A stretch of 64,000 nt of DNA from the NCBI GenBank assembly GCA_003194525.1, contig NBIV01000019.1, forward strand, positions 248,001 to 312,000. The letters are read 5' to 3'. Of the stretch, positions 1-64,000 are shown in pieces. The translations under genes were made by a program, and so were the position numbers. The notes under the pieces were generated by a model, which saw only the letters and a program-made list of their open reading frames with translations, did not search any database and was not told the origin of the DNA. The DNA comes from Gracilariopsis chorda. Taxonomy: Eukaryota > Rhodophyta > Florideophyceae > Gracilariales > Gracilariaceae. The stretch's first letter is position 1. Each line of letters begins with the position of its first letter.

Positions 1-845
1 AACAGTACGCAAACGACTTCATGAAGGTCTTGGAGAAGAACTCGGAGCAGATCTTTGGATTGAAGTGCCTGGGTCTTGCATCAAAGCTCGAGTTTCAAGA
101 GCGCAGTGTGCCTCATCACCACATGCTCGTGTGGCTCGAAGGAGGCGTGATTGAAGACGACGATGTGATCGACGAGCTCACTCGTGCAGAACTTCCCCTT
201 CCAGGCGAAGACGACGCGTTGCGTGCTCTCATTCGTTCCATGCACAGGCACCACCACTCCATCTATTGCCGGAATCGCGCTGGGCGGTGCAAGTTTGGAT
301 ACAACAGCAATATGATTGTGCCAGAGACGTACATTGAAGAAGGCACGAATCGCGTTATTTACCGCAGAAGAAGGCAAGAAGACCTCGAGATTGTGCCGTA
401 TAACCCAACTCTGACCAAGAAGTACCGCTCTAATATCAACGTAGAACGCACGCAAAGAGGGGGCGCAGTGGCTTATCTGATGAAGTACGCGTTTAAGCAG
501 CCCAAATCTCAGGAGGTGGTACTCAATGTGAGTGATGCTAATGAGACAGGCACACACAACGAGCAGCAACAAGAGCCACAGGTGCAGAACGACATTCTTC
601 TATACATGCGAGCGCGTGTGGTGGGCGCTGTCAATGCAGCTTGGAGACTTTTCGGGTTTCGACATGTTCACATCGTACCAAAAGTAGAGCGACTGGCCAT
701 TCACTTGGAAGGAGAGCACACATTTCCGCTGAGAGGTCCAAACCAGCTCTTTTCTGCATCACAGCCGTCTACACTGGAGAGATACTTTGCAAGGCCCGAA
801 GCATATGCGAACCACGACTACCTTTCGTACTTTGAAAAAGTGTGA
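1..845 (+). CDS. Helitron Rep (HUH endonuclease) domain, partial and ending at a premature stop
   Basis: The replication-initiator half of a Helitron RepHel protein, which nicks and joins single-stranded DNA during rolling-circle transposition. The frame is open from base 3; the ATG at 21 is internal to the domain, because the codons before it continue the family pattern. Visible motifs: the metal-binding HUH motif PHHHMLVW at about 110-133; a CRNRAGRCKFG cysteine cluster; the block around IVPYNPTLTKKYRSNINVE that is typical of the family; and the two-tyrosine motif YLMKY, with tyrosine codons at 474-476 and 486-488. The frame stops at a TGA (843-845). The helicase part continues immediately in the same frame, so this looks like a nonsense mutation and not a natural end. 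Family assignment is very secure; activity is unlikely unless the stop is read through. Confidence 0.92.
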   Translation, partial: QYANDFMKVLEKNSEQIFGLKCLGLASKLEFQERSVPHHHMLVWLEGGVIEDDDVIDELTRAELPLPGEDDALRALIRSMHRHHHSIYCRNRAGRCKFGYNSNMIVPETYIEEGTNRVIYRRRRQEDLEIVPYNPTLTKKYRSNINVERTQRGGAVAYLMKYAFKQPKSQEVVLNVSDANETGTHNEQQQEPQVQNDILLYMRARVVGAVNAAWRLFGFRHVHIVPKVERLAIHLEGEHTFPLRGPNQLFSASQPSTLERYFARPEAYANHDYLSYFEKV

Positions 846-3002
846 TTGTATCGCACGCTTAATGCCCGCGTGCTTAACCAATACGACGGAGACAGCACTC
901 AGGTGCCCACAGACGACTGCGATCCGCCCATGTACGTGGTAGAGCGCACGGACGACGAGCAGTGCGTCGCAAGGATCAGAGGTGTTTCACCGTCGGACAT
1001 TGAGCTCTTTGCTCTGCGCTTGCTGCTCATGAATCACGGCTCGAGCTCTTATGAAGACACAAGGACTTTCAACGGACAGCAGTATGGAACGTATCGTGAA
1101 ACTGCGATTGTAAGCGGACTGCTCGCGGACGGATCCGAGTTTGATATTGCATTCCAAGAAGCAGTGCAGATATACAGCACACCCTCCAAGCTACGACGTC
1201 TGGTTGTCACACTATACCAACAAGGCGCAGACCCAGAAAAAATGGCCGTCGAAAACTGGAAGGCACTATGTAGGGACATATATACAGGAGATGACCAGCA
1301 ACGAAAGCAAGAAATGTACCGACGTGTGGTGGAGATCTCAGACCGGCACGGTGGGCGACTGCTTCGCGATCACAGCTTCTTCTCCCAACACCTACAGCAG
1401 AACCATGCAGCATTGACTGAGGCGAATCGAGCTACATCAACTCGAGACGCGCGAGTGGTGCGAAATTCGTCAACTTCGCAGTCAAGGTACGCCACCTTAA
1501 AACCTCGCCAAAGACAAGTCATTGACACCGTTATTGCCGCATTGCAACAACGACAGGCACTGCAGGAGCGAACAAGCACTCCTGGAAACGTGTTATTTGT
1601 GCAAGGATCCGCAGGAACGGGAAAGACATACGTGCTCAAACTCCTTCGTGATATCGTTGAGTCGGAAGGAATGCTCGCTGAAATGACTGCTACAACAGGC
1701 ATTGCAGCTTCGTTGTACGAAGGTGACCGCACTTTACATAGCCTGCTCGGACTCGGTGTAGGTGATAGGGACAGCACAAGCGGCACTACAGCCACTGTGT
1801 CAAAGTACGGTCCCCGATCTCAACGTGGAGAACTGCTACACGAAATACAACTGCTCGTCTTTTATGAGGCGTCCATGCTCTCACGAAAGCTTTTCGAACT
1901 CATGGATGCGTTGCTCAAAGATCTTCACTGCAGTGGAATGGAAAACCCGCCTCCGTTTGGGGGCTTGACCATCGTTCTATCCGGTGACTACTCCCAGCTG
2001 CTTCCAGTGGTGCCACAGGTGTACATGGAGGCCGAGCCAAGTGGAAATGTGAGACCAGTGTACACAAACATTCTCAACGAATTGCCGTGGAAGAGTGATA
2101 TGTGGACATTGTGCTCGGTTCAAGTGCTGTACCTCACGGAACAAGTACGCCAAGCCAATGATCCGGCATTTGCGTCGCTGTTACGTTCCATTGGACGAAA
2201 CACAATATCCAACAACGCTCCACTACCACTCAGATCTACCGGTGGCATGCGAACCGCCTACCAATTCCTGTGGAAGTGGCTCACAACACGACGCAAGGAG
2301 GATGTGGATGTCAGCAAAATGCTCATTGCCTCCACAAACCAGTTGGTCGACGAACATAAAGTGGCAGCGTTAGATCTGTTTCCTGGTGATCGCTTCACTC
2401 TTCCGTCAGCGACAACTGTGCAACCTGACGGTCTACAGAACTCACAGCCCGACGTCATCAATACCTTTGTTCCCGAGTTCGCATATCAGTATGCACCTAC
2501 TGGAGTACCACCTCATAACTTGGATTTGAAGACTGATGTGCAAGTTATGGTCATTCGGAACGGGCTGCATCCGGCTGTGGTCAACGGAAAGCTGTTCGTA
2601 GTCATGCGTGTCGATCATTTTACAATGCAGGTGGCTCGATTCGACGAGAACAGACAGGTTCTGGAACGAAAGCACCTGCATCGTATCGACTTTGAGTTTT
2701 CTTTCGCAGACATTCGCATGATTCGAAAGCAGTTCCCCATTCGTCTAGCGTTTGCAGCTACCGTTCTTAAAGGACAGGACAAGACGTTTGATGGCTTGCT
2801 TGTGGATATGCGATCCAACTTCTTCTGCACCGATCAGCTGTATTTCACATTGTCGCGCGTTCGAAGGAACGACCATGTGCTGCTCCTGTATGACCTGCAG
2901 CTTACATCAGCGAATGCGCACACAATTCATCCCATGCCTGTGGCCATCGCCAACTCAGTGCTGCCTGAAGCTATTCCGTTCTGCATCCCTCCACAACTAT
3001 AA
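846..3002 (+). CDS. Helitron helicase domain (PIF1-like, SF1B), downstream of in-frame stop
   Basis: The 5'-to-3' DNA helicase half of the RepHel protein, which unwinds the strand displaced in rolling-circle transposition. Nominally 718 codons, but the first codon (TTG at 846) is only the codon after the stop at 843-845, and no convincing start exists here. Motifs in order: CVARIRGVSPSD with LLLMNHG (linker typical of Helitrons); Walker A GSAGTGKT (residues 254-261); the Walker B region reads VFYEASM (Tyr340-Glu341), where PIF1 relatives normally have Asp-Glu; motif III GDYSQLLPV; YLTEQVRQ; and the C-terminal FPIRLAFAATVLKGQDKT and LSRVRR (arginine-finger region). Loss of the Walker B aspartate should impair ATP hydrolysis. 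It ends at a normal TAA at 3000-3002. Confidence 0.93.
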   Translation: MYRTLNARVLNQYDGDSTQVPTDDCDPPMYVVERTDDEQCVARIRGVSPSDIELFALRLLLMNHGSSSYEDTRTFNGQQYGTYRETAIVSGLLADGSEFDIAFQEAVQIYSTPSKLRRLVVTLYQQGADPEKMAVENWKALCRDIYTGDDQQRKQEMYRRVVEISDRHGGRLLRDHSFFSQHLQQNHAALTEANRATSTRDARVVRNSSTSQSRYATLKPRQRQVIDTVIAALQQRQALQERTSTPGNVLFVQGSAGTGKTYVLKLLRDIVESEGMLAEMTATTGIAASLYEGDRTLHSLLGLGVGDRDSTSGTTATVSKYGPRSQRGELLHEIQLLVFYEASMLSRKLFELMDALLKDLHCSGMENPPPFGGLTIVLSGDYSQLLPVVPQVYMEAEPSGNVRPVYTNILNELPWKSDMWTLCSVQVLYLTEQVRQANDPAFASLLRSIGRNTISNNAPLPLRSTGGMRTAYQFLWKWLTTRRKEDVDVSKMLIASTNQLVDEHKVAALDLFPGDRFTLPSATTVQPDGLQNSQPDVINTFVPEFAYQYAPTGVPPHNLDLKTDVQVMVIRNGLHPAVVNGKLFVVMRVDHFTMQVARFDENRQVLERKHLHRIDFEFSFADIRMIRKQFPIRLAFAATVLKGQDKTFDGLLVDMRSNFFCTDQLYFTLSRVRRNDHVLLLYDLQLTSANAHTIHPMPVAIANSVLPEAIPFCIPPQL

Positions 3003-3104
3003 TCATATTTCTTGCGTTCTTGATTTAGTGAATTAAACTACTTGCTTTTCTGCTTTTGCTTTCTCCACCCTCTTTTTTCCTCACCGCTGTTTATTACTCC
3101 TCCA

Positions 3105-3129
3105 CCGCGGCGCGCAGCGCCGTCCGCGG
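3105..3129. repeat. GC-rich hairpin, possible Helitron 3' structure
   Basis: A six-base stem (CGGCGC at 3108-3113 pairs with GCGCCG at 3117-3122) with a three-base loop, flanked by two copies of the palindrome CCGCGG. It lies about 105 bases after the helicase stop in otherwise pyrimidine-rich sequence. Helitrons carry a GC-rich hairpin a few bases before a CTRR end. No CTRR follows within about 15 bases, so the link to the Helitron end is only a suggestion. Confidence 0.3.
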
Positions 3130-3815
3130 CCGAAGGCAAATTCCTCTTGTCTGTCCAGATAATCTTCTCCGAAGCAATAGGGGGCACCCACCATTGCCAT
3201 GCAAAACTGCACAGCATGTCTTACAGGTCTTTGGAGGATTCTTTGTCACATACGAAAGGCGACGCTCTAAGGAAATCTGCATATCTCAAGCAGCACAATT
3301 GGTTCGAAGGCATTCGTTGAACATCTTGCGCAGCTTCTCAACCTGACATTCTCTCACGTCCTCCTGCCGCCTCCGCGTGTCTTTCTGACTGCATCCTCGT
3401 CGTATTTTTTCTCCCCTTCCCGTATGCCCTTGCAGCTAGTCTTCAGGAGATCTCTTTTCTTTCATTGGCTACAATAGCTTAGTTTCTAAAGCGCAACATG
3501 GGAAACGCGACAAGGAGCATCGCACTTTGGCACAAGCAACCGCTGCCCACGAGCAGCTGTTCATACGTCGTCTACAGGAACAGTACTGAATGACTACTTG
3601 CTCGTTCCCTCTTTCGATTGCGAAACAAATTGTCGGGAAGGAGCCACACTCCCGAAAAATTGGCTTGCATGCCCTTCTGGTTCAGTAAATCTCTACAACT
3701 GCATTAGTTTCTGGCAACGAAAGTCAGCAGAATATAGTTTTTAAGATTTTGCTCCGGTCTTCCGAATCTTTCTTCTGTAGTGTCAGCGCGCTGCAGATCG
3801 AAGGCACTACACGTG
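3130..3815. other. Spacer without recognisable gene
   Basis: Pyrimidine-rich sequence between the Helitron helicase and the repeat module at 3819. It contains only short open frames with no protein-like composition. Part of it is probably the 3' non-coding end of the Helitron. Confidence 0.5.
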
Positions 3816-3818
3816 CTC

Positions 3819-3960
3819 AGCTTGTAGTTCCCACTGACGTGATAAAGAAGATAGCTTGTAGTTCTCAATCGGATAGTTATAATGACTGCTAGGAGTTATA
3901 TAAAAAGCCGTCAGCCGACCTTCTCTCTGTCTGGAGAAGGTCAGCCTTCATTCACCATCA
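3819..3960 (+). repeat. End-like repeat module, left copy (inverted partner at 16903-17105)
   Basis: Two copies of AGCTTGTAGTTC start at 3819 and 3853 (34 bp apart). 69 bases from the start of the second TAGCTTGTAG motif comes the end of a conserved GTCAGCCGACCTTC block, followed by TCTGGAGAAGGTCA and TTCACCATC up to about 3958. The reverse complement of 16903-17105 has the same parts in the same order and at almost the same spacing (70 bases). GACCTTCTC and GAGAAGGTC inside the block form a nine-base stem. The layout, with tandem subterminal motifs outside and a conserved block inside, resembles the end of a DNA transposon. A TATATAAA stretch lies at about 3898-3905. Confidence 0.6.
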
Positions 3961-4233
3961 TAGAAGTGCACCCTTCAAGTACGAGAATGAAATTTGTACT
4001 TCAATCAGAACCTTTCAATCTTCACACTTCTGTTCCTTCTAAATATTACAGACCGCTATCGTTCTGGACGCGCAGGTTGCGGAATAGGGAAATATATTGC
4101 TTATTAAGTCTATCTGGTTATATGCTATTTTGACATCAAAGGGTTTACCCCCTGTTCTCACGAAGAATACCAAAATATTCATCCCCATCCTTCGTTCGTA
4201 CGAAGCACTCTTTTGTGTGTACATGATGTGCAA

Positions 4234-5319
4234 TTAGGTTCCACCGTGACTCCGGCGTACATGCGCCAACATGGTGTTCTTTGCGCGGTAATGTCTTCCA
4301 CAAACCTCACATACAAACATATTTGTGCTTGGCGTCGGGTGTTTTCTGTAAACGTGCATATGCAAACCTTGTCGTGTAGAAAACCTTTGAGCGCAATGTG
4401 GACAGCCAAATTCTCCCAGGAGCGGATGTATGTCCCGAATGTGGTTTTGCAAACTGGCTTTCCTGGTATACGGTCTTTCGCAGTATTCGCAGACAAATAG
4501 TGGTGTCGTGTTCCCATGATGAATATTATTGTGAACAGACAGAGCCCGTGTCGTAGCAAACATTATGTCACATACATAGCATCTGCTATCCGCATGCCTC
4601 GCTTCGTGGCGATCCATCATTTTTCTATACGGTGTTGAATACTGACAAGCAGGACAGGTGTAATTTGCACGCTCGTCCGTCCTGCGTCTCTTGGGTTCTC
4701 GTTCCACAACTTCGGTCTCAGAAGCAGAAGTTCCTTGCCCGCGCTCAGGTTGTACTGCGCCTGCCGTAGATGGACCAGCGACATTGGAAGGTGCACGTCG
4801 TTGCTGTGCCCCTCCTGCGGTGGATGGACGAGCGACATTGGAAGACCGACGTTCTTGCTGTGGCCATCCTGCGGTGGATGGACCAGCGACATCGGACGAT
4901 GCACTTTGTGCCCATTCTGCTCTAAATGGACCTACGACACTGGGATATGAAAGTTGTGCCCCTCCTGTTCCGTATGGACTTCCGACACTGGATTGTGGAT
5001 GTTGCGCTCTTCTTGCTGTAGATGGATCAGCGGAAGCAGTGGCAGCAGCGGCAGTAGCGGCAGCATTGGCACCGGAAGATGTCTCAGGTTCGGGAGTCTG
5101 AGACGTTTGGGATTCTTCGTCTGGGAAGCGCAGTAAAGAAGGATGCACTATTTGGCATGCTCTCGCTTCTTCGACAGTTGCCGGAATTCCCGAACAGTCG
5201 GCGTCGAGGTGCAGTAGTATTTGATTAATGGCATCTCGAGAACGCTGTTTTAATTCTGTGCTGTTTGTCGAGCTTCCGCTCGGGTTACTGCTACCCTGCG
5301 AATTGTTTTCTGATGACAT
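4234..5319 (-). CDS. C2H2 zinc-finger protein with five fingers and low-complexity N-terminal half
   Basis: A 361-residue protein on the minus strand, ATG at 5317-5319. Five classical C2H2 fingers fill the C-terminal part (about residues 220-243, 244-273, 274-303, 304-334 and 335-361). All have the Cys-x2-Cys-x12-His-x3/4-His spacing, so all should bind zinc; such arrays usually bind DNA in the nucleus. A basic stretch PKRRRT just before finger 1 is a likely nuclear localisation signal. The N-terminal half is rich in Ser, Ala, Pro and Gly, probably disordered, and contains degenerate 16-18-residue repeats with the core PSTAG. No introns are needed. A TATAAATA box lies about 135 bases upstream. 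The target is unknown. It could be a host transcription factor or the cargo of a mobile element, since end-like repeats flank the region. Confidence 0.88.
   Translation of the reverse strand: MSSENNSQGSSNPSGSSTNSTELKQRSRDAINQILLHLDADCSGIPATVEEARACQIVHPSLLRFPDEESQTSQTPEPETSSGANAAATAAAATASADPSTARRAQHPQSSVGSPYGTGGAQLSYPSVVGPFRAEWAQSASSDVAGPSTAGWPQQERRSSNVARPSTAGGAQQRRAPSNVAGPSTAGAVQPERGQGTSASETEVVEREPKRRRTDERANYTCPACQYSTPYRKMMDRHEARHADSRCYVCDIMFATTRALSVHNNIHHGNTTPLFVCEYCERPYTRKASLQNHIRDIHPLLGEFGCPHCAQRFSTRQGLHMHVYRKHPTPSTNMFVCEVCGRHYRAKNTMLAHVRRSHGGT
4761..5028 (-). repeat. Degenerate in-frame minisatellite inside the zinc-finger gene
   Basis: Six imperfect copies of a block reading roughly CTGCGGTGGATGGACC on the plus strand start at 4761, 4815, 4869, 4917, 4965 and 5013. 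The spacing is 54, 54, 48, 48 and 48 bp. All spacings are multiples of three, so the repeats stay in frame and encode the PSTAG-type units of the disordered region. The three 54-bp copies are more alike than the 48-bp ones, which suggests later expansion at that end. Confidence 0.8.
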
Positions 5320-5452
5320 TATAGAATTGGCTTCTTGTTTCTGGAGATTGTCGGTTTGGTTAGGTCTGCGATTGTTGCTAAGAGTTTTTTGTTTGTTACT
5401 GTTGTGTTCTTATGTTTCTGGATGGGCGGTGCAACAGTTGTTGCGCTAATTG

Positions 5453-5460
5453 TATTTATA
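5453..5460 (-). promoter_or_regulatory. Putative TATA box of the minus-strand zinc-finger gene
   Basis: The minus strand reads TATAAATA 134-141 bases before the ATG at 5319. The distance is nearly the same as that between the TATA box and ATG of the transporter gene at 12423, which supports both. Confidence 0.5.
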
Positions 5461-5529
5461 GAAGATGTTGGGACTGATGTAGATCACAGTTCCTCCCCGA
5501 AATACCAGTTTCAGTCTATAACATGAAGT

Positions 5530-8500
5530 TTAAGCTTCCCTTTTTCGCGTTCTGGGCGTGATTCTTTTTTCCATCGATTCTGCAGGGTATATGTCGTATT
5601 CATAGAAAATTACACGGGTTTCTTGAATTCTCAGTACATAGTTCATGGAAGCAGTTAACGGCGGGCATAGTCACCACAATCTTCGTATTTTATTGTATTG
5701 AGGTCATTTAATCGCAGTCATTATAAATCAGGACCGTATTTGTGACTGACCACTTTTGAGTCCTGGATAGACAGTTAGCAGTCACCGATTCTCCCGCCTA
5801 TTCCGTTAAGTCAGTCAAGATGTAGCCATGTGTAAAATCTGTAGCTCTATCTTTGCAATAATCGACTACAGTGTGCTGAAGACGCTTGTTTTGGTGTATC
5901 TGGATTTTGTCCTCCTCAATGATTCTTTTATTGGAGCGGGTGGTGGCGAGACGCATGTTAATGGATTGAATCTATGTGAACGATTACCGAAAATGATGGT
6001 GGTGAAGTGTACATTGCTGTCTGTAGTACGTGTCACACGTTCGAAATGTGCGTAAGTTAGGGGGCTACGTTTTTGATTTTGGTCTGTATTGAAATTGCGT
6101 GGATGACCATCTTCCCGTTTGGGATATCTGACACATCCAATGGGAGTGGAAAAGATTGAGTGGCTTGTGAACACCAAACTCAAAACGGACAACAGAAGCG
6201 CATGTTGTTGCCGTATAAGACATGCCGGACTTGCTACAAATCTATTCTCGAATCACAACCACAACTTATGTCCAGTCAAGTTGCTTTTTCTTGGCTTGTT
6301 TATTGGTCTTTCGAAATCTTACGGTCACTGTTTCTGTTGTTCTACTTTGTTTCTCCCATAATCCCCCCCGATGCCCTTCAACTGTTCTATTGCGCTTTAG
6401 GGCAAGGCAAGGCAGACCTTTGCACAGTTGCGACTCGGAGTCGCATCAAAACCCTCTCACGATAATTGGGTCTTTGTGCCCAACAAGCGAAAGAACTCTT
6501 TTTGGCTCACATCCAGGATACCCAAAACTGTCTATACGCCTTAGTTCTTCATAGCAAAGGACGTTCTGCCCGCGTACAGAGCGTAATAAACGCTATTTTT
6601 TTCTCAGTTCATGGCATAGCCACAACAAAGATGATTTATCGTATCATAAATTACTCGTCTACTACAACACGGGGCATTTGGAAGCACCCCGAGCATGGAT
6701 TGGTTTGATCAATGGCTGACTGAGTGCTTGTACACTGCTAGTCAGTCACTCATTGCTCCGTGTTGAAGTGTAAGCCAGTCAAAATTAAGATTCTGCTCTT
6801 TATCACCGGAAAAAGCAAAAGATGAGGGGTATTCTTTTCTACCTCGACTCATTCAATGATACCGCATGTTCATACTTCTCGTAGAAAAACTACGGCGAAA
6901 TCCAGTGGACAATCCCCGCCGTGTTCCAGACTGCTAAACTAATGTTAGGCGAACCCTGGAGATGCATTGGACGCGTCCATTGTAACCTTGTAGACGGTCC
7001 CTATTGTCTCTGATAAGGATTGCTACTCTAACTACCCTCTACTCTGAAAAATTCTCCAAGGAGTGTAACAAGGCTCTCACGAACGTATGAAAGCCTCGCA
7101 TGTAATGCATACTAACACGTAAGAGAACACAACCTTCAAGTTCAAAGACAAAGGACACCTAGTTACATGGCTCTTTCACAACGAAATAGCCTTTGCTCTC
7201 TCGATTTCTTTTCGCACGAACCGGGGCAGAGGAATGCCATCTTTCATTCTCCTTCAAGTACAAGCTTTAGTTTTGTGTTCAGTGCCATTCGTATGAGAGC
7301 ACAAGAAAGATGCAAACAGGGACCATCTAGTTCGGCTGAGATTTGACAAGACGTCCATGCCAGTCGTTCGTGTTTGGTCACTGTCATATTTCTGCTAGAG
7401 GTGTGTGCCGCACATTTGGCCTCATAGTTTTGAAGCACTAAAGAGGTTCAAAGCAATTTCGACAACTATGTTGCCATGTGTAGCGCTAAAGTATTTACAT
7501 CAACGAAATCCTTACTCCAAGTCCCTTCGAACTTGCATGATCTCAACTTCAGAATACAGCAAAAAGAAACCTTATTTCCACTCCGTTACCATTGTCTTGG
7601 TGCTTCACACCGCTGCACATTTCGTGGAAGCTGAGGTTTGAAATGATTTCTCCCAGAGGAGTTGTCTGAAAGAACAACACTTCGTAGACTGTAACCTTGG
7701 AAGTACTGGGTAAGAACATCTTTCGTTCGAAAGTGTGCGTAGCAGAGGCGTGTCTCCCATCCTCCATCAGAACATGCTGATTACACTTAGATTGTTCTAA
7801 GCTGGTTTCGGGGAGAGGCTTGGGTTTTTCGGGGCAAGTCGGGAGCGTTGGCGATTAGACCCTCGTACTAGCAGAGACGCAATTGAAAAGTGCGAGTACT
7901 GATTCATGAAAAGAGGTTGCTGTTTTAGACCGCTACATGTACTTGATGAAGAGGCATTGAACTGCAAACGGCTCAATTTTCCTTGGCGTACGTGTTCTTG
8001 TTACACAACCTAGGTTCCAAACTCAAAAGCGGGGAACTCTGTAAAGAAGAAACGAGAAATGCGCATAATCATTGCGTAGATTTCCACAAAGATGCAAATG
8101 GTAGAACTAGACGATGATCATCTTTTTTGGTTCATGTAGTGCATGGCGTACCAATTTGAAAGTGTAGCTAAGAGTAAGATTAGTCACTGTCTGTTTTAAT
8201 TAGAAAGGACAGAAATGACATGAACATGCAATCGATCCGCAGCATGTTTGCCCTCCGTTCCGATCGTCTGATGATGCGAATCTTGGCTAATAACATGGGG
8301 CCCTGTGCTCGTTACGCGCGAGCAGTCAGATTCGATCCATATGGGAACGTTAAGAAGCGGTAGCTAACCTTACTATTCCTTCAAGCAGGTCGTATTTGTT
8401 CTTCTTGCGTATCTGCCTATTTGTCAAACTGGTGAAAATGAGTACTTCGACAATTTACTCTTCCAATTTATTAATACTGTAGCGAAGCTTCTATAACCGA

Positions 8501-9560
8501 TGATATCAAGAGTAGCTGGCCTTTTTGCAATGAAATCAAGAAATAAATCCAATTCTCTCAAAAAGAGGTTCACAGGGATATTTGTTGATATTTTGGATAT
8601 CCTCTTCCACCCTGGTTTGGCCTTCAAACTCGACCGCATACATACAATTCGTTGACAGTAGGGGCAAAATATTCTGTAAGAGAGTTTGAAAATGCAGAAA
8701 AGGGAAATGTGGAAATTGGTGCTGTAAGCGTTCTCGAGTACCAAGGGTAATGATGTTCGTGAAGGCAGTGAGCACAAAACTGCGCTAAACTTCGTCATTG
8801 GTGTGGCACAACTACTTCTGAAGGCAGTACATAAGATAGAGCAGATCGCGCGTTCGCTGTCACACAGAAAACAGACAGATTTACGACGACAAAGACTAAA
8901 CTACGATTGCTAACGCGATTGATCCTCCTTTTTAGGCGATAACTCTGAACTTTATAGCCCTGAAATAGCGCAATGCGGCTCGAGGTCAACCTGTCAAGTA
9001 CTCCGAACGTTTGATTTCTGAGTTAGCGTGGAAAGGTATCGCCTACGATTCTGATTCTTCCGAAGCATCACTACCGCTGAACCTCTGAAAGAACATTGTT
9101 GTTAGAACACGGTTTGCGGCAGGGGTGTATTTCTGACTACCTTTTTTCCGTGCTGGACGTCATCTGGGCAGCCTATTTTTTGGCTAGTCAGTCAGATTTC
9201 GTCATAATTGCAGTCACTAAAACAACATCAATTAACCAAACACCTATTAGCCTTTCTATTACTCTATTTGGTGTTTGTACAACTACCTGGCCCCTGTTTG
9301 AGAACGATTGATAACCATGGGCTGCCGCAGAGCGGAGCAAACAAAGTCGCACTTTCCTTTAAGTATTCAAAAGTTTACGTTGTCCTCTTTTTGAAATAGC
9401 GCCTTTCTAAATTCATCAAAATGTAAGCTTTTGGTCTTCAATATTTTCCACTGACTAAGTGAACTTTTGATGACACTACCTTTCTAAACCTGAAGTCAGT
9501 CAAAAGTCACCATATTTTTAGTCAGTCAAGAATACGGCCTTCAAACTTTGAAGCTAACTT
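5530..9560. other. Gene-poor spacer with scattered GTCAGTCA-type motifs
   Basis: About 4 kb with only short open frames of no protein-like character. It contains repeated AGTCAGTCA/TGACTGAC motifs in clusters (about 5738-5822, 6711-6779, 9187-9220 and 9450-9530). The sequence CAGGACCGTATTTGTGACTGAC at 5729-5750 matches imperfectly, in inverted orientation, the sequence ending near 9542. Together these resemble the ends and subterminal motifs of a hAT-type DNA transposon remnant. I find no transposase and no matching target duplication. Confidence 0.35.
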
Positions 9561-9564
9561 CCCC

Positions 9565-9631
9565 AGCTTACGAGGAATGTACAGCGTTGCCTTTGAAATT
9601 CAAACTCAACGCTGTACGTTCCTCGTAAGCT
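9565..9631. repeat. Long near-perfect inverted repeat (hairpin)
   Basis: Arms of 25 bases (9565-9589 and 9607-9631) pair with one mismatch, which would be a G-U pair in RNA. The 17-base loop itself contains the 13-base palindrome TTTGAAATTCAAA, so nearly the whole 67 bases can fold back. It lies in gene-free DNA. It could be a small-RNA precursor, the folded core of a miniature inverted-repeat transposon, or a replication product. Confidence 0.85.
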
Positions 9632-9906
9632 TTAGTTTCATACGCGTATGGGTTTCTCCGCCTGCTAGGACTGCAGAGCATGCATTAGTTCTGCCTAAAA
9701 ACTCAGAAACTCATGCCACAGAAGCAATACACATATCTAACATCTTTGTCACCTCTTCCAACGTTCACAAAGCAAAACAGCAACTCCTTGTGTTCGAACA
9801 GATGGATCTCGAAAAGCACATCAAAGAACGTAGAAGACGTTCTTAAGAAAAGTCACGCTGGGAGTCGGCGCAAATGATATTAAATGAGTCTAGAACGAAT
9901 CCTAGA

Positions 9907-10161
9907 ATGAACACGCAATCACACCGTTCCTTGGTTTATCTTGCCGTGCTGAGCTGTGCAAGCTGTGCTGCGGCGACATGCAGTTCAATTCAAATCAAAA
10001 CTAGGAATTTTAATCTAGGTATCGCAGCAATCCAATGCAGGAACGGTGTACCCACAATTCAAGTAAATTCATCAGATGCGCCGAATCAGATACTGATCTC
10101 ATTCAGAACCACTATTCATAATACGCAAAATTTCATTGCCTTGAACCACTCAGACTACTAG
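9907..10161 (+). CDS. Possible small secreted protein of unknown function, frame continues past a TAG
   Basis: 84 codons from the ATG at 9907; an upstream in-frame ATG lies at 9874. The start MNTQSHRSLVYLAVLSCASCAAA looks like a signal peptide: polar start, hydrophobic core, small residues before a possible cleavage site near residue 24. The rest is Thr/Asn/Ile-rich with no recognised domain. After the TAG (10159-10161) the same frame stays open to 10539, including a basic YMKKLFRRIKAS stretch. The real gene may therefore be longer, with the stop inside an intron, or it may be a pseudogene. There are no homologues I can name and the open frame may be chance. Confidence 0.3.
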   Translation: MNTQSHRSLVYLAVLSCASCAAATCSSIQIKTRNFNLGIAAIQCRNGVPTIQVNSSDAPNQILISFRTTIHNTQNFIALNHSDY

Positions 10162-10539
10162 CGACATTTGATTTCACATCAGCATTGTCCAGTAAGCCTA
10201 TTTGATAATCATATACTATCCCTTCATAATATGCTTCGACCTCGGTACTCGGAACTGTATGAATACCAAAACACGTCGGGTTCCAGTCGTTCCTATATGA
10301 AGAAGCTCTTTCGGAGGATAAAGGCGAGTGGAAACGACATTCCATTCTTCCTGAAGATGAACATGGTGGCAATCATCACAGGCAAGCTCAAGACTGAGCA
10401 AGAATCTCTGGGTGTTGTGAAAGATGCAGAGACTTCAAGCTCTGAATTCAAGCAATTCGTAGTTACTATCCCCATTCTTGCTGTAGGGCTGAAGTCAGGC
10501 TCTCCGTTCCGTTGTAGTATAGATTGCTTTGCTTTTTGA

Positions 10540-12160
10540 AGGCAAATGGAGAAATTTGAGAAGATGTGAAGGCGTTGATAAAGAAAACATCCGTTGAACT
10601 CTGCCGACGAAGGAACATGAAAATTATGGACTGGTGATGTGAGGGGATTTCATAAATGAGGGAGAAGAGCGGAGAAGATGATTGAGGTTGAGCGAGCGTA
10701 GTATCCACGTGAATACCTGGAGATAAAAAGAAGAGGCGTGCAAGAAGATATAAGTGGAGCATAGAGTTCCCACGAGGAGTTGGTGCGTAACAATACTTGC
10801 GTGTGCAAAAGATTCCGTAAGAGACGAAAGGCAAGTTCGGAATTCACTAGGTAAGCGTGTAGCCTATGTGTTGGAACCTGTGAATAAGTGTTGGAAGCGC
10901 GGTACGTTGCGGGTGGAAAGAAAGGTCGGGGAAGTAAAGGTATGTTCTTGTGCATATGTATGGATAGTATTACAAGCGTTTGTTATTGCGTGCTCGTTGA
11001 AGGGCTGTGTTTGGACTAGAGGAGCTGGTATGTGCATTGGGGAAGATGCGGAGATTTGAACCGTGTGTTTTGAAAGAATGTCTATTCGCGGTGTGAATGC
11101 AATGGGACGGGGAGCATTTGACGTACGGACGGTACCTGTAAGGTGTGTGTGTCCCAGGGACACGACTCATTCTGTGACAAGGGGAAATGCATGGGACGAA
11201 GGGCATGCGCGAAAAGGATGCCTTGCGTGATGTTCAGAAATTTGAAGGACACGTGGATCAGATCAACATGTCATTCCATAGGTGAAAAGCAGTGCTTTCC
11301 ATGGCTGTACTATCTACCAGAATGGCAATTCAGCGTAGGTGAGCTCGGGATGAGTTTGGCGAAGGGGCGCACTGCTTGATGGAGTACAGCTGAGCTCGAT
11401 GGAGATGGTGCTCGATTGTTCAGTGAAACTGATGGTTTTCACGGACAGCGAGGGCGGCGTTTTGAAGATTTTCTCAGTTCATGTGATGATGGAGTCGTGT
11501 TGGAAAGAATTCTTGCGTTGATGGACATTTTACGCTCAGAATCTGACATCTGGTGTGCGTGCTCAGAAAAGTAGGAAACCAGGATGTGTAGTCGAGAAAG
11601 AATTGATCTGTTTCTGACGCGAGACGTGGTGCATCTCTGGGCAGCATCCACGTGGGCATGTGCGCGCGGGTATAGGGAGGACGGGGCGATGCTGCGCGAT
11701 CAAAGGTAGATGAGCGCCTAGTGGAGTGTACCGTGAAGCAATCCGTTGCATGGATGAGAGTGACCATGAACACACAAGCGCCGTTTTTTTTGCTCCGGTG
11801 CTGCTTACGTGTAAACCGGGGTGTGCACTTAACTCGACGAGTTGTAAAACGTCATGCTAACTTGTTCTTTTTCTTTCTCAGGAGACAAAGCGCGAGCACA
11901 AGTTCCGAAGACAAAGCCATTACGACAGTACGTGCCGTTTCACAGCACCGTGCAACTCCGACACACCGCACCGCGTCCTCAGACGCTCTCAGCCAATGGC
12001 GGCGCGCGAAGAAGACGGCCCACGAAGGGAAAATGTCGTCAAAACGCTCAATCCGCCTCCACCGCGCGACCTCGCCTTGCTCCCACGTCATCTAGCGAAA
12101 CGGCGCGCAAATATGCCGTGACACATCTTGTTGCGTGGCCAAGTGCGCCAATGTGCTTGC
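10540..12160. other. Spacer without recognisable gene
   Basis: Purine-rich sequence on the plus strand with overlapping short frames on both strands, none protein-like. Its right part (about 11990-12180) has CCAAT sequences and probably belongs to the upstream region of the transporter gene at 12423. Confidence 0.45.
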
Positions 12161-12170
12161 GACAAAACGA

Positions 12171-12287
12171 CCAATCAAAGCGCGCCGCTGTGATCCACAG
12201 CTCGCACACGCGCTGTACGTGCCGTTCATTGCTCGTGGCGCTCCTTGCACGACGTCTACAACTCCGTCGTCCACCGGCAGTATAAAA
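12171..12287 (+). promoter_or_regulatory. Putative CCAAT and TATA promoter of the transporter gene
   Basis: TATAAAA at 12281-12287 lies 142 bases before the ATG at 12423, and CCAAT at 12171-12175 lies about 110 bases further upstream. A second CCAAT, within AGCCAATGGC, lies near 11992. Spacing and order suit a RNA polymerase II promoter. The intervening 5' leader is pyrimidine-rich. Confidence 0.6.
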
Positions 12288-12422
12288 GCGCCACTCCGAG
12301 CATCTGTCGTCCGGTCTTTCCATTTCCTACCCTCCCCCCTCCGTACCGTTTCGTACGAAAGCACTGCCCCTCTTCCTCCCCAGCTTCACGCAAGAGAAAC
12401 TCGTACCCTATCGCATATCAGA

Positions 12423-13172
12423 ATGACCACTCCCACTCCCGAATCAAATTCATCCGACCTGCTCACAACGTCATCATCCTCTATCGTCAAGTCACAGATT
12501 GCCGCGCTACAAGCTCTGCAATCATTACTTCCGTCCGACCAAGCACCGCTTCTACCCATAACAATCGAAAAGGCAGTTCCTCTCCCGCCCATCGCCAACT
12601 CAGCTCCCCTCGGTCTACTAGGTTTCGCGTTGGTGAGCATCCTAGCCGCCGTTCCCAAGCTAGAGAATCGCAGCCCGACAGACGGTCTTCTCTTCGTGGT
12701 GGCACTCTTTTTGGGCGGTATAGCACAGGTATTAGCCGCCGTTTTACAATACTACATCAACAATCTACATGGTGCCACAACGTTCGCTCTGTTCGGACTG
12801 CACTGGTCTGCTCAGTCCATTCTTCTCTTCGCGCGAGACAACAATGAACTGACGTTCTCAAAGTCGCCAGACTCAAGTGAAGCGGCGGTCTATTATGCAA
12901 CAATCACAACGGCCACAATCATGCTATGGGTGGCGTCTTTCAAGAAGAATCGCGTGCTTTGCAGCGCTTTGTTCTTCGTGATTTTCGCCTTTGGATTTGA
13001 CGTGCCGGCTGCGTTTGGACATCGATGGGCGGAAGTTGGGTCGGCTATCGCGGCTATTGCGGCATCTCTTATTGCGTTGTACATGGCGTTTGTGGACGTT
13101 GTGAATGAGGCCTGGGGCACTCAGCTTCTTTCCGTTTTCCCCGTGCAGCAGCCGCAACTCGACTCCAAGTGA
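12423..13172 (+). CDS. GPR1/FUN34/YaaH (AceTr) family transporter, acetate- or ammonium-type
   Basis: A 249-residue integral membrane protein; the ATG at 12423 follows a TATA box. Upstream in-frame ATGs are possible, but they lie before or around the TATA box and add a non-conserved tail. Motif NSAPLGLLGF (residues 59-68) matches the family signature NPAPLGL at the start of the first helix, with Ser in place of the usual Pro. Six hydrophobic helices are visible at about 63-78, 88-111, 117-136, 154-172, 177-196 and 203-226, as expected for the family. Members carry acetate or other monocarboxylates (bacterial SatP, yeast Ato/Ady2) or have been linked to ammonium export; the substrate here cannot be told from sequence. 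The first 58 residues are Ser/Pro-rich and probably cytosolic. No introns. The most ordinary host gene of the window. Confidence 0.92.
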   Translation: MTTPTPESNSSDLLTTSSSSIVKSQIAALQALQSLLPSDQAPLLPITIEKAVPLPPIANSAPLGLLGFALVSILAAVPKLENRSPTDGLLFVVALFLGGIAQVLAAVLQYYINNLHGATTFALFGLHWSAQSILLFARDNNELTFSKSPDSSEAAVYYATITTATIMLWVASFKKNRVLCSALFFVIFAFGFDVPAAFGHRWAEVGSAIAAIAASLIALYMAFVDVVNEAWGTQLLSVFPVQQPQLDSK

Positions 13173-15490
13173 GATTTGAAAGTTGTTCTTCCACCCCTCC
13201 CCTTTTCCTTTTTTTGGGCTTCGAAGACGTTCTCATGTAATATACACAAGCTGCTTTTAGTAGTTGCACAACGAGCAATATTATTCCTTTTTAAGAGTAA
13301 AGTGACTGGCTTCGCGTGAGCAAAGTTCATACTTGGACAGGGGTTCACCCTCATGTCGCAAAACGCCAGTCTCCCTCTGCGCCAATCAAAATGACAGCTG
13401 TTCAGTAGAGGAATACAGCACAGAGCGAAAGAAATCAACCACGTCCAACACATGCCCTATCGTGTCCACGTTTCTAAACAAATCATAACTACAGACGTCC
13501 AGAACCAATGCGCAAATTAGATTTACCACGTGGCCACCGTACCACTTCCACCTTGCAGCGTGGTACGGTGGCCACGTAGGCAGACTGGCACGGGACTACC
13601 ATTGGTGTGGTGTCAGTAAAGATGGTGAGTGGTGAGAGAAGAAGCTCCCCCGTGCAGCGTCAAATGGAAGGTTCCTTTTTGCCAGCGATAACGTGCAGCT
13701 GAGCAGCGGCCAACGGCGCCTCCAGCTTCCAGCGCGCCGCCGATGGAAGCCATTGTTGTTGTATATCGCCACCGTCCCATTCCTCTATCCTAGATTCCAG
13801 GACCGTTCTCTTACACGAATCTAAACCAAGCTCACACACACGCACAGGTCTCGAGTTTTCTCTTTCTTCTCCCTTGTGCGAGCAACGTCAGATTCCAGCA
13901 TCTCTCTCTTCATTACAATGATGGTGAAGAGCGACGGGTCCAAATCTTGGTCAACAAGTACCATACAGTTTGGAAAATTGTGGCCCCTCCAGGTCCATTT
14001 CTTATTCGATACATCCCCCTCCCACCGCCTGCAAGGCCTGCCTGGTTTCGTTCCTACTTGTATCGCTTTTTCGCAGAGCAGTTTTCTTTACACAACACCT
14101 CATAACAAAATTCAGTGCAGCATCCTCTGAAGCAGCGTTGTTTCTGGTTCTCCTCACCAAATATGCAAACGCTACATACGCAGCAGCCCTGTTGTCAAGA
14201 CACCCTTACTCTCACATACAGATACCAAAGGTACAGCAAATGCATCTATATTGAAGAACGGTGAGCTAACATTGTTCACACAACAGCAAGAAACATACAA
14301 CTGTAAATCATTTCAATAAAGGGTAGTTCCGTAGCTCGCCCGCAGAACATACAGTCGGTACAAAGGGACCGCATCGATTTTTCATCAAAAGAGCCGCAAA
14401 AACGAGCGAACCCTTTCCCCAACATCCCACGTCCTCATTACACAACAAGTGACCGTGAGATGTAATGTGTACTTCATCAACACTTGTCTTATAAACAACG
14501 AAACTGTCATCAGCATGCGTTGCTGCTTTTAATTTGCCATCGATATCTTGCCAGATTCTATTACCTGCATACCTTCATACGTCTGCTTGCTTTCCTACTT
14601 TCTGACACCTCATTCGTCTTGGGACTCGTTGTGCAACAAAAAGATACAACCGTCTACCAATCTTATCGCCCCCTCTCCTGCGTACGTCGTAGCGCATCAA
14701 TCGTATGAACCTGTCATTGTGTGCAGTTTCATACAGACAGCTTGTGTACTCTTGTTAGGATACCTGCCGCAATCCACCCCAAGAAAAAAGTTATTCCTCG
14801 CATAACCTGTCAATCTAGTGATTATTCTCGTCTGAATGTTTTTATTAAGCCTTCCTTGCTGCCCTCACATTGTTTTCCGACTTTGCCAAAATCCTTATTT
14901 CTTCCTTCATCACAACATAACCCCTACTACACGTATGTATCTGCAACCTAAACTTTTATTCTATATGGGTGCATTGTCTACAGTTTTACGTCTCAACTCT
15001 TCAGAACCTTGCATATTCACAAGTAAACAATCAGGTCTTGTTTCTTGTACACCATTCATCCACAATATATACTTCCATTTCAAAGACTTCTTTTTCATGC
15101 CCAGCCACGACTTTCCGTAGTCCTGGTCTCTTGGTTCGAAACAATTTTCTTTCACAAAATCATTCGCACGTCTAGCCCCTCCATGTTGCTGGCCACGTTC
15201 ATTTGTCCAGACCATCTTCCATTCAAGCGTTCTTGCTATTTACAGGGAAAACATCTTCATTTATCGATAGTTCCATCCATGACTGCAATGCCAAACATGA
15301 GCTATTAGTAGTATTTTGACCTCCTATGGAAACTCTTCACCAAGGTGACTCGTCCCCTGCCCTTCCCGTCTCAGCCTGGCAATCTTTCCACTGAATTGAT
15401 TTGGAGACGCCGGTCAGCTACATACACAACGTTACACACCGTATCGCTTGAGGGGAACCCACAGAGAGCCCAACTGTGAATCTAACAAAC
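13173..15490. other. Intergenic spacer, one strong hairpin, otherwise nothing recognised
   Basis: The 3' region of the transporter gene followed by about 2.3 kb of sequence rich in short frames on both strands. No frame has a domain, a good start context or protein-like composition. The only distinct structure is the inverted repeat at 13528-13577. Confidence 0.5.
13528..13577. repeat. Perfect 18-bp inverted repeat with 14-base loop
   Basis: Arms 13528-13545 and 13560-13577 are exact reverse complements of each other (the left arm begins ACGTGGCCACCGTACCAC). The stem is GC-rich and would be very stable. It is about 355 bases after the transporter stop. It may serve as an RNA 3' structure, a protein-binding palindrome (it contains CACGTGG and the TGGCCA palindrome), or be a transposon relic. 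Confidence 0.9.
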
Positions 15491-15498
15491 CCTACAAA
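15491..15498 (+). promoter_or_regulatory. Weak TATA-like element before the three-finger gene
   Basis: TACAAATA about 117 bases before the ATG at 15608. It is a poor match to TATA, suggested only by its position relative to those of the two other genes. Confidence 0.25.
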
Positions 15499-15607
15499 TA
15501 CGGCGAGAGAGAGATTCCACGTTCGGCTCTCTTACGACGCTCGACACCTTCTCCCCATCCAAGAAGCAACCCTGCACCGATTTCTTTTTTCCGCTACTCA
15601 CTGTACC

Positions 15608-16180
15608 ATGAACATCCCATCGCACACAGCCTTGCATGGAGATCCTAACGACGAACGAGCGCTTTCACAACATTCTAAGCGACAAGCGTTCTGGAATACC
15701 GTTCTGTCGAGAGAAGTGGGTCTGCCATCACGACCACCAACACCTTTGGGAGATTTAACCCTTCTTGACCCTCGAAATGCACAATCTTCTATTCGCAGAT
15801 CCTCTTCATCGTTTCATGTTTCGGCAGAACGAAACGCACCGCTCAACAAGAAAGCCAAACCCAAATCTATGAGAGGAAGGAAACCATCTTCATGTCCATA
15901 CTGCGGACAGGTTTTTAAACGAGGTTACGATTTGTCGCAACATGTGAACGCCGTTCATCTGAAGATCAAGTCATTCGATTGTACCGATTGTAAGAAACGA
16001 TTTGCGCATAAGGGAACACTTTCCAAGCATCATAAAACTGTTCATTTGGGATTGAGACCATACAGCTGCTCGCACTGCGGACATCGTTTTAGTGAAAAGG
16101 GAAACGTCAACAAGCACATGCAACGCACCGCCAAGTGCCGTCAAGCAGTCGAAATGGGGAAACAAAGCCCAAAGGTATGA
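15608..16180 (+). CDS. Zinc-finger protein with two C2H2 fingers and one C2HC finger
   Basis: 190 residues from the ATG at 15608. The frame is open upstream to a GTG at 15476, but the ATG is the first in a plausible context. Finger 1: Cys96, Cys99, His112, His117. Finger 2: Cys125, Cys128, His141, His146. Finger 3: Cys154, Cys157, His170 and Cys177, a C2HC variant. The linkers HLKIKSF and HLGLRPY resemble the conserved inter-finger linker of DNA-binding arrays. A basic stretch at about 80-92 (KKAKPK...GRK) is a likely nuclear localisation signal. The first 75 residues lack a known domain; SRPPTPLGD and a serine run suggest phosphorylation sites. Probably a sequence-specific nuclear DNA-binding protein; its target is unknown. 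It shows no close resemblance to the minus-strand finger protein apart from the fold. Confidence 0.88.
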   Translation: MNIPSHTALHGDPNDERALSQHSKRQAFWNTVLSREVGLPSRPPTPLGDLTLLDPRNAQSSIRRSSSSFHVSAERNAPLNKKAKPKSMRGRKPSSCPYCGQVFKRGYDLSQHVNAVHLKIKSFDCTDCKKRFAHKGTLSKHHKTVHLGLRPYSCSHCGHRFSEKGNVNKHMQRTAKCRQAVEMGKQSPKV

Positions 16181-16191
16181 ATTGCAGTGCA

Positions 16192-16197
16192 AATAAA
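16192..16197 (+). promoter_or_regulatory. AATAAA polyadenylation-type signal of the three-finger gene
   Basis: AATAAA begins 12 bases after the stop codon. This is close, but it is the only such hexamer near the gene end. Whether this organism uses AATAAA is not known from the window. Confidence 0.35.
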
Positions 16198-16900
16198 AGG
16201 TATGATAGGCATCACATATGAGCATTGTTCTGCTCGGAGAACGCACCTCTAGTGGATTCTTTTCGCAAGCCAGCATGGACGCATTCGTAGGCTGTAAAGA
16301 GTAGATCTCCTCCTCCTCTACATAGCGTACTATTCCTTCTCAAGAGATAGACGTTTGAACTTTGCCATGAGAATCCTAAACCTTGGCGCCTTTTCCTTGG
16401 GCTACTTCTGGGTCATGCGCAATCGGCATTCGTCAGGTACGTCAGGAAAGAAATCGTGATAGTCCGCGAAGAAATGTAGAAACCAAAAAGCACAAGACCG
16501 TTCTGGCACAGAACGCTCACGCAGATTCTAGAGACCGCTCCGCTCCGAATCTAAATTTCAAATTTTTAGAAACGTATTTGGGTGTTTGTCTACGTGAATA
16601 TGTAGGGGTTTCTTTGTCTCCTTTACAACTGTCAGAACTGAACTACTCTGTTCGGAATACCCCTCCTTGTTCAGAGGCCACAAGCTCACGAATCAAAAGG
16701 AAACGTCACTGCATCCTCAATATGGTGAAGGAAAAGCGCCGTGCGAGCACAGAATAAAACTACCAACACAGATTCACGATCCGTGTTATTCATAGAGCTC
16801 CCCAAGGTTTGTTTGGTAGATCGGATGCAAAATACGGTTTCAACAAGGCCAAGGACTGTCATATTGGGGTTATCTCCAAAAAGGTGGTGTAACAAAGAGA
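16198..16900. other. Spacer without recognised gene
   Basis: A plus-strand frame (16383-16757) of 124 codons starts with TTG and is rich in Arg, Ser and Lys. It has no domain and no good start, and I do not consider it supported. Otherwise nothing is seen. Confidence 0.4.
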
Positions 16901-16902
16901 TG

Positions 16903-17105
16903 GTGAACGAAGTCTGGCCTTCTCCAGATGGAGGGGAAGGTCGGCTGACGCTCATTTGATAGAGATCTTGTTGTGGTCTAGAGACTTCTGTGACTACGCT
17001 ACAAGCTAGCTACTGTCTTTGAACACCACAGCTACAAGCTAGCTACTGTCTGTGAACGTAACAGCTACAAGCTAGCTACTGTCTGTGAACATGACCGCTA
17101 CAAGC
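16903..17105 (-). repeat. End-like repeat module, right copy, with 33-bp tandem repeats
   Basis: Three full copies and a fragment of a 33-bp unit beginning GCTACAAGCTAGCTACTGTC start at 16998, 17031, 17064 and 17097. Read on the minus strand, each holds TAGCTTGTAG. Inward (16903-16955), the minus strand reads CGTCAGCCGACCTTC followed by ATCTGGAGAAGG and TTCACCATC, matching 3908-3958 on the plus strand. The pair is therefore in inverted orientation about 13 kb apart, with the two zinc-finger genes and the transporter between them. Confidence 0.65.
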
Positions 17106-20100
17106 CGATCACGGAGATCAGGCGTGACTTGGCTTGTAGGCTGTCTTCTGTGCTACAGCTGGCGTTTAGTACACGTTCAATATTTTTTGAATCATGTGTT
17201 CGCTCAGTCGTTTCAGCGAGTTCTTTTTGAACTTGAGGTTAGTGCAGCTCGAATGCACGGCAGCGATTGAACTTGGCTGGAATTTCATTAGTTCCAAGCT
17301 CAGTCAGCACCGTGTTCCACCGTGTCTACGTCAGTACGGTGGCATTTTTGTGCTGGATATGGGGCATTGACACTTTGCCCATTTCCACCTCTCTCTTGAT
17401 GAACACCTCCAGCACTCTTAGAGCGAATGTCAGTGAGGCGTTGGAGGACTCAGCGACAAGCCCCGTCCTCCTCAGTTGGGCGTTTATGTAGGGTGTAGAG
17501 AGCAAAACTTGCGCTCTAAAAACACTAAAATACAACATCTGAATAAACGGATGTCACCTAATTTACGTAGTCACTGAGAAGTACGGGTAATCTTAATATA
17601 TAATGCTCTTCTAATATAATTTCAAGAAACGAAAACATTTAGCTGTGCATAGTAGTTCATCATCCATGTTTAATTTTTGTTCAAGACCTTAACTCTGGCT
17701 TTGACAAAGTGGCCTTTGAGTGTCGTCAAGACTGGTCTTAAGGATACTAAATGACTCGCTTGTTGGGCTGCAATCAGACCATAAGAAAGCACAGTGTGCA
17801 TGCCTTGATTTGATCGGCTTGGTCATGCTTGGCGTAAATGATCAACATGGGTAACGACCATTGTTTTGGTACAATTAAAATGGGACAAAGGCCGGGATCA
17901 CATCTGGTCATTGCAGAACCGTATGTGACAGTGCATATTTACTGTCAAAACAGTGAGACTATCATATCGCTCGTCCATCCTCGCCCGCTGCCAAGATGAT
18001 GCCTTCTTGAAGAGAGAAAAGCACAGCGGCGTATTGATAGCGTAGTACAGCATCAAAAGGTGCAATCAGAAAATCCGAGATAGAAAAAGAGCGCTCCCAC
18101 AGTCATCTGAGCGTCTGAGCGAGTTGTCCTGAGAGCAAATCCACCTGTACCGACTGAACCCCAAGACCTAGAATTGGTAAACACGTTCGGGCTCCCAAAG
18201 TCCCCACTGATATATGCAGAACCCAAAATCAAAGGCAACACAAAATTTGGGTTGTCTTTTCATGCGGCACTAAACGTTTGTTGCATTGGTGCCGTTACAT
18301 GCATCTTGTTCTACGTCACGTGAATCTTTGGCGATAACGCAGTGGTCCAAGAAACAAACATACACAACTGCATCACATGGTTTACTTCTGTAGAGAATGC
18401 GGTCTTCGTGACTTTGTAAGTGTTTATTTGCATCAGCAACAAATAATACTACAAAATGGACAATCAAATACTTCACGGCTGCTAGGTGTACAAGCGATCA
18501 TAAAGAAAACCATGTGCAGCACAACAAGTGACGACGAGGGTGTCGATATCAGATTACAGTTACTCTGTACACAAGACTTTTGAGACAAGAGAGAGCCGAA
18601 TAGTGAAAAGAATTTGCAAGAGACAAGAATGAAACTGATTTTTCAAGAGAAGCCACAAAAGCAGGTTGCGGACCTCACGTTAGAGGAAAACTGTCGTCGT
18701 GCTTAGATTGGACTTGATTTTATGCGGGAAAGCAACCGTCCAAGAAATGCACGCATACCGTCTAATCGACTCGATCCACTATACATGCGTTGGTGGGAGG
18801 GAAGATCATATGACGCGCGTTTGAAGCAATGTATGAAAGTTGAAGAAGCTCTTATAAATCCAAAGCCCATTCCTGACAAATGTTAAGAGATAGGAATTAA
18901 CGGGAAACCTACCGATGAAGACAAAGATAGCTGTGCTCAACTTGCGCACAGTTGTGGATTCCAGGGAAGTGCTGTCACAAGAGTCATTTTTTCTTTTTTC
19001 TATGCAATTGCCGTAATAGACATCTAAAGCAGATGAATAGCGGGAAAGCGGTCATTACGTCAGTAGAAACTGCATTGCTTCTACTAGGAATTTCCTAACA
19101 CTGTAACTCCACCATAGTATATTTTTTAGACAGGGAGCAGAGAACGTAAATACTGCAAAACAGGAACCATACAGGTACAAAACGTTACCTGTACTCCGAA
19201 TATTGCAGGAAATGTGGAAACTGGAAGCGTAGGGTGAATCAAAGACTGATAATCATTCGACCAGAAAGGAAGCAAACGACTCATGACTGCATTTGTGCGA
19301 AGGCGTTTTGACGGGGTACCTTCTTTTACGGAACACATTACACTGTCTCCGGCGGACGCGTGAACTCGAGACGTTACGCCCTCGTGTTGTTGCTTTCCAT
19401 GTAGCTCACCGCTACGCCCAGTCTCCAATTAATGTGCTCCACAAAAAGTCACGTAGACAGTTTTGCAAAGAGCCTACCTGTATTAACGTGGGCCACATCA
19501 AACGCTGTACCACGCCAAATTGTGAATGGGTGTGCCAGCCGTTCAGTGAAACGTGTACAAGTACACGTTTCACTGTTCCTGACAGTCAGACTATCTAAAA
19601 ATTACCGCCGCCGGCTCTGGCTGACCTCGGGTCTCGGTTAAGCCGCCAGGCACTACCCCGCATTTTGCATGGTAGCATCGCGGTGAAAACCTCCCACCCT
19701 GGGTTCTCAACGCTTTTCCCTTTCACTTCCCTTTATTGTCCCCTCCAAACACACGCACGAAATACACCCGACGCATCCTCAACCGTTCATTCGTTTTAAA
19801 AGCTTTCGTTCACGAGTCTTTTAAAACTGCATCAGCACTACTGCACCCCTTTCCGACAGAGCTACTTTCTTTACTGCTCTCCAGCTTCCAAGGCAGCGAA
19901 AATTTACGTCATATTTTTTTTCGCAATTCATCCGTAAACTTCTGCAGTCATCAGCTTCTGCTTAGAACTACAAGGCCAGAAGTGGTCTCGTAGCTGCGTT
20001 TTGTTTGAAGTTGGCTTCCAACTCACAACCTCACTTGTATAATTGCGGGAAATATTCCCCACTTTAGCAGACTCCAAGTGGCTTCCGAGGAAACTAAAAG

Positions 20101-20812
20101 TGGCCTCAACATGATAGCTTTTGTAAACGTTTTGGAAACACTACGCCGGATCACCAGCCTTCTTACTGGCAGTCATTTTTTGACTTGTAGACTTGAGGAA
20201 ACATTCTTTCATTTCTGCATTCTACAGACTTCGTCTTTTTTCAAGATGTCGGTGAAGAGTAATCATTTAAGAAAACATTCGTGGAAATACTCTGGCAAAC
20301 CGTTACTCGCCCTACGCCTTCCTTCTTTTCCTTCTCAGCACCTACTTCTTTTTTCTTTTGGCGCTTGCACACTACTAAAGCGGCAACCCTCACCCCCTCA
20401 GACTCACCGACCCTGGCGTTCTCTCTCTCATAAAGCATCTATCCAGCTCGCCCGTTGCAACTTCTGGCATAAAAACGTCTAGACGCTCTCCAATACCTCT
20501 AATACTGTGCACTACCATCGCTGATGGACCTTTTCCGTGCTGGTGCGGAACTGAAGCAGTTTTCTCCTCGCGGTCACGTTTCATCTTCGCATTTATTCAC
20601 TGCCCTTCCTCTTATCGCTTTCCTCGTCGGTTCTTGCTGCAAATCCTTACTGAGTACGTTGCCGAGAATCACGCAACGTCTCAGCAAACTGAACGTTGTG
20701 CTTTTACTCCTGCTTCTCATTCAGCGACAGAACGTCGCGTAACTGTGATCACCTGGAACGATACGCCTGCTCCTTTTCCCTCACTCCCGCGCTGCGTAGA
20801 CGCTTGTAGGCT
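17106..20812. other. Gene-poor spacer left of the chromovirus
   Basis: About 3.7 kb with only short frames on both strands. A perfect palindrome at 19544-19575 is the one clear structure. I see no transposon domain, RNA gene or signal-bearing gene. Confidence 0.5.
19544..19575. repeat. Perfect 15-bp palindrome with two-base spacer
   Basis: CAGTGAAACGTGTAC at 19544-19558 and its exact reverse complement at 19561-19575 are separated by AA. The tiny spacer favours a cruciform or a dimeric protein site over an RNA stem-loop. Confidence 0.9.
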
Positions 20813-20817
20813 AGAGA

Positions 20818-21588
20818 TGAAGTGCAATGCTTTCAGCGGTACCAGCACTACTTGGTTTCATATTCCGCTTTGGCGATGCTCACATCTCGACTGTGAGGTA
20901 TGAGTAATGCACCGGTATTAAGTTTCCGTTGAAAGGGCCCTAATTTGGGTTGCAGGTGTAGTGCACAGCACTGCTGGCATGTGCCACACGTGTGAAGTAT
21001 TAGAAGCTCCCTTAGGGATATTACTAGTTAATTTCACTGTACTGTCAAGGTGCCGATCACCACTACTTATGTATGTGAGCTCCGGTCGCCCTGGTCGAAG
21101 TAAAGGCGGCAAGCGAGTGTCTGCTCTGACTCACGACCCCTGTTGAGTTTTTTCCTGCGTCCGGAGAGACGTCACCTAGTGCAGGCCTAGTTACCCACCT
21201 CGTGGAGTTTTCAACATATTCTTACCACAATTTTGTTTGTTTCTGTGGGCGCTTTTTACCGTGTCTGTTGCTGCTTTCCCCCGTATACAGTTGCCACTGT
21301 ACGGCAACTACTGGTGATTACCGTTTCCTCTTTCACCACCGCCCCAATCTTATGGATACCATGCCGCCCTTGCGCGTCGCTCACCACTCGTGTGTCGCCA
21401 TATTTCCCCGCTTCCGATTTCTCGATCTTTTTGGTTCTTACACATGTACGCCCGTCGTGACGGTGAGTCCCGGCTTTACACCCGGCTTCGTGCGCTCATT
21501 ACAGGTGGTTTTATCGCTTCATTACCCTACAAACGAGGACGTCGAACACCCTTGTGTGCCAGCTCCCGCCTCGGGGCGTTCCACCACA
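20818..21588 (+). repeat. 5' LTR of the chromovirus
   Basis: Direct repeat of 31392-32160. It begins TGAAGTGCAATG and ends CCACCACA, so it has the TG...CA ends typical of LTRs. It is followed after three bases by the primer-binding site. Long frames seen in it (such as 21202-21771) are due to its base composition and are not genes. Confidence 0.88.
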
Positions 21589-21591
21589 AAC

Positions 21592-21609
21592 TGGCCTCCT
21601 GACCTAGAA
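21592..21609 (+). promoter_or_regulatory. Primer-binding site of the chromovirus
   Basis: TGGCCTCCTGACCTAGAA starts three bases after the LTR. The leading TGG is complementary to the CCA end of a tRNA. I could not assign the tRNA from memory. A nearly identical site (15 of the first 17 bases) follows each LTR of the array at 35977-64000, which is strong support for function. Confidence 0.75.
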
Positions 21610-21851
21610 GACCAGCGAAGTGTAATTGTGTTCTCGGTTTACCGGACTAGCTACCGGGTTTCCAAATTACACGTTGAAGTTTGGAATTGTGTTGTGACCA
21701 ACTGTGTCGTTGAGGATCGTAGATTTTTCGGATGTGTTCTCCCACAAGTGGTTGTGTGGTACCTCTTATGAGTGAAGGTCACGCATTCCAGATTATCTTG
21801 TTTGGCTGTTTCTGATTGTTTTCTGTTTCATCTCAGTTTCAGTGTCTGTCG

Positions 21852-23672
21852 ATGGGTCCTGGAAATGGATCCCGTGGTTCGGGCCAGCCCAAGTCGCAAC
21901 AAATAGGTGTTGATTCGCCCCTGCGCTCGCGGTCAGTTCTTGAACGCTCGGATGTTGATAACCGCAGACCTGGAAGCAGGAAGCCATCGACTAAGTCGTC
22001 CCAACCCCCAGTTGTTAGTTCTTCGGATGCTCCGTTTAGGAGGTCTGTACCCGCCGCTGTGGGGAAAGACGCACTCCTTGTCGAGATGGAGGCACAAGTG
22101 CAGATCTTTCAAGACCAAATCTCGGTGCTTGAAATTTCTCACTCTGCTCTCGTCAATGAGGTTGATGAACTCCATATGAGGATTTGTGCCGGTCTTTTCG
22201 GAGGTGTATCTGAAGATCTACGTACTTTACGGACTGATATTAATTCATTTTTGGAGGTTTTGAGAGGTTAACTAGATATGGTGAAGGACGTTGACTCGAA
22301 GTTTCAACGGGTTCTGCCCCGTCTTGAGACGTTGGAAAATACCATCAGAGGTGATGAAAACGTCGCAGACCTACCAGCTGTGTTTTCGCATCGTCATGGT
22401 GACCGTGCTCGCACGAAAAACCGCCCCCGAAAACGGAGTGACAACGACTATGACTCGGATCCGTCCCTGTCATCGGTGAATCCTAACCGCTCTGCGGAAT
22501 CCGCTTCGTCTGACTCATCTGCAGGCGGTAACCACACACAGTTTGAAGGAGCTGAAGCCTACTAGCCCCTTGTAGAGGAACTTTTTATCATACCGGTATT
22601 ACCGCTTGGAAGACTCCTCATTGGATCGTACACCCCGTGGAACTGGGAAGGTAAAAGACTGCATCAGGGGGAAGGCTTTGTCGTTTCGTAACCAGAACTT
22701 CGCTGGAGAGAATCTGATTCTCGTTTTGGATTTTCTTTCACGCTTTGTAGTGGAGGCAAATATCCTCAGCATGAGTGAAAGACAGAGTTACATTGCCCTA
22801 CCGTACTTTCTACGTGGAATTGAAGAAGATCAATTCAACTCTGTAAGAGGTTCGTCTCGCCCCTCTGAAGGAGGGGTCACCTTTTGGCCCGAAGCTGTTC
22901 AGTATTTGCTACGCTCGTAGGCGACAGTAACGCAATTCAGGAAGCCATCTTGGCCCTGCGCGATACTAATTAACGCCGGACGGAAACGGAGACCAAATAC
23001 TCAGTTAGACTGAACAAGGCCTTCCACCGATGTGGCAATTTTTATTCCGCTAGCGAGCGTTGTACGATGTTCATCGACGGATTAGATCCGGCTATTTGCA
23101 CTCTTGTGGCCCAACGTCGAGAAGACAGGAGGAATGTTACCTATTTAGAGTTGGTGCAGTACGCAAAGGCGGAAGGAAATGCTCTACGCGCCCGCTCCAG
23201 AAGCCGAGTCAGATCCCAGGCCCTACACATGGAGGCCGCCCCGTCAACAATTTCATTACTGCCCCAGGAGTATTCTCGATGTGAGGTTGTTAACGTATAC
23301 CTCACTCAGCATGATCTGGTTTCCATACCCAAAACGGAGCTCTCGTCTACGACGGAACCCTCGGTGGAACTGGATAGTCAATTGCTGTATGCAGATCGTC
23401 ACCGCGTTCGTGGTCCACAAGTACGGTATTCTAACGGAAGTGGCTACCAGAGACCTGGTTGGGTGGATACACGCGCGTCGGCTGCGAAGTTTCAAGACAA
23501 CCGAAACATCGGGAAACCCCAGAAGTTGATCTGTTACCTTTGTTACGACCATAGACACACGGCCCCACAGTGTATTATGACTCTGAGGGAGATGCCGAAA
23601 GGGGTTGTTACTATGACGCCCTGGCCCTGGAAGAACAGGCATCAGTACCTATCATCGCATACTTGCGTGTGA
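21852..23672 (+). pseudogene. Chromovirus gag, broken
   Basis: Starts at ATG 21852 (MGPGNGSRG). The first frame runs to 22565 with one in-frame TAA at 22269-22271; it holds a charged, coiled-coil-like stretch (heptad-type leucines around LVEMEAQVQIFQDQISVLE). A shifted frame at 22606-22920 carries the capsid-like core with the pattern FAGENLILVLDFLSRFV. A third segment, 23067-23672, ends with a CCHC zinc knuckle, CYLCYDHRHTAPQC at about 23532-23573, which binds RNA in retroelement nucleocapsids. At least two frame changes and several stops interrupt it, so no functional Gag is made. Confidence 0.85.
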
Positions 23673-24113
23673 AGACCGAATTTCCTTGTAAGTTTACACC
23701 AGTCCAATCTGTTGCAGTACCCAGTACTGGTTCTTCCCCGGCTACTGCTTCTGCGGGTCATGCGGCTCCAGCGGATGGTTCTATTTCTTGGCAACCGGCT
23801 CTACAGGCCTTTTTAATGCCGCATATCGTTGTTCCCGAGAAGACGGATGCTGTTCAGGAAAACTGAGTCGGGAAGTATCTTTTAGAGAGGTGCCTGAGTC
23901 TAGGTCATCGGCAGGCGAAGCGTCAAAGCCTCGCTCCCCGCTCAAGATCCTTTCAAGTAAGTTTTTGACCACAACAGACGTGGACTTGGCCCACCTCGAT
24001 GAGTTACGTCGCCCCTGGATACGGTGTAGGAATCATCGGTAGCCGGATAGAGTCATGGTAATGGCCAAGCGAAACTACAAGGTTTTCGCTGACTTTGGCC
24101 TTCCGCCCATTAT

Positions 24114-24686
24114 ATGGTGCGTCATCTGTCTATTCTGGATACAGGTGCAGGCCCCAATTTCATTGTCGAATCTTTTTTACCGCCTGACGTGCGTTCTCGT
24201 ATCCGACAAGGACCATTCATCGAAGTTGCTGATGCCAATAACAACCCGTTAAGAACGGCTGGTACGGTTACTCTGATGATCAGGATTAGTAAATGTTCGA
24301 TGCAGCTTGATTTCATCGTCCGTAAGACGCTTGTGGCCCCATTTATCTTTGAATGTGACATCTGCGACAGCCTCGTAGAGTCCATTCGTCCGCGTGCGCG
24401 AGAATTTGAACTAGAAGATGGTTCCATCATTCCGATAGTTCGTCGTTCGCTAAGGTGTGCCTCATCCAAGCTGGTTCCGCTTCCGGCCCCCTCGCAGCAT
24501 TCGTCATCTCCAAAGGAGTCGCCTATGTTACGTGTCGCACGGCCAATCTCGATACCGCCCGAAGCACAGGCGTGGGTATCAGTAACTGCCGCCCCAAGAG
24601 GATTTCGTGTTGTTCAACCGCTCACATCGTTGTTCGAGAAGTATCCATTGGCCATGGCTAACGGTATCGTTCAGATTTCAAATTAA
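24114..24686 (+). pseudogene. Chromovirus aspartic protease domain
   Basis: Retropepsin-type domain: the catalytic ILDTGAGPNF motif starts near 24132, and FIFECDICDSLVE with the following FELEDGSIIPI corresponds to the second half of the fold. It would cut the Gag-Pol polyprotein. The ATG at 24114 is internal to the polyprotein. The frame ends at TAA 24684-24686 but continues in phase into the reverse transcriptase region. Confidence 0.85.
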
Positions 24687-25876
24687 CACCCCTTTCAGGT
24701 CTTGATAGCCAACTTTGCCAAGAAGCCTCAGTTTCTGACGAAGAACCAAGTAGTTGGTACTGTACTTCTGCATCCAATGGCTTTAATCCCTACAAGGGTG
24801 TGCGCAGCCGATGTACTCGAATTAATTCAAGAACCAAACGATTCGCCTCATGCTAAGGGGACGAGGGGTTCCCACTTTTCTGGGGAGTCGCTCAGCACGA
24901 AAGATTCAGAAAGGAAGGTCTTTCGTACGAGTTACGACAAGTTGGACCCCGTAAAGGAAGTAGAAGACCTGGGTCTCGCCGGCTTCACACCGCGAGAAGT
25001 TGCGAAATATGTTGAGATAGTTCAACTCAATGTGAGATGGATCCTTCGGGGAGGTTTCGGCCACAGAACACCGGATTGACTTGTTACTGAACACAAAGCC
25101 GATTGCTCAACACCCCTATAGGCAGGCCCCAAGGCAAGGGAGGAGGAACAATTTCATGTGTATAAAATGCTCCGCGATTTCGTGATAGAGCTAGCTCAAT
25201 CACCATGGGAATATCCAGTAGTACTGGCTCCGAAACCCGATGGGACGTGGCGTTTTTGCATCTACCACCGTCGCCTTAACGCAGCCACCGTGAAAAAAGT
25301 GTACCCCATACCGCGAATGGACGAGTACATAGACTCTCTCGGTGAGGCATTTTTTAGCACATTGGACGCAAACTGGGGATACTGGCAATTACCAGTACGG
25401 CCGGAAGACCGTTATAAGACTGCTTTCGTCTCCCATTCAGGTTTGTACCGCTTCAAGCGTATGCCGTGTGGGCTAACGAACACTCCTGCTACTTTCCAGA
25501 GTGCGTTGGATATCCTCCTAGCCCACTTCAAATGGCGATCATGTCTTGTCTACCTTGACGACATCATAGTCTTATCCAACAACTTGGATGATCATTTAGA
25601 CCACGTTTGTAGAAGCATGACTACGTTGCGTGATGCTGGAGTAACCCTCAAGCTGAGGAAGTCGGAATTCTTTATCGAGTCGGTTAAGTACCTGAGCCAC
25701 GTCACTCGCCATATGCGCTTTCTGATTCAGGAAGCTCGGGTCAAATCTCTCAAAGGGGCCAAGCAACCGACAACTCAAACGGAACTTCCCTATTTATTAG
25801 GGTTATGTAACGTGTATAGACGGTTCATTCCATGCTTTGCAAAGAGTGTGGGACGGCTCAATGATCTTCTCAGAAA
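24687..25876 (+). pseudogene. Chromovirus reverse transcriptase domain
   Basis: RNA-dependent DNA polymerase of the Ty3 type. Recognisable blocks: SPWEYPVVLAPKPDGTWRFC, FSTLDANWGYWQLPV (catalytic Asp retained), KTAFVSHSGLYRFKRMPCGL, and the active-site box LVYLDDIIV with YLDD at 25551-25562. The stretch 25035-25135 is locally out of frame: the pattern TEHRIDLLLNTKPIAQHPY is read in another frame, then the main frame returns. Stops lie at 25077-25079 and within that segment. A frameshift near 25876 separates it from RNase H. Confidence 0.92.
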
Positions 25877-26536
25877 ATGGCAGTCGTTGAAACTGGACCC
25901 CTTAAACCTGCACAGGTGGAAGCTTTCATCTCTCTTAAGAAGGCTGCCACCTCTGTACCGAGATTATCGTTGCCTAAGGTTTGGTTACTTTATACCGTGG
26001 ATACAGACGCGAGTGATTACCAAATTGGTTGTGCGTTATTCCAGACGACACCCGATGGGGAACAGAAACCAATCGGTTTTTGGTCTAGGACACTCAACGT
26101 CCACGAACGGAATTGTTCAGTCTCGGAAAAGGAATGCCTAGCCATGGTATGGGCTCTTCAAACACTCAGACCATATCTTATGGGTACGCAATTCACAGTT
26201 AATACGGATTATTCCGCTTTGCGTTGGATAATGACCGTCACGGAACCTTCGGGCCGCCTGATGCGTTGGAGACTGCGCCTCGCTGAGTTCGATTACGAAG
26301 TCGCCTATAAGAAGGGTTCCCTAAATATCCAGGCTCATACACTATCCCGTCTAGGAACGGAAGCCGAAACCTTACCGGTCAATGACGATGATACTTCTTG
26401 TTTCGTTCTCGAAGAGAAGTCAAACTATGATCTGGTTTCAGATGATATTGTTGATGATCTGCTCGTCGCTAACGGTGGCGAACCGGATACCGGATCGTTC
26501 GCACCGATCACCTCCGAAGAGATAACCTGCGAATAA
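25877..26536 (+). pseudogene. Chromovirus RNase H domain
   Basis: RNase H of the reverse transcriptase, which degrades the RNA template. Retained motifs: TVDTDASDYQIGCALFQ (Asp), SEKECLAMVWAL (Glu) and NTDYSALRWI (Asp). The C-terminal motif reads NIQAHTLSRL, with His where relatives usually have the last catalytic Asp (ADALSR type). The frame ends at TAA 26534-26536, but the same frame continues into the integrase. Confidence 0.9.
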
Positions 26537-28684
26537 TATGGTGACCTGTTTTGTACGAAGATTCGTGCCCAGGTCAATGGAGGCGCTAACATTCCTTTCG
26601 GAGTAGACTCTCAAGTTTACTTGGTAAGGACTGTTCATTCTTGGCTACAAATCGTGGTTCCTCATTTCCTCCAGTTGAGAGTGTTACGTCTCTCGCATTT
26701 GTCAAATTTAGCTGCTCACCATGGTAGAAGGAGGCTCTACACGACGTTACGTCGACATTTCTACTGGCCCGAACTTGCATTGGATTAATACGCGATTGTA
26801 CTGTCTTGTACCCACTGCGCTCGTGAACGAGTCAAACTGCGCGGCTATGCGAAGAAATTGACTCTGTTCCTGGCACGGGCCCTATTGGAATTTGTTTCTA
26901 TCGATATACTCTGTGAGTTCCTTCACACAGCACGTGGAAATAAGTTTCTACTCGTAATTGCTGATAGGTTCTCGAGGCTCGTCCGGACTGTACCGTTGAA
27001 GAAGATTACCGCATGATCAGTGGCTGAAGCTCTCATCCATCACTGGGTTCTCCTCTATGGTCCACCGGTCAGTCTCTTATCCGATAAAGCACCGCAGTTC
27101 ACCGCACGCTTCTCCCAAGACTTTTGTAGAATACTTGACGTCAGGAATCTGTTTACGACGACATAACATCCCCAAGAAAATGGGCAGGTGGAACTTTTTA
27201 ACCGAAGTTTGTTATCCACTCTGCGTGCATACACAGTTCAGCACCCCCGTACATGGGAGTTTTACACTGATACCGTGACCTACGCGTAAAATACGCAGGT
27301 TCACCGAGTAATGGGCTTATCACCCTTCGAGCTGGTCCTCTCACGTTCCCCACCGCCTATAGCGATAGAGTCGCAGCCAAAGCAGGACAAGTACCCGTCA
27401 ACGGTTGGTAATTACCTCAGATGGAAGGAATGGCTTACATGGATGGTTCCGGTCGCAAAATTTTCGATGAAGCGAGCGCAACGCATGTATCAACGGAATT
27501 TTGATGCCCGAGTCCGTCGGCCCATCCCCTCATTGGAAGCAGGACAGTTCATCTTCGTCAGGAGGAAATACTATAACCCTGACAAGGAGAAAAACCAAAA
27601 ACTCTCGCCCGTAGCGGATGGCCCCTACAAAGTCAACTCAGTGAGCCGAGACGCAGTTTTACTGGAAGTTGGTGCTTCTCAAGAACGATTCAGCCGCGAT
27701 CGCGTTGTACAGGCCCCTAACCCGACCCCGGAAGTCATATCAGCTCCCAGAACCCCGGACGCTCAATCGATTCACACTACAGCAGCAGGATCATCGCCGC
27801 GCGCAATCAGTGTGGCGCGTTCTTTGAGGAGACTCTTGGACATACCGATTTTTTCGCAGCAATCTTCGGAATCTCCGGTAAATGTTCGCTCGCGCTTCAC
27901 AAAGCGTGTTGAACCACCATCCTTCGTTGTTTCAAACCCTGTCGCGGCCCCGACTAAGGTGGAGGAGGAGCCCAGTAAATCCCGCTTAACAGCGAACCCC
28001 GTTCCGCCGTCGCGAGGGTTCGTAAATACTCGTGGGACACGGCAACCCGATATGGGGACGCTGCATGCAACTGCCGCACGCGTGGATCTACCTCACCAAG
28101 CTGGAATGGCCGGCCCTACCGATGGGAGGCCTCGTAAAGACGCTACGCAGAGATTTCCGTCAGTGGAGCGAACTGTCAACCGCTCTCGCGAGACGTCGTC
28201 AACGCAGCCGGATACGGACACCGTTGTGTCATCTCCCACAGGATGAATGAGCACAGTGGCGCAGGACCCGGAAGCTCCATCAGCTTACTCTGCACCGACT
28301 ACTGTCGAGAAAGCTGTGAACAGTCCCGCCGTCGCAGTGCATATTAAAGAAGTCACGGCAGATCCTGGTTTGTGGAACCACGATGCACAGGACGTTTTGA
28401 CACCCTCGCAAGGGAATGCTCAAGACTCCACGAATGGGGTAGCTGAAGCTCAACCGTCACCCGTCAGGGTAAACCTCTCCGGCACTATACTGAGCAGCCT
28501 AGGCTATCTGTATTCAGCTCACATTCGTGAGAGGACGGTTGCGTCAACCCCAGCAGGGATGGCCCACACTACATATGCAGGAGAGTCGGACCCCAACGTG
28601 TTGCGAGATGTGCACCATGCACCCACTCGTGGCGATACAACTCTACAGTACGGGGCGACGACCGCCAACCGCTTGGATAAGTGA
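26537..28684 (+). pseudogene. Chromovirus integrase with GPY motif and long disordered tail
   Basis: Integrase inserts the DNA copy into the genome. N-terminal zinc-binding type block: HLSNLAAHHGRRRLYTTL with CTHC. Catalytic DDE set: VSIDIL (about 26905), LLSDKAPQFTA (about 27070) and HPQENGQVELFNR (about 27170). The C-terminal domain has RRPIPSLEAGQFIFVRRKY and DGPYKV. From about 27720 to 28684 the protein is Pro/Ser/Thr-rich with no domain. Stops at 26786, 27014, 27164, 27287 and 28244 interrupt one otherwise unbroken frame. Confidence 0.9.
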
Positions 28685-29167
28685 CGCATACCGGCACGCG
28701 CCATGGCCCATGAAACGCCTCCCCGTCACCAACCTTCGCGAACAGGACGAGGAAGCCATCGCAGGTTAGCGTAACGATCTCCCGAACTTCGTGGGGTAAG
28801 GTACACCTCAACGAGGGATTCAGTTGACCCTCAGCAGGATACCTTTTGGGCAAACCCCCAGGCATATTTGCGGTGCCGTCGAATGGATTCATCACCGGCC
28901 TTGCCGTCAGAAACAACCTTCGTACGGACTGCCACTGGAACAGCGAAGCGTGATGTTTACTCGAAGGAGTTCATTATCGACCGTATTGTCGGGCACAGTT
29001 ACAACCCTGAGGGTTATAATCAATATCATGTATGCTGTTATGCGTACCTGCCGTCCCATGATACGGACGAACCGGTAGAAAACGTGCCCCGATCTAAAAT
29101 CGTGCGGTACCATCACCGTACTAGAACTGGAATACCAGGTATGATCGACCGCGCACTCGTGGGATGA
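28685..29167 (+). pseudogene. Chromovirus chromodomain, degenerate
   Basis: In phase with the integrase. EFIIDRIVGHS, QYHVCCYAYLP, DTDEPVENVP and KIVRYHHR (about 28964-29140) follow the chromodomain pattern, which in this element class steers integration toward particular chromatin. The two tryptophans of the methyl-lysine cage (in the usual WKGY and TWEP motifs) are replaced by Cys and Asp. Similar cage loss is known in group II chromodomains, so it need not be decay. One in-frame stop lies at 28772-28774. The natural end is at 29165-29167. Confidence 0.75.
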
Positions 29168-29457
29168 GCCACTGACCAAGTCAGTTGAACAGCAAATCCA
29201 GTTCCCCGGTGTGACATGGAAGCCTCTAGAATACGAGAAGGTTTGAAGCCCCAAGAAAAGAAGAAGCCAGCTCGAGGAGGGAAGATCAGACGACGCTGGA
29301 TAGGAAGAAGCAAGGAAGAAAAAGAAGAAAAAGACACAAGCCCCATGAGGGATGTCCAGCATTTAATCGTTACCACGTAATTCCTTCTCGTTACTACCAC
29401 AACTCCCCACAAGCAGGGAAGATGGCCTCCAAGTGTTGGGAATGTCGCTTCGTTCCC

Positions 29458-31435
29458 TCAAGAGGATGGACCACCACCCTGAGGAGGATTAGCTGGCTGT
29501 GCCAGCCGCGCTAGTATGGCCACCCGCATCTGCGCGATGTCACCGCAGGATCCCAAAATACCCATTCCTAGTTCACCAAGGAATTGGGCGATGATGGTCG
29601 CACGATCCTGACCTGTTACATTCGCCGATGGCGCGCCACTCTCAACCGGAGCGGTATGGAAGGGACCACCACCGACGTGAGGCGTACTATAGGACGGGAC
29701 TTGACTCGGCCCCGCCGGAGGAACCATGGATGGATCCGGATTTGCATACGCAGGATAACCCGCACCTCCGGCCGATAGCAGGCCATCAACACCGCTCTCG
29801 CCCACCCCAGATGTGGTAGGATCATTTTCCATCATTGGTTCGGCCTCCTCATAGGTCTGAAAGTATACGTCGGTGATGATGTAACCCATCGGGTGAGCCG
29901 GTGGGACAACTCGCTCGCGATCGCGGATTGCCAGTGCCTCTGGTTTGGAGATGAAACGACGTTCTACGCGATTATGGTAGACGTAATCGCCCGCTCACGT
30001 AGTAGAAAGACACGGAGAGCGGTCTGCAGGATTAGTACCTTGATGACGGTGAGTCCATTGGATGGGCACACTGTTCCAGTCGACGAGTCCAAAAGCTGCC
30101 AACAAGGAGAGAGCCTCATTGTAGTTTCCGGCACCACCGAGGATATTTGAGAGATCCAATTCACGAATGCCGCTACGCACTAGCGTGAGAAGATACCACA
30201 GTTGTAACTGGTCGTACAACTAGAAGAGAAGATAGGCCACTGCGCGGGCTACCCACTCAGTGAAGACAACGGACTACCACCTGGAGAACGTATTGCTGCA
30301 CAGTCGACTACCAATGTAGGTGATGCACGGCGGACGTTCAATGTACCATCCCTGGCAAGCCTCGTACGAAGCGCACATCCTGAGAAAGGGAGCATAACGG
30401 CCTCACATTTACTGCAGTCTCATGCGCTCAGCTTCAAAGTTCTGGTACGGTATCATGTACCCGAAACGGAATCGCGAACGACGTTCCAAACGGATCATCT
30501 GGGGGAAGTTGGACCGCGGGTGATGGCAAAGATAGACGAACTCAACACAAAGAATCGGTCTCGCCCAACACAAGTAATTCTGTTGAAAAGCTGTGGCAGG
30601 ACTCCACTCTGGGATAGACGGAGCCAACGCTGTTAAGCCGTCGCCATACCCCATTTCACCTAGGGTGCGATACAATGAAATATCGAAGTGATATTCTTCT
30701 GGGACCGGTAATCCTGATGGAGTTCGGTACAGCCGTAGATATGCGAGTTGGTCCATCGTGATACGCGCTTGCGCCCCATTCTCACCACGACGGTGGACGA
30801 GGACATTCATCTTCACAGCAACCCGGTTGCGCTAGTCGAAGCTGAGAGTCATCCACACATGGAGATTGCCCGGCAGGAGCCCACTACCATCAGCGTACTG
30901 CTCGATAATTTCCTTATGTTGCACGAACGTTGGGTGAAAACAGGGTGCACCGCTGTAGCGAGATGGATGTTCAGCCGGATCGACAGCTACCAAGTCATCA
31001 TATGATGGTAGCGCGGTCGCCGCAGGCGTTGGAACCAACATCGTAGGAGTTGGAGGCGTACCGCCCAAGGCGTTGCTTGCGTGACCCGCGGAAGAGAGGA
31101 ACGGTGCAGTTCGAAAGCCGAAAAAGAAAACCCGATGGGGGAGGATTGTTCTCGCTCTGCGGATTGTTTTTTTGAGGATTCATCACGGGAGAGGTGGAAA
31201 GCGGAGGAAGTCGTCGCGGAATAGGCGGAGAATCACATACGTCTAGTTGCTCTCGGTGGATATCCACTTGTTTGATGAAGAAACCCGAGTTGGATACGGT
31301 GCCAACGCTCGACGCGGACATATTTACGCACGATGAGATGTCGTGACGAACGTCCGCCAATGGTGGTTCTTGCTCCTTAAGGAGGGGGAGGTGAGCTGCA
31401 ATGCTTTCAGCGGTATCAGCACTACTTGGTTTCAT
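29458..31435 (-). pseudogene. Antisense coding-like frame in the 3' part of the chromovirus, unknown protein
   Basis: On the minus strand one frame from about 31100 down to the stop at 29458-29460 encodes more than 530 codons of protein-like sequence. It is cut by about six in-frame stops (for example at 30832, 30409 and 29995) but no further frameshift. Pieces include ITMDQLAYLRLYRTPSG, LDLSNILGGAGNYNEALSLL and a Pro/Gly-rich C-terminal tail with IIAQFLGELGMGIL. One frame change near 31100 joins it to an upstream segment whose ATG (31433-31435) lies inside the 3' LTR. I recognise no domain. Antisense frames in this position are known from some large plant Ty3 elements. It could also be an older insertion of another element in reverse. 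Confidence 0.6.
31379..31391 (+). promoter_or_regulatory. Polypurine tract of the chromovirus
   Basis: AAGGAGGGGGAGG ends directly before the TG of the 3' LTR, the position where plus-strand DNA synthesis is primed. The array units carry AAGGAGGGGGA at the same place before their LTRs. Confidence 0.8.
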
Positions 31436-32160
31436 ATTCCGCTTTGGCGATGCTCACCTCCCAACTGTTAAGTACGAGTAATGCACCGGTATTAAGTTTC
31501 CGTTGGAAGGGACCTAATTTGGTTGCAGGTGTAGTGCACAGCACTGCTGGAATGTGCCACACTTGTGTAGGATTCGACGTCATCTTAGGGATAGTACTAG
31601 TTACTTTCACTGTACTGTCAGGGCGCCGACCACCATTATTTATGTGTGTGAGCTCTGGTCGCCGTGGTCGAAGTGAAGGCGGCAAACGAGTGTCTGCTCT
31701 GACTCAGAACCCCTGTTGCGTGCTATCCTCCATCCGGAGAGACGCCACCTAGTGCAGGCCTATTTATCCATCTCTTGGAGGTTCCAACAAATTCTTACCA
31801 CTATTCTGTTTGTTTCTGTGCGTGCTTTTACCGTGGCTGTTGCTGCTTGCCCACATATACAGGTGCCAATGTACGGCGAATACTGGTGATTACCGTTGCA
31901 TCGTCCACCACCGCCTCACTCGTGTGTGTACCGTGCCGCCCTTGCGCGTCGCCCACCACTGTTGTGTCGCCATATTTCCCTGCTTCCGATTTCTCGGTCT
32001 TCTTGGTTCTTACACCTGTACGCCCGTTGTGACGGTGAGTCCCAGCTTTACACCCGGCTTCGTGTGCTCAGCACAGGTGGTTTTATCGCTGCGCTAACCT
32101 ATAGAGAAGGACGTCGAACACCCTTGTGTGCCAGCTCCCGCCTCGGGGCATTGCACCACA
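31392..32160 (+). repeat. 3' LTR of the chromovirus
   Basis: Begins TGAGCTGCAATG and ends GCACCACA. It matches 20818-21588 along its whole length with many scattered substitutions and small indels. Followed by AGAGG, which matches the left flank AGAGA at four of five bases. Confidence 0.88.
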
Positions 32161-32165
32161 AGAGG

Positions 32166-32979
32166 CTTCTTGAACATCTCTGTGTCAATGAACAACCCTT
32201 GCCTTTGGTATGGCGTCTGGACCGACCACCTGAAGCCTCTACGCTGTAACTCTTTACTAGTATCACACCATCCGTATCCTCGCGCTGAACTATCAACTCT
32301 ACACCTCGGCCGTTTGCGTACGCATTGCGATTCGGCGTTACCTCCACAACATAAAAACGTGGGTTGAGAAGAAAGTCCCGCCACTCCACAGGAAGCTGCG
32401 TGGAGTTGAGCACTCACCAGACGGGGAGCTAGCGGCTGTGATTAAGGCCCTCTGTTTCCATGTCCCCTACGTGGACGTTGGCACTCTAACCGACGGTACA
32501 TTTCGAAAGCTGAGCACCGGCAGGGAATCGAGTGGGAACTTAAATTAATCTGAGGGCTAGTAATCACACCGTATAAGCGGTTTTGCTGGGGTGTGCTCTG
32601 CGAATCCTCGGAGACAGGGTGTCTCATCGTTCACCCCTGACTACATCTTTGTTATTGATAACAGAGAAACCCTTGCGAACAAGCTTCCGCAAGGAACTAG
32701 AGGAGGTTTACTGGTGAAAACATATTCTTTGTTAGTAAACTTTCCTGGACGCTGCGTAAGAAAACGCGCACCAAGTACTGGTTTGTGCAGAACTTCTCAG
32801 GCCACAGCAAATCACAACTCACCGGGAGATTCTAACCCGCAGTCAGAGGTCTGACTTTTAGGGCCTTCGAAGATAGCATCTCCTGTCAGTGTCCCCACCA
32901 AGACGAATCCCCCACCTGGTAGGGAACCGGTGAAGATAACAAATTACTACTCTCCTCTCTCACTGCCAGTCTCTAAGTG
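32166..32979. other. Junction region between chromovirus and copia-type element, no clear gene
   Basis: A minus-strand stretch (32413 down to about 32165) encodes protein-like sequence (FYVVEVTPNRNAYANG) and then runs into the LTR. A plus-strand frame (32591-32854) also looks protein-like. Neither has a recognisable domain. They may be fragments of older elements into which the chromovirus inserted. I could not find a copia-type 5' LTR here with confidence. Confidence 0.4.
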
Positions 32980-33837
32980 ATGGATGGGGATCGAAGTACA
33001 GATACAAGGCGCTTCCTCCGCTTAAAAGGGAACGCAGACTACTATACTTGGCGGATATACATTCGCGAGTTGATGCAAGCCTCACAAGCACTGTTCGTGC
33101 TCAGTCAAGAGCGACCCATAGAGGGACCAAGTAACGCCCAAGCGCAAAACCGCTGAGATGATGCCGATAGGAAAGCACGTTCTTTTATCGTGCAAGCCTT
33201 AGGCATACAACCAATCTTCGCCGTTTCAGACCTACTACAACGAGAGCATTGCACCTCATTAAAAGTATGGACAAAGTTGGAATAAACCTATAAGAAGGAC
33301 AACATCCAGTTCGAGATGAACCTTCGTCAACTTCTAAGTGGTATGATATTCCATGATATTGACGACATACAGAAGCACCTACACGACATGGAATCTATCT
33401 TCTTAGAGCTTGCACGCTTAGGAGATCGAATACCTGATCCCGAACGCACCGCTTGCCTACTTAGAACACTCCCCGAATCTCTACTGGCGATCACTCTCCT
33501 AGCCAACGCCAATAATCTGGAATACGATCAAGTCGTTTCCCTTGTACGTTCTGAAATGGACAAAATAAAGCATCGAAGGTCCACAACTACCTCTGAGGCA
33601 CAAGAAACAAATATAGCACGACAACATCCGTACCCCGCATCCCAGATTTCTCACGCCGAACCAAAACAGTCTACATTCAAATCCAATAATTTCAGATGCT
33701 GGAACTGTGGTAAACTAGGACACATTCGCTCCAAATTCAGAGTAAGAAGAACGACTGAAGTCTCAAATAACAGACATCTTAAACGCGGGAGAAATCGCTT
33801 CCACATGAGAAACAAGAACAGAAAGCAAGAATCATGA
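32980..33837 (+). pseudogene. Copia-type gag, two in-frame stops
   Basis: One frame from ATG 32980 to TGA 33835-33837. It is interrupted by TGA at 33154-33156 and TAA at 33283-33285. The N-terminal ADYYTWRIYIRELMQ and the central ARLGDRIPDPERTACLLRTLP match the Gag (UBN2-type) pattern of copia elements. The zinc knuckle CWNCGKLGHIRSKF (from about 33697) has Phe in place of the last Cys, so RNA binding is probably lost. Confidence 0.85.
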
Positions 33838-33915
33838 GACTCAAACAGGCATGAACAAAACCCAAACCGAAACAATATCCAACGATATAACAATGAACAG
33901 GAGCCACGAGGTTTC

Positions 33916-35181
33916 ATGGCAATCGCTAGAGTTATGCCTTCCTGGTTTGGTAGTAAAGTGGACGCATGGCTCTACTGTGGTGCGACACATGTCTTTCTCA
34001 ACGACAAATCATTGTTCTGGGACTCTTACCGTACTGGAGACCAAACAGTTCGCACATGCTACCGCCTGTCTAGGATCGGAGGATACGGAACTATAAGACA
34101 CCCACTGGGAGATGGATTGAGCCTTCCCGCAAAACACAAACCATCCTTCAACTCTACCCTCATTCCCATCTCAATCCTCGCACAGCATACTCGGATAAAC
34201 TTCTTGAACAACTTAGAGTGCACGTGCTTCATCATCAAACATCCGACCTTTGGTGATGTACTCTACCGATCACAACAGAGGGACGGACTATATCCATTTC
34301 TGAACCCTATTCCCCTGCCAAGAGCACAAACGGGAACTCCGCTCCCAGGTGACAACGCCAAGGGCTGGCATGACAGACTTAGTTACACAGGAAAGGATAG
34401 GCTCTTGTCCTGTTCGGGACAATCGAAAGGGATCCCAAACCTTTTACGCTCCGACGTATACAGCATCCAATGCTCAGACTGCATTGAAGCTGGGAAAAAA
34501 ACGGGCTGCCCTGCAACCCTCAGCATCAACGGCCACTAAGACCTTAGAGCTGTTGCATACAGACCTAACTTGTCCGATCACCCCACTATGATTACAGGGC
34601 TTGAGAAATATGCAGGTCCTCCTTGATGAAAACACAAGATCGTCATCTATATACTTTATGGATAGGAAACGTCAGTTCTTCCCTTCCATAAGATGGTACA
34701 AGGCGCGCGAGGGGAAGGAATTACCAGGCCATAGACCCTAGGGCGTTCGCCTTGACGGAGCGGGTGAAAACCAATCTGACGAATTCATCACATACGCGTC
34801 AGAAAACGGAATCGTCCTCGAGTACATTCCTCCGTACGCCCACCAGTCGAATGGAGCAGTAGAAAAGATCATCCAAGACCTTTGGAAAACTACAAGGACA
34901 TTTATGCACGCCTCACAACCTCCACTAGAGCTATGGGAAGAGGCGATATCCCAAGCAAACTGGATATGTACCCGCCTACCAAACGCCCGTGTAGGGCTGC
35001 CGACTCCCTACAAACTTTGGTTCAAGAGAGATCCATACTTCTCGAGACTTCTGAAGTTTGGACAATTGAAGCATGCATTTACTTACATTTCAGAGACTGC
35101 TCTCAACAAAAAGGTCTTGCCTCGCGCACTTCCCGGACAATTTGTTGGAATGAAATTCATACGCACTCTGTACAAGATCTA
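33916..35181 (+). pseudogene. Copia-type protease and integrase, broken
   Basis: The protease site reads WLYCGATHVF where relatives have a DSGAT motif, so the catalytic Asp is lost. Then comes the pre-integrase motif WHDRLSY with CSDC and GKK. The integrase core has LLHTDLTCPI (about 34550), VRLDGAGENQSDEF (about 34748) and QSNGAVEKIIQDL (about 34846), so the three acidic positions are still visible. At least one frameshift (about 34500) and several stops separate the pieces. Confidence 0.85.
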
Positions 35182-35398
35182 GATTCCTCCGTTACGCAAA
35201 GAAGTGTAGTGTAGACGACAGGGCTTCACGGTCACAAAGGAATGACTCTTTTCAATCAATCAAATGATTGCTTTCTCCTCATTGAGACGAAAAGAAGCCG
35301 AGCGCACAATGCGAGATGCGGACGAGCAGCATATCGAACCATCTCCAGCTCAGTGCTTGGTATGAATGGCAAGGTATGACAACGAGGAACAGTAACTC

Positions 35399-35976
35399 AT
35401 GGTTCCGAATTCCTTTAGAGATGCAAGCAACATTCCGAAGTGGGCCAATGCAATTGATAGGGAGTACGAGGCTCTATACAGCAGAAAGAGGTGGAAGCTG
35501 GTGGACCAGAAACCTGAAATGAAACCGCTGCCATTCCTGTGGACCCTCATCTCGAAGCATCTAAGCAGCAAGCCACTAAAGGTACTGCAAAAAGTTCGAT
35601 GTGTGGTCCGAGGAGATACACAGGAGCCGTACTTGGATTACGACCCGTAAAAGTTGTACGCCCCCGTAGCATGGCTAGACACAATCCGACTCGGGCTGGC
35701 GAAAGCGGCTGCACAAGTTTTAATCATGGAAACCTTGGATATAAGTAACTCCCATTAGTAATGGAACAGCCTACGAATGCGTCGGGCTGTATACCAACAC
35801 GGAAAGGTCTGCTCGCTACTGAAGTCGATGTATGGTGCAAGACAAGCCACACATATCTGGGTATCGCTATTGCATTCAAAGCTGCTAAAGCTAAAATGTC
35901 GGCAGTTGCGAACGGGCAGCCGACTGTACATGTACAAGTCGGGTATTGGGTTTATTATCCTCTTGGTTGTAGTGTA
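35399..35976 (+). pseudogene. Copia-type reverse transcriptase, N-terminal half only
   Basis: Motifs: IPKWANAIDREYEALYSRKRW and VRCVVRGDTQEPYLDYDP, then in other frames LYAPVAWLDTIRLGLAKAA, LLKSMYGARQATHIW and IILLVVVYV. The next residues should be the Asp-Asp of the YVDD box, but the sequence changes to the first bases of the array there. Everything downstream (the rest of RT, RNase H, 3' LTR) is missing from the window. Confidence 0.88.
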
Positions 35977-36903
35977 TGTAAAGGAAAACATCTTCTTTGG
36001 GAGTTGCTTTTACCCTTCTTAGAGGCATTACCGATGTACGGATTTGCCCAAATTGTGGGTTCAATTGTGACGATCTTCGGTGTGAATTTTCCCCTTCAGG
36101 TGAGTTCTAGATGGACTGGTACAGGACAAACGCGTGGCATGCGTGGGAATTGTTGGCTCCAATTTCGGAATTCATTTACCAGGTTAGCTTAATTTGGACC
36201 CTGACACTGGGTCCTCCACGTGTATGGCCCTGAGAAGGTGTGCACTATTTTCTTTAATTAGTTTACATGTTTTTAGTGAACCCTTCTTAGGTGGGAGTGA
36301 CCTCACGGTCGCAAGTTCACAGTAAACTAAACCAAGGCTGGTCTTCAAAACCATCACACTAGTCTGACAAACTAGAGCGGGCTCTGGTCGCAACTGCCCT
36401 CGTAGGTTCACGAATCCATCTGGAGAGTAACCACGTTTGGTTTCAGTACGACTAAACCCTCGGGACCGCTCACGACATCTGTGTAACTACACCGACCGTG
36501 GGTCTAACCTTACTCTGTTTATCTTGTGTATCCTGTTGCAGGACAGATCTCCGCCGCAGTATTGGGTTGTTTCGTTGGTTGTTGTTTTTATTTTACCCCT
36601 TGATTCTCGGGTCTGCTGCCGCTTTGAGCACGACCCTTGCCCCCTGGTTGTTTGGTTCTTTTCCCTCTTTGGGACACTACATTTGCTGAGTACGCTGTCT
36701 ACGTCCCCTCAATTGGATTCTTCTCTGATCTCGTTCCTCTCAGGATTCTTCGTATTCACCTCTACAGATAGAGCCAGTAACCACCGTTAGATTCACACTC
36801 AACACTCGTGTGGAGTAGAGGGCTCGTCTACTGAGTCTACCCTCCATAGGGAGCAAGGACTTGGACGCCTTGAGAGCTACAACCCGCACGGGTTTTGCTC
36901 CAA
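35977..36903 (+). repeat. First LTR of the array (boundary with the copia-type element)
   Basis: Starts TGTAAAGGAAAACATC, against TGTGGAGCAAAACATC in later units, and ends GCTCCA before AAAG and the primer-binding site. It is the only LTR of the array not preceded by a polypurine tract; before it lies copia-type RT sequence ending GTGTA. This identifies it as the real outer 5' end of the insertion. A GTGAGT at 36100 and a TTGCAG ending at 36541 could act as splice sites within the LTR. Confidence 0.75.
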
Positions 36904-36907
36904 AAGT

Positions 36908-36925
36908 GGTCTCCTGACTTAGACT
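36908..36925 (+). promoter_or_regulatory. Primer-binding site of array unit 1
   Basis: TGGTCTCCTGACTTAGAC starts four bases after the LTR. It repeats at 41952, 46998, 52044, 57091 and 62137. 15 of the first 17 bases match the chromovirus site at 21592, the two differences being C/T changes. Confidence 0.7.
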
Positions 36926-37016
36926 CCATATTTGGGATTGCAGTTTGGAACCATTCTTGGTCGCTTGAAGGATTCACCCGTTTTCGGGAGACGTTCTGGA
37001 AGCCGTATTCCGGATA

Positions 37017-37541
37017 GTGAAGGACTCCTTCGTGAGGATTGAAAGTCAGCGAACCTGCATTGTAGGTTTCCTGAAGAAGTTCTTTTTGTGTTCGTTATTC
37101 ACTCTTTGGAAGTCTTGTGATCAAATATTGTGTTGCCCCGAACAGGTTCGGTATTCTATCTGCAGTATGATGCCGCCGGTCCCTGGTCTTTGGAACGTCT
37201 TCACTCAATCCGTTGTGTCGGCGAAAATCGCCTACATAAGGTTGAGGAGGTCAGTACCCGAGAGGCGGGATGATAACAACCTGGATCCGAACCTTCGGAG
37301 AGCACCTTCAGCTGCATTGGGACCTGGAGAGGTTGACATGGTAGCGTAACAGGTTACGACGCCATTGGCAATTGACTGTGGTGATTGCGGTGCTGCTGAG
37401 TTCACTCATTTAGAGTGCATCATGGAGAAGGCCCTTGCGGCTCATGTGGATCTTCAAAGGAGTGTTGTTTCGAATGGGATTTATTCTAGTTCCCTTGAAC
37501 AGGGTGAACCACTTGCGGTGAGTCCCGGTCTGAAAAACTAG
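37017..37541 (+). pseudogene. Array unit 1: gag-position frame of unknown type
   Basis: The first long frame after the primer-binding site, where gag would be expected. 174 codons with one in-frame TAA at 37347-37349; no ATG at its start (GTG). It includes MMPPVPGLWNVFTQ and AIDCGDCGAAEFTHLEC. There is no zinc knuckle or capsid motif I recognise. Equivalents start at 42062, 47108, 52154, 57201 and 62247. Confidence 0.35.
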
Positions 37542-38624
37542 ATCTGGGATATCTGTCATTGGCACAGGGGTCATTCAAACTTGAAGCCTTGGTCTCACTC
37601 CCAAACCGGGATGCGTTTTTTTGGGTATATCCGTATACACATCGATTTCAAATCCTCCATGGAGTCGACTCGCAACCCTGCGTGTCGTCACCATTTCATG
37701 GGTTCTAACGTTGCTGTGCTTGAAACCCCGGTTCAGATTGTACTTTGGATTCATTGGCCTCTTTAGAGAGTCATCGTCTTGTTTGATTTGGTCCCCTGAA
37801 GTCACCGAAGGATCAGGATTCAACCGTTCTTCTGGTTTAGGATGCGTGGTGTACTTCTGTTTCGTGAGGTACTACTGTCACTGTTTAGATGTTTCGTTAT
37901 TGCTTGTTCACAGACCATTCAGGATCCTCTTTTTGAGGTACTGAGACCCGAAGGAGCGGGTAGTGACGTTGTTTACGTTCTTGTTTTGTTTTTGTTTGTT
38001 CACCGATCTGGTGTTATCGAGGTTTCGAATTTTACACAAGTTGGGTTGTGATGGTTTTCCCTCCGCCTTGTTGGGACTCGCGTCTCCGCTTGCATGGGTT
38101 TTCCCATCACGGGAGATTCTTTTCGTCTCATTTGAGAGCTCTCCAAACTTTGGATTATCCTCAAGGGATGAGTGGCCTTCAGAGACACATCTTAACCTCT
38201 GTTGGTGATTCTTCCGCACCTAGATCGAAGATTTACCGATATATCGGTCGCTACCTAAAAGAACTGGGCCTAATCCCCCAAGGGCTCAGTTGCATAACTT
38301 TTGCTGAGTTACTCCTCTATCAGAGGTGACACTGCGTTTTGGATTTCTCCCTGAGTAGTGAAAGGAGGGCAGTATTCCTTCAAAGGCTGTCTCGGCGTGA
38401 GCCGGTCAACCCACAGATGGGAGTTCTACTGTTCCTAAATTGAAGATGCATGACCCGACTGACTCGGTTACAAACGCTCGAATACCTTACCGTTTGGGTT
38501 GCGAAGTAATCAACAATTTGGTTGGAAACTCTGTCAGGAATTGAATGGATACCCTTATTAAGGGAGACGTTATCCATGGTCCAGAACGAGGGAATCTTCG
38601 CTTTGTCACGAGACGCTCGCCGCA

Positions 38625-39197
38625 GTGGTGCTTCAACAGGTCTTACCCTTTGTTGGGTCTATTTACAACTGCGATACAGTTACTCCGAATGCTACGGGTA
38701 CAGATTCGCAGTTACACCCACGTTGGGTTCGCAATTGTATCAGTCGTTCAGTCCGGGACACTTTCAGTAAGGTCCATGTTACCCCATTGAAGGAAGAAGC
38801 TCGAAGGATTTCAAGTCTCATTTTTAAGAAGGTACCTGTTTCTCAGGCCGTTCGCCACAGACGCCAGTTGGTTCTCTGCTACCGATATCCGGTTACTGTC
38901 TACCTAGAGGGCGCTGTGGTTGTTGACCCGTCGTCTGAAAATATCAATGATGACTGAGATTTCTTAAGGACCACCATCTGCCTTTATGATATGATGAACT
39001 CCAAAGGAGACACTTTGAAACTCTTCAAGAGACAATTTGGTGACGTTGAACCTCGTCGGGGACTGTTGAAGTTGAGCACCACTACTGTGTTGATATATGT
39101 CTCACGGAGCATGTCCATAGGCGTGGAATTTGAATTATCAGGTGCAATCAAGATTGAAAACAGCTTGCAACGGTGCACGGGAATTTTAATATCGTGA
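38625..39197 (+). pseudogene. Array unit 1: two adjacent coding-like frames, unknown
   Basis: 38625-38957 (EEARRISSLIFKKVPVSQ, YPVTVYLEGAVVVDP) and 38991-39197 (DTLKLFKRQFGDVEPRRG, VEFELSGAIKIEN) have protein-like composition, with alternating hydrophobic and charged residues. They match no family I know. In units 3 and 4 the end of the first is altered by small changes, so it is not conserved as a protein now. Confidence 0.3.
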
Positions 39198-39219
39198 TTT
39201 TTTTAGCCTGCGACGGCGC

Positions 39220-39558
39220 GTGCCCTGCGCGCAGGTGAGTCGCTACTGCTGTGCCCTCTTGAGATTTGTTGGCCACAGTTGTGACGTACGGCTGGTGAGG
39301 TGCACGCGTGCTATTACCCGACTAATTGGGACGTTGGAAATCACCGTGCACGGTCTAACCGCCACTCTGCCCGGTGAGTGCAATGCGCGAGCTTCTCTGT
39401 CGCCACGGATACGTTCACTGGTCTTGACTACCCTTCTGGGATTTGAAAATTTACCGCCTCGCAGTTACTGCTCCGTCATGGACGTTTTGAAACCCATTCC
39501 ACAATGGGGTAGAACAGATTTCAGAGGTACCCTTTTGTGGTCATTTGGGCACCGTTAA
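39220..39558 (+). pseudogene. Array unit 1: coding-like 112-codon frame, unknown
   Basis: Encodes RYCCALLRFVGHSCDVRLV, TRLIGTLEITVHGLTATLPG and VLKPIPQWGRTDFRGTLLW. It is open in all complete units (44265, 49310, 54356, 59403). Most differences between units change the amino acid (Leu/Pro, Leu/Met, Glu/Gly, Asp/Glu), which argues against present selection for the protein. No domain is recognised. Confidence 0.35.
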
Positions 39559-39975
39559 CGGTTTTTGAAATCTCGTATAGGCGAAGGAATTTGTCGAACC
39601 CTCAGGGTGCTCTCGTTTGCTCCGTTTCCGGAAAGCTCCTGTGAGGGTGTGCCAGCAACATGTACGGACCTCCGCGAGGACGACCGAACACTGGGTTAGT
39701 GAAATGAAGCCGCAGACGGTCATCAGACTGAGCACTCACCACATGGTGTGGTCAGACGCATTATGCGTGGCGTGCATACCCGAAGCTGGGGGTTGTTCTA
39801 CGACATCCGATGTCACCCATACACCTCGTGGAGGAGATTATGGATTCAATCGTTAACCTAACTAGGGACGCTACGTCGTGTTATAATTTACTTTTCTGGG
39901 TGTCTATACCAGTTTTGCGTGATTGTCGTTCATGATCATCCGATATCGGAGTGCTGGTGATATTGAACACAACGT

Positions 39976-40503
39976 ATGACTGTGCGCTGTGCGACTCAGA
40001 AGAGTTCAAATGCAAAACCCTGCAGGACGTTGATCTTCCGCCTGGGGTTACAGTTATCCATGGTGGATGAGGAACCTCGAAATGTGTACACCTGCTTTCA
40101 CAGGTTCGTGACGGTCCGCAGAGTGCGTCATGTCTACACTTCGGAAGGAGAGTCACTGCATCAAATCCGATGGTACGGATGCTGTCCTGAAGAGTATGTA
40201 GAAGTGCAAATAGGACCCCTACCTAGGTGCAAAGTGCTGTGTTGCTACCCAAGAATTTGGTTTTTTCGACCTCCAGAAAGAGTGATCCGAAAACGGAAAC
40301 GCGCCAGCAAGACCTCGACGCGAGGGATGATGGACTCAACTGAGTACTGCCGGAAGTATCTCAAAGGAGATTTTGGGAGGGACCCGATCTTCCTGATCTT
40401 GGTTTTCGCTGAGGATTCGGAAGATAGTGCATCACCGATTACCGGCATATTTCGAATTGAAGTTAGAAGGACTCAAGGAGTGGAGAGGAGAGAGAACCGT
40501 TAA
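39976..40503 (+). pseudogene. Array unit 1: longest frame of the repeat, 175 codons, unknown
   Basis: ATG at 39976. Encodes a basic, Cys-containing protein (VRHVYTSEGESL, YGCCPEEYVEVQIGP, RKRKRASK). It is present at full length in units 1-5 (45023, 50069, 55115, 60162). The five differences between units 1 and 2 that I can see are all amino-acid changes (Arg/His, His/Arg, Arg/Leu, Arg/Trp, Arg/Lys). The frame is thus kept only because copies are young. No family is recognised. Confidence 0.4.
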
Positions 40504-41155
40504 TAGGGAAGAAGAAGATGTACCACAGGCTATTCTGGATGGAAACTGTCATCAAGCGGTGTACTGCATGCGGCAGAGCTCAACCCCGCTGTCGGTGAAC
40601 AATTACGACCCGCTTACGGGAGAAAACCACCATCGTTGGTTCGGTCGGATGAATGTGGCCTGCAACGGCCCAGTTGATCGGTTGCCACCGCAGGGTTCGG
40701 GACTTGCACCTGAACTGGGCACTTGCATGGCCCACAATCCACAGCGAGAACGCAATACCAAAGATGGTTGCCGTACTCGAACCAACTGGTTTGGAGAGTC
40801 CGCCACATGGGATGTTCCTCACGCTAGCACCCGATTTTGGGAGAGTTATCTCTAAGGTGTTCAACCCACTGGTGGTACTCATGATTTCAGCCCCTCAATG
40901 AGTGAAAAGAAGATGATTGACCCAAACTGGGGATGTACTCATGCTAAGTGTCGGTACCGTTCGCTTTCGGTCGTCGTCGCCCGTCAAGTCTGCCGTGTTC
41001 CTCGAACTAAGGAGGGGGATATGTGGAGCAAAACATCTCCTTTGGGAGTTGCTTTTACCCTCCTTAGAGGCATTAACGATGTACGGATTTGCCCAAATTG
41101 TGGGTTCAATTGTGACAATCTTCGGTGCGAATTTTCCCCATCAGGTGAGTTCTAG
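40427..41155 (+). pseudogene. Array unit 1: frame with cysteine cluster running into the next LTR, unknown
   Basis: One frame with a stop at 40853-40855. The first part (GTG start) has NYDPLTGENHHRWFGRMN. The second, from ATG 40898, crosses the polypurine tract and ends 134 bases into the next LTR with ICPNCGFNCDNLRCEF, a four-cysteine cluster that could bind zinc. The ATG-started part is open in all complete units. If a GTGAGT at 41145 were spliced to the TTGCAG in the same LTR, the frame would continue into a short hydrophobic end. This is speculative. Confidence 0.3.
41009..41019 (+). promoter_or_regulatory. Polypurine tract before array LTR 2
   Basis: AAGGAGGGGGA followed by TA and then the TG of the LTR. 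The same sequence precedes LTRs 3-6. It matches the chromovirus tract at 31379-31391 over its full length. Confidence 0.7.
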
Positions 41156-44100
41156 ATGGACTGGTACAGGACAAACGCGTGGCATGCGTGGGAATTGTGG
41201 GCTCCAATTTCGGAATTCATTTACCAGGTTAGCTTAATTTGGACCCTGACACTGGGTCCTCCACGTGTATGGCCCTGAGAAGGTGTGCACTAATTTCTTT
41301 AATTAGTTTACATGTTTCTAGTGAACCCTTCTTAGGTGGGAGTGACCTCACGGTCGCAAGTTCACAGTAAACTAAACCAAGGTTGGTCTTCAAAACCATC
41401 ACTCTAGTCTGACAAACTAGAGCGGGCTCTGGTCGCAACTGCCCTCGTAGGTTCACGAATCCATCTGGAGAGTAACCACGTTTGGTTTCAGTACGACTAA
41501 ACCCTCGGGACCGCTCACGACATCTGTGTAGCTACACCGACCGTGGGTCTAACCTTACTCTGTTTATCTTGTGTATCCTGTTGCAGGACAGATCTCCGCC
41601 GCAGTATTGGGTTGTTTCGTTGGTTGTTGTTTTTATTTTACCCCTTGATTCTCGGGTCTGCTGCCGCTTTGAGCACGACCCTTGCCCCCTGGTTGTTTGG
41701 TTCTTTTCCCTCTTTGGGACACTACATTTGCTGAGTACGCTGTCTACGTCCCCTCAATTGGATTCTTCTCTGATCTCGTTCCTCTCAGGATTCTTCGTAT
41801 TCACCTCTGCAGATAGAGCCAGTAACCACCGTTAGATTCACACCCAACACTCGTGTGGAGTAGAGGGCTCGTCTACTGAGTCTACCCTCCATAGGGAGCA
41901 AGGACTTGGACGCCTTGAGAGCTACAACCCGCACGGGTTTTGCTCCAAAAGTGGTCTCCTGACTTAGACTCCATATTTGGGATTGCAGTTTGGAACCATT
42001 CTTGGTCGCTTGAAGGATTCACCCGTTTTCGGGAGACGTTCTGGAAGCCGTATTCCAGATAGTGAAGGACTCCTTCGTGAGGATTGAAAGTCAGCGAACC
42101 TGCATTGTAGGTTTCCTGAAGAAGTTCTTTTTGTGTTCGTTATTCACTCTTTGGAAGTCTTGTGATCAAATATTTTGTTGCCCCGAACAGGTTCGGTATT
42201 CTATCTGCAGTATGATGCCGCCGGTCCCTGGTCTTTGGAACGTCTTCACTCAATCCGTTGTGTCGGCGAAAATCGCCTACATAAGGTTGAGGAGGTCAGT
42301 ACCCGAGAGGCGGGATGATAACAACCTGGATCCGAACCTTCGGAGAGCACCTTCAGCTGCATTGGGACCTGGAGAGGTTGACAAGGTAGCGTAACAGGTT
42401 ACGACGCCATTGGCAATTGACTGTGGTGATTGCGGTGCTGCTGAGTTCACTCATTTAGAGTTCATCATGGAGAAGGCCCTTGCGGCTCATGTGGATCTTC
42501 AAAGGAGTGTTGTTTCGAATGGGATTTATTCTAGTTCCCTTGAACAGGGTGAACCACTTGCGGTGAGTCCCGGTCTGAAAAACTAGATCTGGGATATCTG
42601 TCATTGGCACAGGGGTCATTCAAACTTGAAGCCTTGGTCTCACTCCCAAACCGGGATGCGTTTTTTTGGGTATATCCGTATACACATCGATTTCAAATCC
42701 TCCATGGAGTCGACTCGCAACCCTGCGTGTCGTCACCATTTCATGGGTTCTAACGTTGCTGTGCTTGAAACCCCGGTTCAGATTGTACTTTGGATTCATT
42801 GGCCTCTTTAGAGAGTCATCGTCTTGTTTGATTTGGTCCCCTGAAGTCACCGAAGGATCAGGATTCAACCGTTCTTCCGGTTTTAGGATGCGTGGTTTAC
42901 TTCTGTTTCGTGAGGTACTACTGTCACTGTTTAGATGTTTCGTTATTGCTTGTTAACAGACCATTCAGGATCCTCTTTTTGAGGTACTGAGACCCGAAGA
43001 AGCGGGTAGTGACGTTGTTTACGTTCTTGTTTTGTTTTTGTTTGTTCACCGATCTGGTGTTATCGAGGTTTCGAATTTTACACAAGTTGGGTTGTGATGG
43101 TTTTCCCTCCGCCTTGTTGGGACTCGCGTCTCCGCTTGCATGGGTTTTCCCATCACGGGAGATTCTTTTCGTCTCATTTGAGAGCTCTCCAAACTTTGGA
43201 TTATCCTCAAGGATGAGTGGCCTTCAGAGACACATCTTTACCTCTGTTGGTGATTCTTCCGCACCTAGATCGAAGATTTACCGATATATCGGTCGCTACC
43301 TAAAAGAACTGGGCCTAATCCCCCAAGGGCTCAGTTGCATAACTTTTGCTGAGTTACTCCTCTATCAGAGGTGACACTGCGTTTTGGATTTCTCCCTGAG
43401 TAGTGAAAGGAGGGCAGTATTCCTTCAAAGGCTGTCTCGGCGTGAGCCGGTCAACCCACAGATGGGAGTTCTACTGTTCCTAAATTGAAGATGCATGACC
43501 CGACTTACTCGGTTACAAACGCTCGAATACCTTACCGTTTGGGTTGCGAAGTAATCAACAATTTGGTTGGAAACTCTGTCAGGAATTGAATGGATACCCT
43601 TATTAAGGGAGACGTTATCGATGGTCCAGAACGAGGGAATCTTCGCTTTGTCGCGAGACGCTCGCCGCAGTGGTGCTTCAACAGGTCTTACCCTTTGTTG
43701 GGTCTATTTACAACTGCGATACAGTTACTCCGAATGCTACGGGTACAGATTCGCAGTTACACCCACGTTGGGTTCGCAATTGTATCACTCGTTCAGTCCG
43801 GGACACTTTCAGTAAGGTCCATGTTACCCCATTGAAGGAAGAAGCTCGAAGGATTTCAAGTCTCATTTTTAAGAAGGTACCTGTTTCTCAGGCCGTTCGC
43901 CACAGACGCCAGTTGGTTCTCTGCTACCGATATCCGGTTACTGTCTACCTAGAGGGCGCTGTGGTTGTTGACCCGTCGTCTGAAAATATCAATGATGACT
44001 GAGATTTCTTAAGGACCACCATCTGCCTTTATGATATGATGAACTCCAAAGGAGACACTTTGAAACTCTTCAAGAGACAATTTGGTGACGTTGAACCTCG

Positions 44101-46068
44101 TCGGGGACTGTTGAAGTTGAGCACCACTACTGTGTTGATATATGTCTCACGGAGCATGTCCATAGGCGTGGAATTTGAATTATCAGGTGCAATCAAGATT
44201 GAAAACAGCTTGCAACGGTGCACGGGAATTTTAATATCGTGATTTTTTTAGCCTGCGACGGCGCGTGCCCTGCGCGCAGGTGAGTCGCTACTGCTGTGCC
44301 CTCTTGAGATTTGTTGGCCACAGTTGTGATGTACGGCTGGTGAGGTGCACGCGTGCTATTACCCGACCAATTGGGACGTTGGAAATCACCGTGCACGGTC
44401 TAACCGCCACTCTGCCCGGTGAGTGCAATGCGCGAGCTTCTCTGTCGCCACGGATACGTTCACTGGTCTTGACTACCCTTCTGGGATTTGAAAATTTACC
44501 GCCTCGCAGTTACTGCTCCGTCATGGACGTTTTGAAACCCATTCCACAATGGGGTAGAACAGATTTCAGAGGTACCCTTTTGTGGTCATTTGGGCACCGT
44601 TAACCGTTTTTGAAATCTCGTATAGGCGAAGGAATTTGTCGAACCCTCAGGGTGCTCTCGTTTGCTCCGTTTCCGGAAAGCTCCTGTGAGGGTGTGCCAG
44701 CAACATGTACGGACCTCCGCGAGGACGACCGAACACTGGTTAGTGAAATGAAGCCGCAGACGGTCATCAGACTGAGCACTCACCACATGGTTTGGTCAGA
44801 CGCATTATGCGTGGCGTGCATACCCGAAGCTGGGGGTTGTTCTACGACATCCGATGTCACGCATACACCTCGTGGAGGAGATTATGGATTCAATCGTTAA
44901 CCTAACTAGGGACGCTACGTCGTGTTATAATTTACTTTTCTGGGTGGCTATACCTCCAGTTTTGCGTGATTGTCGTTCATGATCATCCGATATCGGAGTG
45001 CTGGTGATAGTGAACACAACGTATGACTGTGCGCTGTGCGACTCAGAAGAGTTCAAATGCAAAACCCTGCAGGACGTTGATCTTCCACCTGGGGTTACAG
45101 TTATCCATGGTGGATGAGGAACCTCGAAATGTGTACACCTGCTTTCACAGGTTCGTGACGGTCCGCAGAGTGCGTCATGTCTACACTTCGGAAGGAGAGT
45201 CACTGCGTCAAATCCGATGGTACGGATGCTGTCCTGAAGAGTATGTAGAAGTGCAAATAGGACCCCTACCTAGGTGCAAAGTGCTGTGTTGCTACCCAAG
45301 AATTTGGTTTTTTCTACCTCCAGAAAGAGTGATCCGAAAACGGAAACGCGCCAGCAAGACCTCGACGCGAGGGATGATGGACTCAACTGAGTACTGCTGG
45401 AAGTATCTCAAAGGAGATTTTGGGAGGGACCCGATCTTCCTGATCTTGGTTTTCGCTGAGGATTCGGAAGATAGTGCATCACCGATTACCGGCATATTTC
45501 GAATTGAAGTTAGAAAGACTCAAGGAGTGGAGAGGAGAGAGAACCGTTAATAGGGAAGAAGAAGATGTACCACAGGCTATTCTGGATGGAAACTGTCATC
45601 AAGCGGTGTACTGCATGCGGCAGAGCTCAACCCCGCTGTCGGTGAACAATTACGACCCGCTTACGGGAGAAAACCACCATCGTTGGTTCGGTCGGATGAA
45701 TGTGGCCTGCAACGGCCCAGTTGATCGGTTGCCACCGCAGGGTTCGGGACTTGCACCTGAACTGGGCACTCACATGGCCCACAATCCACAGCGAGAACGC
45801 AACACCAAAGATGGTTGCCGTATTCGAACCAACTGGTTTGGAGAGTCCGCCACATGGGATGTTCCTCACGCTAGCACCCGATTTTGGGAGAGTTATCTCT
45901 AAGGTGTTCAACCCACTGGTGGTACTCATGATTTCAGCCCCTCAATGAGTGAAAAGAAGATGATTGACCCAAACTGGGGATTTACTCATGCTAAGTGTCG
46001 GTATCGTTCGCTTTCGGTCGTCGTCGCCCGTCAAGTCTGCCGTGTTCCTCGAACTAAGGAGGGGGATA
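41022..46068 (+). mobile_element. Array unit 2
   Basis: LTR 41022-41947, primer-binding site 41952, polypurine tract 46056-46066. Close to unit 1 in its LTR and first half (both keep CCTTGCCCCCTGG). It has its own one-base deletion near 43211 and a T-to-A change in CTTGTTAACAG near 42953. Confidence 0.9.
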
Positions 46069-49000
46069 TGTGGAGCAAAACATCTCCTTTGGGAGTTGCT
46101 TTTACCCTCCTTAGAGGCATTAACGATGTACGGATTTGCCCAAATTGTGGGTTCAATTGTGACAATCTTCGGTGTGAATTTTCCCCTTCAGGTGAGTTCT
46201 AGATGGACTGGTACAGGACAAACGCGTGGCATGCGTGGGAATTGTTGGCTCAATTTCGGAATTCATTTACCAGGATAGCTTAATTTGGACCCTGACACTG
46301 GGTCCTCGACGTGTATGGCCCTGAGAAGGTGTGCACTAATTTCTTATATTAGTTTACATGTTTCTAGTGAACCCTTCTTAGGTGGGAGTGACCTCACGGT
46401 CGCAAGTTCACAGTAAACTAAACCAAGGTTAGTCTTCAAAACCATCACTCTAGTCTGACAAACTAGAGCGGGCTCTGGTCGCAACTGCCCTCGTAGGTTC
46501 ACGAATCCATCTGGAGAGTAACCACGTTTGGTTTCAGTACGACTAACCCCTCGGGACCGCTCACGACATCTGTGTAACTACACCGACCGTGGGTCTAACC
46601 TTACTCTGTTTATCTTGTGTATCCTGTTGCAGGACAGATCTCCGCCGCAGTATTGGGTTGTTTCGTTGGTTGTTGTTTTTATTTTACCCCTTGATTCTCG
46701 GGTCTGCTGCCGCTTTGAGCACGACCCTTTCCCCCTGGTTGTTTGCTTCTTTTCCCTCTTTGGGACACTACATTTGCTGAGTACGCTGTCTACGTCCCCT
46801 CAATTGGATTCTTCTCTGATCTCGTTCCTCTCAGGGTTCTTCGTATTCACCTCTGCAGATAGAGCCAGTAACCACCTTTAGATTCACACCCAACACTCGT
46901 GTGGAGTAGAGGGCTCGTCTATTGAGTCTACCCTCCATAGGGAGCAAGGACTTGGACGCCTTGAGAGCTACAACCCGCACGGGTTTTGCTCCAAAAGTGG
47001 TCTCCTGACTTAGAATCCATATTTGGGATTGCAGTTTGGAACCATTCTTGGTCGCTTGAAGGATTCACCCGTTTTCGGGAGACGTTCTGGAAGCCGTATT
47101 CCGGATAGTGAAGGACTCCTTCGTGAGGATTGAAAGTCAGCGAACCTGCATTGTAGGTTTCCTGAAGAAGTTCTTTTTGTGTTCGTTATTCACTCTTTGG
47201 AAGTCTTGTGATCAAATATTTTGTTGTCCCGAACAGTTTCGGTATTCTATCTGCAGTATGATGCCGCAGGTCCCTGGTCTTTGGAACGTCTTCACTCAAT
47301 CCGTTGTATCGGCGAAAATCGCCTACATAAGGTTGAGGAGGTCAGTACCCGAGAGGCGGGATGATAACAACCTGGATCCGAACCTTCGGAGAGCACCTTC
47401 AGCTGCATTGGGACCTGGAGAGGTTGACATGGTAGCGTAACAGGTTACGACGCCATTGGCAATTGACTGTGGTGATTGCGGTGCTGCTGAGTTCACTCAT
47501 TTAGAGTTCATCATGGAGAAGGCCCTTGCGGCTCATGTGGATCTTCAAAGGAGTGTTGTTTCGAATGGGATTTATTCTAGTTCCCTTGAACAGGGTGAAC
47601 CACTTGCGGTGAGTCCCGGTCTGAAAAACTAGATCTGGGATATCTGTCATTGGCACAGGGGTCATGCAAACTTGAAGCCTTGGTCTCACTCCCAAACCGG
47701 GATGCGTTTTTTTGGATATATCCGTATACACATCGATTTCAAATCCTCCATGGAGTCGACTCGCAACCCTGCGTGTCGTCACCATTTCATGGGTTCTAAC
47801 GTTGCTGTGCTTGAAACCCCGGTTCAGATTGTACTTTGGATTCATTGGCCTCTTTAGAGAGTCATCGTCTTGTTTGATTTGGTCCCCTGAATTCACCGAA
47901 GGATCAGGATTCAACCGTTCTTCCGTTTTAGGATGCGTGGTTTACTTCTGTTTCGTGAGGTACTACTGTCACTGTTTAGATGTTTCGTTATTGCTTGTTC
48001 ACAGACCATTCAGGATCCTCTTTTTGAGGTACTGAGACCCGAAGGAGCGGGTAGTGACGTTGTTTACGTTCTTGTTTTGTTTTTGTTTGTTCACCGATCT
48101 GGTGTTATCGAGGTTTCGAATTTCACACAAGTTGGGTTGTGATGGTTTTCCCTCCGCCTTGTTGGGACTCGCGTCTCCGCTTGCATGGGTTTTCCCATCA
48201 CGGGAGATTCTTTTCGTCTCATTTGAGAGCTCTCCAAACTTTGGATTATCCTCAAGAGATGAGTGGCCTTCAGGGACACATCTTTACCTCTGTTGGTGAT
48301 TCTTCCGCACCTAGATCGAAGATTTACCGATATATCGGTCGCTACCTAAAAGAACTGGGCCTAATCCCCCAAGGGCTCAGTTGCATAACTTTTGCTGAGT
48401 TACTCCTCTATCAGAGGTGACACTGCGTTTTGGATTTCTCCCTGAGTAGTGAAAGGAGGGCAGTATTCCTTCAAAGGCTGTCTCGGCGTGAGCCGGTCAA
48501 CCCACAGATGGGAGTTCTACTGTTCCTAAATTGAAGATGCATGACCCGACTGACTCGGTTACAAACGCTCGAATACCTTACCGTTTGGGTTGCGAAGTAA
48601 TCAACAATTTGGTTGGAAACTCTGTCAGGAATTGAATGGATACCCTTATTAAGGGAGACGTTATCGATGGTCCAGAACGAGGGAATCTTCGCTTTGTCGC
48701 GAGACGCTCGCCGCAGTGGTGCTTCAACAGGTCTTACCCTTTGTTGGGTCTATTTACAACTGCGATACAGTTACTCCGAATGCTACGGGTACAGATTCGC
48801 AGTTACACCCACGTTGGGTTCGCAATTGTATCACTCGTTCAGTCTGGGACACTTTCAGTAAGGTCCATGTTACCCCATTGAAGGAAGAAGCTCGAAGGAT
48901 TTCAAGTCTCAGTTTTAAGAAGGTACCTGTTTCTCAGGCCGTTCGCCACAGACGCCAGTTGGTTCTCTGCTACCGATTCCGGTTACTGTCAACCCAGAGG

Positions 49001-51114
49001 GCGCTGTGGTTGTTGACCGGTCGTCTGGAAATATCAATGATGACTGAGATTTCTTAAGGACCACCATCTGGCTTTATGATATGATGAACTCCAAAGGAGA
49101 CACTGTTAAACTCTTCAAGAGACAATTTGGTGACGTTGAACCTCGTCGGGGACTGTTGAAGTTGAGCACCACTACTGTGTTGATATTCGTCTCACGGAGC
49201 ATGTCCATAGGCGTGGAATTGGAATTATCAGGTGCAATGAAGATTGAAAACAGCTTGCAACGGTGCACGGGAATTTTAATATCGTGATTTTTTTAGCCTG
49301 CCACGGCGCGTGCCCTGCGCGCAGGTGAGTCGCTACTGCTGTGCCCTCTTGAGATTTGTTGGCCACAGTTGTGACGTACGGCTGGTGAGGTGCACGCGTG
49401 CTATTACCCGACCAATTGGGACGTTGGAAATCACCGTGCACGGTCTAACCGCCACTCTGCCCGGTGAGTGCAATGCGCGAGCTTCTCTGTCGCCACGGAT
49501 ACGTTCAATGGTCTTGACTACCCTTCTGGGATTTGGAAATTTACCGCCTCGCAGTTACTGCTCCGTCATGGAAGTTTTGAAACCCATTCCACAATGGGGT
49601 AGAACAGATTTCAGAGGTACCCTTTTGTGGTCATTTGGGCACCGTTAACGGTTTTGGAAGTCTCGTATAGGCGAAGGAATTTGTCGAACCCTCAGGGTGC
49701 TCTCGTTTGCTCCGTTTCCGGAAAGCTCCTGTGAGGGTGTGCCAGCAACATGTACGGACCTCCGCGAGGACGACCGAACACTAGGTTAGTGATATGAAGC
49801 CGCAGACGGTCATCAGACTGAGCACTCACCACATGGTGTGGTCAGACGCATTATGCGTGGCGTGCATACCCGAAGCTGGGGGTTGTTCTACGACATCCGA
49901 TGTCACGCATACACCTCGTGGAGGAGATTATGGATTCAATCGTTAACCTAACTAGGGACGCTACGTCGTGTTATAATTTACTTTTCTGGGTGGCTATACC
50001 TCCAGTTTTGCGTGATTGTCGTTCATGATCATCCGATATCGGAGTGCTGGTGATAGTGAACACAACGTATGACTGTGCGCTGTGCGACTCAGAAGAGTTC
50101 AAATGCAAAACCCTGCAGGACGTTGATCTTCCACCTGGGGTTACAGTTATCCATGGTGGATGAGGAACCTCGAAATGTGTACACCTGCTTTCACAGGTTC
50201 GTGACGGTCCGCAGAGTGCGTCATGTCTACACTTCGGAAGGAGAGTCACTGCGTCAAATCCGATGGTACGGATGCTGTCCTGAAGAGTATGTAGAAGTGC
50301 AAATAGGACCCCTACCTAGGTGCAAAGTGCTGTGTTGCTACCCAAGAATTTGGTTTTTTCTACCTCCAGAAAGAGTGATCCGAAAACGGAAACGCGCCAG
50401 CAAGACCTCGACGCGAGGGATGATGGACTCAACTGAGTACTGCTGGAAGTATCTCAAAGGAGATTTTGGGAGGGACCCGATCTTCCTGATCTTGGTTTTC
50501 GCTGAGGATTCGGAAGATAGTGCATCACCGATTACCGGCATATTTCGAATTGAAGTTAGAAGGACTCAAGGAGTGGAGAGGAGAGAGAACCGTTAATAGG
50601 GAAGAAGAAGATGTACCACAGGCTATTCTGGATGGAAACTGTCATCAAGCGGTGTACTGCATGCGGCAGAGCTCAACCCCGCTGTCGGTGAACAATTACG
50701 ACCCGCTTACGGGAGAAAACCACCATCGTTGGTTCGGTCGGATGAATGTGGCCTGCAACGGCCCAGTTGATCGGTTGCCACCGCAGGGTTCGGGACTTGC
50801 ACCTGAACTGGGCACTCACATGGCCCACAATCCACAGCGAGAACGCAACACCAAAGATGGTTGCCGTATTCGAACCAACTGGTTTGGAGAGTCCGCCACA
50901 TGGGATGTTCCTCACGCTAGCACCCGATTTTGGGAGAGTTATCTCTAAGGTGTTCAACCCACTGGTGGTACTCATGATTTCAGCCCCTCAATGAGTGAAA
51001 AGAAGATGATTGACCCAAACTGGGGATGTACTCATGCTAAGTGTCGGTATCGTTCGCTTTCGGTCGTCGTCGCCCGTCAAGTCTGCCGTGTTCCTCGAAC
51101 TAAGGAGGGGGATA
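46069..51114 (+). mobile_element. Array unit 3
   Basis: LTR 46069-46993, primer-binding site 46998, polypurine tract 51102-51112. Shares TTGTCCCGAACAGTTTCGG (near 47222) and changes near 48978-49030 with unit 4 only. One-base deletion in GGCTCAATTTCGG near 46249. Confidence 0.9.
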
Positions 51115-54100
51115 TGTGGAGCAAAACATCTCCTTTGGGAGTTGCTTTTACCCTCCTTAGAGGCATTAACGATGTACGGATTTGCCCAAATTGTGGGTTC
51201 AATTGTGACAATCTTCGGTGTGAATTTTCCCCTTCAGGTGAGTTCTAGATGGACTGGTACAGGACAAACGCGTGGCATGCGTGGGAATTGTTGGCTCGAA
51301 GTTCGGAATTCATTTACCAGGATAGCTTAATTTGGACCCTGACACTGGGTCCTCCACGTGTATGGCCCTGAGAAGGTGTGCACTAATTTCTTATATTAGT
51401 TTACATGTTTCTAGTGAACCCTTCTTAGGTGGGAGTGACCTCACGGTCGCAAGTTCACAGTAAACTAAACCAAGGTTGGTCTTCAAAACCATCACTCTAG
51501 TCTGACAAACTAGAGCGGGCTCTGGTCGCAACTGCCCTCGTAGGTTCACGAATCCATCTGGAGAGTAACCACGTTTGGTTTCAGTACGACTAACCCCTCG
51601 GGACCGCTCACGACATCTGTGTAACTACACCGACCGTGGGTCTAACCTTACTCTGTTTATCTTGTGTATCCTGTTGCAGGACAGATCTCCGCCGCAGTAT
51701 TGGGTTGTTTCGTTGGTTGTTGTTTTTATTTTACCCCTTGATTCTCGGGTCTGCTGCCGCTTTGAGCACGACCCTTTCCCCCTGGTTGTTTGCTTCTTTT
51801 CCCTCTTTGGGACACTACATTTGCTGAGTACGCTGTCTACGTCCCTCAATTGGATTCTTCTCTGATCTCGTTCCTCTCAGGGTTCTTCGTATTCACCTCT
51901 GCAGATAGAGCCAGTAACCACCTTTAGATTCACACCCAACACTCGTGTGGAGTAGAGGGCTCGTCTACTAAGTCTACCCTCCATAGGGAGCAAGGACTTG
52001 GACGCCTTGAGAGCTACAACCCGCACGGGTTTTGCTCCAAAAGTGGTCTCCTGACTTAGAATCCATATTTGGGATTGCAGTTTGGAACCATTCTTGGTCG
52101 CTTGAAGGATTCACCCGTTTTCGGGAGACGTTCTGGAAGCCGTATTCCGGATAGTGAAGGACTCCTTCGTGAGGATTGAAAGTCAGCGAACCTGCATTGT
52201 AGGTTTCCTGAAGAAGTTCTTTTTGTGTTCGTTATTTACTCTTCGGAAGTCTTGTGATCAAATTTTTTGTTGTCCCGAACAGTTTCGGTATTCTATCTGC
52301 AGTATGATGCCGCAGGTCCCTGGTCTTTGGAACGTCTTCACTCAATCCGTTGTATCGGCGAAAATCGCCTACATAAGGTTGAGGAGGTCAGTACCCGAGA
52401 GGCGGGATGATAACAACCTGGATCCGAACCTTCGGAGAGCACCTTCAGCTGCATTGGGACCTGGAGAGGTTGACATGCTAGCGTAACAGGTTACGACGCC
52501 ATTGGCAATTGACTGTGGTGATTGCAGTGCTGCTGAGTTCACTCATTTAGAGTTCATCATGGAGAAGGCCCTTGCGGCTCATGTGGATCTTCAAAGGAGT
52601 GTTGTTTCGAATGGGATTTATTCTAGTTACCTTGAACAGGGTGAACCACTTGCGGTGAGTCCCGGTCTGAAAAACTAGATCTGGGATATCTGTCATTGGC
52701 ACAGGGGTCATTCAAACTTGAAGCCTTGGTCTCACTCCCAAACCGGGATGCGTTTTTTTGGATATATCCGTATACACATCGAATTCAAATCCTCCATGGA
52801 GTCGACTCGCAACCCTGCGTGTCGTCACCATTTCATGGGTTCTAACGTTGCTGTGCTTGAAACCCCGGTTCAGATTGTACTTTGGATTCATTGGCCTCTT
52901 TAGAGAGTCATCGTCTTGTTTGATTTGGTCCCCTGAAGTCACCGAAGGATCAGGATTCAACCGTTCTTCCGTTTTAGGATGCGTGGTTTACTTCTGTTTC
53001 GTGAGGTACTACTGTCACTGTTTAGATGTTTCGTTATTGCTTGTTCACAGACCATTCAGGATCCTCTTTTTGAGGTACTGAGACCCGAAGGAGCGGGTAG
53101 TGACGTTGTTTACGTTCTTGTTTTGTTTTTGTTTGTTCACCGATCTGGTGTTATCGAGGTTTCGAATTTTACACAAGTTGGGTTGTGATGGTTTTCCCTC
53201 CGCCTTGTTGGGACTCGCGTCTCCGCTTGCATGGGTTTTCCCATCACGGGAGATTCTTTTCGTCTCATTTGAGAGCTCTCCAAACTTTGGATTATCCTCA
53301 AGAGATGAGTGGCATTCAGGGACACATCTTTACCTCTGTTGGTGATTCTTCCGCACCTAGATCGAAGATTTACCGATATATCGGTCGCTACCTAAAAGAA
53401 CTGGGCCTAATCCCCCAAGGGCTCAGTTGCATAACTTTTGCTGAGTTACTCCTCTATCAGAGGTGACACTGCGTTTTGGATTTCTCCCTGAGTAGTGAAA
53501 GGAGGGCAGTATTCCTTCAAAGGCTGTCTCGGCGTGAGCCGGTCAACCCACAGATGGGAGTTCTACTGTTCCTAAATTGAAGATGCATGACCCGACTGAC
53601 TCGGTTACAAACGCTCGAATACCTTACCGTTTGGGTTGCGAAGTAATCAACAATTTGGTTGGAAACTCTGTCAGGAATTGAATGGATACCCTTATTAAGG
53701 GAGACGTTATCGATGGTCCAGAACGAGGGAATCTTCGCTTTGTCGCGAGACGCTCGCCGCAGTGGTGCTTCAACAGGTCTTACCCTTTGTTGGGTCTATT
53801 TACAACTGCGATACAGTTACTCCGAATGCTACGGGTACAGATTCGCAGTTACACCCACGTTGGGTTCGCAATTGTATCACTCGTTCAGTCTGGGACACTT
53901 TCAGTAAGGTCCATGTTACCCCATTGAAGGAAGAAGCTCGAAGGATTTCAAGTCTCAGTTTTAAGAAGGTACCTGTTTCTCAGGCCGTTCGCCACAGACG
54001 CCAGTTGGTTCTCTGCTACCGATTCCGGTTACTGTCAACCCAGAGGGCGCTGTGGTTGTTGACCGGTCGTCTGGAAATATCAATGATGACTGAGATTTCT

Positions 54101-56160
54101 TAAGGACCACCATCTGGCTTTATGATATGATGAACTCCAAAGGAGACACTGTTAAACTCTTCAAGAGACAATTTGGTGACGTTGAACCTCGTCGGGGACT
54201 GTTGAAGTTGAGCACCACTACTGTGTTGATATTCGTCTCACGGAGCATGTCCATAGGCGTGGAATTGGAATTATCAGGTGCAATCAAGATTGAAAACAGC
54301 TTGCAACGGTGCACGGGAATTTTAATATCGTGATTGTTTTTGCCTGCCACGGCGCGTGCCCTGCGCGCAGGTGAGTCGCTACTGCTGTGCCCTCTTGAGA
54401 TTTGTTGGCCACAGTTGTGACGTACGGCTGGTGAGGTGCACGCGTGCTATTACCCGACCAATTGGGACGTTGGAAATCACCGTGCATGCTCTAACCGCCA
54501 CTCTGCCCGGTGAGTGCAATGCGCGAGCTTCTCTGTCGCCACAGATACGTTCAATGGTCTTGAATACCCTTCTGGGATTTGAAAATTTACCGCCTCGCAG
54601 TTACTGCTCCGTCATGGAAGTTTTGAAACCCATTCCACAATGGGGTAGAACAGATTTCAGAGGTACCCTTTTGTGGTCATTTGGGCACCGTTAACGGTTT
54701 TGGAAGTCTCGTATAGGCGAAGGAATTTGTCAAACCCTCAGGGTGCTCTCGTTTGCTCCGTTTCCGGAAAGCTCCTGTGAGGGTGTGCCAGCAACATGTA
54801 CGGACCTCCGCGAGGACGACCGAACACTAGGTTAGTGATATGAAGCCGCAGACGGTCATCAGACTGAGCACTCACCACATGGTGTGGTCAGACGCATTAT
54901 GCGTGGCGTGCATACCCGAAGCTGGGGGTTGTTCTACGACATCCGATGTCACGCATACACCTCGTGGAGGAGATTATGGATTCAATCGTTAACCTAACTA
55001 GGGACGCTACGTCGTGTTATAATTTACTTTTCTGGGTGGCTATACCTCCAGTTTTGCGTGATTGTCGTTCATGATCATCCGATATCGGAGTGCTGGTGAT
55101 AGTGAACACAACGTATGACTGTGCGCTGTGCGACTCAGAAGAGTTCAAATGCAAAACCCTGCAGGACGTTGATCTTCCACCTGGGGTTACAGTTATCCAT
55201 GGTGGATGAGGAACCTCGAAATGTGTACACCTGCTTTCACAGGTTCGTGACTGTCCGCAGAGTGCGTCATGTCTACACTTCGGAAGGAGAGTCACTGCGT
55301 CAAATCCGATGGTACGGATGCTGTCCTGAAGAGTATGTAGAAGTGCAAATAGGACCCATACCTAGGTGCAAAGTGCTGTGTTGCTACCCAAGAATTTGGT
55401 TTTTTCTACCTCCAGAAAGAGTGATCCGAAAACGGAAACGCGCCAGCAAGACCTCGACGCGAGGGATGATGGACTCAACTGAGTACTGCTGGAAGTATCT
55501 CAAAGGAGATTTTGGGAGGGACCCGATCTTCCTGATCTTGGTTTTCGCTGAGGATTCGGAAGATAGTGCATCACCGATTACCGGCATATTTCGAATTGAA
55601 GTTAGAAGGACTCAAGGAGTGGAGAGGAGAGAGAACCGTTAATAGGGAAGAAGAAGATGTACCACAGGCTATTCTGGATGGAAACTGTCATCAAGCGGTG
55701 TACTGCATGCGGCAGAGCTCAACCCCGCTGTCGGTGAACAATTACGACCCGCTTACGGGAGAAAACCACCATCGTTGGTTCGGTCGGATGAATGTGGCCT
55801 GCAACGGCCCAGTTGATCGGTTGCCACCGCAGGGTTCGGGACTTGCACCTGAACTGGGCACTCACATGGCCCACAATCCACAGCGAGAACGCAACACCAA
55901 AGATGGTTGCCGTATTCGAACCAACTGGTTTGGAGAGTCCGCCACATGGGATGTTCCTCACGCTAGCACCCGATTTTGGGAGAGTTATCTCTAAGGTGTT
56001 CAACCCACTGGTGGTACTCATGATTTCAGCCCCTCAATGAGTGAAAAGAAGATGATTGACCCAAACTGGAGATGTACTCATGCTAAGTGTCGGTATCGTT
56101 CGCTTTCGGTCGTCGTCGCCCGTCAAGTCTGCCGTGTTCCTCGAACTAAGGAGGGGGATA
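51115..56160 (+). mobile_element. Array unit 4
   Basis: LTR 51115-52039, primer-binding site 52044, polypurine tract 56148-56158. Internal region closest to unit 3. Its LTR shares CTCGAAGTTCGG (near 51296) with unit 6 and not with units 3 or 5. Confidence 0.9.
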
Positions 56161-59100
56161 TGTGGAGCAAAACATCTCCTTTGGGAGTTGCTTTTACCCT
56201 CCTTAGAGGCATTAACGATGTACGGATTTGCCCAAATTGTGGGTTCAATTGTGACAATCTTCGGTGTGAATTTTCCCCTTCAGGTGAGTTCTAGATGGAC
56301 TGGTACAGGACAAACGCGTGGCATGCGTGGGAATTGTTGGCTCCAATTTCGGAATTCATTTACCAGGATAGCTTAATTTGGACCCTGACACTGGGTCCTC
56401 CACGTGTATGGCCCTGAGAAGGTGTGCACTAATTTCTTATATTAGTTTACATGTTTCTAGTGAACCCTTCTTAGGTGGGAGTGACCTCACGGTCGCAAGT
56501 TCACAGTAAACTAAACCAAGGTTGGTCTTCAAAACCATCACTCTAGTCTGACAAACTAGAGCGGGCTCTGGTCGCAACTGCCCTCGTAGGTTCACGAATC
56601 CATCTGGAGAGTAACCACGTTTGGTTTCAGTACGACTAACCCCTCGGGACCGCTCACGACATCTGTGTAACTACACTGACCGTGGGTCTAACCTTACTCT
56701 GTTTATCTTGTGTATCCTGTTGCAGGACAGATCTCCGCCGCAGTATTGGGTTGTTTCGTTGGTTGTTGTTTTTATTTTAATCCTTGATTCTCGGGTCTGC
56801 TGCCGCTTTGAGCACGACCCTTTCCCCCTGGTTGTTTGCTTCTTTTCCCTCTTTGGGACACTACATTTGCTGAGTACGCTGTCTACGTCCCCTCAATTGG
56901 ATTCTTCTCTGATCTCGTTCCTCTCAGGGTTCTTCGTATTCACCTCTGCAGATAGAGCCAGTAACCACCTTTAGATTCACACCCAACACTCGTGTGGAGT
57001 AGAGGGCTCGTCTACTAAGTCTACCCTCCATAGGGAGCAAGGACTTGGACGCCTTGAGAGCTACAACCCGCACGGGTTTTGCTCCAAAAGTGGTCTCCTG
57101 ACTTAGAATCCATATTTGGGATTGCAGTTTGGAACCATTCTTGGTCGCTTGAAGGATTCACCCGTTTTCGGGAGACGTTCTGGAAGCCGTATTCCGGATA
57201 GTGAAGGACTCCTTCGTGAGGATTGAAAGTCAGCGAACCTGCATTGTAGGTTTCCTGAAGAAGTTCTTTTTGTGTTCGTTATTCACTCTTTGGAAGTCTT
57301 GTGATCAAATATTTTGTTGCCCCGAACAGGTTCGGTATTCTATCTGCAGTATGATGCCGCCGGTCCCTGGTCTTTGGAACGTCTTCACTCAATCCGTTGT
57401 GTCGGCGAAAATCGCCTACATAAGGTTGAGGAGGTCAGTACCCGAGAGGCGGGATGATAACAACCTGGATCCGAACCTTCGGAGAGCACCTTCAGCTGCA
57501 TTGGGACCTGGAGAGGTTGACATGGTAGCGTAACAGGTTACGACGCCATTGGCAATTGACTGTGGTGATTGCGGTGCTGCTGAGTTCACTCATTTAGAGT
57601 TCATCATGGAGAAGGCCCTTGCGGCTCATGTGGATCTTCAAAGGAGTGTTGTTTCGAATGGGATTTATTCTAGTTCCCTTGAACAGGGTGAACCACTTGC
57701 GGTGAGTCCCGGTCTGAAAAACTAGATCTGGGATATCTGTCATTGGCACAGGGGTCATTCAAACTTGAAGCCTTGGTCTCACTCCCAATCCGGGATGCGT
57801 TTTTTTGGATATATCCGTATACACATCGAATTCAAATCCTCCATGGAGTCGACTCGCAACCCTGCGTGTCGTCACCATTTCATGGGTTCTAACGTTGCTT
57901 CGCTTGAAACCCCGGTTCAGATTGTACTTTGGATTCATTGGCCTCTTTAGAGAGTCATCATCTTGTTTGATTTGGTCCCCTAAAGTCACCAAAGGATCAG
58001 GATTCAACCGTTCTTCCGGTTTAGGATGCGTGGTTTACTTCTGTTTCGTGAGGTACTACTGTCACTGTTTAGATGTTTCGTTATTGCTTGTTCACAGACC
58101 ATTCAGGATCCTCTTTTTGAGGTACTGAGACCCGAAGGAGCGGGTAGTGACGTTGTTTACGTTCTTGTTTTGTTTTTGTTTGTTCACCGATCTGGTGTTA
58201 TCGAGGTTTCGAATTTTACACAAGTTGGGTTGTGATGGTTTTCCCTCCGCCTTGTTGGGACTCGCGTCTCCGCTTGCATGGGTTTTCCCATCACGGGAGA
58301 TTCTTTTCGTCTCATTTGAGAGCTCTCCAAACTTTGGATTATCCTCAAGGGATGAGTGGCCTTCAGAGACACATCTTTACCTCTGTTGGTGATTCTTCCG
58401 CACCTAGATCGAAGATTTACCGATATATCGGTCGCTACCTAAAAGAACTGGGCCTAATCCCCCAAGGGCTCAGTTGCATAACTTTTGCTGAGTTACTCCT
58501 CTATCAGAGGTGACACTGCGTTTTGGATTTCTCCCTGAGTAGTGAAAGGAGGGCAGTATTCCTTCAAAGGCTGTCTCGGCGTGAGCCGGTCAACCCACAG
58601 ATGGGAGTTCTACTGTTCCTAAATTGAAGATGCATGACCCGACTGACTCGGTTACAAACGCTCGAATACCTTACCGTTTGGGTTGCGAAGCAATCAACAA
58701 TTTGGTTGGAAACTCTGTCAGGAATTGAATGGATACCCTTATTAAGGGAGACGTTATCGATGGTCCAGAACGAGGGAATCTTCGCTTTGTCGCGAGACGC
58801 TCGCCGCAGTGGTGCTTCAACAGGTCTTACCCTTTGTTGGGTCTATTTACAACTGCGATACAGTTACTCCGAATGCTACGGGTACAGATTCGCAGTTACA
58901 CCCACGTTGGGTTCGCAATTGTATCACTCGTTCAGTCTGGGACACTTTCAGTAAGGTTCATGTTACCCCATTGAAGGAAGAAGCTCGAAGGATTTCAAGT
59001 CTCATTTTTAAGAAGGTACCTGTTTCTCAGGCCGTTCGCCACAGACGCCAGTTGGTTCTCTGCTACCGATTCCGGTTACTGTCTACCTAGAGGGCGCTGT

Positions 59101-61207
59101 GGTTGTTGACCCGTCGTCTGGAAATATCAATGATGACTGAGATTTGTTAAGGACCACCATCTGCCTTTATGATATGATGAACTCCAAAGGAGACACTGTG
59201 AAACTCTTCAAGAGACAATTTGGTGACGTTGAACCTCGTCGGGGACTGTTGAAGTTGAGCACCACTACTGTGTTAATATATGTCTCACGGAGCATGTCCA
59301 TAGGCGTGGAATTGGAATTATCAGGTGCAATCAAGATTGAAAACAGCTTGCAACGGTGCACGGGAATTTTAATATCGTGATTTTTTTAGCCTGCCACGGC
59401 GCGTGCCCTGCGCGCAGGTGAGTCGCTACTGCTGTGCCCTCTTGAGATTTGTTGGCCACAGTTGTGACGTACGGCTGGTGAGGTGCACGCGTGCTATTAC
59501 CCGACCAATTGGGACGTTGGAAATCACCGTGCACGGTCTAACCGCCACTCTGCCCGGTGAGTGCAATGCGCGAGCTTCTCTGTCGCCACGGATACGTTCA
59601 ATGGTCTTGACTACCCTTCTGGGATTTGGAAATTTACCGCCTCGCAGTTACTGCTCCGTCATGGAAGTTTTGAAACCCATTCCACAATGGGGTAGAACAG
59701 ATTTCAGAGGTACCCTTTTGTGGTCATTTGGGCACCGTTAACGGTTTTGGAAGTCTCGTATAGGCGAAGGAATTTGTCAAACCCTCAGGGTGCTCTCGTT
59801 TGCTCCGTTTCCGGAAAGCTCCTGTGAGGGTGTGCCAGCAACATGTACGGACCTCCGCGAGGACGACCGAACACTAGGTTAGTGATATGAAGCCGCAGAC
59901 GGTCATCAGACTGAGCACTCACCACATGGTGTGGTCAGACGCATTATGCGTGGCGTGCATACCCGAAGCTGGGGGTTGTTCTACGACATCCGATGTCACG
60001 CATACACCTCGTGGAGGAGATTATGGATTCAATCGTTAACCTAACTAGGGACGCTACGTCGTGTTATAATTTACTTTTCTGGGTGGCTATACCTCCAGTT
60101 TTGCGTGATTGTCGTTCATGATCATCCGATATCGGAGTGCTGGTGATAGTGAACACAACGTATGACTGTGCGCTGTGCGACTCAGAAGAGTTCAAATGCA
60201 AAACCCTGCAGGACGTTGATCTTCCACCTGGGGTTACAGTTATCCATGGTGGATGAGGAACCTCGAAATGTGTACACCTGCTTTCACAGGTTCGTGACGG
60301 TCCGCAGAGTGCGTCATGTCTACACTTCGGAAGGAGAGTCACTGCGTCAAATCCGATGGTACGGATGCTGTCCTGAAGAGTATGTAGAAGTGCAAATAGG
60401 ACCCCTACCTAGGTGCAAAGTGCTGTGTTGCTACCCAAGAATTTGGTTTTTTCTACCTCCAGAAAGAGTGATCCGAAAACGGAAACGCGCCAGCAAGACC
60501 TCGACGCGAGGGATGATGGACTCAACTGAGTACTGCTGGAAGTATCTCAAAGGAGATTTTGGGAGGGACCCGATCTTCCTGATCTTGGTTTTCGCTGAGG
60601 ATTCGGAAGATAGTGCATCACCGATTACCGGCATATTTCGAATTGAAGTTAGAAGGACTCAAGGAGTGGAGAGGAGAGAGAACCGTTAATAGGGAAGAAG
60701 AAGATGTACCACAGGCTATTCTGGATGGAAACTGTCATCAAGCGGTGTACTGCATGCGGCAGAGCTCAACCCCGCTGTCGGTGAACAATTACGACCCGCT
60801 TACGGGAGAAAACCACCATCGTTGGTTCGGTCGGATGAATGTGGCCTGCAACGGCCCAGTTGATCGGTTGCCACCGCAGGGTTCGGGACTTGCACCTGAA
60901 CTGGGCACTCACATGGCCCACAATCCACAGCGAGAACGCAACACCAAAGATGGTTGCCGTATTCGAACCAACTGGTTTGGAGAGTCCGCCACATGGGATG
61001 TTCCTCACGCTAGCACCCGATTTTGGGAGAGTTATCTCTAAGGTGTTCAACCCACTGGTGGTACTCATGATTTCAGCCCCTCAATGAGTGAAAAGAAGAT
61101 GATTGACCCAAACTGGGGATGTACTCATGCTAAGTGTCGGTATCGTTCGCTTTCGGTCGTCGTCGCCCGTCAAGTCTGCCGTGTTCCTCGAACTAAGGAG
61201 GGGGATA
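56161..61207 (+). mobile_element. Array unit 5
   Basis: LTR 56161-57086, primer-binding site 57091, polypurine tract 61195-61205. Shares GTCATCATCTTG and CCCCTAAAGTCACCAAAGG (near 57955-57995) with unit 6. A C-to-T-type change makes an internal stop of the other units a sense codon near 58691. Confidence 0.9.
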
Positions 61208-64000
61208 TGTGGAGCAAAACATCTCCTTTGGGAGTTGCTTTTACCCTCCTTAGAGGCATTAACGATGTACGGATTTGCCCAAATTGTGGGTTCAATTGTG
61301 ACAATCTTCGGTGTGAATTTTCCCCTTCAGGTGAGTTCTAGATGGACTGGTACAGGACAAACGCGTGGCATGCGTGGGAATTGTTGGCTCGAAGTTCGGA
61401 ATTCATTTACCAGGATAGCTTAATTTGGACCCTGACACTGGGTCCTCCACGTGTATGGCCCTGAGAAGGTGTGCACTAATTTCTTATATTAGTTTACATG
61501 TTTCTAGTGAACCCTTCTTAGGTGGGAGTGACCTCACGGTCGCAAGTTCACAGTAAACTAAACCAAGGTTGGTCTTCAAAACCATCACTCTAGTCTGACA
61601 AACTAGAGCGGGCTCTGGTCGCAACTGCCCTCGTAGGTTCACGAATCCATCTGGAGAGTAACCACGTTTGGTTTCAGTACGACTAACCCCTCGGGACCGC
61701 TCACGACATCTGTGTAACTACACTGACCGTGGGTCTAACCTTACTCTGTTTATCTTGTGTATCCTGTTGCAGGACAGATCTCCGCCGCAGTATTGGGTTG
61801 TTTCGTTGGTTGTTGTTTTTATTTTACCCTTGATTCTCGGGTCTGCTGCCGCTTTGAGCACGACCCTTTCCCCCTGGTTGTTTGCTTCTTTTCCCTCTTT
61901 GGGACACTACATTTGCTGAGTACGCTGTCTACGTCCCCTCAATTGGATTCTTCTCTGATCCCGTTCCTCTCAGGGTTCTTCGTATTCACCTCTGCAGATA
62001 GAGCCAGTAACCACCTTTAGATTCACACCCAACACTCGTGTGGAGTAGAGGGCTCGTCTACTAAGTCTACCCTCCATAGGGAGCAAGGACTTGGACGCCT
62101 TGAGAGCTACAACCCGCACGGGTTTTGCTCCTAAAGTGGTCTCCTGACTTAGAATCCATATTTGGGATTGCAGTTTGGAACCATTCTTGGTCGCTTGAAG
62201 GATTCACCCGTTTTCGGGAGACGTTCTGGAAGCCGTATTCCGGATAGTGAAGGACTCCTTCGTGAGGATTGAAAGTCAGCGAACCTGCATTGTAGGTTTC
62301 CTGAAGAAGTTCTTTTTGTGTTCGTTATTCACTCTTTGGAAGTCTTGTGATCAAATATTTTGTTGCCCCGAACAGGTTCGGTATTCTATCTGCAGTATGA
62401 TGCCGCAGGTCCCTGGTCTTTGGAACGTCTTCACTCAATCCGTTGTGTCGGCGAAAATCGCCTACATAAGGTTGAGGAGGTCAGTACCCGAGAGGCGGGA
62501 TGATAACAACCTGGATCCGAACCTTCGGAGAGCACCTTCAGCTGCATTGGGACCTGGAGAGGTTGACATGGTAGCCTAACAGGTTACGACGCCATTGGCA
62601 ATTGACTGTGGTGATTGCGGTGCTGCTGAGTTCACTCATTTAGAGTTCATCATGGAGAAGGCCCTTGCGGCTCATGTGGATCTTCAAAGGAGTGTTGTTT
62701 CGAATGGGATTTATTCTAGTTCCCTTGAACAGGGTGAACCACTTGCGGTGAGTCCCGGTCTGAAAAACTAGATCTGGGATATCTGTCATTGGCACAGGGG
62801 TCATTCAAACTTGAAGCCTTGGTCTCACTCCCAATCCGGGATGCGTTTTTTTGGATATATCCGTATACACATCGAATTCAAATCCTCCATGGAGTCGACT
62901 CGCAACCCTGAGTGTCGTCACCATTTCATGGGTTCTAACGTTGCTTCGCTTGAAACCCCGGTTCAGATTGTACTTTGGATTCATTGGCCTCTTTAGAGAG
63001 TCATCATCTTGTTTGATTTGGTCCCCTAAAGTCACCAAAGGATCAGGATTCAACCGTTCTTCCGGTTTAGGATGCGTGGTTTACTTCTGTTTCGTGAGGT
63101 ACTACTGTCACTGTTTAGATGTTTCGTTATTGCTTGTTCACAGACCATTCAGGATCCTCTTTTTGAGGTACTGAGACCCGAAGGAGCGGGTAGTGACGTT
63201 GTTTACGTTCTTGTTTTGTTTTTGTTTGTTCACCGATCTGGTGTTATCGAGGTTTCGAATTTTACACAAGTTGGGTTGTGATGGTTTTCCCTCCGCCTTG
63301 TTGGGACTCGCGTCTCCGCTTGCATGGGTTTTCCCATCACGGGAGATTCTTTTCGTCTCATTTGAGAGCTCTCCAAACTTTGGATTATCCTCAAGGGATG
63401 AGTGGCCTTCAGAGACACATCTTTACCTCTGTTGGTGATTCTTCCGCACCTAGATCGAAGATTTACCGATATATCGGTCGCTACCTAAAAGAACTGGGCC
63501 TAATCCCTCAAGGGCTCAGTTGCATAACTTTTGCTGAGTTACTCCTCTATCAGAGGTGACACTGCGTTTTGGATTTCTCCCTGAGTAGTGAAAGGAGGGC
63601 AGTATTCCTTCAAAGGCTGTCTCGGCGTGAGCCGGTCAACCCACAGATGGGAGTTCTACTGTTCCTAAATTGAAGATGCATGACCCGACTGACTCGGTTA
63701 CAAACGCTCGAATACCTTACCGTTTGGGTTGCGAAGTAATCAACAATTTGGTTGGAAACTCTGTCAGGAATTAAATGGATACCCTTATTAAGGGAGACGT
63801 TATCGATGGTCCAGAACGAGGGAATATTCGCTTTGTCGCGAGACGCTCGCCGCAGTGGTGCTTCAACAGGTCTTACCCTTTGTTGGGTCTATTTACAACT
63901 GCGATACAGTTACTCCGAATGCTACGGGTACAGATTCGCAGTTACACCCACGTTGGGTTCGCAATTGTATCACTCGTTCAGTCTGGGACACTTTCAGTAA
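61208..64000 (+). mobile_element. Array unit 6, cut by the window edge
   Basis: LTR 61208-62132, ending CCT where the others have CCA; primer-binding site 62137. The last base of the window lies about 2.8 kb into the unit, so the right end of the array is not seen. Confidence 0.88.

Follow-up and report, generated by a model that had tools for sequence, protein, structure and literature searches.

A Head-to-Tail Array of a LARD-Like LTR Element with Shared LTRs and Diverged Units, Probably Expanded by Unequal Exchange between LTRs

Introduction

How does an LTR element come to be repeated head to tail at a single locus, with only one LTR between neighbouring internal regions? Tandems with shared LTRs have been published for rice and other plants, with TRIMs, kangaroo centromeres and yeast given as background, and their origin is stated to be open in the available text of the 2025 rice paper (PMC11899658). 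Here, we describe such an array in a window of 64,000 bases, the whole stretch of DNA analysed, which corresponds to positions 248001-312000 of contig C19 in a 91.3 Mb genome assembled in 1081 contigs.

Results and Discussion

Structure and Extent of the Array

The array began at 35977 and consisted of six full units in head-to-tail orientation followed by a seventh, truncated LTR, giving seven LTRs for six internal regions (Table 1). When read on the contig, it ended at 66811, 2.8 kb beyond the right edge of the window; the start and the minimum length of 28 kb given by an earlier, sequence-only reading were right, and the right end can now be added. With the unit starts set at the TG of each LTR, the spacings were 5045, 5047, 5046, 5046, 5047, and 5046 bases, in agreement with the period of about 5046 bases, kept within two bases over six copies, that had been claimed. 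A 5046-base probe (window positions 46000-51045) matched six consecutive places and part of a seventh, spanning 35975 to 66811, at identities of 96.5-100%; five of the six matches were full-length, and one lacked the first 67 bases. Identical 20-mers at the single offset of 5046 amounted to 10,060 pairs, while 20-mer recurrence within bases 1-35976 was limited to a pair of LTRs separated by 10.57 kb and to a 33-base minisatellite, and the array pattern is therefore not a product of chance. Arrays of rDNA, RNA genes, or tRNAs were dismissed, as the window yielded no Rfam match at the gathering threshold and no ARAGORN tRNA.

Table 1. Features of the array in window coordinates.
Feature	Start	End	Strand	Remarks
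Five bases left of LTR 1	35972	35976	+	GTGTA; candidate left target duplication, without a right partner as LTR 7 is truncated
LTR 1	35977	36904	+	Outer 5' LTR; length from comparison with dispersed LTRs
Internal 1	36905	41021	+	Without recognisable coding; primer site from 36907; polypurine tract ends before 41022
LTR 2	41022	41949	+	Common to internals 1 and 2
Internal 2	41950	46068	+	Primer site from 41952
LTR 3	46069	46995	+	Shared
Internal 3	46996	51114	+	Primer site from 46998
LTR 4	51115	52041	+	Shared
Internal 4	52042	56160	+	Primer site from 52044; no Pfam hit for unit 4 in any of six frames
LTR 5	56161	57088	+	Shared
Internal 5	57089	61207	+	Primer site from 57091
LTR 6	61208	62134	+	Shared
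Internal 6	62135	64000	+	Part in the window, continuing to 66253; primer site from 62137
LTR 7	66254	66811		Truncated; past the window

The polypurine tract TAAGGAGGGGGATA was located just before all six later LTRs, and the primer site (TGGTCTCCTGACTTAG..., with TGGTCTCC as its start) began two bases after each of the six complete LTRs. At every inner junction, the tract, the LTR, and the primer site were continuous, leaving no room for a target duplication. These observations uphold the order of polypurine tract, LTR, and primer site described in the sequence-only reading, as well as the presence of only one LTR between neighbouring internals; target duplications flanking each unit, which that reading had named as evidence against itself, were absent from the inner junctions.

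The array might instead have been produced by the assembler, by expanding one element or stitching together several dispersed ones, a concern raised by the 1081 contigs of the assembly. However, the units differed from one another at 18-67 internal sites, no N bases occurred across 124 kb (from 10 kb left of the window to 50 kb right of it), and a 2001-base internal probe matched the dispersed copies at only 84-88% identity over the matching parts, among the matches listed, which speaks against stitching of dispersed copies. An artefact is thus very improbable, yet the number of six units is that given by the assembly and could be wrong in its exact value. The term "macrosatellite", which had been applied to the array, is too strong for a single locus with six units; the matches listed genome-wide included no further array.

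LTR Limits and Dispersed Relatives

The limits of the LTR were defined by its dispersed relatives, which indicated a length of about 928 bp and ends of the TGTGGAGC...GCTCCACA type. A probe of the first 561 bases yielded 33 LTR matches outside the array among the best 40 of 125 candidates. As 15 of the 23 matches examined with their flanks had no adjoining internal region, LTR recombination is common in this LTR family. Thirteen of these 15 solo-type loci were used for the LTR limits, the other two being left out for an unreadable right end. The LTR measured 926-933 bases in 11 of the 13, and was longer in the remaining two (1460 and 1606 bases) through insertions. The five-base words flanking the 13 LTRs matched at all five positions in five cases, at four in four, and at three in four, although only the perfect matches are convincing because the best of eight offsets was scored. 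A CACA terminus was found in 8 of the 13 relatives tested. The LTRs of the array began with TG but ended with GCTCCAAA (GCTCCTAA in unit 6), the last two bases being AA; the "TG...CA-type" of the earlier description accordingly holds for their start and not for their end. The features of an LTR retrotransposon are all found, with direct TG...CA LTRs that have short inverted ends and target duplications in the dispersed relatives, together with a primer site and a polypurine tract.

Only 558 of the roughly 928 bases were present in LTR 7. The overlap between the two ends of the array suggested an LTR of some 560 bp, but this was ruled out by the dispersed LTRs of about 928 bp and the truncation of the last LTR. 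The idea that LTR 7 had been split by an insertion, with its missing end downstream, was also rejected, as the next 19 kb contained only weak matches (the best with 70% identity over about 110 bases). The only match to the missing part on C19 outside the array, among the best 40 of 73, was at 173864-174230 (89%) and was discarded since it adjoins another LTR copy. The missing part was thus found neither in the next 19 kb nor among the best 40 of 73 genome-wide matches.

Element Type and Neighbouring Elements

In each of the six primer sites, 20-21 of 23 bases were complementary to the CCA-extended 3' end of a single tRNA-like gene, which was located by a pattern composed of the primer site itself and a T-loop motif (one match, with none in the reversed control). 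ARAGORN called this gene a tRNA-Gln when introns were allowed and reported nothing without introns, and Rfam gave no match at E 0.01; the anticodon, as read by eye, is GTA, that of a tRNA-Tyr, at odds with the ARAGORN call.

No Pfam match was obtained in six frames at E values up to 1, either for one array unit (unit 4) or for a 4383-base stretch, the greater part of one dispersed relative, on contig C7, and a hidden coding element in these sequences was rejected on this ground. The same method applied to the left neighbouring element (20801-26500) gave two readings, of which one contained RT_RNaseH (1.3e-32); the other, longer and in another frame, had no Pfam match. We therefore think the array element best described as a non-autonomous LTR element of LARD-like type, with an internal region of about 4.1 kb that appears to be devoid of recognisable genes. 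The sequence-only reading was silent on this absence of recognisable coding capacity.

The array is flanked by two other LTR elements. In the left one, the LTRs (20814-21602 and 31388-32173) were 87% identical, an open frame matched RVT_1, the primer-site region was TGGCCTCCTGACCTAG, and AAGGAGGGGGA lay upstream of the 3' LTR. In the right one, the LTRs were 10.4 kb apart and 95.6% identical, and the primer-site region contained TGGTCTCCCGACCTAGAATCG. The similar primer sites of both neighbours and the similar polypurine tract of the left one are suggestive: a tRNA-primed element of Gypsy type, for instance the left neighbour, probably supplied the proteins that moved the noncoding element, and both neighbours may belong to the lineage that mobilised it. 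The genes identified included one for a GPR1/FUN34/YaaH family protein and another for a PIF1-like helicase, the latter next to a weak Helitron-like match.

Divergence among Units and LTRs

The internal regions differed by 18-67 substitutions in about 4115 bases (0.4-1.6%). The closest ones were neighbours, with 31 differences in 4114 bases for internals 1 and 2, 23 in 4118 for 3 and 4, and 18 in 4118 for 5 and 6, compared with 31-67 between the pairs. A FastTree analysis of the whole unit grouped 1 with 2 (support 1.000) and 3 with 4 (0.998), and split 5 and 6 from the rest (0.977). In columns 3700-5049, the final third of the unit, the sister pairs were unsupported, internals 3 and 5 differed at 31 sites, the same number as 1 and 2, and 157 of 1176 pairs of informative sites were incompatible, from which it follows that conversion or exchange between units, or homoplasy through repeated mutation, has occurred. 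RIP-like mutation was considered and set aside, as C>T and G>A changes were a minority of the singletons (32 of 87), only 10 of the 32 being in a CpA or TpG context.

The two LTRs of an LTR element are identical at insertion. Over the same 558 bases, LTR 1 and LTR 7 differed by 25 substitutions (4.5%), whereas inner LTRs differed from one another by 1-11, from LTR 1 by 15-18, and from LTR 7 by 16-20. In addition, two derived LTR alleles were common to units 1-6 and absent from LTR 7. Given the identity of LTRs at insertion, the greater divergence of the outer LTRs suggests that the element inserted before its inner units were amplified or homogenised. The claim that the array is young can be retained only in part; it suits the internals, which are 0.4-1.6% apart, but not the outer LTRs at 4.5%.

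These data also bear on the idea that reverse transcription produced a multimer, which was inserted whole and whose inner units were later homogenised by conversion. Multimeric Ty1 cDNA arrays are described in rrm3 yeast in the available part of one report (PMC7073672), and the corresponding part of the rice paper leaves a reverse-transcription multimer route open (PMC11899658). In an inserted multimer, however, all LTRs would initially be identical, yet the outer LTRs at this locus were more diverged and the inner ones hybrid-looking, and conversion would need to account for both features. We therefore regard insertion of a ready-made multimer as quite unlikely.

Hybrid Inner LTRs

When a 3' LTR crosses over with the 5' LTR of another chromatid, the middle LTR that results resembles the 3' LTR on its left and the 5' LTR on its right. 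In LTR bases 1-110, the inner LTRs were closer to LTR 7 (1-2 differing sites) than to LTR 1 (7-8), while in the next 448 or so bases they were closer to LTR 1 (7-11) than to LTR 7 (15-18). Among 27 informative sites, of which two are gaps in LTR 7 (one where it breaks off) and two vary among the inner LTRs, the first six favoured LTR 7 and 16 of the next 21 favoured LTR 1. A split as good was reached in 7 of 2000 permutations in a one-sided best-split test of a pattern that had been noticed before it was tested. The signal in the left half consisted of changes private to LTR 1, mainly clustered in the first 41 bases, and no derived allele common to LTR 7 and all inner LTRs was present in the left part. 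The hybrid inner LTRs fit recombination between the two end LTRs of one insertion and are supporting, not decisive, evidence for it.

An extrachromosomal route would account for the same hybrid, as an LTR-LTR circle, carrying one LTR and the internal region, would by this reasoning bear the LTR expected of the crossover product. Such a circle, perhaps as a rolling-circle multimer, or cDNA of the same element would have recombined into the resident element. Single-LTR circles arising by LTR recombination are discussed for Magnaporthe oryzae in the available text of one study (PMC9694575), and the rice paper cites yeast for entry into existing elements that does not depend on integrase (PMC11899658). 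A multimeric circle, however, predicts six units of the same age, against the observed neighbour pairs of differing divergence, and a cDNA copied from any of the dispersed elements found would differ by 12% or more. If single circles formed at this locus had entered one at a time, the outcome would look the same as that of unequal exchange. Taken together, an extrachromosomal origin seems unlikely.

Proposed Origin of the Array

We consider it probable that one non-autonomous LTR insertion was followed by stepwise unequal crossing-over between LTRs up to six units. From the observed shared-LTR anatomy and divergence pattern, we infer the following later history. A LARD-like element with LTRs of about 928 bp and an internal region of about 4.1 kb would have inserted once at the locus, after which its two LTRs would have diverged. 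A 3' LTR and the 5' LTR on a second chromatid would then have exchanged unequally, duplicating the LTR-internal unit, and further unequal exchanges between adjacent units, or equivalent replication slippage, would have brought the array to six, with the newest copies next to those from which they were copied. At some stage, the last LTR would have lost its 3' end. For such growth, host recombination would suffice and transposition would be unnecessary. The sequence-only reading had offered both unequal LTR recombination and a tandem or circular intermediate; the former is favoured by the single LTR per internal, the abutting junctions, the older outer LTRs, and the hybrid-looking inner LTRs, and the latter stands as a rival reading.

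Comparison with Known Systems

As in the tandem LTR-retrotransposons of rice and other plants, internal regions alternate with shared single LTRs in one insertion; rice TLI1, as described in the available text, has two units and a target duplication, whereas the present array has six units and a truncated right end (PMC11899658). Cassandra TRIM arrays in plants are likewise non-autonomous, lack protein genes, repeat an LTR plus an internal region, and comprise many units with some truncated end units, but Cassandra is miniature and carries a 5S RNA sequence in its LTRs, in contrast to the 5 kb unit here, and in the available part of that paper its authors saw no differences between units, whereas the present copies have diverged (PMC7215508). 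LARDs, such as those of Laccaria bicolor, share with our element the LTR ends and a large internal region without protein genes; the available part of that account makes no mention of a tandem LARD array, the arrangement found here (PMC3411680). The multimeric Ty1 arrays of yeast are also LTR-element multimers but, in the available text, are cDNA arrays in rrm3 mutants, whereas the present array fits chromosomal recombination (PMC7073672). A narrow literature search, with most subscription journals outside its scope, did not turn up any description of a LARD-like element forming a shared-LTR array in a fungus.

A shared-LTR tandem is thus a known kind of structure, of which the present array is an example whose diverged units make its history partly readable. 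A more far-reaching interpretation, which we put forward tentatively as a possibility, is that the locus records the birth of a satellite from a noncoding retroelement, with the hybrid inner LTRs marking a founding crossover near LTR base 100 and the neighbour pairs representing later one-unit steps; if true, the full order of amplification events would be readable at this locus. The divergence patterns bear on the question of recombination or multimer left open for rice in the available text of that paper (PMC11899658). Units that can be ordered, together with outer LTRs more diverged than the inner ones, favour recombination at a resident insertion, and this divergence pattern is a signature that others can look for.

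Sequences neighboring the array and the tRNA-like gene

A short way to the left of the array lies a separate, decayed Gypsy-type element, whose LTRs are 87% identical; it carries RT and RNase H domains, and its primer site and polypurine tract resemble those of the array. In the second LTR pair, the LTRs were 95.6% identical with a spacing of 10.4 kb, and the primer site was near-alike to that of the array.

The tRNA-like gene contains a short intron, and its D loop is unusually long. The gene was assigned to Gln by ARAGORN (intron mode) and to Tyr when read by eye; no match to Rfam was observed. The frame before the PIF1-like helicase gave a weak Helitron-like N-terminal match, under the Pfam cut-off, suggesting a possible Helitron.

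Coordinates of the features (window numbering, continued past 64000, except on L054, the stretch bearing the tRNA-like gene)
Feature	Coordinates	Location
PIF1-like helicase frame and upstream frame	3-3002	
Short minisatellite, 54-base units	4760-4904	
Short minisatellite, 33-base units	16998-17105	
Decayed Gypsy-type LTR element, distinct from array	20814-32173	Close by, left of array
Second LTR pair	about 71145-82325 (L001-L002)	Right of array
tRNA-like gene	L054:46-144
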